DNA from: an uncultured beta proteobacterium
GTDB taxonomy: Bacteria; Pseudomonadota; Gammaproteobacteria; Burkholderiales; Burkholderiaceae
Direction: 5' to 3'
Length of the DNA stretch: 49,965 bases
NCBI GenBank assembly: GCA_903846025.1
Contig: CAIMZP010000029.1
Location: forward strand, 1-49,965
Both the position numbers and the translations under genes were made by a program. The notes below the pieces were generated by a model. It did not search any database and was not told where the DNA came from. It saw only the letters and a list, made by a program, of their open reading frames with translations. Positions 1 through 49,965 of the stretch are shown piece after piece. Position 1 is the stretch's first letter. Every line of letters starts with the position of its first letter.

Positions 1-100
1 CCTTCGCTCGATCATCCCCAGATGATACAGCCGAAGGGGCTCTCGCAACAGATTCCCTTTCCCGATCAAGCACCATTTTTACTAATCTTCTAAATCCGAC
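1..100. other. Window edge upstream of purM, possible gene fragment
   Basis: I cannot assign this stretch. Two readings are open. A minus-strand frame runs from an ATG at 76-74 to the window edge and would be the start of a divergent gene. A plus-strand frame enters at the edge and stops at 102-104, overlapping the purM ATG by 4 nt, which would resemble translational coupling. Neither peptide is one I recognise. An interrupted inverted repeat occupies 1-37 (CCTTCG pairs with CGAAGG, ATCAT with ATGAT), with no T-run after it. The flanking sequence is needed to decide. Confidence 0.25.
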
Positions 101-1153
101 ATGACATCACCTACTAATTCTTCATCCCAAGGCCTTTCCTACCGCGACGCAGGTGTCGATATTGACGCGGGAGACGACTTGGTTGACCGTATTAAGCCCT
201 TGGCCAAGAAAACCATGCGCGAGGGTGTGCTGGCTGGTATTGGTGGCTTTGGGGCTCTATTTGAGGTGCCTAAGCGCTACAAAGAGCCCGTATTAGTGGC
301 GGGCACTGATGGCGTAGGTACCAAGCTGAGATTGGCTTTTGAATGGAATCGGCACGATACGATTGGTCAGGACTTGGTAGCAATGAGTGTCAATGATATT
401 TTGGTCCAAGGCGCGGAGCCCCTTTTCTTCTTGGATTACTTTGCTTGTGGCAAGTTAAGTGTTGATACAGCCGCCACAGTGGTTGGTGGCATCGCCAAGG
501 GTTGTGAATTAGCTGGCTGTGCCTTAATTGGCGGGGAAACTGCTGAAATGCCAGGTATGTACCCTCCTGGTGAATACGATTTGGCTGGGTTTGCAGTGGG
601 AGCGGTTGAAAAATCCAAGATTATTACCGGTGCAACAATTGCCCCAGGCGATGCTGTTTTGGCAATTGGATCTAGCGGTGCCCACTCTAATGGCTATTCT
701 TTGGTGCGCAAAATTATTGAACGCGCTGGCGCCAAACCTAGCGACGACTTAGGTGGCCGATCATTAGGCGATGTCGTGATGGCCCCAACAGAAATTTATG
801 TGAAACCGCTCCTTAAACTCATTTCTGAGATTAATGTCAAGGGTATGGCACACATTACTGGTGGTGGGCTTGTAGACAATGTGCCACGTGTGCTACCTGA
901 AAACATACAGGCGGTATTGCATCGCGATAGCTGGCAGATGCCAGCACTCTTCAAATGGCTGCAGATGAAGGGCGGTGTTGCTGATGCTGAGATGGTGCGC
1001 GTATTTAACTGTGGCATTGGTATGGTGGTCATTGTGTCTGCCGATCAAGTTGATGTTGCTATTAAATCCCTTCGCGCGGAAGGTTTAACAGCTTGGACCG
1101 TTGGTGAAGTGGTTGAGCGCCCCACAGGCGCACCACAGACAATCTTGATTTAA
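101..1153 (+). CDS. purM: Phosphoribosylformylglycinamidine cyclo-ligase (AIR synthetase)
   Basis: Cytosolic enzyme of de novo purine synthesis that closes the imidazole ring, converting FGAM plus ATP to AIR. At 350 aa it has the usual family length. Family signatures are visible: GTDGVGTKL near residues 68-76, a glycine-rich [11 protein letters not shown] segment near 143-153 that helps form the nucleotide site, and [13 protein letters not shown] in the C-terminal half. The ATG at 101 gives the expected N-terminus ([12 protein letters not shown] by residue 24). No Shine-Dalgarno motif precedes it. The best -10-like hexamer 6 nt upstream (TCTAAA, 89-94) is weak. It converges with miaA, 12 nt away. 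A second purine gene, purN, lies at 20.0 kb and is not linked to it. Confidence 0.97.
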
Positions 1154-1165
1154 GGATCTTAAAGC

Positions 1166-2170
1166 TTATTTAGTTAAGCTTAACTTACAGTGCTCTAGTG
1201 CCGCATTCAACTCAAATGGGTTAAAAGGGTCAAATGTGTTTCTGCCTGCAATAGCGCGCAGCCAAGTGAGCTGTCTTTTCCCTAGCTGCCTAGTTGCGGC
1301 TAAAGCCTTGTAACGCATCTGTTCTAAATTGGTTTCCCCATCTAGATACTCCCAGAGCTGCCGATAGCCCACCGATCGAATGGCTGGTAAGTTGGAATGG
1401 AGTGCTGGGTTCTTGCGGAGAACTTCTACTTCCTCAATCAGACCGCTAGCAAGCATCTCATCAAACCTTCTTTCAAGATTAATATGTAACCTTGTGCGAT
1501 CACTAGGTTCTAGCGATACGAGATTAATCCATTCTGGAATAGCTGATCCCTCTCTACCGTCCTCGCTCGGCGACTCTGCTAGTAAAAAAGACATGGGTTT
1601 GCCTGTAATTTCATACACTTCAAGGGCCCGTTGAATCCGTTGAGAATCATTCGGCATAAGGCGGTTGGCTGTGATGAGATCAACTTGCGCTAACTTGGCA
1701 TGCATTTCTGGCCAGCCAAGAACTTTTCCTTGCTGATCAAGGCGTGCGCGAATAACTTGGTTAGCTGGCGGCAATGAAGATAAACCATGAGCCCATGCAC
1801 GCCAATACAACATCGTGCCTCCAACAACCACGGGAATATTGCCGCGTGCTCGAATTTCTTGGCATAAACGTTTAGCATCATTAGCAAAGTGAGCTGCCGA
1901 ATAGGCGACATTGGGATCCAGAATATCAATCAGGTGATGTTTGACAGTAGCCTGCTCTACTTGAGTAGGTTTAGCGCTGCCAATATTTAGACCGCGATAT
2001 ACCAAGGCAGAATCCATGCTGATTATTTCTATTGTTAAGCCAATAGATTTTGCATACTCCGCAAGAGACATTGCTAGATGGGTTTTGCCTGCACCTGTCG
2101 GTCCAACAATGCAAAGAATTGGTGGATTAGAAATTGGATGCGTAGGCTGAATGTGAGGTTCAGTTTCCAT
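1166..2170 (-). CDS. miaA: tRNA dimethylallyltransferase
   Basis: Transfers a dimethylallyl group to N6 of A37 in tRNAs that read UNN codons. The 334-aa protein has the P-loop GPTGAGKT near residues 23-30, the DSALVYRGLNIGSAKP segment that replaces the textbook DSxQVYR form, and PAIRSVGYRQLWEYL near the C-terminus. The start is constrained: an in-frame TAG at 2176-2174 lies one codon before the ATG at 2170, and the P-loop follows soon after, so no upstream start is possible. A consensus TATAAT (2181-2176) sits only 5 nt before that ATG, which leaves no room for a usual leader. The gene is convergent with purM. Confidence 0.96.
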   Translation of the reverse strand: METEPHIQPTHPISNPPILCIVGPTGAGKTHLAMSLAEYAKSIGLTIEIISMDSALVYRGLNIGSAKPTQVEQATVKHHLIDILDPNVAYSAAHFANDAKRLCQEIRARGNIPVVVGGTMLYWRAWAHGLSSLPPANQVIRARLDQQGKVLGWPEMHAKLAQVDLITANRLMPNDSQRIQRALEVYEITGKPMSFLLAESPSEDGREGSAIPEWINLVSLEPSDRTRLHINLERRFDEMLASGLIEEVEVLRKNPALHSNLPAIRSVGYRQLWEYLDGETNLEQMRYKALAATRQLGKRQLTWLRAIAGRNTFDPFNPFELNAALEHCKLSLTK

Positions 2171-2175
2171 TCCCT

Positions 2176-2181
2176 ATTATA
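2176..2181 (-). promoter_or_regulatory. -10 box of miaA, predicting a leaderless transcript
   Basis: TATAAT reads 6/6 on the minus strand, with 5 nt between it and the miaA ATG. A start point 6-7 nt downstream of the box would fall on or just inside the ATG. The -35 region is weak (TTAATG or similar at 16-18 nt spacing). The AGGGA between box and ATG is too close to act as a normal Shine-Dalgarno site. Confidence 0.5.
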
Positions 2182-2247
2182 GGAACGAAATAGCAACGCC
2201 ATTAATGAGCCTGTTAATATTCTTTCATCCCACCATTGGAGCTCATA

Positions 2248-2895
2248 TTGATTGATACCCTGTTGCAATTAAGCGACCTACTACTGCATATTGATCGTCA
2301 TCTAGATGTGGTCATTCAGCAATATGGATTTTGGGCTTATGGTTTGTTATTTGCCATTGTCTTTGCTGAAACGGGTTTAGTTATTGCCCCCTTTTTGCCG
2401 GGTGACTCTTTATTATTTATTGGGGGCGCTTATTGTGCAACCAAACAATTTGATTTATCGACCCTATGCGGCGGTCTATTAATTGCTGCGATTGCAGGTA
2501 ATACCGTTAATTACCTCATTGGACGCTGGATTGGGCAAAGGGTCTTTAGCAGTCAGTCACGGTGGATTGATCAGACTGCATTACGTAAGACCCATTCTTT
2601 TTATGAGAGGCACGGAGGAAAAACCATAATCTTGGCGCGCTTCTTGCCGATCATTCGTACGTTTGCCCCATTTGTAGCAGGCGTTTCAGAAATGAATTTC
2701 TCGCGCTTCCAACTTTTTAATATTACAGGCGCTGTGCTATGGGTATTTGGGCTGGTAATTGCAGGCTATTTCTTTGGGAATATTTCCGTTATTCGTCAAA
2801 ACCTTAATGTGATTGTATTAATTGGGATTGGTGCTGCAGTGGTACCTGTAATGCTAGCTGGTCTGTATAAAATTTTTCAGCTTAAGGTGAAGTAA
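2248..2895 (+). CDS. DedA family membrane protein
   Basis: Inner-membrane protein of the DedA/SNARE-associated (VTT) family. Members are linked to membrane homeostasis and to undecaprenyl-phosphate or phospholipid flipping. Visible features are the hydrophobic helices, the FAETGLVIAPFLPGDSLLF signature, the reentrant-loop motif GRFxGxxRtFxPfvaG in the form ARFLPIIRTFAPFVAG, and a C-terminal hydrophobic helix. I place the start at TTG 2248 because GGAG (2238-2241) sits 6 nt upstream; this gives 215 aa. Another TTG at 2236 is possible but lies before that motif. The stop codon abuts the convergent SirB1-type gene with no base between them. Confidence 0.9.
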   Translation: MIDTLLQLSDLLLHIDRHLDVVIQQYGFWAYGLLFAIVFAETGLVIAPFLPGDSLLFIGGAYCATKQFDLSTLCGGLLIAAIAGNTVNYLIGRWIGQRVFSSQSRWIDQTALRKTHSFYERHGGKTIILARFLPIIRTFAPFVAGVSEMNFSRFQLFNITGAVLWVFGLVIAGYFFGNISVIRQNLNVIVLIGIGAAVVPVMLAGLYKIFQLKVK

Positions 2896-3738
2896 TCAGT
2901 GCAGCTTAGTTTGACTTTCTAACATAGCAATGTGGTCACGAATTTCAGGGGCATCCTCAGCTTCGGGGGAGTGGCTTAGGTAGTGATGCATATCGGCTAT
3001 AGCAGGACGGAGATACTCCAATTGAGCAAAAATCAGGCCGCGGTCGCGAATTTCCTCCATAGAGTCGGGCAATAAAATGACCAGCCGCTCTTGGACCCCT
3101 AGAAGACGCTCCCAGCGCTCGTGTTCTGAATAAATCATTTTCAAATTTCTCATAAAGCGCGACAGAATTTCTCGTGGACTTGACGCGCGCAAGAAAATAT
3201 TCAGCGGCAAACTCAGTTCACCGCGATATCCCTTGGCATCAAGATAGGGATCCAACATTTCCTGTAATTGATTCTTGGAGAGTGACTCGCCAGTTAAGGG
3301 GTCCATGATGATCTCGCCTTGCTGTAACGAAATGCGCATCATAAAATGATTGGGAAAAGAGACTCCGCGAATGTGTAGACCAATTTGGTGACCCAACTCC
3401 ATTACTAAAATTGCTAATGAAATGGGAATGCCGCGACGGTTCTCTAGAATCTGATGTAAGTAAGAATTTTCGGGCGCATAAAAATCATTCGGATTGGGGC
3501 CAAAACCTAACTCAGTGTAAAAGAAGTGCTTCAGAATTTGCAGACGCTGCATCGGCGAGGTATCTGATGTGATCCGCGCCTTAAGTTTATTTCCCAATTG
3601 ATCGAGCTGATCAAGTGCCCCTTGCACATCAAGGTCGGGGTAGGCGTGTTGCGCTACTGCAATAGCCGCTTCAGTTAAAGGGAGATTTTCATCTTCCGCA
3701 ACGAGGGATGTAAAGTAGTCAAGTTGTTGTGTTGGCAT
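2896..3738 (-). CDS. SirB1-type transglutaminase-like/TPR protein
   Basis: 280 aa from ATG 3738. It belongs to the SirB1 family: a transglutaminase-like N-terminal domain followed by a short helical, TPR-like tail. The diagnostic stretch is ENRRGIPISLAILVMELG, followed by GVSFPNHFMMR and IIMDPLTGE. The enzymatic role of the family is unclear. Despite the historical name, nothing here points to Salmonella invasion regulation. The frame stays open upstream to 3882, but that part overlaps murJ and lacks family character. ATG 3738 is 5 nt after the murJ stop, so the gene is probably co-transcribed with murJ. Confidence 0.85.
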   Translation of the reverse strand: MPTQQLDYFTSLVAEDENLPLTEAAIAVAQHAYPDLDVQGALDQLDQLGNKLKARITSDTSPMQRLQILKHFFYTELGFGPNPNDFYAPENSYLHQILENRRGIPISLAILVMELGHQIGLHIRGVSFPNHFMMRISLQQGEIIMDPLTGESLSKNQLQEMLDPYLDAKGYRGELSLPLNIFLRASSPREILSRFMRNLKMIYSEHERWERLLGVQERLVILLPDSMEEIRDRGLIFAQLEYLRPAIADMHHYLSHSPEAEDAPEIRDHIAMLESQTKLH

Positions 3739-3743
3739 AAAGG

Positions 3744-5297
3744 CTATTTTGCATGACGTAGAAATTTTTGCCAGCGAATTCCAACTGTATAGAGGGCGGC
3801 AAAGTAAATTATTGCAGCCACACCTAGCCAAGCCGTTAAGAGGCCAACGCGAAGCCAGGGTGTTGACTGTAGGGCGATCCAATTGTGCGCACTAGCCGCG
3901 TAATACAGTAGCGCCGAAAAGGGGATGAGCGCCAAAAATAGTTGCCCCAAATATTTGGCCCAAGCCGCGCTTGGAAGTGCGCCACGCCGATGAAGGCCTA
4001 CCCAAAGTAGGGTGGCGTTAAGGCAGGCACCGGTACCAATAGATAGTGCCAACCCTGCATGACCCAGCCAAGGGACAAAAACAAGATTAGCCAATTGCGT
4101 AGCGACCAGCACCAGCAGGCCAATTTTTACTGGGGTGCGAATATCTTGACGAGAATAAAAACCTGGAGCCAAAATCTTCACTAATATGAGACCTATGAGA
4201 CCAACGCCGTAAGCTGCTAAAGCGCGTTGCGTCATTAAAACATCGACTGCACTAAATTTTCCGTAGTGATATAGGGCTGCTGCGAGCGGTTCACCAAAAA
4301 TAAATAGTGTGATGGCACAAGGTGCGGCCAATAAAAAAGTGAGTTGCAAGCCCCAGATTAATAATTCACCAGCATGAGCTAAATCATTTTGGGCATTGGC
4401 TTTGCTTAAGCTTGGGAGCAGCACAGTTCCTAAAGCAACGCCCAGTAAAGCCGTTGGGAACTCCATGAGTCGGTCTGCGTAGGAAAGCCATGAAACACTT
4501 CCAGCTTGGAGTCGAGATGCAATATTCGTATTAATGATTAGCGAGATCTGGGCAACAGAAACTGCGAATACTGCTGGCCCCATCAAACGCATTACCCGTC
4601 TAGCATCTGGATTGAAGATTGCCGCCTTAATTGCCCTAGGTAGCAATCCTACTTTTGGTAGTAGCCCTAGACGAGAAAGCGCGGGAAATTGAATTGCTAA
4701 CTGCAAAATTCCGCCCAGAAGAACACCAATGCTCAGAGCGTAAATGGGTTGATCAAGATGAGGCGCTAAAAAGATAGCGCTGCCAATGAGGGCTACATTG
4801 AGCAAGACTGGCGTAAAAGCTGGTATTGCGAAGCGCTGGAAAGTATTGAGAATCCCTGCGGAGAGGGAAACCATAGAAATCAGGCCAATATATGGAAACA
4901 TGATGCGAGTCATTACTACGCTGGCATCATAAGCTGGACCTCCCTTAAACCCTGTAGCAATCACAAGAATAAGCAATGGGGCGCCAATAACTCCCAGCAG
5001 TACCGTAAAGAGCAGGGTCCAAAATAAGAGGGTGGCGACGGCATTTACGAGGATTTGGGACTGTTTTTGATCTCCGTTGCTGGAGATTTCTCCTAATATA
5101 GGGACAAAGGCCTGAGAAAACGCTCCCTCAGCAAAGAGTCGGCGCAATAAATTAGGTAGCCTAAAAGCCACATTAAAGGCATCGGTCCACTCTGAAGCAC
5201 CGAAACTACGGGCAATGAGGGTCTCCCGGAGAAGGCCGGTAATGCGGGAAAGCATGGTTAGTGAGCTAACCTTGGCGGCAGCAGAAAGCAGATTCAT
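3744..5297 (-). CDS. murJ: Lipid II flippase MurJ (MviN family)
   Basis: Flips the peptidoglycan precursor lipid II across the inner membrane. The 517-aa protein is almost entirely transmembrane helices (14 expected for the family). It opens with the typical SxLTMLSRITGLLRETLIARSFG-like region (residues 10-35) and has GAFSQAFVPILGE near residues 59-71. The ATG at 5297 is preceded by GGGGA about 10 nt upstream. It diverges from rpsT across about 150 bp, an arrangement I recall from other betaproteobacteria. The SirB1-type gene follows 5 nt after its stop. Confidence 0.96.
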   Translation of the reverse strand: MNLLSAAAKVSSLTMLSRITGLLRETLIARSFGASEWTDAFNVAFRLPNLLRRLFAEGAFSQAFVPILGEISSNGDQKQSQILVNAVATLLFWTLLFTVLLGVIGAPLLILVIATGFKGGPAYDASVVMTRIMFPYIGLISMVSLSAGILNTFQRFAIPAFTPVLLNVALIGSAIFLAPHLDQPIYALSIGVLLGGILQLAIQFPALSRLGLLPKVGLLPRAIKAAIFNPDARRVMRLMGPAVFAVSVAQISLIINTNIASRLQAGSVSWLSYADRLMEFPTALLGVALGTVLLPSLSKANAQNDLAHAGELLIWGLQLTFLLAAPCAITLFIFGEPLAAALYHYGKFSAVDVLMTQRALAAYGVGLIGLILVKILAPGFYSRQDIRTPVKIGLLVLVATQLANLVFVPWLGHAGLALSIGTGACLNATLLWVGLHRRGALPSAAWAKYLGQLFLALIPFSALLYYAASAHNWIALQSTPWLRVGLLTAWLGVAAIIYFAALYTVGIRWQKFLRHAK

Positions 5298-5451
5298 GGA
5301 CTAATTTTCCCCTATTTATCATGCTACTGGGCTTTTTTAGTCCTTTAATGTAAAATCTTGGGTTTTGGTGAGTCAGCTTACAAATTTGGCGCACCCATGC
5401 AGATTTTTTAGTTAATCGTATTTTGTAATTTTTATAGAGCAAGGTTTAAAG

Positions 5452-5718
5452 ATGGCCAATACCGCACAAGCGCGTAAACGCGCACGGCAGGCAGTAAAAC
5501 AGAATGATCACAACTCCAGTTTGCGTTCAAAGCTTCGCACTTCCATTAAGGCAGTTCGCAAAGCAATTGAAACTGGCGATAAAGATGCTGCGGCTAAAGT
5601 TTTCGCAGCAACTCAAGCCACAATCGATAAGATTGCTGACAAAAAGATTTCTCATAAAAACACTGCTGCACGTCAGAAGTCACGTTTGTCTGCAGCAATT
5701 AAGTCAATGGCAGCGTAA
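5452..5718 (+). CDS. rpsT: 30S ribosomal protein bS20
   Basis: An 88-aa, very basic protein that binds 16S rRNA in the body of the small subunit. It begins [18 protein letters not shown] and ends [12 protein letters not shown], which is textbook bS20. AAGG lies 7 nt before the ATG. The AT-rich leader back to the divergent murJ start (5298-5451) should contain its promoter, but I could not choose a convincing -35/-10 pair. A strong terminator follows at 5764-5789, so the gene looks monocistronic. Confidence 0.98.
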
Positions 5719-5763
5719 GACTGTTTTAGTTTTAGGCTGGCTCTAGAGTTATTTGAGTCTAAG

Positions 5764-5789
5764 CCCGCTCCTTATCAGAGCGGGTTTTT
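5764..5789 (+). terminator. Rho-independent terminator of rpsT
   Basis: A 7-bp GC-rich stem (CCCGCTC with GAGCGGG), a 7-nt loop, then TTTTTG on the plus strand. It sits just before the end of the convergent DUF3579 gene and has no good T-run on the minus strand. Confidence 0.9.
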
Positions 5790-5793
5790 GTTT

Positions 5794-6108
5794 TTAGGGT
5801 TGGGTTTGTGTTTTGGGTTCAAATTCACAGGCTTCTTCGATGGGTAGGCCGTTGTCTTTGGCGAAGTTCATGACAAAGTCCAAGGCTCTCGGATCGAGTT
5901 CGCCCAGTTTAGTATTGACAACAACGCATTTCACATTTGCAATTAGTACTGGTCTGACATAGGGCGAGTAAGTGAAGCGGGGATCGCCAGCATCGCCTGG
6001 CGGGCGAAAAGTGGCCATTACCCCGCACAAGCGCTCGGCCCAATCGCTAGGTCGAAATGGCTTGCCAGAAGTGTTAATGCCTTGAATGAAAAGCTTTTTG
6101 TGGGTCAA
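5794..6108 (-). CDS. DUF3579 family protein
   Basis: A small conserved protein of unknown function, 104 aa from TTG 6108. The family core is clear: KKLFIQGINTSGKPFRPSDW, then a YSPYVRPVLI segment and an ALDFVMNFAKDNGL segment. The frame is open upstream to an ATG at 6234, but those 42 extra residues have no family resemblance as I recall it, and family members usually begin a few residues before the FIQGI motif. I therefore favour TTG 6108, although no good Shine-Dalgarno site precedes it. This leaves a 153-bp divergent region shared with argF. Confidence 0.8.
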   Translation of the reverse strand: MTHKKLFIQGINTSGKPFRPSDWAERLCGVMATFRPPGDAGDPRFTYSPYVRPVLIANVKCVVVNTKLGELDPRALDFVMNFAKDNGLPIEEACEFEPKTQTQP

Positions 6109-6128
6109 GTGGGCGTAAACATCGTAGT

Positions 6129-6160
6129 AATGAATAAGTATTGCTAAGCTCTCTAGCTTA
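6129..6160. promoter_or_regulatory. Possible ARG-box-like site and small inverted repeat upstream of argF
   Basis: AATGAATAAGTATTGCTA (6129-6146) matches about 15 of 18 positions of the enterobacterial ARG box as I remember it, with one half-site (TGAAT) perfect and the other degraded. It runs into the inverted repeat TAAGCT-CTCT-AGCTTA (6145-6160). It lies about 115 nt before the argF start, where a regulator could act. Whether this organism has an ArgR is unknown from this window. Confidence 0.25.
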
Positions 6161-6261
6161 ACAGCGCGAGAAGGCCTTAAGATGACTTTAGGAGTTATTT
6201 TCGTGCAGTTGGTGTGCCTTAACAAAAAATGCAAGCTAAAACTTTAGTAGAAAACTCAACA

Positions 6262-7209
6262 ATGACATCTTTGACAAAGCCTCAAGCACCAGGTCAGATT
6301 AAGCATTACTTGCAATTTTCTGACTTAACTCGGCAAGAGTATGACTACTTGCTTAAAAGATCAGCATGGCTCAAGACTAAGTTTAAGAGTTATGAGACTT
6401 GGCATCCATTGCACGATCGTACATTGGCGATGATCTTTGAGAAGCACTCTACTCGCACTCGTCTTTCATTTGAAGCGGGCATTCATCAACTTGGCGGTCA
6501 CGCTGTCTATCTAAATACAAGAGATACCCAGTTAGGTCGTGGTGAGCCTGTAGAAGATGCAGCACAGGTCATATCCCGCATGACTGACATTATTATGATT
6601 CGCACCTTTGGTCAGGACATTATTGAGCGTTTTGCAGCTAACTCCCGCGTGCCGGTAATTAATGGCCTCACAAATGAATACCACCCTTGCCAAGTGTTGG
6701 CTGATATCTTTACCTTTGTAGAGGCTCGTGGGCCCATTCAAGGAAAGACGGTCGCTTGGGTTGGTGATGCTAACAATATGGCTTATACGTGGATTCAGGC
6801 TGCCGAATGTCTTGGTTTCCATATTCAGTTTTCTGCGCCAGAAGGTTATCAATTAGATAATTCCCGTTTAACAGGTGCAGCCTTGAATCATCTGACGGTA
6901 TGTTCTGATCCTCGAGACGCTTGTAAGGGCGCCAACTTGGTGACAACTGACGTGTGGACCAGCATGGGCTACGAAGATGAGAATGCTTCTCGCATGAAGG
7001 CCTTCAAAAATTGGATGGTCTCTGAAGAGTTAATGGCATTAGCTAATCCTGACGCCTTGTTTATGCATTGCTTGCCTGCGCATCGTGGCGAAGAGGTTTC
7101 TGCTCAAGTAATTGATGGCCCGCAAAGTGTTGTTTGGGAAGAGGCAGAAAACCGTTTGCATGTTCAGAAAGCATTGATGGAGTATTTGCTTTGTGGGCGC
7201 TTAGATTGA
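6262..7209 (+). CDS. argF: Ornithine carbamoyltransferase
   Basis: Makes citrulline from ornithine and carbamoyl phosphate in arginine synthesis. From ATG 6262 the protein has 315 aa, close to the family's usual 305-315. Carbamoyl-phosphate site STRTRLSFE, the HPCQVLAD motif, the ornithine-side MGYEDE (SMG-type) loop and the catalytic HCLPAHRGEE are all present. A longer form from ATG 6229 is possible, but its extra 11 residues look non-conserved. No clear Shine-Dalgarno site precedes either ATG. argG follows 34 nt downstream on the same strand, so the two probably share a transcript. Confidence 0.96.
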   Translation: MTSLTKPQAPGQIKHYLQFSDLTRQEYDYLLKRSAWLKTKFKSYETWHPLHDRTLAMIFEKHSTRTRLSFEAGIHQLGGHAVYLNTRDTQLGRGEPVEDAAQVISRMTDIIMIRTFGQDIIERFAANSRVPVINGLTNEYHPCQVLADIFTFVEARGPIQGKTVAWVGDANNMAYTWIQAAECLGFHIQFSAPEGYQLDNSRLTGAALNHLTVCSDPRDACKGANLVTTDVWTSMGYEDENASRMKAFKNWMVSEELMALANPDALFMHCLPAHRGEEVSAQVIDGPQSVVWEEAENRLHVQKALMEYLLCGRLD

Positions 7210-7243
7210 GTTGTTTTAATTAATTTTTTATTGAATAGAAATC

Positions 7244-8473
7244 ATGTCTGATATTAAAAAAGTTGTATTGGCTTATTCCGGTGGTTTGGATACAAGTGTT
7301 ATCTTAAAATGGCTGCAAGATACTTATCAATGTGAAATTGTTACTTTTACGGCAGACTTAGGTCAGGGTGAGGAGCTCGAGCCAGCCCGTGCCAAAGCAT
7401 TACAGTTCGGAATTAAGCCAGAGAATATTTTCATCGATGATTTACGCGAAGAATTTGTGCGTGATTTTGTATTCCCTATGTTTCGTGCAAATACGATCTA
7501 CGAAGGTGAGTACTTATTAGGCACATCTATCGCCCGTCCATTAATTGCCAAACGTCAAATTGAAATAGCGCGCTTGACTAATGCAGACGCCGTCTCCCAT
7601 GGAGCAACGGGTAAAGGCAATGATCAAGTTCGATTTGAGTTGGGATACTACGCACTTGAGCCAGGAATAAAAGTGATTGCTCCATGGCGTGAGTGGGATT
7701 TATTATCTCGTGAGAAGTTGATGGCCTATGCAGAAAAGCATGGCATTCCAGTCGAGATGAAACACAAGCAAGGCGGCTCCCCATATTCGATGGATGCAAA
7801 TCTTTTGCATATCAGCTATGAGGGCCGGCATCTAGAGAATCCAAATGCTGAGGCCGAAGAGTCGATGTGGCGCTGGACGGTATCGCCTGAGAAGGCCCCA
7901 GATACTCCAGAGATTATTGAAATTGAATTTAATGCCGGCGATCCTGTGGCGATTAATGGAAAAGCTTATAAGCCGCATGAGTTATTGGCTGAGCTCAATC
8001 GCATGGGTGGTATGCATGGCATTGGCCGTTTAGATTTAGTTGAAAATCGCTTTGTTGGTATGAAGAGCCGTGGTTGTTATGAAACTCCAGGCGGCACCAT
8101 TCTTTTGAAGGCGCACCGCGGTATCGAAAGTATTACCTTGGATCGTGAAGTCGCTCACTTGAAGGATGATTTAATGCCACGCTATGCCAGCCTGATTTAC
8201 AACGGTTACTGGTGGGCGCCAGAGCGCGTTGCTTTACAAACTCTAATTGATCATACGCAGCAAGCGGTCAATGGCACAGTGCGTCTGAAAATCTACAAGG
8301 GTTCTGTATCGGTGATCTCACGTGATTCAGTAAATACTTTGTTTGATCAAAATATCGCCACCTTTGATGACGATGGTGGCGCCTATAACCAAGCTGATGC
8401 TGGTGGCTTTATTAAGCTCAATGCATTGCGCATGCGAATTGCTGAAATAGCAAAACGTAAGCGTGCTAAATGA
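7244..8473 (+). CDS. argG: Argininosuccinate synthase
   Basis: Joins citrulline and aspartate with ATP to form argininosuccinate, the step after argF. The 409-aa length is normal for the short bacterial type. The N-type ATP pyrophosphatase P-loop AYSGGLDTS is at residues 9-17. Downstream are [15 protein letters not shown] for citrulline/aspartate binding and a C-terminal [10 protein letters not shown] oligomerisation tail. It ends 24 nt before ppnP. argH is not in this window. Confidence 0.97.
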
Positions 8474-8497
8474 TTAATCTTAATAGAAAGAATGCAC

Positions 8498-8803
8498 ATG
8501 CAATTTGATTCAGTTTCCGTCGGGAAAAAAGCCAATGTATTTTTTGATGGCAAATGCGTATCTCATACTGTGACTTTACCCAATGGGATTCGTAAGTCTG
8601 TAGGCGTTGTATTGCCAAGTACTTTACGATTTGATCTCACCACTAAAGAAATTATGGAGGTTATCGATGGTAATGCTTTCGTCAGTATCAATGGCGCTCC
8701 CGAAGAAGAGTTTAAAGCGGGTCAAAGCTGGGAGGTAGAAAAGGGCTCCTATTTCATCATTCGCGCTGAAGCACCAGTGCACTATGTTTGCCATTTTGAA
8801 TAA
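8498..8803 (+). CDS. ppnP: Pyrimidine/purine nucleoside phosphorylase (DUF1255)
   Basis: A small cupin-fold phosphorylase of broad nucleoside specificity. The protein is 101 aa from ATG 8498; an ATG two codons earlier (8492) is less well placed relative to the GAAAG at 8486-8490. Family features are KSVGVVLPSTLRFD, EVIDGNAFV, a GQSWEVEKGSYF cupin turn and the C-terminal HYVCHF. It closes the argF-argG cluster and ends at a strong terminator, so it may be read from the same promoter. Confidence 0.88.
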   Translation: MQFDSVSVGKKANVFFDGKCVSHTVTLPNGIRKSVGVVLPSTLRFDLTTKEIMEVIDGNAFVSINGAPEEEFKAGQSWEVEKGSYFIIRAEAPVHYVCHFE

Positions 8804-8826
8804 ATTCTGATCGTACAAAACATACA

Positions 8827-8848
8827 AACCACCCACGGGTGGTTTTTT
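8827..8848 (+). terminator. Terminator after ppnP
   Basis: A short stem AACCACC/GGTGGTT followed by a six-T run on the plus strand, ending the argF-argG-ppnP group. Confidence 0.85.
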
Positions 8849-8874
8849 ATTTAAATCAGCGTAAAAAGTAATTT

Positions 8875-9615
8875 ATGAAACTTTTTCAGTTCGTCGTTTT
8901 GATAGGCACTTTTACCTCTTTTTGTATCAGCGCGCAGGTCATCGATATTCCTTACAAAGATGATGCGCCCACTAGAACTTTGTTAACTGCCACTCAAAGT
9001 GCAAAAGCTGTTGTTCTGCTTTTTCCGGGTGGCGGGGGAGTGTTACGACTCCAGGATGATGGCTCGAGTACTAACTTTCACACATTTGTTAGATCTAAGG
9101 ATTTATGGGCTCAATATGGAATTGATGCCGTTTTGGTCGATACACCCTATAGCCTTGGGGACGGCAGGAGTAATTCTCGGTCCACTAGAGATCATCAACA
9201 AAGAATATTAAATGTCGTTCAATATTACAGGGAAAAGCTGAATCTTCCTGTCTGGATTTTTGGTCACAGCATGGGAACGGTAAGCGTGACAGAGTTTGTT
9301 AATGGGGGTAAAGAGCAGGAAAAGCGCCTTGCTGGGGTGATTGTTGCGGGTACTTATCGGTCAGCTATGATTGATTCGGATGTCAGCATTCCAGTATTGG
9401 CTATTCACCACATAGATGATGGGTGTTCAAATACACCATTCTCTATCTCAGAAAAAATTATTAAAGATAGACCTAGCAAATCAGTAGCTCAATTTGTTTC
9501 AATTGAAGGCGGGATTAGCGAGGGAGACGTTTGCGGTTCCAAGGCCCATCACGGTTTCAATCAGAAGGAGTCTGAGTTTATTAAGGTTGCCGCTCAATTC
9601 ATTTTAAAGAACTGA
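8875..9615 (+). CDS. Secreted alpha/beta hydrolase, uncharacterised
   Basis: 246 aa with a Sec-type signal peptide (basic start, hydrophobic core to about residue 20, SAQ-type cleavage). The mature part has an alpha/beta-hydrolase layout: an oxyanion-hole LLFPGGGG segment near residue 50, the nucleophile elbow GHSMG near 130-134, an acid candidate in HHIDDGC near 178-184, and a catalytic histidine candidate in AHHGF near 223-227. Two cysteines (in DDGC and DVCGS) could form a disulfide, as expected outside the cytoplasm. The substrate is unknown. It stands alone between two terminated units and converges with the DUF192 gene 8 nt away. Confidence 0.75.
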   Translation: MKLFQFVVLIGTFTSFCISAQVIDIPYKDDAPTRTLLTATQSAKAVVLLFPGGGGVLRLQDDGSSTNFHTFVRSKDLWAQYGIDAVLVDTPYSLGDGRSNSRSTRDHQQRILNVVQYYREKLNLPVWIFGHSMGTVSVTEFVNGGKEQEKRLAGVIVAGTYRSAMIDSDVSIPVLAIHHIDDGCSNTPFSISEKIIKDRPSKSVAQFVSIEGGISEGDVCGSKAHHGFNQKESEFIKVAAQFILKN

Positions 9616-9623
9616 GCCCTCTT

Positions 9624-10079
9624 TCATTTTTTAGGTAAGCCCAAAATGACCGTTCCTGGCACAATCATTCGCTCCGAGAACCACTGCTTATTCATCTCCA
9701 AAGCGTAACGAACAGCGGCTTGGGGGCAATGATTGTTAGTGGTGTCCGCTTGCATTTCTTCGATATTCACAATTTTGCCATCATTAGAAATAAAGGCGAT
9801 AGATAAAGGAATTTTGGTGTTGCTCATCCAGAAGCAGTGACCAGCTTTTTCCTCAAAGATAAAAAGCATGCCTGAATTGGTAGGCATGCTAGATCGATTC
9901 ATGAGACCGACTTCGCGTGCTTTGGGAGTGTCTGCTACCTCAGCCTGTATGCGATAAATTCCTGTCTTAAGTTCAACGCTCTGTAAGTCGATGTTTTGCT
10001 GGCAAAAAACTGCCGTTGAAAAGGTGCTTAAGGTGACTGCAATCGCAAGTGTAATTTGTCTAAAGCAAGGTAGATGCAT
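9624..10079 (-). CDS. Secreted DUF192 family protein
   Basis: 151 aa with an N-terminal signal peptide (about 26 residues, ending near VFCQQ) and one DUF192 domain. Recognisable family stretches are AREVGLMNRSSMPTNSGMLF, HCFWMSNTKIPLSIAFI and a YALEMNKQWF end. The biochemical role of DUF192 is not settled. The convergent hydrolase at 8875-9615 is also exported, but a functional link is only a guess. No clear Shine-Dalgarno motif precedes the ATG at 10079. Confidence 0.88.
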   Translation of the reverse strand: MHLPCFRQITLAIAVTLSTFSTAVFCQQNIDLQSVELKTGIYRIQAEVADTPKAREVGLMNRSSMPTNSGMLFIFEEKAGHCFWMSNTKIPLSIAFISNDGKIVNIEEMQADTTNNHCPQAAVRYALEMNKQWFSERMIVPGTVILGLPKK

Positions 10080-10133
10080 GATGGTCTTAGTAGTAAGGAT
10101 GAGGTGATTCTAAAGCCGCGTCAATTTGTAGGC

Positions 10134-10168
10134 GAAAAAAAACCCAGGAGCAGGTCCTGGGTTTTTCG
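10134..10168 (-). terminator. Terminator of the cold-shock gene
   Basis: A 9-bp stem (AACCCAGGA with TCCTGGGTT) and 5-nt loop, flanked by A- and T-runs on both sides. It lies 17 nt beyond the csp stop codon and would stop minus-strand transcription before the DUF192 gene. Confidence 0.9.
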
Positions 10169-10185
10169 CAATGATCTAGAAACGA

Positions 10186-10389
10186 TCAAGCACCTTGAAT
10201 ATTGGTAGCTTGCTTGCCCTTAGGGCCTTGAGTAACATCGAATGTTACTTTTTGGCCTTCTTTAAGGGTTTTAAACCCAGGCATAGTAATTGCGCTAAAG
10301 TGCGCAAACATCTCTTCTTCACCATCATCAGGCTTAATAAATCCAAAGCCTTTTGCATCATTGAACCACATTACAATTCCGGTCGCCAT
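10186..10389 (-). CDS. Cold-shock protein (CspA family)
   Basis: A single CSD OB-fold of 67 aa that binds single-stranded RNA/DNA as an RNA chaperone. RNP1 is KGFGFIKP (residues 14-21) and RNP2 is the EMFAHFSAI segment (about 26-34). A Shine-Dalgarno GGAG (10398-10395) precedes the ATG by 5 nt. A good sigma-70 promoter lies about 110 nt upstream, leaving a roughly 100-nt 5' leader, typical of cold-inducible csp mRNAs. Whether this paralogue is cold-induced or constitutive cannot be read from the sequence. Confidence 0.95.
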
Positions 10390-10497
10390 GCGAACTCCAT
10401 TACATAAACTTAAAACAACCGTGATGAGTGTGAATACTTTTTAATCAGTCTCGCTCTGCAACACGCCTAAATAGGACTTAGATAAGCCTATGCGCCA

Positions 10498-10526
10498 ATT
10501 GTTTGCCCTTTATGGTGGGGTGTCAA
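10498..10526 (-). promoter_or_regulatory. Sigma-70 promoter of the cold-shock gene
   Basis: On the minus strand: a perfect -35 TTGACA (10526-10521), a 17-nt spacer and a -10 AACAAT (10503-10498, 4/6). The predicted start is near 10491, about 100 nt before the ATG. This is the best -35/-10 pair I found in the window. Confidence 0.7.
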
Positions 10527-10568
10527 GAGGATAAATACATATAGTTGTTCTAAAACACCCCTTTTTTT
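10517..10568 (+). other. Long-loop hairpin with T-run between csp and clpS
   Basis: GGGGTGT (10517-10523) pairs with ACACCCC (10555-10561) across a 31-nt loop, followed by seven T on the plus strand. The left arm overlaps the -35 of the csp promoter. It could be a weak terminator or attenuator for transcripts heading to clpS, or a chance repeat. Confidence 0.35.
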
Positions 10569-10672
10569 ATCGGAAATTGCCCCAATATGGAGTGAATAGA
10601 GCTTTTTTTGATAGTTTTCACCAAAATACTTTGGACAGCAAAATTTATTTATCTGTGTTTAGAATGTTTCTC

Positions 10673-11020
10673 ATGAGTCGCAATACGAAAAATCCAACCG
10701 TTGGCAATCCAAGCAACCCCCATATTGAAGATACTATCCTTCTCGAAAAGCAGGCCGAGAAGGTAAAGGCACCTTCTATGTACAAAGTTTTACTATTGAA
10801 TGACGATTACACGCCGATGGAATTTGTTGTAATGGTGATTCAGGAGTATTTTAATAAAGACCATGAGACGGCAACTCGGATCATGTTGCAAGTGCATTTG
10901 GTTGGAAAAGGTATTTGCGGAATTTTTACCCGTGATGTTGCGGCAACAAAAGTGCATCAAGTTATCGAGCTCTCCCGCGAAGCGGGTCACCCACTACAGT
11001 GCACTATGGAGGAAGCATGA
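10673..11020 (+). CDS. clpS: ATP-dependent Clp protease adaptor ClpS
   Basis: N-recognin that hands N-degron substrates to ClpAP. From ATG 10673 it has 115 aa: a loose N-terminal extension that enters the ClpA pore, then the folded core. The N-degron pocket residues are visible in [15 protein letters not shown], and [16 protein letters not shown] follows. The frame extends upstream to 10577, but those residues are not family-like, and an ATG at 10664 is the only near alternative. Its stop overlaps the clpA start as ATGA, indicating coupled translation. Confidence 0.95.
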
Positions 11021-13323
11021 TTGCCCAGGAATTAGAAGTAAGTCTGCATATGGCGTTTGTTGACGCACGAGCTTCACGACATGAGTTCATCACAGTTGAG
11101 CATTTGCTCGCCGCACTCTTGGACAACGCAACTGCGGTTGAGGTGCTCAAAGCCTGCGCAGTCAATATTGCAGAGTTGCGAGCCCAGTTAAAAAACTTTA
11201 TCAATGACAATACTCCCGTTGTCCCTGGGAATGATGAAGTAGATACGCAGCCTACACTCGGTTTTCAGCGTGTGATTCAGCGCGCCATCATGCATGTGCA
11301 ATCTACATCGAATGGCAAAAAAGAAGTCACAGGCGCAAATGTACTGGTAGCCATCTTCGGTGAAAAAGATTCACATGCAGTGTATTTCTTGCAGCAGCAA
11401 GGGGTTACCCGTTTAGATGTAGTGAACTTTATTAGCCATGGTGTTCGTAAAGATCAGGCTGAGCATGTAAAGCCAGTTGAGTCAACACAAGATCCAGAAG
11501 AGGCGGCATCCGGCGGTAAAGAGAGCCCACTTGAGTTATATACCCAAAATCTTAATGTGATGGCTAAGCAAGGCAAGATTGACCCGCTCATTGGTCGTGA
11601 TAGCGAAGTGGAGCGGGTGATTCAAGTGTTGTGCCGTCGTCGCAAAAATAATCCTTTATTGGTGGGGGAGGCAGGCGTTGGTAAAACTGCCATTGCCGAG
11701 GGTCTTGCGTGGCGCATTGTTAAGGGTGACGTGCCAGATATTCTGGCTGATGCTACTGTCTACTCCTTGGATATGGGTGCGCTATTGGCGGGCACAAAAT
11801 ACCGAGGTGACTTTGAGCAACGCCTAAAGGGTGTCTTGAAATCACTAAAGGACCATGCTCATGGCGTCTTATTCATCGATGAAATCCATACTTTAATCGG
11901 AGCAGGGGCTGCTTCTGGCGGAACGCTCGATGCTAGCAACCTCTTAAAGCCTGCTCTTTCAAATGGCCAGCTTAAATGTATCGGCGCCACTACCTTTACA
12001 GAATATCGCGGCATCTTTGAAAAAGACGCAGCATTGTCCCGGCGTTTCCAAAAGATTGATGTGGTTGAGCCTACAGTAGATCAGACTGTACAAATTTTGC
12101 GTGGTCTTAAATCTCGCTTTGAGGAGCACCATAGTGTGAAATATGCAGCAGCTGCATTGGTTGCTGCTGCTGAGTTATCCGCTCGCTATATTAATGATCG
12201 CCATTTGCCTGACAAGGCAATTGACGTGATTGATGAAGCTGGCGCTGCGCAACGTATTTTGCCCAAGTCCAAGCAAAAGAAAATCATTGGTCGCCCAGAG
12301 ATCGAGGAGATTGTGGCCAAGATTGCGCGTATACCGCCTCAGTCCGTTACTGTAGACGATCGTAGTAAGTTGCAAACCTTAGATCGTGATATCAAGAGTG
12401 TTGTTTTTGGCCAGGATCCTGCCATTGAGGCCTTGTCAAGTGCAATTAAGATGACACGTGCCGGCCTTGGAAAGATTGATAGGCCTATCGGCTCATTCTT
12501 ATTTTCTGGACCTACTGGCGTTGGTAAAACCGAAGTTGCTAAGCAGCTGGCTTATATTTTAGGTATTGAACTCTTGCGATTTGATATGTCGGAGTACATG
12601 GAGCGTCATGCTGTAAGTCGTTTAATTGGGGCACCTCCTGGTTATGTAGGCTTTGATCAGGGCGGACTACTCACTGAGGCAGTAAATAAGAAGCCACACT
12701 GCGTTCTCTTGCTCGATGAGATTGAAAAAGCGCATCCAGATATTTTCAATATCCTCTTGCAAGTAATGGACCATGGAACCTTAACTGACAACAATGGCCG
12801 TAAGACTGATTTCCGAAATGTAATCATGATCATGACTACCAATGCTGGCGCTGAAGCGATGCAAAAATCCACCATGGGATTTACCAATGTGCGTGAGTCC
12901 GGTGACGAAATGGCAGATATTAAAAAGTTCTTTACGCCAGAGTTCCGTAACCGCTTGGATGCAATTGTTTCCTTCAAAGCTCTTGATGAGACCATCATCA
13001 TGCGTGTGGTTGATAAGTTCCTTATGCAGCTAGAAGAGCAATTGCATGAGAAAAAGGTCGATGCCACATTTAGTCCTGCATTGCGTGCACACTTGGCTAA
13101 ACATGGTTTTGATCCATTGATGGGCGCTAGACCAATGCAGCGCATCATTCAAGACACAGTTCGCAAGGCTTTGGCTGATGAGCTACTCTTTGGCAAATTG
13201 GCGCAAGGTGGCCATGTAGCGGTAGATGTGGATACCGATGGGAAGGTTCAGTTGAAGTTTGATGCGCCCTTAATTTCAGGTAAAGCACCCAAGGCAGATG
13301 TTGCCCCTGCAGAGGAAATATAG
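11017..13323 (+). CDS. clpA: ATP-dependent Clp protease ATP-binding subunit ClpA
   Basis: Hexameric AAA+ unfoldase that feeds substrates to ClpP. From ATG 11017 (GGAGGAAG just upstream) it has 768 aa. Order of parts: N-domain (about 1-150), acidic linker, AAA-1 with Walker A GEAGVGKT and Walker B LFIDEIHT, then AAA-2 with GPTGVGKT and [13 protein letters not shown]. The ClpP-docking loop that reads IGL in Escherichia coli reads MGF here (KSTMGFTN), just before [14 protein letters not shown]. clpP is not in the window. A terminator follows. Confidence 0.98.
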
Positions 13324-13351
13324 ACCCAGGAGATGTATTTGCCCCAAAAAG

Positions 13352-13384
13352 AAAACCAGCCGCATAAACTCGGCTGGTTTTTTA
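13352..13384 (+). terminator. Terminator after clpA
   Basis: An 11-bp stem (AAAACCAGCCG with CGGCTGGTTTT), 8-nt loop and T-run. The A-run on the left makes it usable from the minus strand too, but the convergent membrane-protein gene ends just beyond it. Confidence 0.92.
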
Positions 13385-13418
13385 CCTAGAGGTATCCTAA
13401 TTGGCTAAAGCGTCGCTT

Positions 13419-13892
13419 TTAATTCAGGACTCCGTGGGCCCCAAGTACCGAAATAAAGATGGTGATTACACTAAGAATAAAAATAACTGCATGTACTGTT
13501 TGGGTTTTTTTTAGATCACTAATGCCATTGCCATCCTTTATCAGTCGACCATGATTTTTGATAAAAAAAGGCTCAATAACAAAAAGAGCGAATATGAACA
13601 TGAGCCAGATAAATACCATGGCATGCATCCAGAAATATCGAGCATCAGAAAATCTTTGCCAGGCACTTAATTGGTAGACCATGTAAAAACCGCTAATACC
13701 AGCAAGCAAGACCGTGAATCTGGCAATAAAGGCAAAGCGATTTTCAATGCCATTAAAAATTTCCATCTGATCGTGCTTGTATGGCGACTGCCTAATTACA
13801 GGAATCAATACCATCGTTACGAATGCTACTCCACCTATCCAAATGACAATACTCAGAATATGGATAGCTCGTGCAATTGCTAATTCGTTCAT
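13419..13892 (-). CDS. CopD-like small integral membrane protein
   Basis: 157 aa from ATG 13892, with four predicted transmembrane helices: about residues 5-30 (starting ARAIHILSIVIWIGGVAF), 55-75, 85-110 and 130-155. The first-helix pattern HxxxxxxWIGG and the spaced histidines resemble the CopD/DUF2269-like family of membrane proteins, where histidines may bind copper or haem. This assignment is tentative. The open frame extends to 14030 but overlaps dut; GGTGGG lies about 9 nt before ATG 13892. It is the last gene after dut on this strand. Confidence 0.65.
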   Translation of the reverse strand: MNELAIARAIHILSIVIWIGGVAFVTMVLIPVIRQSPYKHDQMEIFNGIENRFAFIARFTVLLAGISGFYMVYQLSAWQRFSDARYFWMHAMVFIWLMFIFALFVIEPFFIKNHGRLIKDGNGISDLKKTQTVHAVIFILSVITIFISVLGAHGVLN

Positions 13893-13953
13893 ATTTAAAT
13901 ACCCACCTAAAAGTCGAAGTAAGTCATAGCCCGCAAGCTTAAAATACCAATAA

Positions 13954-14403
13954 TTAACCTCTACCAGTGCTACCAAAACCCCCCGCACCACGACTACTCT
14001 CGGTGAATTCTTCAACGACTCGAAGCTCAACTTGCAGAACAGGCATTATGACTAATTGGGCTAAGCGCTCCATGGGTTCAAGTTTGAATGTGGCAGATCC
14101 CCGATTCCAGGTGCTAACCATGAGTTCACCTTGGTAATCAGAATCAATTAAACCCACGAGATTGCCCAGCACAATGCCGTGCTTATGGCCAAGTCCAGAT
14201 CTAGGTAGGATGAAGGCGGCATAGCGTGGGTCTTCAACATAGATAGCAAGTCCTGTTGGTATAAGAATAGTTTGACCTGGCGCAATCTCAATAGCCTCAT
14301 TAATGCAGGCTCGCAAATCTAGGCCTGCACTGCCTGGCGTGCCGTAAGCAGGGAGCTGATTGCGCATGCGTTCATCGAGAATTTTTACTTGGAGTGATTG
14401 CAT
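13954..14403 (-). CDS. dut: dUTP diphosphatase
   Basis: Hydrolyses dUTP to dUMP and PPi, preventing uracil incorporation and supplying dTMP synthesis. 149 aa, with the five trimeric dUTPase motifs: [32 protein letters not shown], the [12 protein letters not shown] strand and the C-terminal P-loop-like [13 protein letters not shown] lies 8 nt before the ATG. It follows coaBC by 19 nt, matching the common coaBC-dut order. Confidence 0.97.
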
Positions 14404-14422
14404 GATGTTTTCCTAAAGCACA

Positions 14423-15634
14423 TTAAATTTTCTTGGCGACCAATTGAATCAGTTGGCGAGCTAGATCAAGCTTATTAGCTCTCGCTAATTTTTTTCTACC
14501 ACGCTCATCAATAATGAGAAGTTGATTGAGGTCGCTACCAAAAGTATCTGGACCAATATTACCCACAATCAATGGAATACCTTTGCGCTGGCGTTTCTCT
14601 TGTGCATGAGTTGCAAGGTCAGTGGATTCTGCAGCAAAGCCAACACAGTAGGGGCGGGATTTTCCATTCTCAGTTTTCACTGTCTTGACAACATCCAAAA
14701 GAATGTCCGGATTGGCAATGAATTCCAGTGTTGGCGCTTTTTGCCCTTGACGTTTTATTTTATCTTTGGCTGGTTTAGCAATACCCCAATCTGCCACCGC
14801 TGCTACAGCAAAAAAGATGTCACAGTCAGCCGATTTCAACGTGGCGGCATGCATTTCTTTGGCGCTAACCACATTGGTACGAGTAATTTTTCCAGTAGCC
14901 TCTAAAGGGGTATTTAGATCGCAGGGGCCGGCGACTAAATGGACTTGCGCGCCAGCCTCGATAGCTGCTCGTGCAATCGCAAAGCCCATCTTGCCGGAGC
15001 TACGATTGGTGATGCCGCGAACTGGATCAATTGCTTCAAAAGTCGGCCCAGCAGTAATAAGTACCCGCTTGCCCGCCAGTAACTTCTTCTGAAAAAATGC
15101 AACTAATTGCTCAGTAATTTCTGTTGGCTCAAGCATGCGACCTAAACCTACCTCACCACAAGCCTGAAAGCCGCTGGCTGGGCCCAATAGGGCAACACCA
15201 TCTTCTATTAATCGTTGCACACTTCTTTGTGTGGCGTCATGGTCCCACATTTGCTTATTCATAGCTGGAGCTAGGAGTAATGGACAGTCTCTTGCAAGGC
15301 AAAGTGTTGTCAATAAATCATCGGCTAAACCCAGTGATAGCTTAGCCATCAAATCGGCGCTAGCAGGCGCAATCAAAATGGCATCAGCAGATCTAGAGAG
15401 TTCAATGTGAGCCATATTATTGGCAATTGTGCGATCCCATTGGCTCGTATAAACCGGATTACCAGTAAGAGCCTGCATGGTGACCGGAGTTACAAACTGC
15501 TGTGCAGCTTCAGTCATCACCACCTGAACGCTGGCACCTTCTTGTATTAATAGGCGCGCCAACTCTGCGGACTTATATGCCGCAATTCCGCCAGATATAC
15601 CTAAAACGATTTTCTGATTCAAAAGTGATTGCAT
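14423..15634 (-). CDS. coaBC: Bifunctional phosphopantothenoylcysteine decarboxylase / synthetase
   Basis: Makes 4'-phosphopantetheine precursors for coenzyme A. The 403-aa protein is a fusion: the FMN-dependent CoaC domain (about 1-190) and the CTP-dependent CoaB domain (about 190-403). CoaC shows GGIAAYKSAELAR, PAMNKQMW and the active-site cysteine in GFQACGEVGLGRM. CoaB begins with KRVLITAGPTFEAIDPVR, followed by NRSSGKMGFAIA. The ATG at 15634 is 9 nt after the lspA stop. It lacks a Shine-Dalgarno site, so coupling to lspA is likely. Confidence 0.97.
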   Translation of the reverse strand: MQSLLNQKIVLGISGGIAAYKSAELARLLIQEGASVQVVMTEAAQQFVTPVTMQALTGNPVYTSQWDRTIANNMAHIELSRSADAILIAPASADLMAKLSLGLADDLLTTLCLARDCPLLLAPAMNKQMWDHDATQRSVQRLIEDGVALLGPASGFQACGEVGLGRMLEPTEITEQLVAFFQKKLLAGKRVLITAGPTFEAIDPVRGITNRSSGKMGFAIARAAIEAGAQVHLVAGPCDLNTPLEATGKITRTNVVSAKEMHAATLKSADCDIFFAVAAVADWGIAKPAKDKIKRQGQKAPTLEFIANPDILLDVVKTVKTENGKSRPYCVGFAAESTDLATHAQEKRQRKGIPLIVGNIGPDTFGSDLNQLLIIDERGRKKLARANKLDLARQLIQLVAKKI

Positions 15635-15643
15635 GGTGCCAGC

Positions 15644-16132
15644 TTAATGGGATTGAGGGGATTTACCAAATGACTTATTTAGTTCACTCCAAATAATAAG
15701 GAATGCACCTATGCATATCGCACTATCAGCAATATTGAAAGCGGGCCAGTGCCAGCCGCCATAATGCAAGTCAATAAAGTCCACCACCGCACCATACATA
15801 ATGCGGTCTAAGACGTTACCTAGTGCGCCGCCCAAAATAAAGCTCAAAGCCCAGCAAAGGATTTTATTACCCTGATTCCTGCGCAATAACCGCACAATGT
15901 AAGCGGAAGCTACTAAGCCAAGTGCGGTAAAAAACCAGCGTTGCCAACCAGAGCCCTGAGCCAAGAATGAAAAAGCAGCTCCAGGATTCAAAAGCAAAAG
16001 CCAGTTCATAAATGGCAATAGTCTTTCTGAAGTGCCGAACTGCAAATTACTCAATGCTAACCACTTGCTCAACTGATCGAGTAAAAGGACGATTACAGAT
16101 ATTGCTAAATAACGAAAAAATGAAGAGTTCAT
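15644..16132 (-). CDS. lspA: Lipoprotein signal peptidase (signal peptidase II)
   Basis: Inner-membrane aspartic protease that removes signal peptides from diacylglyceryl-modified prolipoproteins. 162 aa with four hydrophobic helices. The catalytic aspartates sit in GALGNVLDRIMYGAVVDFI and in FNIADSAI. LNPGAAFSFLA is the conserved asparagine-containing loop. It lies between ileS (31 nt) and coaBC (9 nt), the familiar ribF-ileS-lspA series. Confidence 0.97.
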   Translation of the reverse strand: MNSSFFRYLAISVIVLLLDQLSKWLALSNLQFGTSERLLPFMNWLLLLNPGAAFSFLAQGSGWQRWFFTALGLVASAYIVRLLRRNQGNKILCWALSFILGGALGNVLDRIMYGAVVDFIDLHYGGWHWPAFNIADSAICIGAFLIIWSELNKSFGKSPQSH

Positions 16133-16163
16133 AAAGTGATGGATTCTTTATCTTATTGATGTA

Positions 16164-19025
16164 TTAAGCAAACAAGCGATGTTCGCCATCACCAAATACA
16201 TTGCTAATGCACCTGCTACATAACTCTGGATGCTCGGAATTCATGCCAACATCTTCTGTGTGATGCCAGCAGCGACCGCACTTTTTATATTGACTGCCCC
16301 GAACTAGAACCTCTAAACCATCTTTGCTAAGTTCCACTTTAGCGCTAGACGTAATAGTGACAAAACGTAAGTCATTTCCAAGAGAGTGGATCAGCTCAAA
16401 GTCTGCTTCAGGTACTTTAATTGTTAGTTCTGCTTGGAGAGAAGAGCCAACATGACCGGCTTCCCGCTCAATCTCAATCGCCTTTGTCACCTCGGAACGA
16501 ATTTCCCGAATACGACCCCACTTAGTCAGTAACTCTGCCGCCTGAGAAATTTCTGGGAAAGTGCCAAACTCTTCCATAAAGATGGACTCTTGAATTTGCT
16601 GATTTTTGTCATGGGGAAATGATTGCCATGCTTCCTCGGCCGTAAAGGAGAGAAAAGGGGCTAACCACTTCAAAAGGTTACGGGTGATATGAAATAAGGC
16701 ATTTTGAGCGGCACGACGATCGGCTGAACTTGCCGCACTTGTATAAAGGCGATCTTTCAGTATATCTAAATAGAAACCACCCAAATCTTCAGAGCAAAAG
16801 GTCAGCATACGCGCTACTGCAGGCTGGAATTCGTAAGATTGATAATGGGCTTTCACCTCATTTTGCAGTTGATTGGCCAAGGCTACAGCGTAGCGGTCAA
16901 TCTCTAGCCACTGTTCTGCAGGCATTGCATGTTGACCCGGATCAAAATCCGACAGGTTTGCCAATAAGAAACGCAAAGTATTGCGAATGCGGCGATAGCT
17001 TTCAACTACTCGCTTAAGAATCTCATCGGAGATTGTCATCTCACCCGAGTAGTCTGTAGATGCTACCCAAAGACGAATAATTTCTGCACCCAGCTTATCT
17101 GCAACTTGTTGTGGAGCAATCACGTTCCCAACAGACTTGCTCATCTTGCGACCTTGACCGTCAACCGTAAAGCCGTGTGTAAGTAGCGCCTTGTATGGAG
17201 GTTTGCCATCTAACATGGAACCCGTCAACAATGAGGAGTGAAACCAGCCGCGATGCTGATCTGAACCCTCAAGATATAAGTCAGCCAACCTTCCGTTTGG
17301 GGTCTCGGATTCAGCTGTAAATAATTCCTTACGATGTGATCCACGAATAACGTGCCAATGGGTTGTTCCAGAATCAAACCAGACATCTAAGGTGTCGCGA
17401 TTTTTTTCGTAGTCAGCAGCTTCATCTCCAAGCAGATCAGAAACTGCTAATTTTTGCCAAGCCTCGATACCTTCTTCTTCAACGCGCAAAGCAATTTTTT
17501 CGAGCAACTCAACGGTGCGCGGATGTGGCTCGCCACTTTCTTTGTGAACCAAAAAAGCCATAGGAACACCCCATTGCCGCTGTCGTGACAATGTCCAATC
17601 TGGACGATTGGCGATCATGCTACGTAAACGTTGTTTACCCCAGGAAGGAAAAAATTCAGTGCTTTCGATGCCCGCAAGAGCGGTGTCACGTAAGCTAGCT
17701 TTACCATCGGAGGGCATCTTATCCATACTGGCAAACCACTGTGATGTAGCGCGATAAATGATGGGTGATTTATGGCGCCAGCAATGCATGTAAGAGTGGG
17801 TATAAGTCTTATCTCTCAATAGGCTACCCGCTTCGCGCATGGCTTCAACTATTTTTGGATTAGCCTTCCAGATATATTCATTAGCGAATAAAGGTAACCA
17901 AGAGGCATACACTCCATTGCCCATGACAGGATTGAGAATGTCTTTATCAGCCAACTTATTTGCTTTGCAGGATTTAAAGTCTTCCTCGCCATATGCTGGT
18001 GCTGAGTGCACGACACCAGTGCCGGTATCTAAGGTCACATAAAGCGCTGGATAGATTGGTGAAAGGCGTTTATAGCCTTCATGCAAGGGCGCTAGGGGGT
18101 GCCAAAAGGAAATGTTTGCCAATTGACTGCCTAAGCAAGTGGCAATTATCTTGCCTTCAAGACCGTAATCTTCCAAACAAGTTTCGACGCGATCATTAGC
18201 AAGAATCAGTAGTCTGTCTCCAACTTCAACCAATGCGTATGTGAGTTCTGGATGCACATTTAACGCTTGGTTGGCAGGAATGGTCCACGGTGTTGTAGTC
18301 CAGATTATGATCATCCCAGGTTTGGCCGGGATCTCATTTATACCAAAAGCTTTTGCCAGCTGTGGACGCTGCGCATCATCAAATGCAAAGCCAACATCCA
18401 CTGTTGGATCAGTTTTGTCATGGTATTCCACTTCAGCTTCAGCTAGTGCAGAGCCGCAATCGAAACACCAGTTGACTGGCTTGAGGCCGCGGAAAACATA
18501 ACCCTTTTCCCAGATTTTTCCTAATGCACGAATTTCATCTGCCTCATTACCAAAGTTCATAGTAAGGTAAGGATTATTCCAGTCCCCAAGCACCCCTAAG
18601 CGCTCAAAATCCTTCTTCTGCTTATCTACCTGAATTTGTGCATAGGCCCGCGCCTTGGCTTGCACTTCCTCAGTTGGTAAATTTTTACCAAATTCTTTTT
18701 CAATCTGAATCTCAATAGGCATGCCATGGCAATCCCAGCCTGGAACATAAACAGAATCAAAACCCATCAACCAGCGGGACTTGACAATCATGTCTTTCAG
18801 AATCTTATTGACTGCGTGGCCAATGTGAATATCACCGTTTGCATAGGGTGGGCCATCATGCAAAATGAATTTCGGATGATTGGCATGTGCCTCCCGAATT
18901 TTTTCATAAAGTTTTTTCTTCTGCCATTGCGCGACCCACTGTGGCTCTCGCTTAGGCAGATCTCCTCGCATGGGAAAGGACGTCTCTAAAAGATTAACGG
19001 GATAGGAATTTACTTTTTCAGACAT
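16164..19025 (-). CDS. ileS: Isoleucyl-tRNA synthetase
   Basis: Class Ia aminoacyl-tRNA synthetase with CP1 editing domain. 953 aa from ATG 19025; the frame is open to 19073, but that part lies inside ribF. The HIGH box is in [19 protein letters not shown], the KMSKS box in [14 protein letters not shown], the editing domain contains [13 protein letters not shown], and a C-terminal zinc finger has four cysteines in CGRCWHH and LCSRCIS. The start overlaps the ribF stop by 8 nt, implying coupled translation. Confidence 0.98.
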
Positions 19026-19968
19026 AGATTTTTTTCTGGAAATAATTTCTGGCATACGCAGCATCTGCTGCAATCGCTTGGGTTAGTGTGTCAAGATCAG
19101 AGTACTTAGCCTCGTCACGAATTTTTTCTAAGAGCTCCACGGTAATCATTTTTCCATAGACCTCTTGGTTGAAATCAAAAATGTGGGTTTCAAGTAAAAC
19201 ACGTCCTTCATCTTCAATGGTTGGTCTTACTCCGAGGCTGGCTACTGCTGGCAGGGGATGTTCACTTAATCCAATGACTTGTGCGGCAAAGATGCCGGTA
19301 GTGGCTGGCTTGCGATGATGCAAATGATTGGCAACTGCTAGGTTGAGCGTAGGAAAGCCCAAGGTGCGCCCCAATTTTTTTCCATGAATGACGTGTCCTG
19401 AAATACCATAAGGATGACCGAGTAACTTACTAGTTTGCTCCATATCGCCAGCAGCTAGGGCATCACGCAATGCCGAACTTGAAATACGCTCGCCGTTTTC
19501 TAGTACCGTATGGATGCTGGAAACTTCAAAACCATATTTTTTACCAGCAGCTTTAAGGCTGGCATAGTTACCTGTGCGTTTTGCGCCGTAGCAAAAGTCA
19601 TCACCAATTAAAATCCATTTTGCGTTTAGCTGTTTTACGATAATCTCAGATACAAATTCTTCGGGGCTTAAGCGCGCGAATGCGGAGTTGAAATGCTCCA
19701 CCACTACCCGATCAATGTTCATTTGCGCAAAAGCAGCTAGTTTGTCGCGCAGATTTAAGATTCGTGGCGGTGCTTTTTCAGGTGAAAAAAATTCTTTAGG
19801 ATGTGGCTCAAAAGTCATCACGCAACTCACTAGACCTTTTTTCTGCGCGCCATCCTTGAGTTGTTTGAGAAGGGCGCGATGACCCCTGTGCACGCCATCG
19901 AAATTACCGATGCTTAAAGCACAAGCTGGTCCTGCAGAAAACTGGGTGGAGCCACGGAATACGTTCAC
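19018..19968 (-). CDS. ribF: Bifunctional riboflavin kinase / FAD synthetase
   Basis: Converts riboflavin to FMN and FAD. 316 aa: an N-terminal nucleotidyltransferase-type FAD synthetase ([16 protein letters not shown] near residues 20-35; the [14 protein letters not shown] segment) and a C-terminal riboflavin kinase ([15 protein letters not shown]). The start is GTG at 19968, with GAAAG a few bases upstream. A minus-strand TATAAT at 19998-19993 would give a leader of about 18 nt. It diverges from purN. Confidence 0.96.
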
Positions 19969-19992
19969 AAATCGCTTTCAGGGTAGCCATCA

Positions 19993-20000
19993 ATTATATT
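19993..20000. promoter_or_regulatory. Overlapping divergent -10 boxes of ribF and purN
   Basis: The 8 bp at 19993-20000 read TATAAT on the minus strand (towards ribF) and TATATT on the plus strand (19995-20000, towards purN). The plus-strand box is 6 nt before the purN ATG at 20007. -35 elements are weak in both directions. Confidence 0.45.
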
Positions 20001-20006
20001 GTGGGC

Positions 20007-20636
20007 ATGCTATCTATCGTTACCTTAATCTCAGGCCGCGGATCTAATTTTGAATCCATCGTCAAAACAGCCCAAAAAGAGCAATGGCCAGTCAAGTTTG
20101 CAGGGGTGATTGCGAACCATGCAGCAGCTAAAGGCCTTGATTTTGCTCGCTCTCAGGGTATTCCGGCCATTATTGTGGAGCATCGAGAGCATGCTACACG
20201 GGAATCCTTCGATGCTGCTCTGATTGAACAAATAGATGCATTGGGGGCTGATTTAGTGGTTTTAGCTGGTTTTATGAGAATTCTAACCCCAGGCTTTATC
20301 CGTCATTTTCAGGGTCGCCTTATTAATATTCACCCTGCACTATTGCCAGCCTTTCCGGGTTTACACACTCATGAGCGCGCTTTAGAGGCTGGAGTTGCAG
20401 AACATGGAGCTACAGTTCACTTTGTTACTGAGGGAGTGGATGAGGGGCCAATTATCTGTCAGGCCTCTGTTCCAGTACTTGCGGGGGATGATGCAGAGAC
20501 TTTGGGAGCTCGTGTTTTGGCAGCTGAGCATCAGATTTACCCGCGGGCCGTAAAATGGTACCTTGATGGCAGATTGCAAATAGAAGGCAATCAAGTAAAG
20601 CTTTCCCCTCCAGAGGCGCAATTAATAAAATTATGA
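20007..20636 (+). CDS. purN: Phosphoribosylglycinamide formyltransferase
   Basis: Transfers formyl from 10-formyl-THF to GAR in purine synthesis. 209 aa from ATG 20007. SGRGSNFESI binds the phosphate, and the catalytic Asn-His pair is in NIHPALLPAFPG. The catalytic Asp is in VTEGVDEGPII. A GTG two codons upstream (20001) is an alternative start. No Shine-Dalgarno motif is present, and TATATT ends 6 nt before the ATG, which fits a leaderless message. The stop overlaps the next ATG (ATGA). Confidence 0.96.
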   Translation: MLSIVTLISGRGSNFESIVKTAQKEQWPVKFAGVIANHAAAKGLDFARSQGIPAIIVEHREHATRESFDAALIEQIDALGADLVVLAGFMRILTPGFIRHFQGRLINIHPALLPAFPGLHTHERALEAGVAEHGATVHFVTEGVDEGPIICQASVPVLAGDDAETLGARVLAAEHQIYPRAVKWYLDGRLQIEGNQVKLSPPEAQLIKL

Positions 20637-22210
20637 GTAAAGAACGATCACCCCGCGGAGCTAGTAGCGGCTCTAAACTAGGCGCTAGGTTAGCTCCCCA
20701 TAAAAGCTATGCTGCTAAAACTACAGATCCACTACGCCGACCAGAGCGTCGCAATGCCAGTGGAAATTTAATTGCCCCAGTTGGACAAAAAAACTTTTCC
20801 AATGCAAAGGCTCTGCCTCAGCATGCTATACATCTGGAACGCTTAATTCCTGAGCTTCTGAGTTTTGAGCAACCAGCTGACCGCGTAGTAAGTCGTTATT
20901 TCCGGGCCGAGCCACAGCTAGGTAATCGTGATCGCGCTCTTATTGCAGAGAGTGCCTTTGCGATCTTGCGTCGCAAAAATGAGTTTTCACAATTTGCCTT
21001 TAGTGGCGAAGGATCTCAGGCTAGACGTCTGGCCCTATTGGGTTTGCTGGCCGCCTTATCCGAAGGGGGATTAGGTTCCGCTAATCGAGCAGAAAGTGCA
21101 ATTGCCGATTTAGCGCATGTCCTAAAGCCTGGTGAGTATGAATGGTTGCAGCGTTTTGCTACGGTAGACCCCACCGCTTTAAATCCCCTTGTGCGAAATA
21201 ATCTACCCGAGTGGTTGTGGGATGCTTTTGGAAAATATCCTGGTGAAGAGACTCGTGAAGAGTTGGCAAAGTGTTTAATGCATCCCGCATTATTGGATTT
21301 ACGTGCTAACACCATGAAGACGACTCGCGAGCAATTGTTGCTAGACATGAACGCTCTGGGTGGTCGCTATCAGGCAATCCCTACGCCATATGCACCAGAC
21401 GGCGTGCGTATTATGGGTAAACCTGCCTTGCAAAATACCGTTGGCTTTAAAGCGGGTATGTTTGAAGTGCAAGATGAAGGCAGTCAGTTACTGGCCTACC
21501 TGCTCGCTCCTAAGCGGGGGGAGATGGTGGTGGACTTTTGCGCTGGAGCTGGTGGTAAAACCCTTGCTATCGGAGCACTCATGCGCTCTACAGGGCGTTT
21601 GTATGCCCTAGATACATCTGAACGTCGTTTGGCAAATTTGAAGCCTAGACAGGCCCGTAGCGGCCTTTCCAACGTTCATCCCGTATGGATCGATAGTGAG
21701 AACGATACCAAGATTAAGCGCTTGGCAGGAAAAATTGATCGAGTGCTAGTCGACGCCCCTTGTAGTGGCATGGGTACGCTACGCCGTAACCCTGACATTA
21801 AATGGCGGCAGACCCCCGCTGGGATCCTAGAATTAAATCAGAAGCAGATGAATATTTTGGCTTCCGCTAGTCGTTTGCTTAAGCCTGGTGGCCGCTTGGT
21901 TTATGCCACTTGCAGCCTACTGCCCCAGGAAAATCAAGCTATTGCAGAAGACTTTTTGGCAAAGCACCCTGATTTTGAGGTAGTTCCAGCTGCTCAAGCG
22001 CTTAAAGCGCTATTCCCAAAGGATCAAATACCTTTAGGGTGTAGTCCTGATAACCCTTGGTGGCAACTATGGCCACATATTCACGGTACGGATGGATTTT
22101 TTGGTGCAATTTTTGAGAAAAAGGCCTCTACAGTAAAGACTGTTAAGAAGCCCGACGACCAAGATGCGCTTAATGAGAAGCCCAAAAAGGCCGGGAAAGT
22201 TCTAAAATAA
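20633..22210 (+). CDS. RsmB/NOP family RNA (cytosine-C5) methyltransferase
   Basis: 525 aa. Order: a basic, low-complexity N-terminal extension of about 80 residues, a NusB-like helical region (ELLSFEQPADRVVSRYFR onwards), then the SAM-binding Rossmann domain with DFCAGAGGKTLAIG, DAPCSGMGTLRRNPDIKW (conserved cysteine) and ATCSLLPQENQ (catalytic cysteine). A lysine-rich tail of about 30 residues ends it. Typical RsmB (m5C967 of 16S rRNA) has about 430 aa, so both tails are additions. The substrate could be this rRNA site or another. It is coupled to purN by a 4-nt overlap. Confidence 0.85.
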   Translation: MSKERSPRGASSGSKLGARLAPHKSYAAKTTDPLRRPERRNASGNLIAPVGQKNFSNAKALPQHAIHLERLIPELLSFEQPADRVVSRYFRAEPQLGNRDRALIAESAFAILRRKNEFSQFAFSGEGSQARRLALLGLLAALSEGGLGSANRAESAIADLAHVLKPGEYEWLQRFATVDPTALNPLVRNNLPEWLWDAFGKYPGEETREELAKCLMHPALLDLRANTMKTTREQLLLDMNALGGRYQAIPTPYAPDGVRIMGKPALQNTVGFKAGMFEVQDEGSQLLAYLLAPKRGEMVVDFCAGAGGKTLAIGALMRSTGRLYALDTSERRLANLKPRQARSGLSNVHPVWIDSENDTKIKRLAGKIDRVLVDAPCSGMGTLRRNPDIKWRQTPAGILELNQKQMNILASASRLLKPGGRLVYATCSLLPQENQAIAEDFLAKHPDFEVVPAAQALKALFPKDQIPLGCSPDNPWWQLWPHIHGTDGFFGAIFEKKASTVKTVKKPDDQDALNEKPKKAGKVLK

Positions 22211-22235
22211 GAAATTTACTCCTTAGGATTTTCTT

Positions 22236-23435
22236 TTGAACACAGCCTCAAGTTTTGGTTTCGACGCGCTTTTAAACTGGCTCGCCAATGGATATTTAAA
22301 CTGGTCTTTTTGGCAAATACTGGTTTTCACCTTAGTAGTAACTCACATCACCATCGTCGCAGTAACTATTTTTTTGCATCGTTGTCAGGCCCATCGAGCT
22401 TTAGAGCTGCATCCGATTATTTCCCATTTTTTTCGCTTTTGGCTCTGGCTTACTACGGGCATGATTACTAAAGAGTGGGCTGCAATTCACCGCAAGCATC
22501 ATGCTAAATGCGAGACCGTGGATGATCCACATAGCCCGCAAATTTTAGGTATTGGGACTGTACTTTCTCGTGGTGCAGAGCTTTATAAAAAAGAATCCCA
22601 TAATCAAGAAACCATAGCGAAGTTTGGCCATGGCACTCCTGATGACTGGCTAGAGCGCAAGGTATATTCCAAACTTGCTTGGCAAGGTCTCGGTTTGATG
22701 CTCGTCATTGATCTTTTCTTGTTTGGCGGTATTGGTTTAACAGTGTGGGCGGTGCAAATGCTCTGGATTCCGATTACTGCTGCTGGCGTAATTAACGGTA
22801 TTGGCCACTATTGGGGTTACCGTAATTATGATTGTGAAGATGCCTCTACCAATATTGTTCCCTGGGGAATCTTAATTGGTGGCGAAGAGCTTCATAACAA
22901 TCATCACACTTTTGCAACCAGCGCCAAACTCTCTAATAAATGGTATGAGTTTGATATTGGCTGGTTTTATATTCAGATAATGGGTACGGTGGGTTTAGCT
23001 AAGGTCAAGAAGATTCCCCCTAAACTAGTTCTAAGGGATCTGCGACCTGCCGATCAAAGTACGCTGGAAGCAATTATTGCAAACCGTTACGAAATCATGG
23101 AGCGTTACAGCAAGACGCTGCGCAGCTTCTTTAGTAATGAGGTCCAGCATATGCAGGTTTTGGCAGCCCATCTGAAGGATGCTCGTATTTGGCTAGGTAA
23201 AGATGAGTCACATTTAAGTGTGGCAGAAAAGGCAAACTTGGAAGAGTTGATGGCAACGAATGCCCAGCTACGCAAGATGATTGAAATGCGCCGTGATCTA
23301 CAGGCGATTTGGAGTCGCTCCAATGCGACTGGTGAGCAATTGGTATCTCAGCTGCACTCTTGGTGCCAGCGCGCTGAAGATAGTGGTTTGAGCAGCTTGC
23401 GTGACTTTTCTCTGAGATTGCGTCGCTATGCCTAA
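22236..23435 (+). CDS. Acyl-CoA/fatty acid desaturase
   Basis: Membrane di-iron desaturase, 399 aa. The three histidine boxes are HRCQAH, HRKHH and HNNHH, separated by hydrophobic helices in the delta-9 (stearoyl-CoA type) order. After about residue 270 comes a soluble, probably helical C-terminal extension of roughly 120 residues rich in charged residues. The start is TTG 22236 with AGGA (22225-22228) 7 nt upstream. A convergent terminator separates it from rpmG. It probably introduces double bonds into membrane fatty acids; regiospecificity is unknown. Confidence 0.88.
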   Translation: MNTASSFGFDALLNWLANGYLNWSFWQILVFTLVVTHITIVAVTIFLHRCQAHRALELHPIISHFFRFWLWLTTGMITKEWAAIHRKHHAKCETVDDPHSPQILGIGTVLSRGAELYKKESHNQETIAKFGHGTPDDWLERKVYSKLAWQGLGLMLVIDLFLFGGIGLTVWAVQMLWIPITAAGVINGIGHYWGYRNYDCEDASTNIVPWGILIGGEELHNNHHTFATSAKLSNKWYEFDIGWFYIQIMGTVGLAKVKKIPPKLVLRDLRPADQSTLEAIIANRYEIMERYSKTLRSFFSNEVQHMQVLAAHLKDARIWLGKDESHLSVAEKANLEELMATNAQLRKMIEMRRDLQAIWSRSNATGEQLVSQLHSWCQRAEDSGLSSLRDFSLRLRRYA

Positions 23436-23465
23436 GGTATAAAACAGCCTAGGAAAACCAAGACA

Positions 23466-23496
23466 ATAAAAAACCCGCTACTTAAGCGGGTTTTTT
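23466..23496. terminator. Bidirectional terminator between the desaturase gene and rpmG
   Basis: A 9-bp core stem (AAACCCGCT with AGCGGGTTT), 5-nt loop, with A-run on the left and T-run on the right. It serves the convergent desaturase and rpmB-rpmG transcripts. Confidence 0.92.
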
Positions 23497-23516
23497 ATTT
23501 GCTAAAAGTAAGTTAA

Positions 23517-23684
23517 TTACTTCAGCTTTGTTTCTTTGTAAGCAACGTGCTTGCGAATGGTTGGATCAAACTTCATGATCTCCATTTTCTCAGGCTTAGT
23601 ACGCTTGTTTTTTGAAGTGGTATAGAAGTGACCAGTACCAGCTGATGACTCCAATTTGATTTTTTCTCTGCCGCCTTTAGCCAT
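23517..23684 (-). CDS. rpmG: 50S ribosomal protein bL33
   Basis: A 55-aa basic protein of the large subunit. It starts [20 protein letters not shown] and contains YTTSKNKR and [18 protein letters not shown]. It lacks the four zinc-binding cysteines, so it is the Cys-minus form. AAGGGG lies before its ATG. The start is 11 nt after the rpmB stop, giving the classic rpmB-rpmG operon. Confidence 0.97.
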
Positions 23685-23695
23685 TTGTGTGCCCC

Positions 23696-23929
23696 TTAAA
23701 TTTCGCCGCGTGCACGCAGATCGGTCAGGACAGCATCAATGCCGTTCTTATCGATTACGCGCAAACCAGCATTGGTTAAGCGCAAGCTAATCCAACGGTT
23801 TTCAGATTCAACCCAGAAACGGCGATTTTGCAGATTAGGCAAAAAGCGACGCTTCGTTTTATTGTTTGCATGGGAAACATTGTTGCCAACCATCGGCTTC
23901 TTCCCAGTGACTTGGCAAACTTTTGCCAT
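23696..23929 (-). CDS. rpmB: 50S ribosomal protein bL28
   Basis: 77 aa, starting [20 protein letters not shown] and containing the basic [11 protein letters not shown] segment and [19 protein letters not shown] lies 7 nt before the ATG. A minus-strand TACAAT at 23967-23962 is the probable -10, about 30 nt upstream of the start; its -35 is weak. First gene of the rpmB-rpmG unit. Confidence 0.98.
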
Positions 23930-24247
23930 GACATGACTCCATTTAATTGCGAAAAAAGAAGATTGTATCAGGCGAAGGGCACTTTCAGCTACCCCTAATT
24001 CGCTTTAGTTGAGCGGATTCATTCCGTGAATGCCTACAGGGAAAAAATATGGGGTATTAAGTTAGTAATTACTATTTTTATAAGCCTTTTTTCATATGGG
24101 CATTATCCGAAAATAGAAAAAATACTGTCATTAATGATGCGCCAATTTAAATGCCGAATATCTAGCAAATTTAGTGTAAAAAATAGCGTCTTAGGTAAGA
24201 TATTCCTTCGGGTAGCTCTTTACTAGGTTACATACAGCCTAAATTTT

Positions 24248-24276
24248 TAGTCAATTAGAAAAACTCGTTTTATAAA
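24248..24276 (+). promoter_or_regulatory. Possible sigma-70 promoter in the rpmB-slpA gap
   Basis: -35 TAGTCA (24248-24253, 4/6), spacer exactly 17 nt, -10 TATAAA (24271-24276, 5/6). The predicted start is near 24283, about 230 nt before the SlpA-type gene. The region is AT-rich, so chance matches are a concern. Confidence 0.4.
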
Positions 24277-24330
24277 TTTGCGCGAGCTTCTTTTGCATGT
24301 CCCCCAAAAGGCGGGAAAGGTTGTTAAATT

Positions 24331-24412
24331 AATGTGGCAGATCTTTTGCTAGGGTAGCGACCTTAACATCTGCCATTAGGAAGGTGGCCAATGGCTTGTC
24401 GTGACCTTAGAT
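24331..24412 (+). ncRNA. Candidate structured leader or small RNA with alternative hairpins
   Basis: TGGCAGAT (24335-24342) pairs perfectly with ATCTGCCA (24368-24375), enclosing a small GCTA/TAGC hairpin (24348-24358). A second stem, GCCATT (24372-24377) with AATGGC (24390-24395), reuses four bases of the first, so the two cannot form together. AAGGT (24381-24385) could also pair with ACCTT further on (about 24403-24407). It lies downstream of a promoter-like sequence and upstream of the SlpA-type gene. I do not recognise a known RNA family, and no clear intrinsic terminator ends it. Confidence 0.3.
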
Positions 24413-24500
24413 AGCGCCTCAAAAGTCTGGATTTCCCTCTGAGGTACTTGATTTTGGGCCAATTTGAAATCGGGTAAGGCACGCTTACTTCTAGCCTAGA

Positions 24501-24506
24501 TACAAT
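24501..24506 (+). promoter_or_regulatory. -10 box of the SlpA-type gene, predicting a leaderless transcript
   Basis: TACAAT (5/6) ends exactly 6 nt before the ATG at 24513. No Shine-Dalgarno motif is present, and the -35 region is poor. Confidence 0.4.
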
Positions 24507-24512
24507 GTTCTC

Positions 24513-24959
24513 ATGACTATGCTTAAGGTTCTCCCCAACTCTTTCTTAACCCTAAATTATCGACTGACTTTACCTAGCGGGGACGATTACATCAATACTT
24601 TTATTGATCGTCCTGCAACGGTTTTAATGGGGTCAGGACAATTTGCCCCTTGCTTTGAAAAGATGTTGATAGGCCTAGGTGTAGGTGAAAGAAAAAGTGC
24701 ACTACTCCCGCCAGAAGAAAGCTTTGGTGAGCGTAAAGACGAATTAGTGCAATGGGTTTCACTCAAAGCACTCAAAGAGGGGCGTGATGATGATGTGCAA
24801 TTTAATCCTGGAGATGTTATTGAGTTCAACGCCCCTGGCGGCGCTCAGTATGCCGGCGTAATGCAGTCGATCGATAATGAGGGCGCTTGGTTTGATTTCA
24901 ACCACCCGCTAGCTGGTCGACCCATAACCTTTGAAGCAGAGATAGTAGCCATTCTTTAA
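24513..24959 (+). CDS. FKBP-type peptidyl-prolyl isomerase, SlpA/FkpB type
   Basis: A cytosolic 148-aa proline isomerase/chaperone. It has the short FKBP fold with an inserted-in-flap (IF) domain. Typical pieces are ATVLMGSGQFAPCFEKMLIGL, ALLPPEESFGER and DFNHPLAGRPITFE. An ATG two codons later (24519) is an alternative start. ispH begins 3 nt after its stop, and fkpB-ispH pairing is widespread in proteobacteria. Confidence 0.92.
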   Translation: MTMLKVLPNSFLTLNYRLTLPSGDDYINTFIDRPATVLMGSGQFAPCFEKMLIGLGVGERKSALLPPEESFGERKDELVQWVSLKALKEGRDDDVQFNPGDVIEFNAPGGAQYAGVMQSIDNEGAWFDFNHPLAGRPITFEAEIVAIL

Positions 24960-24962
24960 ATC

Positions 24963-25904
24963 ATGACCGATAAAAATACTGCAGAAATCTTAATGGCACA
25001 ACCACGTGGCTTTTGTGCCGGTGTCGATCGCGCAATTAATATTGTTAATGAGGCGCTGATTCGTTTTGGCGCGCCGATTTATGTGCGTCATGAGATTGTG
25101 CATAACGCATATGTAGTCAATGAATTGCGTGAAAAGGGCGCGGTATTTGTGGAGGAATTAAACGAGATTCCAAAAGGTGGCATCGTGGTGTTTAGTGCAC
25201 ACGGTGTTTCTCAAGAAGTTCGCAGAGATGCAGAAGAGCGGGGCTTACAGGTCTACGATGCCACTTGCCCGCTTGTCACCAAAGTGCATCTTGAAATAGT
25301 AAAGATGTGTAAAGAAGGCTTCACTGTTCTGATGATTGGTCATGCGGGGCATCCAGAGGTTGAGGGCACCATGGGACAAGTAAAAGAGGGCGTTTTTCTG
25401 ATTGAAAAAGTAGCCGATATAGCCAGCCTGCCTTTTTCTGGACATGAAAAAATAGCCTTTGTTACACAAACCACCCTCTCCGTTGACGAGACTAAAGAAA
25501 TTGTTGACGCATTAACTCAGAAGTTTCCGAATATTGTTCAGCCACGTAAGCAGGATATTTGCTATGCCACGCAAAATCGCCAAGACGCTGTGAAATTTAT
25601 GGCCCCTCAAGTTGAGGTGGTCATTGTGGTGGGGAGCAAGGCAAGCTCTAACTCCAATCGCTTGCGGGAGCTAGCTGAAAAATTAGGCGTTCCTGCCTAT
25701 ATGGTGGATGCTCCAGAGCAACTTCAAGCAGAGTGGTTTGCCGGTAAGAAAAGAGTTGGCCTAACTGCAGGAGCTTCTGCCCCAGAAAGTCTGGCCCAAG
25801 CAATTAGCGAAAAAATTCAAGAATTTGGACCGCGCAGTATTCGTAACCTAGAGGGGGTTGTTGAAGATGTAACCTTCTCGTTGCCAAAAAATTTAGTGAA
25901 CTAA
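24963..25904 (+). CDS. ispH: 4-hydroxy-3-methylbut-2-enyl diphosphate reductase
   Basis: Last enzyme of the MEP isoprenoid pathway, converting HMBPP to IPP and DMAPP with a [4Fe-4S] cluster. 313 aa. The three cluster cysteines are in GFCAGVDRA (near residue 19), ATCPLVTKVH (near 102) and QDICYATQNRQ (near 203). The catalytic Glu region EVEGTMGQ is present. Probably co-translated with the SlpA-type gene. It converges with the aminotransferase gene; the 41-bp gap has only AT-rich imperfect pairing, no clear terminator. Confidence 0.97.
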   Translation: MTDKNTAEILMAQPRGFCAGVDRAINIVNEALIRFGAPIYVRHEIVHNAYVVNELREKGAVFVEELNEIPKGGIVVFSAHGVSQEVRRDAEERGLQVYDATCPLVTKVHLEIVKMCKEGFTVLMIGHAGHPEVEGTMGQVKEGVFLIEKVADIASLPFSGHEKIAFVTQTTLSVDETKEIVDALTQKFPNIVQPRKQDICYATQNRQDAVKFMAPQVEVVIVVGSKASSNSNRLRELAEKLGVPAYMVDAPEQLQAEWFAGKKRVGLTAGASAPESLAQAISEKIQEFGPRSIRNLEGVVEDVTFSLPKNLVN

Positions 25905-25945
25905 ATGATTTCGGGTAATTAAAATAGCTTTAAGACCCTTTTTAA

Positions 25946-27139
25946 TTAAATCACTTGCTTTAACAACTCTCGTAAAATATTGCACATCTGACGAATTTCA
26001 TCATTGCTAACATTTAGGGCGGGCATAAAACGCAAGAGATTTGGTCTGGGTGAATTAATCAATAGACCCTCGGGGCTACGATCGCGCGCGAGCTCCACCA
26101 ATTTACCGCCAATATCTTTGCCAATGATAAGGGCGCGTAATAAGCCTTGACCACGCTCACCTTCAAGATGAAATTCTTGTGAAATCGAAAGTAGTTCTGA
26201 TCTCAGTAATTCACCTTTTTCGCGCACCGCTTCCAGAAAGCCCGGCGCTAAAAGCTGTTCAATAACGCTAATACCTACTGCAGTCATGAGTGGATTGCCG
26301 TTATATGTGCCACCCTGATCGCCAGGAACAAAGCAAGCTACTGTTTGAGTTGCCATTAACGCTGCAAGGGGGACGCCACCACCAATCCCTTTACCTAAGG
26401 TCATGATGTCTGGCTCAATACCATGGTGCTGATAGGCAAAAAGAGTGCCCGTACGACCACAACCCGCTTGCACTTCATCAACAATTAACAGAATGTTGTT
26501 TTCTTTAGTGAATTGACGAAGACTTTGCATAAATTCAGTTGTTACTGGAATCACACCACCTTCACCTTGAACGGGTTCAAGCATGACCGCAACGGTTTTG
26601 TCGGTCACCAGCCTTTTGACCGACTCTAAATCATTTAAAGCTGCCTTTGGAAATCCTGGCACTTGCGGGGAAAACATAGTATCCCAGCCTGGTTTGCCTG
26701 AGGCACTCATGGTAGCCAAAGTGCGTCCATGAAAACTATGATCAAAGGTGATGATTTCGAAAGCGCCAGACTTATTGAGCTGACCCCACTTGCGTGCCAA
26801 CTTGATGGCGCCTTCATTTGCTTCGGCGCCACTATTGGCAAAAAATACTTTGTCAAAGCAACTGTTCTCTGTCAACAAGTTAGACAGATGAATCATGGGT
26901 TCATTATAAAAAGCAGGACTAGGGTTAATTAGTTTCTGTGCTTGAGTATTAAGTGCCGCAATCATTCCAGGATTACCGTGCCCAAGGCAGTTGACAGCCC
27001 AGCCTTGCAAGAAATCTAAGTAGCGCTTGCCATTGTTATCCGTTAACCAGGAACCCTTACCTTCAACCATCATTATTTCTGGCCGTGGAGTGATAAACAT
27101 GACTGAATGGGCATCTAGGGTTTGGGCTGGCTTGTTCAT
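25946..27139 (-). CDS. Class III aminotransferase, acetylornithine aminotransferase type
   Basis: A 397-aa PLP enzyme of the ArgD/OAT family. NSGAEANEGAIKLAR near residue 105, HGRTLATMSASG, the VDEVQAGCGRTG segment and the PLP lysine in TLGKGIGGGVPLAA are visible. Its likely role is acetylornithine (and perhaps succinyldiaminopimelate) transamination, which would fit arginine synthesis with argF-argG at 6-8 kb, but these genes are unlinked. Subfamily specificity cannot be settled from motifs alone. No Shine-Dalgarno site is evident before the ATG at 27139. Confidence 0.85.
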   Translation of the reverse strand: MNKPAQTLDAHSVMFITPRPEIMMVEGKGSWLTDNNGKRYLDFLQGWAVNCLGHGNPGMIAALNTQAQKLINPSPAFYNEPMIHLSNLLTENSCFDKVFFANSGAEANEGAIKLARKWGQLNKSGAFEIITFDHSFHGRTLATMSASGKPGWDTMFSPQVPGFPKAALNDLESVKRLVTDKTVAVMLEPVQGEGGVIPVTTEFMQSLRQFTKENNILLIVDEVQAGCGRTGTLFAYQHHGIEPDIMTLGKGIGGGVPLAALMATQTVACFVPGDQGGTYNGNPLMTAVGISVIEQLLAPGFLEAVREKGELLRSELLSISQEFHLEGERGQGLLRALIIGKDIGGKLVELARDRSPEGLLINSPRPNLLRFMPALNVSNDEIRQMCNILRELLKQVI

Positions 27140-27204
27140 GTAGATATGGGGTGGTATGAGGAAAGTGAGTCTCTATTATCGTGCTAAGTTAAATGGAATG
27201 TCGC

Positions 27205-28245
27205 TCAGCTACTAGATAGGTCTGCAGCACTGGTAAAGGAGTCGGCAAAGAATTCTTCCTCAGGAAGATGACATTGTGATGAAAAGTCGTGGCGAGCGGC
27301 ATTAACCATAACGGGCGCTCCGCAAGCATAGACTTGAAAGCTCCCCATATTCGGATGGTCGGCCATGACCGCATTGTGCACAAAACCCCTGCGACCATTC
27401 CAGTCATTTTCAGGAAGATCATCTGAAATAACTGGAACATAGGTTAGGTTAGGCATTGAAGATGCCCAGGATTCACAAAGTGTATTCATATAAAGGTCAC
27501 TGGGGCGACGGCCACCCCAGTAGAGAAATATGGGCCGATCAATCTTCTTTGCCTGCATTTGCTCAATAATAGATTTGATGGGCGCAAAGCCAGTGCCAGC
27601 AGCAACAAAAATAATGGGCCTCTTGGAGTCTTCTCTCAAGAAAAAACTACCAAGAGGACCTTCAAAGCGCAGGATATCTTTTTCTTTTAGCGCTGGATCT
27701 TTAGCGCCAAAGACGTAATCTGTAAAAAGACCCCCTAGTAAATGACGAATGTGCAACTCTAATGGACCCTCCTGATCTGGTGCATTGGCAATCGAATAAG
27801 CGCGGCGCTGGCCATCTTTTAAAAGAAATTCTACATACTGACCAGCCAAAAACTGAAAACGTTCTGCGGCCGGTAGCTGGAGCTTCAAAATAGCCACATC
27901 ACTACTTGGCTTAATAATCGCATTGACGCGGCAGGGTACCTTACGAATAGCAATATCGCTACTCCCCTGTACTTCGCGGGCTTCGATGACCAAGTCTGAT
28001 TGTGGATAGGCGCAGCAAAATAAAGTAGCTCCCGCCGTTTCTTCGGCTCGACTTAGTGCACTTTCGCTATGCTCGCCATGGGTCACCTTACCCTCAAGAA
28101 TCTTTCCTTTGCAGGATCCGCAAGCCCCATTCTTGCATCCATAGGGTAAATTAATCCCCTGATGCAGTGCTGCCTCTAAAAGAGTTTCATCTGCTCCGAC
28201 AGTAAATTGCTTGCCGCTCGATTTCAGTCTTACTTGGTAAGGCAC
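27205..28245 (-). CDS. Plant-type ferredoxin/FNR-like flavoprotein (CDP-6-deoxyglucoseen reductase-like)
   Basis: A soluble electron-transfer protein of about 346 aa. The N-terminal 2Fe-2S ferredoxin domain has cysteines in CKNGACGSC and a fourth in TLFCC. An FAD-binding domain follows (RAYSIANAP), then an NAD(P)-binding domain (FVAAGTGFAPIKSII). The Burkholderiales homologues carry the name CDP-6-deoxy-delta-3,4-glucoseen reductase, but no deoxysugar genes are nearby and the partner is unknown. Start: ATG 28251 directly abuts AAAGGA (28257-28252), whereas GTG 28245 is 6 nt from it, so GTG is the better choice. It diverges from the SDR gene. Confidence 0.8.
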   Translation of the reverse strand: MPYQVRLKSSGKQFTVGADETLLEAALHQGINLPYGCKNGACGSCKGKILEGKVTHGEHSESALSRAEETAGATLFCCAYPQSDLVIEAREVQGSSDIAIRKVPCRVNAIIKPSSDVAILKLQLPAAERFQFLAGQYVEFLLKDGQRRAYSIANAPDQEGPLELHIRHLLGGLFTDYVFGAKDPALKEKDILRFEGPLGSFFLREDSKRPIIFVAAGTGFAPIKSIIEQMQAKKIDRPIFLYWGGRRPSDLYMNTLCESWASSMPNLTYVPVISDDLPENDWNGRRGFVHNAVMADHPNMGSFQVYACGAPVMVNAARHDFSSQCHLPEEEFFADSFTSAADLSSS

Positions 28246-28281
28246 TCTCATTCCTTTCAATAAATCGTTACGATGTGATCT

Positions 28282-29169
28282 ATGCACTCTTTTGGTAAAC
28301 CTCGAATCTTAATTATTGGCTGCGGCGATATTGGTCGGCGCGTAGCTATGCAACTTTCACGAAATTATCGGGTTTTTGCCTTAACTTCCCAAATACGCCG
28401 CTTTCAAGAACTAAGGGCAGTTGGCGCGATTCCTATTTTGGGGGATCTGGATAAGCCCGATAGCTTGTGGCGCTTGAGTGGTCTAGCACAGACCATAATT
28501 CACTTGGCACCACCCCAAAACACAGGTCATCGTGATTGCCGAACCCGCAACCTATTGCGAATTTTAGCCCAAGGCTCCGATACTGTCAGGCGCCTGATCT
28601 ATGTAAGTACTACAGGTGTGTATGGGGACCATCGCGGTGCTGAGGTATCCGAGATCACTCCAGTAAGTCCACAAAGTGAACGCGCAAAGCGCCGTGTCGA
28701 CGCGGAAAAGGTATTGCGTTTATGGGCTCCTGCTCATGGTGTTGCCTTAACGATTCTTCGTGTTCCTGGGATCTATGCACGTGATCGACTGCCGTTAGAG
28801 CGCATCCAGATGGGGATTCCTGCCTTACTTACAGCTGAGGATGGGTACTCCAATCATATTCATAGCGATGATTTGGCGCGGCTGGTCTGTGCGACGGTCT
28901 ATTATGGAAAACCTCAGCGGATCATTAATGCCTGTGATGGCGGGAAAACCAAAATGGGGGATTATTTTGATGAAGTTGCGGATGCTTTTGAATTAGCGCG
29001 CCCACCCCGTTTGTCTGGAGCAGATATACAAAAAATTGTAAGTCCCATGGTGTGGTCTTTTATGCGGGAGTCTCGGCGGGTCACCAACACAAGACTATCG
29101 GAGCTGAAAACGCCACTACGCTATCCCAGCGTAGCGCATTTTCTGAAAACTATTTCCAAGAATCCTTAA
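28282..29169 (+). CDS. NAD-dependent epimerase/dehydratase family (extended SDR-like) protein
   Basis: 295 aa. The Rossmann dinucleotide motif GCGDIGRR is at residues 13-20, STTGVYGD in the middle provides the serine and tyrosine region of atypical SDRs, and HSDDLARL near residue 195 is typical of YeeZ-like members. The substrate is unknown. ATG 28282 has no Shine-Dalgarno site; TACGAT (28269-28274) ends 7 nt before it. Its last 20 nt overlap the convergent glnS end. Confidence 0.8.
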   Translation: MHSFGKPRILIIGCGDIGRRVAMQLSRNYRVFALTSQIRRFQELRAVGAIPILGDLDKPDSLWRLSGLAQTIIHLAPPQNTGHRDCRTRNLLRILAQGSDTVRRLIYVSTTGVYGDHRGAEVSEITPVSPQSERAKRRVDAEKVLRLWAPAHGVALTILRVPGIYARDRLPLERIQMGIPALLTAEDGYSNHIHSDDLARLVCATVYYGKPQRIINACDGGKTKMGDYFDEVADAFELARPPRLSGADIQKIVSPMVWSFMRESRRVTNTRLSELKTPLRYPSVAHFLKTISKNP

Positions 29170-30922
29170 GACCAACTGCGCGATTGAAGACGGGCTTGCC
29201 TGGTTGGGAGTCTATTTGATCGGCAACAAAGTACCCATGGCGTTCAAATTGAAAACGGTCTTCTGCCAGAGCATCTTTCATGCAAGGCTCTAAATAAGCG
29301 GTAATGGTTTCTTTAGAATGGGGGTTAATAGCATTCAGGAAATTTTTATCACCGCTATCTGGATGGGGATCATTGAACAGGTGATCATAGAGTCGCACCT
29401 CTGCGGGAATAGCATCTGCTGCGCTTACCCAATGAATGTTTCCCTTGACCTTGTAATTATTCGAGCCAGACGTGCCGCTCTTACTATCAGGGAAGTAAGA
29501 GGCATTAATTTGAACTACCGTGCCATCTGCATCCACTTCAAAGCCAGTGCATTCAATTACAAAACCATGGCGTAATCGGACTCGTCCACCAGCTTGATCA
29601 CCAATTGGAGGATACAGCCTAAAGAACCCTTTGGCAGGCTCCTTCATAAAGTCATCCACTTCAATCCATAGCTCTCGGGTGAAACGAAACTCACGGTTAC
29701 CTAACTCTGGATGATGGGGGTGACGCGGGGCTGAACAAGGTTCGCTAACTGTCGGATCGAAGTTATCAATTACAAGTTTTAGAGGTTTTAGAACTGCTGT
29801 AGCACGTGGTGCTCTCGCCTCAAGATCGTCGCGGAGAGCTTGTTCTAGAGTGCTCATATCAATCCAACTCTCTGCTTTAGAAACGCCAATGCGTTCGCAG
29901 AAAAGACGAATACTTTCAGGTGTATATCCTCTGCGACGTATGCCCACTATAGTTGGCATACGAGGATCATCCCATCCAGAAACCTGTTTCTCTTCCACCA
30001 ATTGCAATAGCTTGCGTTTGCTGGTGAGGGTGTAAGTCAGGTTGAGGCGCGCGAATTCGTATTGATGAGGTAAGGGGTCTTTAAAGGCGCCAAGCTCTTT
30101 TAATGAGCTGACAATCCAGTCATATAAAGGACGATTGTTTTCAAACTCCAGCGTGCAGATAGAGTGAGAAACATTTTCTAGTGCATCTGAAATACAGTGG
30201 GTAAAATCATACAAAGGATAAATACACCACTTACTACCAGTACGGTGGTGATCGGTATGGCGAATGCGATAGACAACTGGATCACGCATCACAATATTGG
30301 GATGCGCCATATCAATCTTCAGTCGTAGAACATGTTTGCCATCTAGATATTTTCCATCACGCATCTCACGAAATAACATTAGGTTATCTTCCGCAGAGCG
30401 ATCGCGGTAGGGGCTATTTTTACCAGCTTGGCCAAAGTTTCCGCGATTCGAATGAATCTCTTCTGCACTTTGACTATCAATATATGCTTTGCCACTCTGA
30501 ATCAGGGTTTCAGCGAATGCATAAATCTGGTCAAAGTAGTCGCTAGCGTGGTAAAGATTCTCACCCCAATCGAAACCTAACCACTTAACCGCATCCAAAA
30601 TACTGTTGGCATATTCCACATCCTCCTTGACTGGATTGGTATCGTCTAAGCGCATATTGCAACGGGCGCCACCAGCTTGCTTGTTATAGTCGGCGGCTAG
30701 GCCAAAATTGAGACAAATACTTTTGGCATGGCCGATGTGCAGATACCCATTAGGCTCAGGTGGAAAGCGGGTAATGATAGAGGGAATGGCTTGGCCGCTT
30801 GTATTGGTGCGGTGTTGAAAAGGGGTGCTCGCTAAGTCATGATCAATGATCTGACGTAAAAAGTTGGAGGGCTCAGCAACTACGCTAGCGGGATTTTTGG
30901 ATGGCTTGCTGTCTTGGTGCAT
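29150..30922 (-). CDS. glnS: Glutaminyl-tRNA synthetase
   Basis: Class Ib synthetase, 590 aa. The HIGH box is in PPEPNGYLHIGHAKSI (near residue 60), and the KMSKS equivalent is the TLTSKRKLL segment. The C-terminal half holds the two beta-barrel anticodon-binding domains. The ATG at 30922 has no Shine-Dalgarno site; minus-strand TACAAT (30934-30929) ends exactly 6 nt before it. The 3' end overlaps the SDR gene by 20 nt. Confidence 0.97.
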   Translation of the reverse strand: MHQDSKPSKNPASVVAEPSNFLRQIIDHDLASTPFQHRTNTSGQAIPSIITRFPPEPNGYLHIGHAKSICLNFGLAADYNKQAGGARCNMRLDDTNPVKEDVEYANSILDAVKWLGFDWGENLYHASDYFDQIYAFAETLIQSGKAYIDSQSAEEIHSNRGNFGQAGKNSPYRDRSAEDNLMLFREMRDGKYLDGKHVLRLKIDMAHPNIVMRDPVVYRIRHTDHHRTGSKWCIYPLYDFTHCISDALENVSHSICTLEFENNRPLYDWIVSSLKELGAFKDPLPHQYEFARLNLTYTLTSKRKLLQLVEEKQVSGWDDPRMPTIVGIRRRGYTPESIRLFCERIGVSKAESWIDMSTLEQALRDDLEARAPRATAVLKPLKLVIDNFDPTVSEPCSAPRHPHHPELGNREFRFTRELWIEVDDFMKEPAKGFFRLYPPIGDQAGGRVRLRHGFVIECTGFEVDADGTVVQINASYFPDSKSGTSGSNNYKVKGNIHWVSAADAIPAEVRLYDHLFNDPHPDSGDKNFLNAINPHSKETITAYLEPCMKDALAEDRFQFERHGYFVADQIDSQPGKPVFNRAVGLKDSWK

Positions 30923-30928
30923 AAGTAC

Positions 30929-30934
30929 ATTGTA
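30929..30934 (-). promoter_or_regulatory. -10 box of glnS, predicting a leaderless transcript
   Basis: TACAAT (5/6) with 6 nt to the glnS ATG. The -35 is weak (TCTTTG-like at 17 nt). The tctA terminator lies directly upstream. Confidence 0.4.
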
Positions 30935-30955
30935 GAGAAAAGCATGACCCGCAAA

Positions 30956-30982
30956 GAAAAAGCCCGCAAACTGCTGCGGGCC
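30956..30982 (-). terminator. Terminator of tctB-tctA
   Basis: A 7-bp GC stem (GCCCGCA with TGCGGGC), 6-nt loop, then a T-rich run on the minus strand. It follows the tctA stop by about 24 nt and precedes the glnS promoter region. Confidence 0.85.
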
Positions 30983-31005
30983 TATTTCTAAAAAGCTAGG
31001 TAGGG

Positions 31006-32508
31006 TTACTCTTCTACGAATGCTTCTTCACGGGTTTTCTTAACAGCTGGTAAGGCTACGACAACGACCAACAGGGCTGCTGCAATGAGTAAGCCTAGGG
31101 ATAATGGACGAGTGACAAATGTGCTGAAATCGCCGCGAGATAAAAGTAAGGCGCGACGGAAGTTTTCCTCCATCATCGGCCCTAAAATGAACCCCAAAAG
31201 CAAAGGGGGCGGTTCGCAGCCCAGCTTATTAAAGAGATAACCAACAATTCCAAAGGCGGCAGTTACATAAACATCAAAAACCGTGTTGTTGACTGTATAC
31301 ACACCGATACAGCAGAAAACCAAGATAGCGGGATACATATAACGGTATGGAATTTTGAGTAACTGCACCCACATACCAATTAAGGGCAGATTGAGAATAA
31401 TCAGCATCATATTGCCGATCCACATGGATGCAATCAAACCCCAAAATAAGGCTGGATTGCTGGTCATTACCTGTGGACCAGGTTGAATATTATGAATAGT
31501 CATGGCGCCCACCATCAAAGCCATGACAGCGTTTGGTGGAATGCCCAACGTAAGTAGGGGAATAAATGAAGTTTGTGCTGCAGCGTTATTGGCTGATTCT
31601 GGACCTGCTACACCCTCAATCGCACCTTTACCAAACTCATGGCTGTACTTAGATGATTTTTTTTCAACAGAATAAGCGCCAAAAGAGGCTAAGGCAGCAC
31701 CACCACCTGGGAGAATACCCAAAATCGAACCTATCGCTGTTCCACGCAAGATCGAGGGAATCATCCGCTTGATGTCTTGTTTGGTTGGGATCATAGTGGT
31801 GACTTTATTCAAGAAACCCTCATCCTCCCCTTTTTTCTCTAGGTTAGTCATGATCTCGGCGAAGCCGAAAACACCCATTGCCACAGCCACGAAGCCGATG
31901 CCGTCACTCAGCTCAGGAATGTCAAAGGCATAACGCGATACCCCAGAGTTCACATCGGTACCGATCAGCCCCATTAAAAGACCTAAAACAATCATGCCAA
32001 TGGCTTTAATGAGGGAGCCAGAGGCTAGAACTACCGCACCAATTAAACCTAGAACCATGAGTGAGAAATACTCAGCAGGCCCAAATTTAAAAGCTAGCTG
32101 AGAAAGGGGGGCGGCAAAAGCGGCCAATACAAGGGTGGCTACGCAACCCGCAAAAAACGAGCCCATGCCAGCGGTAAACAGGGCAACACCTGCCCTCCCT
32201 TGCCTAGCCATTTGATAGCCATCAATTGCCGTGACCACCGACGACGTTTCCCCTGGAATGTTCAACAAAATTGCTGTGGTTGAGCCACCGTATTGAGATC
32301 CATAATAAATGCCAGCAAGCATGATGAGTGCGGCTGTGGGGGGTAACGCATAGGTCGCTGGTAAAAGCATTGCAATAGTCGCAATAGGGCCAAGACCGGG
32401 CAGTACACCAATCAATGTGCCTAAGATGCAACCAATAAAGCAATAAAGGAGATTTTGAAGAGTAAACGCTGTGTCAAATCCGAGCGCTAGGTTGCTAAAT
32501 AAATCCAT
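31006..32508 (-). CDS. tctA: Tripartite tricarboxylate transporter, large membrane subunit TctA
   Basis: The large, roughly 12-helix permease of a TTT transporter that imports tricarboxylates or other organic acids with a periplasmic binding protein. 500 aa. Family signatures are the [21 protein letters not shown] segment near residue 35, [14 protein letters not shown] near 75, and the second repeat [19 protein letters not shown] near 265, reflecting internal duplication. tctB lies 18 nt upstream. No tctC-type binding protein occurs here. Confidence 0.95.
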
Positions 32509-32526
32509 TTTTAGTGTCTCGGTTCG

Positions 32527-32985
32527 TTATTGTATGAAGAAGGGTAGCAAAGGAAATTGCAGCTTAAGACCTAGAACAAAGACTAAATAGGTTGAGACTG
32601 CAAGGATGGTCGCGTTAACCAAAGTCCCCCTCCAACTGAATTCATGACTTGCGCTGGCTGACATGAAGACTAAAACAATGATTGCAACTGCAAATCCCAT
32701 AATAGGAAGAAGCACTCCGTAAAGGACTACTGAACCAGTAATCAAGCCGATTATCTTCCAGTTGAATGGAGGAATAGATTCGATAGGGGCTGTTGCCTTG
32801 AGGGACTTAACAAGAACCAATAAGCCCAGCAGGGTCATAAGGATGCCTAGGTAAAATGGAAAGTACCCTGGACCCATTTTAGCGGGGGTGCCCATTGGAT
32901 ATTGACGGGCTAAGATAGTGAAAAACAGCCCTATAACCATGTACATGATCCCAGCACCAAAATCTCTTCGATTGCGGATATTCAA
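32527..32985 (-). CDS. tctB: Tripartite tricarboxylate transporter, small membrane subunit TctB
   Basis: A four-helix accessory membrane protein, 152 aa from TTG 32985. I chose this start because a perfect AAGGAG (32997-32992) sits 6 nt upstream; an ATG at 33009 would place that Shine-Dalgarno inside the gene. Helices begin at GIMYMVIGLFFTILARQ, with a cluster of prolines and glycines (MGPGYFPFYLGI) typical of TctB. It diverges from alaS across about 127 bp and heads the tctB-tctA unit. Confidence 0.88.
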   Translation of the reverse strand: MNIRNRRDFGAGIMYMVIGLFFTILARQYPMGTPAKMGPGYFPFYLGILMTLLGLLVLVKSLKATAPIESIPPFNWKIIGLITGSVVLYGVLLPIMGFAVAIIVLVFMSASASHEFSWRGTLVNATILAVSTYLVFVLGLKLQFPLLPFFIQ

Positions 32986-33076
32986 GTTGCGCTCCTTATT
33001 TATCGACATCAGTGCCGATTTTTATTTATTAATCTCCCGTGATTGTATGACAGGAGAAAGCCTGCATCGCTAGGGT

Positions 33077-33105
33077 TTGCCCTTGATTTGTGCCAATGCG
33101 ATAAT
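33077..33105 (+). promoter_or_regulatory. Promoter of alaS, predicting a leaderless transcript
   Basis: -35 TTGCCC (33077-33082, 4/6), spacer 17 nt, -10 GATAAT (33100-33105, 5/6), then 7 nt to the ATG at 33113. There is no purine-rich Shine-Dalgarno site in those 7 nt. This is the most complete promoter among the suspected leaderless genes. Confidence 0.6.
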
Positions 33106-33112
33106 TACCAGC

Positions 33113-35737
33113 ATGAAAGTCTCCCAAATTCGCCAGGCATATCTTGATTTCTTTGCTGCTAAAGGCCACCAAATTGTCCCCTCCAGCCCAGTAGTTCCTG
33201 GAGATGACCCCACATTACTGTTTACAAATGCGGGGATGAATCAGTTTAAGGATGTATTTCTTGGTTTTGATAAGCGCCCCTACCACCGCGCTACAACTGC
33301 GCAAAAATGTATTCGCGCAGGCGGTAAGCATAATGACTTGGATAATGTAGGCTACACAGCGCGCCACCATACTTTTTTTGAAATGCTAGGCAATTTCTCT
33401 TTTGGGGATTACTTTAAAAAAGATGCTATTCAATTTGCTTGGGATTTATTGACGCAGGTTTTTGAGTTGCCAAAAGAAAAGCTGTTAGTCACGGTTTACG
33501 CTGAAGATGACGAGGCGTATGAAATTTGGAATAAGCAAATCGGCATTCCTGCTGAGCGGATTATTCGTATTGGCGATAACAAAGGTGCAAGGTACGCCTC
33601 TGATAATTTTTGGATGATGGGCGATACAGGCCCATGTGGCCCCTGTACCGAAATCTTTTTTGACCATGGTGACCATATTCCTGGGGGGCCTCCAGGTAGC
33701 CCTGATGAAGATGGTGATCGCTTTATTGAAATTTGGAATAACGTCTTTATGCAATTTAACCGCGATGAAGCGGGCAATATGCATCCTTTACCAAAGCCAA
33801 GTGTCGATACCGGCATGGGCTTAGAGCGGATTGCTGCGGTGTTGCAACATGTTCACTCTAATTATGAAATCGATCTTTTTGTTAGTCTACTCAAAGCGTC
33901 TAAAGACGCGGTTGATGCTGCTGGCGGTGAGAATTGCGATCTAGCGAGCCCTTCTTTAAAGGTCATTGCTGATCATATCCGCGCCTGCAGTTTTATTGTT
34001 GTCGATGGAGTGATTCCCGGAAATGCAGGTCGTGGTTATGTCCTTCGACGCATTGCACGTCGCGCGATACGCCATGGCTATAAATTAGGAGCGCGCAAAC
34101 CCTTCTTCTATCAGCTGGTTCCTGCTCTAGTAAAAGAGATGGGCGATGCCTACCCAGAATTGCGCGCAGCCCAAGATAAGGTTAGTGAAGTTCTCAAGCA
34201 AGAGGAAGAGCGCTTCTTTCAAACAATTGCTAATGGTATGGAAATTTTGGAGAATGCCTTAGCTGAGGGCATTAAAACAGTTGATGGTGAAACTGCTTTC
34301 CGCCTGCACGATACCTTTGGTTTTCCTTTGGATTTAACGGCGGACGTTTGCCGAGAGCGTCATGTCACTGTAGATGCTGAGGGCTTTGAAGTGGCCATGC
34401 AGAAGCAGCGTGATCAAGCAAGGGCAGCTGGTAAGTTTAAAGTGGCTCAAGGTTTGGAATATTCAGGTGAGCCTACTCAATTTTATGGTTATGACACCCT
34501 AAATTATGAGGGTTCCAAGGTGACTGCACTGTACCTTGACGGTACAGCAGTGCAGTCGGTCAAGGCGGGAGACGTTGTCGTAGTGGTGCTTGATAGCACC
34601 CCTTTTTATGCCGAATCTGGCGGGCAGGTAGGCGATAAAGGCGAGTTGCGAAATGAAGTTAGCCACTTTAACGTTGAAGACACATTCAGAATTCAGGCCA
34701 ATGTTTTTGGCCATCAAGGCGAACTTCTTGAGGGCGAAATAAAAGTAGGTGACTTACTCAACACCATCGTTGATGTGCAAGAAAGAACAGACGTTATGCG
34801 CAACCACAGCGCCACTCACATTTTGCATAAAGCATTGCGTGAAGTACTGGGTGATCACGTGCAACAAAAAGGCTCGTTGGTTGATGCTAGCAAAACCCGT
34901 TTTGATTTTACGCATCAATCCCCAATTACGGCCGCACAAATTCGTCGCATTGAAGACATTGTTAATGCTGAGATTTTAAGTAACACCCCCACCTCTGGAA
35001 AGGTGATGTCCTTAGAAGACGCTCAAAAGACGGGGGCGATGATGCTCTTTGGCGAGAAGTATGGTGATCAAGTTCGCGTTCTTGAAATCGGTAGCTCTAA
35101 GGAATTATGCGGAGGCACCCACGTTGCGCGTACTGGCGATATCGGTAGTCTAAAGATTGTCTCTGAGAGCGGGGTGGCAGCAGGCATTCGCCGTGTGGAG
35201 GCCGTAACTGGCCGGAATGCGATTCACTTTTTACAAAGTTTGGAAGATAAAGTTAACGAGGCGTCGGCTATATTAAAAACGCATTCTGGTGACTTAGTAA
35301 GTCGTGTGATACAGCTTCAAGAAAGCCTGCGTCAGGCAGAACGTGAGTTAGATAAAGCCAACTCCAAGTTAGCAGCAAGCCAAGGCGATGAGTTAGCTAC
35401 CCAAGCGATCGATGTCAATGGTATTAAAGTATTGGCCGTCCGCTTAGACGGCGCTGACGCTCAGGTACTACGTGAGACTATGGATGCCCTTAAGGCTAAA
35501 CTGAAAACTGCCGCAATTGTTTTGGCATCGGTTCAGGGTGATAAGGTTAGTTTGATTGCGGGCGTTACTGCAGACACTATTGGCAAAGTTAAGGCAGGTG
35601 ATCTGGTTAACTTTGTTGCCCAGCAGGTAGGCGGTAAGGGGGGCGGTAAACCAGAGATGGCTATGGCTGGAGGAACAGATCCAAGCAAGCTCAGCGCAGC
35701 ATTGAATGGTGTTAAAGACTGGGTGGCCTCCAAATGA
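33113..35737 (+). CDS. alaS: Alanyl-tRNA synthetase
   Basis: Class II synthetase, 874 aa from ATG 33113 ([19 protein letters not shown]). The catalytic core has [19 protein letters not shown] and the motif-2 [20 protein letters not shown]. The editing domain carries the zinc ligands in HSATH and CGGTH. A helical linker and C-terminal DHHA1 domain ([12 protein letters not shown]) follow. The frame is open 36 nt upstream, but that start is not family-like. A strong hairpin lies inside the gene at 34522-34557. Its stop overlaps tusA as ATGA. Confidence 0.98.
34522..34557 (+). repeat. Strong inverted repeat inside alaS
   Basis: GACTGCACT (34522-34530) pairs with AGTGCAGTC (34549-34557), and GTACC (34531-34535) with GGTAC (34541-34545), around the loop TTGAC. 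The only irregularity is a 3-nt bulge (34546-34548). It lies in the linker before the editing domain ([14 protein letters not shown]). Confidence 0.8.
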
Positions 35738-35973
35738 GCGAAGCTATTAAATTTAATATAGAAGTGGATGCAATTGGTATGAATTGTCCGCTTCCTATCT
35801 TGCGCACCAAAAAAGCGTTAGCTACCATGCAATCAGGTGAAGTGTTAAAGGTGAAGGCAACGGATGCTGGAGCTGCTCATGACTTTCCTGCATTTGCAAA
35901 ACAAACCGGGAATGAATTACTCTTTAGCGGTACTGAGGGTAATGTACTGGTTTTTTTTCTAAAAAGAAGATAA
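35734..35973 (+). CDS. TusA family sulfur-carrier protein
   Basis: 79 aa with the sulfur-accepting cysteine in [14 protein letters not shown] (residues 16-29; CPxP motif). TusA relays persulfide sulfur to tRNA thiolation and molybdenum cofactor paths. Several TusA-like paralogues exist in bacteria, so I do not name it tusA. It is translationally coupled to alaS by a 4-nt overlap. The gene ends inside its own terminator hairpin. Confidence 0.88.
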
Positions 35974-35999
35974 GGCCTTAAACAAGGCCTTATCTTTTT
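35967..35999 (+). terminator. Terminator of alaS-tusA, embedding the stop codon
   Basis: A 13-bp perfect stem (AAGATAAGGCCTT with AAGGCCTTATCTT, loop AAAC), then a T-run. The TAA stop of the TusA-like gene (35971-35973) lies in the left arm, so a ribosome at the stop would cover the stem. Confidence 0.9.
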
Positions 36000-36033
36000 C
36001 AATGGTTAGGGTTAGGCCTTCCCCCCGCAGTCT

Positions 36034-36921
36034 TTATTTAAGATAAACCCGACTCTTTAAATAGTCTGCAAATTCACTGCTCACCTCTGGATGGCGTAAG
36101 GCAAACTCTACTGAGGCCTTGAGGTATCCCAGCTTACTGCCGCAGTCATATCGCACGCCATCGTATTCGTAGGCAAATACAGGTTCTTCCTCGAGCATTG
36201 AGGCAATAGCATCGGTTAATTGAATTTCCCCGCCAGCGCCAGGCTTCAGATTGCGTATATGCTTGAAAATATTGGAAGAGAGGACGTAACGGCCAACTAC
36301 CGCTAAATTAGACGGAGCATCTTTGGGTTGTGGTTTTTCAACAATGCCATTGAGGCGATAAATGCCTTTGCTAACTTCAGAGCCAGCAATAATTCCATAA
36401 GAGCTGCTTTTAGATGGATCAATTTTTTCTACTGCTAGGACGGACCCATTCTGCTGGTCAAATACTTTGAGCATTTGTTTTAGTACGGGGGGCTGACCAT
36501 CAAGCAAGTCGTCCGCCAAGATGATGGCAAATGGCTCATCACGGACTAATTTTTCCGCACACAATACCGCATGACCTAAGCCCAAGGCCTCTGGCTGACG
36601 TACATATACACAATCTACATGGCTGGGCTTAACGCTCCGAACAATTTCTAGCAAGGCGGTTTTATTTTTAGCTTCGAGTTCAGCCTCTAGTTCGTATGCC
36701 TTATCAAAATGGTCTTCGATGGCGCGTTTGCTACGACCGGTCACAAAAATCATTTCGGTAATGCCAGCAGCAATTGCTTCTTCAACCGCATATTGAATCA
36801 GAGGCTTATCCACTACGTTCAGCATCTCCTTGGGGCTAGCTTTGGTAGCCGGCAAGAAGCGAGTTCCTAAACCTGCAACAGGGAACACTGCTTTAGTGAT
36901 TGTTTTAGTCCTCAAAGGCAT
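36034..36921 (-). CDS. galU: UTP-glucose-1-phosphate uridylyltransferase
   Basis: Makes UDP-glucose for envelope polysaccharides and galactose metabolism. 295 aa from ATG 36921. The nucleotide-binding signature [24 protein letters not shown] is close to the N-terminus, with [11 protein letters not shown] mid-protein and [14 protein letters not shown] near the end. An in-frame ATG at 36936 is possible; GGA about 7 nt before 36921 favours the shorter form. It follows valS by 31 nt on the same strand. Confidence 0.95.
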
Positions 36922-36952
36922 TTTGCATCCATTCATTTTGACTGCTACTGTT

Positions 36953-39862
36953 TTATTTCAATCGCTCTAATTGTGCAACAAGCTTCTCATGGTTTTGCTC
37001 AAAGCCTATTAGGCGTTGTTTTTCTTGTACAACAACCTCTGCTGGTGCGCGAGCTACAAAGCTTTCATTCCCAAGCTTACTGCGAGCCTTGGCAATCTCA
37101 TTTGCTAGCCGTTCAACTTCCTTATTTAGTCGCATCCTCTCAGCCACTACATCCACTTCAATTTTTAATAGCAGTTTGATGTTGCCAACCAATGCCATTG
37201 GTGCATCAGGAGCCTCTCTTTCTAGAGCTGATTCATCATCATAAATTTTCACCTCAGATAACTTGGCTAGTGCCGTTAAGTAGGGGCTTGCCTCTTTTAA
37301 GAAGTCAGCAGGCCCGCTAATCCATAAAGGTACTTTTAGCGCAGGGGATACTTGCATCTCACCACGAAGATTACGACAGGCATCGACAATGGCCTTGATT
37401 TGAGCAACCCAGGCCTCACTCTTTTCATCGATTTTTTCTAACTGGGCAATGGGATAGGCCTGCAAAGCAATCGTTTGCTTTTCCTGTTCTGCCAATACTT
37501 TTCCTGTCATTGGACCTACAGTCTGCCAAAGGGTTTCAGTGATAAATGGAATAATCGGATGAGCCATGCGCAAGATTGTTTCAAGCACGCGCAATAGCGT
37601 TCGACGGGTAGCACGTTGCTGTGCTGGAGTGCCAGTTTGTAATTGTACTTTTGCTAACTCCAAATACCAATCACAATACTCGTCCCAAACAAATTGATAA
37701 ATACTCGTCGCGATATTGTCAAAGCGGTAATTTTCAAAAGCCTTAGCGACATCAGATTCCGTTTTTTGCAGAATTGACACAATCCATTTATCTGCTGGTG
37801 AAAAATCTAAATAGCCATCAGGACCACACTGGTCATCACAGGGTGAAAAACCATTGTCATCGGCATTGCCTGGGCAGTTCATTAAAACAAAACGAGTTGC
37901 ATTCCAGAGCTTGTTGCAGAAGTTTCGATAACCTTCGCAACGCTTCTGATCAAAGTTAATATTGCGTCCTAATGAGGCAAGAGATGCAAAGGTAAATCGT
38001 AGGGCATCTGTACCAAAAGCGGGAATACCTTCAGGAAATTCTTTTTTGGTTTTTTTGTTAATGCTCTCAGCTTGTTTGGGATTCATTAATCCAGCAGTTC
38101 TTTTGCCAACTAAATCCTCTAGCTGAATTCCATCAATCAAGTCAATAGGGTCCAGAGTATTGCCTTTGGACTTACTCATCTTCTGACCCTCGGAATCACG
38201 CACTAAGCCATGTACATAGACCGTGTGAAAAGGTACCTTACCTGTAAAGTGACAAGTCATCATTACCATCCGCGCTACCCAGAAGAAGATAATGTCAAAG
38301 CCAGTCACCAGTACTGATGAAGGTAAGAAGTGATTGAGAGCGGGTGTTTCTTCTGGCCAGCCTAATGAGCTAAAGGGAACTAGCGCAGAACTAAACCATG
38401 TATCCAATACATCTGGGTCGCGATTGAGTTGGCCGCTATAGCCTGCGGCAATTGCTTTCACTTTCGCATCTGCTTCAGAGCGAGCAACAAAAATCTGATT
38501 ATTATCCCCATACCATGCCGGGATTTGATGGCCCCACCAGAGTTGACGTGAGATACACCAATCTTGAATATTTTCTAGCCACTGGGTATAGGTGCTAATC
38601 CAATTTTCCGGCACAAGTTTAATATCACCTTTAATTACTGCATCTAGCGCGGCGCCAGCAATTGATGAGCCTGGTTGATATCGGTTATCTGGACTTGGTT
38701 TAGATACCGCTACAAACCATTGGTCAGTTAGCATAGGTTCAATAATGGTTTGAGTGCGATCGCCGCGAGGAACCATCAGTTTGTGGGGTTGTACTTTTTC
38801 TAGCAGGCCTGCAGATTCCAAATCGGCAACCACTTGTTTGCGAGCTACAAAACGTTCTAGACCTTGATAGATGGCAGGGGCATTCTCATTTATTTTGGCA
38901 TCTAAAGTGAGGACATTAATTAGTGGTAACTGATGTCGTTGTCCCACTGCATAGTCATTAAAATCATGCGCGGGTGTTACTTTAACTACACCAGTACCAA
39001 AGGCTACATCGACATAATCATCAGCAATAATGGGGATATCACGATTACATAGTGGCAGTTGAACTGATTTGCCAATGAGATGTTTATATCGCTCGTCTTC
39101 TGGGTTAACCATGACAGCTACGTCACCGAGCAAGGTTTCTGGGCGAGTGGTAGCTACTGTAAGGTGGCCAGAGCCATCGGTCAATGGGTAGCGGATGTGC
39201 CACATTGATCCATCTTCCTCTTCGCTGACTACTTCTAAGTCAGAAACAGCGGTGCCTAAAACAGGATCCCAGTTGACCAAACGCTTACCGCGATAAATTA
39301 ATCCTTGCTCATGCAGGCGAACAAAGACTTCGACAACGGCTTTGGACATTTTGGTGTCCATAGTGAAATATTCTTTACCCCAATCAATCGAGGCACCTAG
39401 ACGGCGAATTTGGCGAGTAATAGTGGAGCCAGAGGCCTCCTTCCATTCCCATACCTTTTCTAAGAATTTTTCACGACCTAAGTCATGACGAGAAATTTTT
39501 TGCGCATCAAGCTGTCGCTCTACAACGATTTGCGTCGCTATACCAGCATGGTCGGTACCAGGAACCCAAAGCGTATTTTTTCCTGACATCCGAGCGTGTC
39601 GAACCAAGCCATCCATGATGGTCTGGTTAAAGGCATGACCCATATGGAGGGTGCCCGTGACATTGGGGGGAGGCAACTGAATGGAGAAGTCAGCTTTCCC
39701 ATCATCCATGTTGGCATCGGCAATGCCGCGACGTTCCCATTCTGGCCCCCAATAAGCTTCAATTGGAGCGGGTTCGTAAGATTTAGCGAGATTATCCGCG
39801 GGGGTGGTGTTCCCTGCAGGGCTTGTCGCTGGTGAATTGGGGGTGTTCGAAACATTTTGCAT
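36953..39862 (-). CDS. valS: Valyl-tRNA synthetase
   Basis: Class Ia synthetase, 969 aa from ATG 39862. HIGH box in [18 protein letters not shown] (near residue 75), editing domain with [20 protein letters not shown] box in [14 protein letters not shown], and a C-terminal coiled-coil arm rich in Glu/Lys/Arg. A TTG three codons upstream is also open. No Shine-Dalgarno site precedes the ATG; a minus-strand TATAAT ends 9 nt before it. It diverges from the helicase gene across 24 bp. Confidence 0.98.
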
Positions 39863-39871
39863 AAGAGGCAA

Positions 39872-39879
39872 ATTATAAT
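39872..39879. promoter_or_regulatory. Palindromic bidirectional -10 between valS and uvrD
   Basis: The 8-bp palindrome ATTATAAT contains a perfect TATAAT on each strand (minus 39877-39872, plus 39874-39879). It is 9 nt from the valS ATG and 7 nt from the helicase ATG. With a 24-bp gap, both -35 regions must lie inside the opposite gene; I see no strong -35 in either direction. Confidence 0.5.
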
Positions 39880-39886
39880 TGGGGCG

Positions 39887-42268
39887 ATGTACTCAGACTT
39901 GCTTGCCAACCTCAACCCCGAACAACGCGAGGCAGTAACGCTCCCGCCCGTAAATCAAAATGGTCAAGCTCAGTCAGCTTTGATCCTAGCGGGGGCTGGT
40001 AGCGGCAAGACACGGGTCTTGACTACTCGTATAGCCTGGTTGATTCAAACCGGCCAGGTGTCTCCTATTGGCGTCCTAGCGGTAACCTTCACCAATAAGG
40101 CGGCTAAGGAGATGATGGTGCGCCTAAGTGCGATGTTGCCCATTAACACTCGGGGAATGTGGATTGGCACCTTTCATGGCCTGTGTAACCGTTTATTGCG
40201 TGCCCACCATAAAGAGGCTGGTTTGCCATCTACTTTCCAGATTTTGGATACTCAGGATCAGCTTTCTGCCATTAAACGTCTTTTAAAGGGCTTGAAAGTC
40301 GATGACGAGAAATACCCCCCCAAACAATTGCAGTATTTCATTGCCCATGCGAAAGAGCGCGGGCAGCGTGCTCGCGAGTTGTCTGTAGGCGATGACTTTC
40401 AGGCCAAAATGGCGCAACTTTACGAAGCCTATGATGCTCAATGCCAGCGCGAGGGGGTTGTAGACTTTGCTGAACTTTTACTACGTAGCTATGAGTTACT
40501 CAAGCATAACGACTCAATTCGAATCCACTACCAAGAGCGTTTTCGTCATATCCTGATTGACGAGTTTCAAGATACCAATGCATTGCAATATGCATGGCTT
40601 AAATTGCTCTCTGGCCACGATGGTAGCCAAGCCAATGTTAGCGGTGCAGGTAGTAGTGCTGTTTTTGCAGTGGGCGATGACGATCAAAGTATTTATGCGT
40701 TTCGAGGTGCAGATGTCGAGAATATGCGTCTTTACGAAAAACAGTTTCAGCCAATGATGGTGAAACTAGAGCAGAACTATCGCTCGCACGGCCATATTTT
40801 GGATACGGCCAATCAACTCATTGCCAATAATTCTGATCGTTTAGGAAAAAACCTGCGCACCGATGCAGGCCATGGTGAGCTTGTGCGAATTTATGACGCC
40901 CCTAGTGATCATGCGGAAGCGGCTTGGCTGGTTGATGAAATTAAGGCGCTGGTTAATAGTGGCATCAAGCGAACCGAAATTGCCTTGCTCTATAGAAGTA
41001 ATGCTCAGTCTCGTATTATCGAGCATGCCTTATTTTCTGCTGGTATTCCATATCGGGTCTATGGTGGATTACGATTCTTTGAGCGCGCTGAAATCAAGCA
41101 TGCGTTGGCTTATTTAAGGCTCTTAGAAAATCCGAATGACGACACCTCTTTTTCACGGGTTGTGAACTTTCCAACGCGTGGTATTGGCGCAAGATCAATT
41201 GAGGCCGTTCAAGATGCGGCTAGATTGCAACAATGTTCACTCTACTTGGCCTCATCTTCGCTGGATGGTAAAGCTGGTGCAGCCTTAGGCGGCTTTGTGC
41301 GACTAGTGGATCACATGCGTGAAGCTACTCGTCACAATACCTTGCCTGAAACAGTGGAGTTTGTGATTCAGCACAGCGGCTTGATTCAGCACTACCTATC
41401 TGAGCGCGAAGGACAGGATCGCGTAGAAAATTTACAAGAGTTAACCAATGCGGCAACTGCATTTATTGCTGAAGAAGGTTTTTCTCAAGATGCTACCGCT
41501 GCGATGTTGCCTGGTGAAAATGCTCCTGGGGTAGCGGAGGTATCACCGTTGGCTGCATTTTTGTCGCATGCTTCATTGGAGGCTGGTGATAACCAAGCTC
41601 AAGCTGGCCAAGATGCTGTGCAGCTGATGACAGTGCACTCTGCAAAAGGATTGGAATTTACCTCAGTGTTTATTACTGGCCTTGAGGAGGGTTTATTTCC
41701 CCATGAGAACAGTGTTAATGAGCTCAATGGTTTAGAGGAAGAGCGTCGTTTAATGTACGTGGCAATTACGCGTGCCAAAGAGCGTTTATACCTCTCTCAC
41801 ACCCAGTCACGCATGCTGCACGGTCAAGTGAGATACAACATGCCTTCGCGTTTTCTTGAAGAGCTACCTTCTGATTCATTAAAATGGCTAACTCCAAAGG
41901 CGAAAGATGCCCGTTGGGGTGCTGGCAGCAATGGCCGCAGCTCTGGATCTACCTGGCAAGACGGCTACACCCGTCAACGCGATTCTGAGTCGAATGATTT
42001 TTTTGACTCTGGTAGTGAGCGTCAACAGCCAGCCAAGCAGCTTGGGCGCGTTGGATCGGCGTCAACAACCGTCAGGCGGATGGCTTCACCTCCACGTGGA
42101 AATTACCCGTTTGCTATCGGACAAAATGTATTTCATACGAAGTTTGGTGAGGGACGCGTTACCGGGCTGGAGGGTAATGATGCAGATGCTCGAGCGCAGG
42201 TAAGTTTCAAGCGGCATGGTGTTAAGTGGCTGCAATTGAGCATTGCAAAACTGACTGCAATTGACTAA
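39887..42268 (+). CDS. ATP-dependent DNA helicase, UvrD/PcrA type
   Basis: A superfamily 1A 3'-5' helicase for repair and replication restart. 793 aa from ATG 39887 ([17 protein letters not shown]). Walker A is [12 protein letters not shown] (near residue 36), followed by [10 protein letters not shown], the DEFQDTN Walker [23 protein letters not shown], and motif V/VI segments [14 protein letters not shown] and [17 protein letters not shown]. The C-terminal Tudor-like region ([15 protein letters not shown]) suits UvrD/PcrA. The frame extends 30 nt upstream into the valS start, which is unlikely to be used. The stop overlaps the convergent gene's stop. Confidence 0.93.
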
Positions 42269-43047
42269 GCCAGCAGAGTTGCCGATTCTTTCTCCGCAAA
42301 GCATGCCTTCCAAGTAGCAAAAAAGGAGCAGTGCATTACTGTTAGTCCTGCCATTGATAAAGGTGCAATGAAGTAAGAGGCCGCCTGACTTAAATCAACC
42401 GCATCAAAACTCATGCCAACTATCAATGGAATCGCAATGAGGATAACCCCCCAAATGACAAGATAAATAAAGAATGCGCCGCGATTGGTCCAGCAGGCCA
42501 CAAAACTGGAAAACAGCGCCTGTGGAACAGACATATTTTCCCACGCAACAAGAATGGGTGAGAACCACATTAACATGGCTATCGGGATGTAAAGCAAGCC
42601 CCCAAAAATTAAAATCAAATAAATCTGACGAATGGCTTCCGGACTAATGGGTTTATCGCTTGTCATTATTGGAATCAGTAATTCAAAATCGACGAGCATG
42701 CTTAAGATGAAGCTAAGGAAAAGTATTAGGGTGGTATAGATTAAGCCCAGTTGCAAAATACGGTTTCTTATTAATGGAGATGCTTTTAGGGCCGATAGAT
42801 AAACCATCGGGCGGATACGTTCCTTTTGGATGGCTTGACGACAAGCAGTCATAAATCCTACCGAAAGAGTGGGTGTGATCAGCAAGACCGCGAACACGCC
42901 AACGACTGGAACTAATACTGCTAGCTGAGCAGCAAAGACGTACATAAATACCAGCATCAAAAAGCCGAGAGGATTTTGTTTGAATAACCAAATGCCTTGA
43001 CGAATCCAGGCATAGCCTTCTTTTGGGGTAACAACGTTAAGTTTCAT
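42265..43047 (-). CDS. BPSS1780-type integral membrane protein
   Basis: 260 aa with about six hydrophobic helices in three pairs, and an N-terminal soluble stretch (VVTPKEGYAWIRQGIWLFKQNPL) typical of the betaproteobacterial BPSS1780 family. Function is unknown. The ATG at 43047 overlaps the thrB stop (ATGA), so it is translated with thrB. Its stop codon shares bases with the stop of the convergent helicase gene. Confidence 0.8.
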   Translation of the reverse strand: MKLNVVTPKEGYAWIRQGIWLFKQNPLGFLMLVFMYVFAAQLAVLVPVVGVFAVLLITPTLSVGFMTACRQAIQKERIRPMVYLSALKASPLIRNRILQLGLIYTTLILFLSFILSMLVDFELLIPIMTSDKPISPEAIRQIYLILIFGGLLYIPIAMLMWFSPILVAWENMSVPQALFSSFVACWTNRGAFFIYLVIWGVILIAIPLIVGMSFDAVDLSQAASYFIAPLSMAGLTVMHCSFFATWKACFAEKESATLLA

Positions 43048-44021
43048 TTAGCTTTGCGACTTAAAAGAATCTGCTCGAAATGAGCGGGGTCATGAGGTGA
43101 AAGCATTTGTGCGTCACGTGGCAAGTAAAAATCCCATAAACGAGAAACCCAAAAACGAAGTGCTGCAGCGCGCAACATCAGTGGCCAACTTCTTTGCTCA
43201 TTTTCCGTAAGGGGGCGAATTGATTGATAGGCAGTCATTAGAGCATCAAGGCGTGCTGGGTTTAAATCTTTTTTATTGTCTGCCAGACACCAATCATTTG
43301 CGGTCACTGCCAAGTCAAATAGCCACTTGTCAGTACCTGCAAAATAAAAATCAAAGAAACCACCCAGTCGATCTTTTGACGTATCGCCATCATTACCAGA
43401 ATCAAACAACACATTATCTCTAAAGAGGTCGCAATGGCTTGCTCCTTGAGGCAGTGAAGAATATTCACTTGATGCAAAGAATTGCTCTTGATCGGCCAAT
43501 TCGCTAGTCAGTAACCCTCTTTGAGCATCACCTAGGTATGACAGAACCCGAGGAATAGTCTCTTGCCACCAAGATAAACTTCTAAGATTGGTTTGGGTTT
43601 TAGAAAAATCAGCGCCAGCCAAATGCATCTTTGCTAGCATTTCTCCAACCATTGCACAATGATTTACCTCGGGCATCAGACGGGAAACGCCTGGTAATTT
43701 AGTCACAATAGCCGCCGGCTTACCTTTAAGGAAAAATAGAATCTCCCCACGTTTATTAGCAACAGGCATTGGGACTGGAATGCCTTTATTAGCCAAATGC
43801 CGCATCAGCTCCAAATAGTAAGGGAGTTGTTCGGCCGACAGGCGTTCAAAGATCGTCAGGACAAATTCTTGCTTTTTTTCATTTAGAGTTGTGTCTAGAA
43901 AAAAATTAGAATTTTCAATGCCGCCATGAATGCCGCGCACATCAGTTGCCTTGCCGATATTGAAATCTATTGCGATCCAGTCGGAGATTTCACTAAGTTC
44001 GATTGGGGTAAATACAGCCAT
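43044..44021 (-). CDS. thrB: Homoserine kinase (ThrB, aminoglycoside phosphotransferase fold)
   Basis: Phosphorylates homoserine for threonine synthesis. 325 aa. The APH-type catalytic loop SHCDLFRDNVLFD (about residues 197-209) and the metal-binding GGFFDFYFAG are visible, as in the type found in many betaproteobacteria rather than the GHMP-fold enzyme. It begins 3 nt after the DUF2782-like gene stop, with no Shine-Dalgarno site, and is coupled to the BPSS1780-type gene. Confidence 0.88.
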   Translation of the reverse strand: MAVFTPIELSEISDWIAIDFNIGKATDVRGIHGGIENSNFFLDTTLNEKKQEFVLTIFERLSAEQLPYYLELMRHLANKGIPVPMPVANKRGEILFFLKGKPAAIVTKLPGVSRLMPEVNHCAMVGEMLAKMHLAGADFSKTQTNLRSLSWWQETIPRVLSYLGDAQRGLLTSELADQEQFFASSEYSSLPQGASHCDLFRDNVLFDSGNDGDTSKDRLGGFFDFYFAGTDKWLFDLAVTANDWCLADNKKDLNPARLDALMTAYQSIRPLTENEQRSWPLMLRAAALRFWVSRLWDFYLPRDAQMLSPHDPAHFEQILLSRKAK

Positions 44022-44024
44022 TAC

Positions 44025-44441
44025 TTAAAATGGAATACTGATGCTGGGAACACTTATGAGGTCGGTATCCTTGGCTGGTCCGGGCATCACAGTGGTGGGT
44101 GGTGCCATTTCATAGGATGTATAGCGAGTTTTTACATCGACCTGAGTTGGGGAGTTGGCATCTTTATATTCTGTAATTTCAGTGCCGGTAGCTTCTTTAT
44201 GCTGAAAGCTTGGTTTACGGCCTTCGGGTGCATTTGTGACGTCTGAGGCGCTCACGGCCGGAGCTAGGGGCTGGTTATTGATCCGATGAAGTTCGGCCGG
44301 GCTCAGGGCCTCGCTCAGGGCCTCGCTACTGCTCTGAGCTTGGACAGAGCCCATGCCAAAAGCACCAAAAGCCGATAAAAAACCCATTAGAACAAGGGTG
44401 TGGCTCAGGGAGGAGCCAAATAAGTTAGTTAGAGTATGCAT
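44025..44441 (-). CDS. Exported DUF2782-like protein
   Basis: 138 aa with a signal peptide (hydrophobic core LVLMGFLSAFGAFGMG, AQA-type cleavage near residue 36). The C-terminal part (EITEYKDANSPTQVDVKTRY) resembles DUF2782 proteins that sit next to thrB and polA in betaproteobacteria; this is from memory and moderate in certainty. ATG 44441 is 7 nt from AAGGTG; an adjacent ATG at 44444 is too close. A minus-strand TATAAT (44479-44474) gives a leader of about 25 nt. A 12-nt tandem duplication lies inside (44301-44324). Confidence 0.65.
   Translation of the reverse strand: MHTLTNLFGSSLSHTLVLMGFLSAFGAFGMGSVQAQSSSEALSEALSPAELHRINNQPLAPAVSASDVTNAPEGRKPSFQHKEATGTEITEYKDANSPTQVDVKTRYTSYEMAPPTTVMPGPAKDTDLISVPSISIPF
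44301..44324 (-). repeat. Tandem 12-nt duplication in the DUF2782-like gene
   Basis: Two perfect copies of a 12-nt unit (GCTCAGGGCCTC on the plus strand), which make the protein read SEALSEALS just after the signal peptide. An in-frame, recently duplicated unit that could vary between strains. Confidence 0.85.
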
Positions 44442-44473
44442 CATTTATCACCTTTTTAGACCCACTTAGACCA

Positions 44474-44479
44474 ATTATA
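44474..44479 (-). promoter_or_regulatory. -10 box of the DUF2782-thrB-BPSS1780 unit
   Basis: TATAAT (6/6) on the minus strand, 32 nt before ATG 44441, with a Shine-Dalgarno AAGGTG between. The -35 is weak. On the plus strand the overlapping bases read TATAAA, a possible alternative -10 for polA with a leader of about 40 nt. Confidence 0.45.
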
Positions 44480-44514
44480 AAAACGAGTCTAGCAGGGAGT
44501 TAGCAACTAGATTG

Positions 44515-44520
44515 TACGAT
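44515..44520 (+). promoter_or_regulatory. Possible -10 of polA, leaderless arrangement
   Basis: TACGAT (4/6) ends 6 nt before the polA ATG at 44527. No Shine-Dalgarno site is present. It is weaker evidence than for alaS or miaA, because a TATAAA about 45 nt upstream competes. Confidence 0.3.
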
Positions 44521-44526
44521 TGCGGT

Positions 44527-47376
44527 ATGACTAAACATACACTCTTGTTGATAGACGGCTCAAGCTACCTCTATCGCGCCTTTCATGCCATGCCAGACCT
44601 GAGAAATGAGGCTGGCGATCCCACAGGTGCCATTTATGGAATGGTGAATATGATGCGCCGCGCTCGATCTGAGATCAAGGCTGACCACATTGCCTGCATT
44701 TTTGACGCCAAAGGAAAGACTTTTCGAGATGAAATGTACCCAGAATACAAGGCGCATCGTTCCCCTATGCCCGAAGATTTGGTCAAACAGATTGAGCCAA
44801 TACATGCCTTAGTGAAGGCTTTGGGTTGGCCAGTTTTAATGGTTTCAGGGGTAGAGGCAGATGATGTGATCGCCACCTTGGCCTGTCAGGCCAGTCAAGC
44901 TGGATGGGAAACCATCATTTCCACCGGGGATAAAGATTTGGCGCAGCTGGTCAATTCCTCTGTCACTTTGATTAATACGATGACTAACGAGAGGCTGGAT
45001 ACCGCTGGTGTGATTGAAAAGTTTGGCGTACCACCTGAGCGCATCGTTGATTATTTGTCTATTGTTGGTGACGCTGTTGATAACGTCCCTGGAGTGCCAA
45101 AGGCGGGGCCGAAGACGGCTAATAAATGGCTGGCCGAATTTGGTGATTTAGATAACTTGATGGCCAATGCAGATCAAGTGAAGGGGGTTGTTGGAGAAAA
45201 TTTGCGTAACAGTTTGGACTGGTTACCTCAAGCCCGTCAATTGATCACTGTAAAAACCGATTGTGATTTGGGCCCTTATCTTCCTGGCCTAGATGACTTA
45301 CGAGAACAGCCTGAAGATGCACCACTTTTGAGAGAATTATTTGAGCGTTATGCATTTAAAACTTGGTTGCGTGATGTAGAAAAGCGTCTTAGCGATTCCG
45401 CTATCAAGGCCTCAGAAGACGATCATATCGGCGGTGGCTTTGATTTAGCTGGTAGCCCACTGCCAGTAGCTACTTATAGTGCTAACCACGCTTCCTTAGA
45501 CAAGGTGCCGCGCATGATTGCTGCGGCACCAACCAAAGCCTTATCTTCAAATACATCAGAATTGCATGGTGCAATCGCGCGCAATTATGAATGTGTAGTG
45601 GATGCAGCCGCTTTAGATAGGTGGTTGAACAAAATTAATGACGCAGTGCTGACTGCGGTTGATACTGAAACTACTGGTTTGGATGCCCTGGCAGCTGAGC
45701 TAGTGGGGATATCTCTTTGCGTCACTTCTGGTGAAGCATGCTATATCCCAGTAGCACATCGCAACGGAGAAACCCAGTTGAGTAGAGATTTTGTATTGTC
45801 TCGCATAAGACCTTGGTTAGAAAGTACAGCGCACTCTAAGGTCGGTCAAAATTTAAAGTACGACGCCCACATCTTCAAAAATTATGGCATTACTTTGGGA
45901 GGCATTGAGTTTGATACGATGCTCGAATCATACGTTCTTGAGTCTCATCTTCCTCACAATATGGATAGCTTGGCTGAGCGCCATCTCGGCATGAAAACGA
46001 TTCGCTATGAAGAAGTGTGTGGCAAAGGCGTTCATCAAATTGGCTTTGATCAAGTAGACCTTCAGATTGCTACTAACTATGCCGCTGAAGATGCAGACAT
46101 TACCTTGCGTTTGCATTTGGAATTGTGGCCACAAATTGAAGTGAATCCAGGTTTACTGTATGTCTATAAGAATATTGAAATGCCAGCGATGCGCGTGCTG
46201 GGAATTATGGAGCGCAATGGAATTCGGATTGACTCTGCTTTATTGGCGAAACAAGGTCAAAAAGTTGGAAAACGACTGCTTGAATTGGAGGGGGAGATTC
46301 ATAAATTAGCAGGGCAACCTTTTAATATTCAATCACCCAAACAAATTGCAGAAATTCTTTTTGGGCAGCTCGAGTTGCCTGTCATCAAAAAAACCCCATC
46401 AGGAGCTCCATCTACCGATGAAGAGGTGCTGCAAAAGTTAGCTGAAGACTACCCTTTGCCTGCGCGCATCTTGGATTATCGGAGTTTGGCTAAATTGATG
46501 TCGACTTATATTGATAAACTCCCGCGTATGGCAGACCCAAAAACAGGGCGCATCCATACGAATTTCTCCCAAGCAACTGCAGTAACAGGGCGGCTAGCGT
46601 CAAGCGACCCAAATTTGCAAAATATTCCAGTGCGCACAGAAGAGGGGCGTCGGATCCGAGAAGCATTTATTCCCGCAGATGGTTGCAAACTTTTATCGGC
46701 AGATTATTCTCAGATCGAATTAAGAATAATGGCCCACATAGCGGAAGATGAAAACTTGCTGGCCGCTTTTGCTGCGGGCAAGGATGTACACCAGGCAACT
46801 GCATCAGAGATTTTTGGAATTCCCCTCGAAGAGGTAAATTCAGAACAACGACGCTATGCCAAGGTTATTAACTTTGGTTTGATATATGGGATGAGTGCCT
46901 TTGGCTTGGCTAGTAATTTAGGGATTGAGCGTTCTGCGGCGCAAAACTATATTGCTAAATACTTTGATCGTTATCCTGGGGTGGCTCAATACATGGAACG
47001 TACTCGCCTAGAAGCCAGAGAAAATGGATATGTAGAGACCGTTTTTGGAAGGCGCTTATGGCTGCCTGAAATCAAGGGCTCCAATGGCCCACGTCGCCAG
47101 GGAGCTGAGCGTGCTGCCATTAATGCCCCCATGCAGGGAACGGCCGCTGATTTAATCAAGTTGGCCATGGTCGCAGTGGAGAATTGGCTTGAAAAAGAAC
47201 AGCTAAAGACCCGCATGCTTTTGCAAGTGCATGATGAGTTGGTGTTTGATGTGCCCTTTGATGAGCTGACAATCTTGCAGGAAAGGCTCCCGGATTTGAT
47301 GTGTCAAGTCACCAAATTAAAAGTACCTTTAGTGGTAAGTATTGGTATTGGCGATAATTGGGAAGAGGCCCATTAA
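44527..47376 (+). CDS. polA: DNA polymerase I
   Basis: 949 aa from ATG 44527. Three domains: the 5'-3' exonuclease (LLIDGSSYLYRAFHA; GVEADDVIATLA), the 3'-5' exonuclease with intact proofreading residues (DTETTG, NLKYDAHIF, YAAEDADITLRL), and the polymerase (SADYSQIELRIMAHIAEDE motif A, RRYAKVINFGLIYGMSAFGL O-helix, LLQVHDELVFD motif C). A complete, proofreading-competent Pol I. The frame extends 15 nt further upstream but without a better start. Confidence 0.98.
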   Translation: MTKHTLLLIDGSSYLYRAFHAMPDLRNEAGDPTGAIYGMVNMMRRARSEIKADHIACIFDAKGKTFRDEMYPEYKAHRSPMPEDLVKQIEPIHALVKALGWPVLMVSGVEADDVIATLACQASQAGWETIISTGDKDLAQLVNSSVTLINTMTNERLDTAGVIEKFGVPPERIVDYLSIVGDAVDNVPGVPKAGPKTANKWLAEFGDLDNLMANADQVKGVVGENLRNSLDWLPQARQLITVKTDCDLGPYLPGLDDLREQPEDAPLLRELFERYAFKTWLRDVEKRLSDSAIKASEDDHIGGGFDLAGSPLPVATYSANHASLDKVPRMIAAAPTKALSSNTSELHGAIARNYECVVDAAALDRWLNKINDAVLTAVDTETTGLDALAAELVGISLCVTSGEACYIPVAHRNGETQLSRDFVLSRIRPWLESTAHSKVGQNLKYDAHIFKNYGITLGGIEFDTMLESYVLESHLPHNMDSLAERHLGMKTIRYEEVCGKGVHQIGFDQVDLQIATNYAAEDADITLRLHLELWPQIEVNPGLLYVYKNIEMPAMRVLGIMERNGIRIDSALLAKQGQKVGKRLLELEGEIHKLAGQPFNIQSPKQIAEILFGQLELPVIKKTPSGAPSTDEEVLQKLAEDYPLPARILDYRSLAKLMSTYIDKLPRMADPKTGRIHTNFSQATAVTGRLASSDPNLQNIPVRTEEGRRIREAFIPADGCKLLSADYSQIELRIMAHIAEDENLLAAFAAGKDVHQATASEIFGIPLEEVNSEQRRYAKVINFGLIYGMSAFGLASNLGIERSAAQNYIAKYFDRYPGVAQYMERTRLEARENGYVETVFGRRLWLPEIKGSNGPRRQGAERAAINAPMQGTAADLIKLAMVAVENWLEKEQLKTRMLLQVHDELVFDVPFDELTILQERLPDLMCQVTKLKVPLVVSIGIGDNWEEAH

Positions 47377-47425
47377 TGCGCATGAGTTTGTGGGTGTGAG
47401 CATAATCGCAATGGAGAAAATAAAG

Positions 47426-48322
47426 ATGATTAAAAAAATAAATACAACTTCTCAGGTTATATCAACCAATAGAAGGGCTTTTATGAAAGCATCTACTATC
47501 ACTGCTACTAGCATTGGTATTGGCTTGGTGTCAGCTTCTGATCCCATACTTGCCACCACTATTAAAACGGACTTTGTCGGCATTAAAGCGGGTGAGCAGA
47601 TGATTCCGGTCGGTAACTTTCAGATGCCAGCCTATGTATCACGGCCTAAAAAAGTAAAAAGTGCCTTGCCCATCATCATCGTAGTCTGTGAAATATTTGG
47701 AGTTCATGAATATATTGCTGATGTGACTAGACGCTTTGCTAAGTTGGGTTACTTGGCAATTGCCCCGGAATTTTTTGCGCGTGCGGGCGATCCAAATATG
47801 TATGGCACCATTGCTGAGATTTTGACAAATATTGTGGCCAAGACTCCTGATTCACAAGTTTTAAATGATCTTCAGGCGGCCTTAGTTTGGGCTGGAAACA
47901 ATGGTGGAAATCTGCAAAAAGTAGGAGTAACCGGATTTTGTTGGGGTGGCCGTATTACTTGGCTATCCGCGACACTACCCCAAGTACGCGCAGGCGTAGC
48001 TTGGTATGGACGTGTCATTGGAGAAAAGACGGAAGGCAACCCTAGCAATCCTATAGATATAGTCGATGAACTTAAAGCTCCAGTACTGGGTTTATATGGT
48101 GGATCAGACCCTGGTATTTCTTTAGAGAGTCTTAACCAAATGCGCGAGGCACTCGCACTGGCCGCACCAAAAAATCCAGCAGCTAAGGCCTGCCAGTTTG
48201 TGATTTATCCAGATGCACCACACGCCTTTCATGCGGACTATCGTGCCAGTTATCGTGAAGGTCCAGCAAAAGATGGCTGGGAAAAGTGCATTGCGTGGCT
48301 TATGAAAAACGGAGTAGCCTAA
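47426..48322 (+). CDS. Tat-exported dienelactone hydrolase family protein
   Basis: 298 aa from ATG 47426 (GGAG 9 nt upstream). The N-terminus has a Tat-type motif, NRRAFMK (near residues 15-21), then a hydrophobic stretch and an AxA-type site. The mature part is an alpha/beta hydrolase of the DLH family with the cysteine nucleophile in GFCWGGR, the acid in YGGSDPG and the histidine in DAPHAFHAD. DLH enzymes open dienelactones in chlorocatechol breakdown, but no catechol genes are near. An in-frame ATG 47411 is a weaker start. The ZIP gene follows 5 nt later. Confidence 0.8.
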   Translation: MIKKINTTSQVISTNRRAFMKASTITATSIGIGLVSASDPILATTIKTDFVGIKAGEQMIPVGNFQMPAYVSRPKKVKSALPIIIVVCEIFGVHEYIADVTRRFAKLGYLAIAPEFFARAGDPNMYGTIAEILTNIVAKTPDSQVLNDLQAALVWAGNNGGNLQKVGVTGFCWGGRITWLSATLPQVRAGVAWYGRVIGEKTEGNPSNPIDIVDELKAPVLGLYGGSDPGISLESLNQMREALALAAPKNPAAKACQFVIYPDAPHAFHADYRASYREGPAKDGWEKCIAWLMKNGVA

Positions 48323-48327
48323 TTTTT

Positions 48328-49101
48328 ATGTCAGTACTTCAAAGCATCTTATTGGTAACGGCGCTAGCAGGAACTGCTAGCGTATTAGTTGCCGCCAGTT
48401 TTTCCTTATCCCTGTTGTCCAAAATGGTTCACAACATGGTAAGTATGTCCGTCGGTATTTTGCTAGCCACCGCTTTTCTTCATTCCTTGCCTGAGGCTTT
48501 CGCTATGGAGGGTGCTAGTCCACAGCTACTGTTTGCTACATTACTTGCGGGGATTTTAGGGTTTTTCTTGCTAGAGAAGATTTCATTATTGCGCCATAGC
48601 CATCATCACGAAAGCGATGGACATGATCATCACCATGGCCATGATGCTGAGGTCGCGGGTCGAAGCGGTTGGATGATTTTGGTTGGTGATGGAATCCACA
48701 ATTTTGTAGATGGAGTTTTAATCGCAGCAGCATTTATGGCAGACCATCAAGTTGGCATCTTTACCGCAATTGCTATTATTGCCCATGAAATTCCACAAGA
48801 GATTGGCGATTTTATTGTGCTGCTCAATGCTGGTTTTTCTCGCACTCGTGCATTGCTCTATAACCTGATTTGTGGCCTATCTGCGGTGCTTGGAGGTGTA
48901 TTGGCTTACTACTTTTTGGAGAGGGCCCATGTTGTGATGCCTTATTTGCTAGTAGTCGCCTCTAGTAGTTTCATTTATATTGCGGTGAGCGATCTTATTC
49001 CCCAAATGCATCGTCGTCCACATTGGGTTGAATCTTTGCGTCAGATTATCTTGATTGCGTGTGGCGTAGGGTTTGTCATTCTGCTTTCCTTTGCACACTA
49101 A
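48328..49101 (+). CDS. ZIP family metal transporter
   Basis: 257 aa with about eight hydrophobic helices. The metal path is shown by HNFVDGVLIAAAF (TM4) and HEIPQEIGDFIVLLNAGF (TM5). A histidine-rich cytoplasmic loop lies at about residues 90-106, with roughly ten histidines, expected between TM3 and TM4. Family members import zinc, iron or other divalent metals. The ATG at 48328 is 5 nt past the hydrolase stop with no Shine-Dalgarno site, suggesting coupling. An upstream in-frame start (48286) overlaps the hydrolase gene. Confidence 0.9.
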   Translation: MSVLQSILLVTALAGTASVLVAASFSLSLLSKMVHNMVSMSVGILLATAFLHSLPEAFAMEGASPQLLFATLLAGILGFFLLEKISLLRHSHHHESDGHDHHHGHDAEVAGRSGWMILVGDGIHNFVDGVLIAAAFMADHQVGIFTAIAIIAHEIPQEIGDFIVLLNAGFSRTRALLYNLICGLSAVLGGVLAYYFLERAHVVMPYLLVVASSSFIYIAVSDLIPQMHRRPHWVESLRQIILIACGVGFVILLSFAH

Positions 49102-49119
49102 AAAAGAAGTCACAATTTT

Positions 49120-49950
49120 TTAGAGCTCGATCGGTCTGGTTGGATCGGCACACCATTCGCTCCAGCTCCCAGCATAAAGTCGAGAACCTTTGAGTCCGGC
49201 AATTTCCATAGCTAATAAATTGTGGCAGGCCGTTACTCCGGAGCCGCATTGATGAATGACACTAGATGCTTTAAAGGGACCCAAAAGATCAACAAAGTCT
49301 TTGTAAAGATGTTCGGGGGATTTAAAGAGTGTTGCCGATAAATTGTCTTTAAAAAAATGATTGAGTGCACCTGGTATGTGTCCGCCGGTAGGATCTAGAG
49401 TTTCATTCTGACCATGAAAGCGATCGTTAGCACGCGCATCAATGACAAGACTGTTTTGGTGTTTCAGATGCTCGAGCACTTGATTGGCAGTCACTAGACC
49501 AACATAAGGCATGGGTTCGCCGACTTGAGCAAGTGGAGTTGGTAGTCGTGGCTTGATCCCAATCGGACCATTCCAGGCGTCTAGGCCGCCATCCATAACC
49601 TGAACGTGTGCATGACCAGTCGCTTTGAGCATCCACCATAAGCGGCTTGCAAAAATTGATCCTTGTTTGTCATAAGCTACAACTAATATCTTCGAATCAA
49701 TTCCAAGTCGAGCTTTTGTTTTTGCCCATGCTTCTGGAGGAGGTAGGGGGTGGCGCCCATTTTGACCTGTCTTTTCACCTGATAAATCTTTCTCTAGGTC
49801 AATATAAATTGCTCCGGGAATATGGCCTTCTTCGTATGCTTTTCTACCGGCCTGAGGGTCTGCTAAATCAAAGCGGCAATCGCAGAGCAAAACATTCTCA
49901 CCGCTGTTGATTGCTTCTTCTAATTGATTGGCAGTGATGAGCGGAGTCAA
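49120..49950 (-). CDS. Tandem-rhodanese sulfurtransferase (SseA type)
   Basis: 276 aa with two rhodanese domains (about 5-130 and 155-275). The active cysteine loop HQCGSGVTACH, in the C-terminal domain, fits 3-mercaptopyruvate sulfurtransferases (CGSGVTA) rather than thiosulfate rhodaneses. The N-terminal domain lacks an active cysteine and has DPQAGRKAYEEGHIPGAIYI. Start is TTG 49950 with AGGA (49961-49958) 7 nt upstream. It converges with the ZIP gene (18 nt). Confidence 0.9.
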   Translation of the reverse strand: MTPLITANQLEEAINSGENVLLCDCRFDLADPQAGRKAYEEGHIPGAIYIDLEKDLSGEKTGQNGRHPLPPPEAWAKTKARLGIDSKILVVAYDKQGSIFASRLWWMLKATGHAHVQVMDGGLDAWNGPIGIKPRLPTPLAQVGEPMPYVGLVTANQVLEHLKHQNSLVIDARANDRFHGQNETLDPTGGHIPGALNHFFKDNLSATLFKSPEHLYKDFVDLLGPFKASSVIHQCGSGVTACHNLLAMEIAGLKGSRLYAGSWSEWCADPTRPIEL

Positions 49951-49965
49951 TTGAGTTTCCTATGC

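Follow-up and report, generated by a model that had tools for sequence, protein, structure and literature searches.

Predicted leaderless mRNAs behind start-proximal -10 boxes in Polynucleobacter

A minority of first genes in a Polynucleobacter-like genome carry a -10 hexamer so close to the start codon that sigma-70-type promoters would probably start transcription at or near the ATG and produce leaderless mRNAs, a reading to which we assign a probability of about 0.85. Leaderless mRNAs had been predicted in a preliminary description of the window (the whole 49,965-nt stretch of DNA that was analysed), and this is still the best reading of the data, supported by an enrichment of boxes at a gap of 6 nt (counted between the hexamer and the start codon) in four genomes of the genus. 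In the proposed mechanism, a -10 element 6-7 nt upstream of the start codon would position RNA polymerase there, so that the +1 of the transcript would be the A of the ATG or lie 1-2 nt away, and ribosomes would bind the 5'-terminal AUG of the mRNA directly rather than via a Shine-Dalgarno site. Promoter activity of the individual boxes, the precise +1 and the way in which the mRNAs are translated are all predicted from sequence, and additional upstream promoters may supply a leader. Leaderless genes in Polynucleobacter would then form an inherited minority class, commonest where divergent genes are no more than 80 bp apart.

Start-proximal -10 boxes in the window

The eight hexamers of the preliminary description and their gaps (5-7 nt, with 9 nt for valS) were all confirmed as written. 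For miaA, on the minus strand, TATAAT at 2176..2181 lies 5 nt from the ATG at 2170; this box is retained at gap 5-6 in four of five other crown genomes and is missing in all three basal genomes, in which the gene comes after an ORF ending in ..LFLRGR. The plus-strand purN box (TATATT, 19995..20000, gap 6 to the ATG at 20007) is retained in 5/5 crown, 2/2 basal and 1/2 genomes of other families, and that of an SlpA-type FKBP gene (TACAAT, 24501..24506, plus strand, gap 6 to the ATG at 24513), the product of which matches the FKBP type with scores under the curated cut-off, in 5/5, 2/2 and 0/1, respectively. An SDR-like gene has TACGAT at 28269..28274 (plus strand, gap 7 to the ATG at 28282; crown 5/5, basal 1/2, other family 1/1), and glnS has TACAAT at 30929..30934 (minus strand, gap 6 to the ATG at 30922; crown 5/5, basal 2/2, other family 0/1). 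The box of alaS is GATAAT at 33100..33105 (plus strand, gap 7 to the ATG at 33113), retained in 5/5 crown, 2/2 basal and 0/2 genomes of other families, and that of polA is TACGAT at 44515..44520 (plus strand, gap 6 to the ATG at 44527), retained in 5/5, 3/3 and 0/1; L020 has neither the alaS box nor that of the SDR-like gene. The ORF at 14423-15634, with TAAGCT at gap 6 (3.8 bits), is a possible tenth window gene of this type.

Good -35 elements are scarce among the nine window genes, with a clear one for alaS only: TTGCCC at 33077..33082 on the plus strand, at spacer 17 and 5.5 bits, which is TTGCCC or TTACCC in crown relatives. In the other eight genes, no candidate -35 reaches 3 bits at spacers of 15-19. 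Across 81 leaderless candidates from the genus sample, a -35 at spacer 17 was found in 7, compared with 3.8% of 418 control boxes, a weak group signal, and a search for a common -35 or extended -10 gave no clear element. The statement that usable Shine-Dalgarno motifs are absent held for all nine window genes, as at -20..-4 none of them matches AAGGAGGT over four or more consecutive letters. In the genus sample, a Shine-Dalgarno motif of at least 4 nt precedes 7.4% of the 81 candidates versus 36.6% of 672 other first genes, a scarcity that is partly mechanical because the box occupies the usual place of the site. ATG is the start codon in 96% of the candidates and 90.5% of the other first genes, compared as raw percentages; a preference of leaderless mRNAs for AUG has been reported in E. 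coli (PMC9031893).

A positional peak at gap 6 in first genes

Outside the window, a box scoring 4 bits or more stands at gap 6 in 18 of 207 first genes of the same genome, against a background mean of 2.76 boxes per position at gaps 12-60 and a mean of 2.87 (maximum 8) in 200 dinucleotide shuffles. The comparison of a -10 matrix near the ATG with shuffled sequence, proposed as a check in the preliminary description, thus gave enrichment at 6 nt in four genomes of the genus (this one, P. nymphae with 13/175 first genes, G033 with 12/184 and G014 with 12/160, all counts resting on genome samples) and not in E. coli, where no gap-6 peak was present (1/211). The excess over background amounts to ~6-8% of first genes, and the candidates, described at first as many and set against the usual minority status of leaderless genes in proteobacteria, are a minority here too. 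A matrix-free count over 726 pooled first genes gave TANAAT 22 times at gap 6 versus 1.8 per position, with TACAAT, TAAAAT and TAAACT appearing there beside Shine-Dalgarno words, and a -10-like TANNNT is present at a fixed ~12 nt before the start codon, as in TA-led leaderless bacterial genes. The gene caller reproduced the annotated start in only 31 of the 40 E. coli genes that it found, and such miscalls would blur the counts yet should not produce a peak.

The window was chosen because of its box density, which bears on its comparison with the rest of the genome: at 3.9 bits, 8 of 27 first genes in the window and 24 of 207 elsewhere have a box (Fisher P 0.017), and at 4.0 bits the counts are 6/27 and 24/207 (P 0.13). 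The suggested bias toward translation and replication enzymes was borne out inside the window (5/8) and not outside it. There, information-processing functions, in classes that we assigned from NCBIfam names, account for 6 of 24 candidates versus 8 of 30 control first genes (four of them inside the window, one being valS, itself perhaps near-leaderless), and on this small sample a genome-wide bias of this kind is rejected.

Divergent genes, conservation and alternative readings

Boxes of the leaderless type are concentrated in the short spaces between divergent genes, occurring in 24 of the 45 pairs at most 80 bp apart; counted by gene, a box at gap 5-7 precedes 29 of 90, compared with 0-9 per other gap triple. 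Both partners appear leaderless in 8 of 162 divergent pairs, which is not significant (odds ratio 2.1, P 0.18). The samples of such regions outside the genus are too small for a comparison (E. coli 2 genes, G042 2, G048 2, the Burkholderia group 0 and the Oxalobacteraceae group 2), with two boxes in 12 Comamonadaceae-type genes and none in 14 of Nitrosomonadales/Rhodocyclales.

The extreme case is the 24-bp region between uvrD and valS. Here TATAAT at 39874..39879 on the plus strand lies 7 nt before the uvrD ATG at 39887, and TATAAT at 39872..39877 on the minus strand lies 9 nt before the valS ATG at 39862. The two boxes fall within a perfect 10-bp palindrome, AATTATAATT (39871..39880), predicted to be usable in either direction, with predicted start sites 25 bp apart. 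The uvrD box is found at gap 7 in all 20 crown Polynucleobacter genomes, this one included, and near the start in 9/9 Oxalobacteraceae-type loci; a box at gap 5-7 is missing from all five basal Polynucleobacter and from all 15 Burkholderia/Cupriavidus-type loci. All five basal genomes have the corresponding -10 at gap 21-25 from a GTG start, an arrangement like that of an ordinary promoter giving a short leader. A -10 of valS is present at gap 8-9 in 25/25 members of the genus, contradicting the prior expectation that valS is leadered everywhere, and Polynucleobacter valS may be near-leaderless. A similarity search of E. coli with the uvrD region gave no match.

The -10 hexamers are under purifying selection, as their letters are the same as in this genome at 249 of 252 compared positions, versus 134/233 for the spacer between box and ATG and 558/840 for the 20 nt upstream of the box. 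Among orthologue pairs without window genes, the partner has a box in 9 of 11 cases if the first gene has one and in 4 of 78 if it does not, with one gene able to enter several pairs; retention within 1 nt, window genes included, is 19/25 at gaps 6-7 versus 40/127 at gaps 12-59. Comparisons over the deepest split give an uneven picture of retention (4/5 between this genome and G014, 0/3 between G033 and G014, and 0/1 between P. nymphae and G014). In other Burkholderiales, gap-6 counts come from the valS neighbourhood only, hence are not genome rates: 1/147 in the Burkholderia group, 11/183 in the Oxalobacteraceae group, 0/18 in Limnobacter/Alcaligenaceae, 3/87 in Comamonadaceae-type genomes and 2/225 in Nitrosomonadales/Rhodocyclales.

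These data also bear on other readings of the boxes. The boxes might be real -10 elements while the main transcripts begin further upstream, leaders being usual and the start near the ATG secondary, as most boxes have no good -35 and mRNAs of Cupriavidus metallidurans often have several alternative starts (PMC7563307). We regard this as improbable, since there is little intergenic room (24 bp at uvrD/valS, 30 bp at the SDR-like gene and 38 bp at purN), conservation is much lower upstream of the boxes than in them, and the window genes have no 4-nt Shine-Dalgarno match. Far less probable is that the hexamers are A/T-rich translation signals, bound by ribosomal protein S1 or reducing structure around the start codon, rather than promoters. 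Such signals have been discussed for some bacteria (PMC3160421), but the TANNNT-like signal is fixed at one position, the gap-6 box of this genome is frequent in first genes (18/207) and rare in closely spaced operon genes (3/140), which also upholds the earlier statement that the candidates are mostly first genes, and the basal uvrD box is too far from the start for a start-proximal translation signal. Chance hexamers picked by eye from AT-rich upstream sequence are the least probable explanation of all, for although TACGAT (3.95 bits) and GATAAT (4.16 bits) match weakly and chance alone takes ~1 in 75 positions before first genes to 4 bits, all eight boxes stand at gap 5-7 in at least four of the five further crown genomes examined and the gap-6 peak recurs outside the window, which refutes chance for the whole set, while single members could still be chance matches.

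Relation to known leaderless genes and implications

Leaderless genes are already a known kind and are described here for Polynucleobacter as predictions. Zheng et al. 2011 (PMC3160421) reported TA-led leaderless genes in 9 of 71 beta-proteobacterial genomes, at 2.8-10.6%. As far as the available passages of that study go, the Polynucleobacter set differs in its conservation between species and in its association with short divergent regions. No text joining 'leaderless' and 'Polynucleobacter' was found in a literature search of main texts, and the genus may be among Zheng's nine. In Burkholderia cenocepacia J2315, of the same order, 72 primary starts coincide with the annotated start and 42 lie within 10 nt of it, with tRNAs making up 24 of these transcripts; there too a TA-rich motif lies directly upstream, but the leaderless set is enriched in transcriptional regulators, unlike here (PMC4603805). 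In Cupriavidus metallidurans CH34, leaderless transcripts (5' UTR <5 nt) account for 4.67% of primary starts, with enrichment for transcription and replication/repair classes (PMC7563307); those mRNAs are experimental, whereas the Polynucleobacter ones are predicted and show no functional bias in a small sample. Bidirectional promoters in which one near-palindromic -10 is read both ways have starts 7-25 bp apart (PMC10268837, citing Warman et al. 2021). The uvrD/valS region shares the symmetric -10, and its starts are predicted to lie 25 bp apart; it differs in that both products would be leaderless or near-leaderless housekeeping mRNAs. What is new here is the concentration of boxes in short divergent regions and the distribution of the uvrD box across Burkholderiales.

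A tentative evolutionary interpretation, which we hold at somewhat less than even odds, is that leader loss in the streamlined Polynucleobacter is a form of intergenic compaction, with short divergent regions becoming two-way start-codon promoters, in the extreme a single palindromic -10 serving uvrD and valS, and that individual genes, uvrD among them, have gained or lost a leader more than once within Burkholderiales through indels in the stretch that separates the start codon from a retained promoter. The uvrD promoter, which among close relatives occurs in predicted leadered and leaderless forms, offers a comparative system for testing directly what leaderless initiation costs or gains and how it is connected with genome compaction. 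The starts of such genes may also be misplaced by gene callers dependent on Shine-Dalgarno sites. The candidates named here include the core genes alaS, glnS, polA, uvrD and purN in addition to gyrA, lexA, gltX and trxB outside the window, and the predicted class would add a freshwater genus to the bacteria with a stable, inherited set of leaderless genes.

Position of -10 boxes in first genes

The sequence in our window makes up contig 29 in full and belongs to a draft genome of 1.97 Mb (91.8% complete), which we read as that of a Polynucleobacter-type member of the Burkholderiales because its ValS is closest, among named relatives, to that of Polynucleobacter nymphae (90% identity). The preliminary description had predicted leaderless mRNAs here from -10-like hexamers ending 5 to 7 nt before the ATG, and its nine boxes and distances are present as it gave them, with scores between 3.95 bits (TACGAT) and 7.08 bits (TATAAT). 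Between positions -20 and -4, a run of four Shine-Dalgarno core letters is absent from all nine genes, in agreement with its statement that none has a usable Shine-Dalgarno motif.

It had further proposed that boxes should be enriched 6 nt from the start codon relative to shuffled upstream sequence, and this is borne out. Genes were called with a purpose-written program that sets starts from coding composition and the start codon alone, ignoring upstream sequence; on one Escherichia coli stretch, leaving out cut genes and one 27-aa gene, it found 40 of 43 annotated genes, 31 of the 40 with the annotated start. First genes were those with a divergent neighbor or at least 60 nt from a co-directional one, and boxes were counted from 4 bits upward with a sigma-70 -10 matrix. 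In the 537,474 bases of our genome outside the window, 18 of 207 first genes have a box at 6 nt, whereas positions from 12 to 60 nt average 2.76 and the shuffles 2.87 (maximum, 8). Samples of 400 kb each gave 13/175 for P. nymphae and 12/184 and 12/160 for two further members of the genus, G033 and the basal G014, and the excess at 5 to 7 nt amounts to 5.7 to 7.6% of first genes in the four genomes. E. coli first genes have no such peak (1/211 observed, 2.55 expected), and two samples from other Burkholderiales gave 2/107 (0.49 expected; G042) and 0/76 (1.1 expected; G048). A matrix-free count of hexamers in 726 first genes, which also recovers the expected Shine-Dalgarno words, found TANAAT 22 times at 6 nt, compared with 1.8 times per position. 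The excess is weaker in closely spaced operon genes (14/495 in the same four genomes, about 2 expected), hinting at leaderless internal promoters, some of them extending into the end of the preceding gene.

The spacing between the -10 element and the transcription start is well established for sigma-70 promoters, and a box ending 6 to 7 nt before the A of the start codon would have RNA polymerase begin the transcript at that A. The -35 element is the weak point of reading these boxes as leaderless promoters: it is clear only at alaS among the nine window genes, and the signal is weak across the 81 candidates as a group. Leaderless mRNAs are described as translated mostly by 70S ribosomes that bind the 5'-terminal AUG, with non-AUG starts less efficient on E. 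coli leaderless messages (PMC9031893). In line with this preference, 96% of the candidates start with ATG, compared with 90.5% of 672 other first genes. A Shine-Dalgarno match of at least 4 nt precedes 7.4% and 36.6%, respectively, a contrast partly forced by the box itself. The 16S rRNA of P. nymphae has an intact anti-Shine-Dalgarno end; this end was not found in our own incomplete draft.

The remark that many such genes encode translation or replication enzymes holds within the window but not beyond it, where 6 of 24 candidates (gyrA, lexA, greB, gltX, YjgA, and YicC, by NCBIfam names) belong to information processing, compared with 8 of 30 control first genes. The other candidates include trxB, thiD, dcd, kdsD, and ccmA, some of the names beyond those six being matches under the curated cut-off.

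Conservation of the boxes among relatives

The start codons of the window genes are credible, as a rival upstream GTG of purN is not conserved in basal relatives and a second ATG of slpA is not conserved in the relatives compared. The same-genus set comprised 24 genomes besides our own, divided by identity rather than by a tree into crown (UvrD at least 84% identical to ours) and basal (75 to 77%) members. For seven of the genes, the comparison drew on ten genomes and 60 short upstream sequences. In the crown, a box lies at 5 to 7 nt in 5/5 genomes for each of alaS, polA, glnS, purN, slpA, and the SDR-like gene and in 4/5 for miaA; among basal members it is kept at alaS, glnS, purN, and slpA (2/2 each), polA (3/3), and SDR (1/2), and not at miaA (0/3). 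Genomes of two other families have it at purN (1/2) and SDR (1/1), with 0/2 for alaS and 0/1 each for polA, glnS, miaA, and slpA. Of the named loci, L004 to L006 have boxes at uvrD, alaS, polA, glnS, and SDR, and L020 at polA and glnS, with none at alaS or SDR.

Across six genes (miaA and uvrD excluded, and one box-less SDR row, from G024, removed beforehand), the box letters are identical to ours at 249/252 positions, compared with 134/233 between box and ATG (equal-length rows only) and 558/840 in the 20 nt upstream. A nearly frozen hexamer at a fixed distance within drifting flanks is what selection on the promoter and its distance from the ATG would leave. When first genes other than those of the window are paired as reciprocal-best orthologues, a box at 5 to 7 nt in one genome is accompanied by one in the orthologue in 9 of 11 cases, compared with 4 of 78 for genes lacking it; with window genes included, retention within 1 nt is 19/25 for boxes at 6 to 7 nt and 40/127 for those at 12 to 59 nt. 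Taken pair by pair, however, retention is uneven, which counts against our reading, at 4/5 between our genome and G014 but 0/3 between G033 and G014 and 0/1 between P. nymphae and G014.

uvrD, valS, and miaA

The most telling case is uvrD, separated from the divergent valS by 24 bp (39863-39886) that contain a single perfect palindrome, AATTATAATT, a -10 element that could start both mRNAs. The box lies 7 nt from the uvrD start in 20/20 crown genomes, our own included (19 ATG, 1 GTG); in 5/5 basal genomes it occupies the same place relative to valS and lies 21 to 25 nt before the uvrD GTG. The box of valS itself lies 8 to 9 nt from the valS start in 25/25 genus members, from which valS may be leaderless or nearly so.

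Loci from other genera were grouped by record title and our own judgement, excluding those without an aligned N-terminus. All nine Oxalobacteraceae-type loci (L023, L024, L025, L027, L028, L029, L032, L041, and L051) have TATAAT or GATAAT 6 to 7 nt before the uvrD ATG, and uvrD appears to be leaderless there. No box at 5 to 7 nt was found in 15 Burkholderia-, Paraburkholderia-, Caballeronia-, Trinickia-, or Cupriavidus-type loci; in eight, TATAAT lies farther upstream, within the 45 nt displayed, and we infer that uvrD is leadered in the other seven. The sequence after the box, TATAATGTCGGG, is alike in Burkholderia L017 and Collimonas L025, and only in Collimonas does the ATG follow it directly. 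In L071, L073, L077, L078, and L083 (5/5), a box precedes an ATG 9 to 60 nt farther upstream, weaker evidence since several ATGs were scanned.

Another route by which a gene may come to its own box is shown by miaA (1166-2170). In basal members and in genome G040 it follows, as judged by eye, an open reading frame ending in LFLRGR or LFLRGQ, which we take to be a MutL-like C-terminus. In our genome miaA no longer lies behind that gene, and it has its own box here and in four of five other crown genomes.

A second compact case was seen in G014 (L200, 11748-11769), where 22 bp separate divergent genes that both have boxes at 6 nt, with overlapping -10 elements, ATTCTATAAT. In two species, lexA and a divergent asparaginase-type gene have boxes at 5 to 6 nt on both sides (L145, 2152-2226; L119, 8043-8104); the lexA box sits inside a CTGT..CAG-like stretch, which may be lexA's own operator.

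Short divergent regions

Leaderless genes with the same signal are known from beta-proteobacteria (PMC3160421), including B. cenocepacia (PMC4603805) and C. metallidurans (PMC7563307), so that the kind is not new; two extensions not met in the passages cited are the link with closely spaced divergent genes and the apparent change of state at uvrD. Among mostly open-access main texts, supplements apart, we found none containing both "leaderless" and "Polynucleobacter" and none on transcription start sites in Polynucleobacter.

In 162 divergent pairs from the genus sample, window included, the median intergenic length is 82 bp for the 50 pairs with a box at 5 to 7 nt on at least one side and 150 bp for the 112 others. 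Such pairs make up 9/13 at up to 40 bp, 15/32 at 41 to 80 bp, 17/59 at 81 to 160 bp, and 9/58 at 161 to 400 bp; samples outside the genus held too few short divergent regions to serve as controls. In the short classes, 29 of 90 genes have a box at 5 to 7 nt, compared with 0 to 9 of 90 for other triples of distances, and with the window excluded a box is present in 20/41 pairs of up to 80 bp and 25/113 longer ones. This concentration of boxes in short divergent regions suggests that loss of the leader may be part of intergenic compaction.
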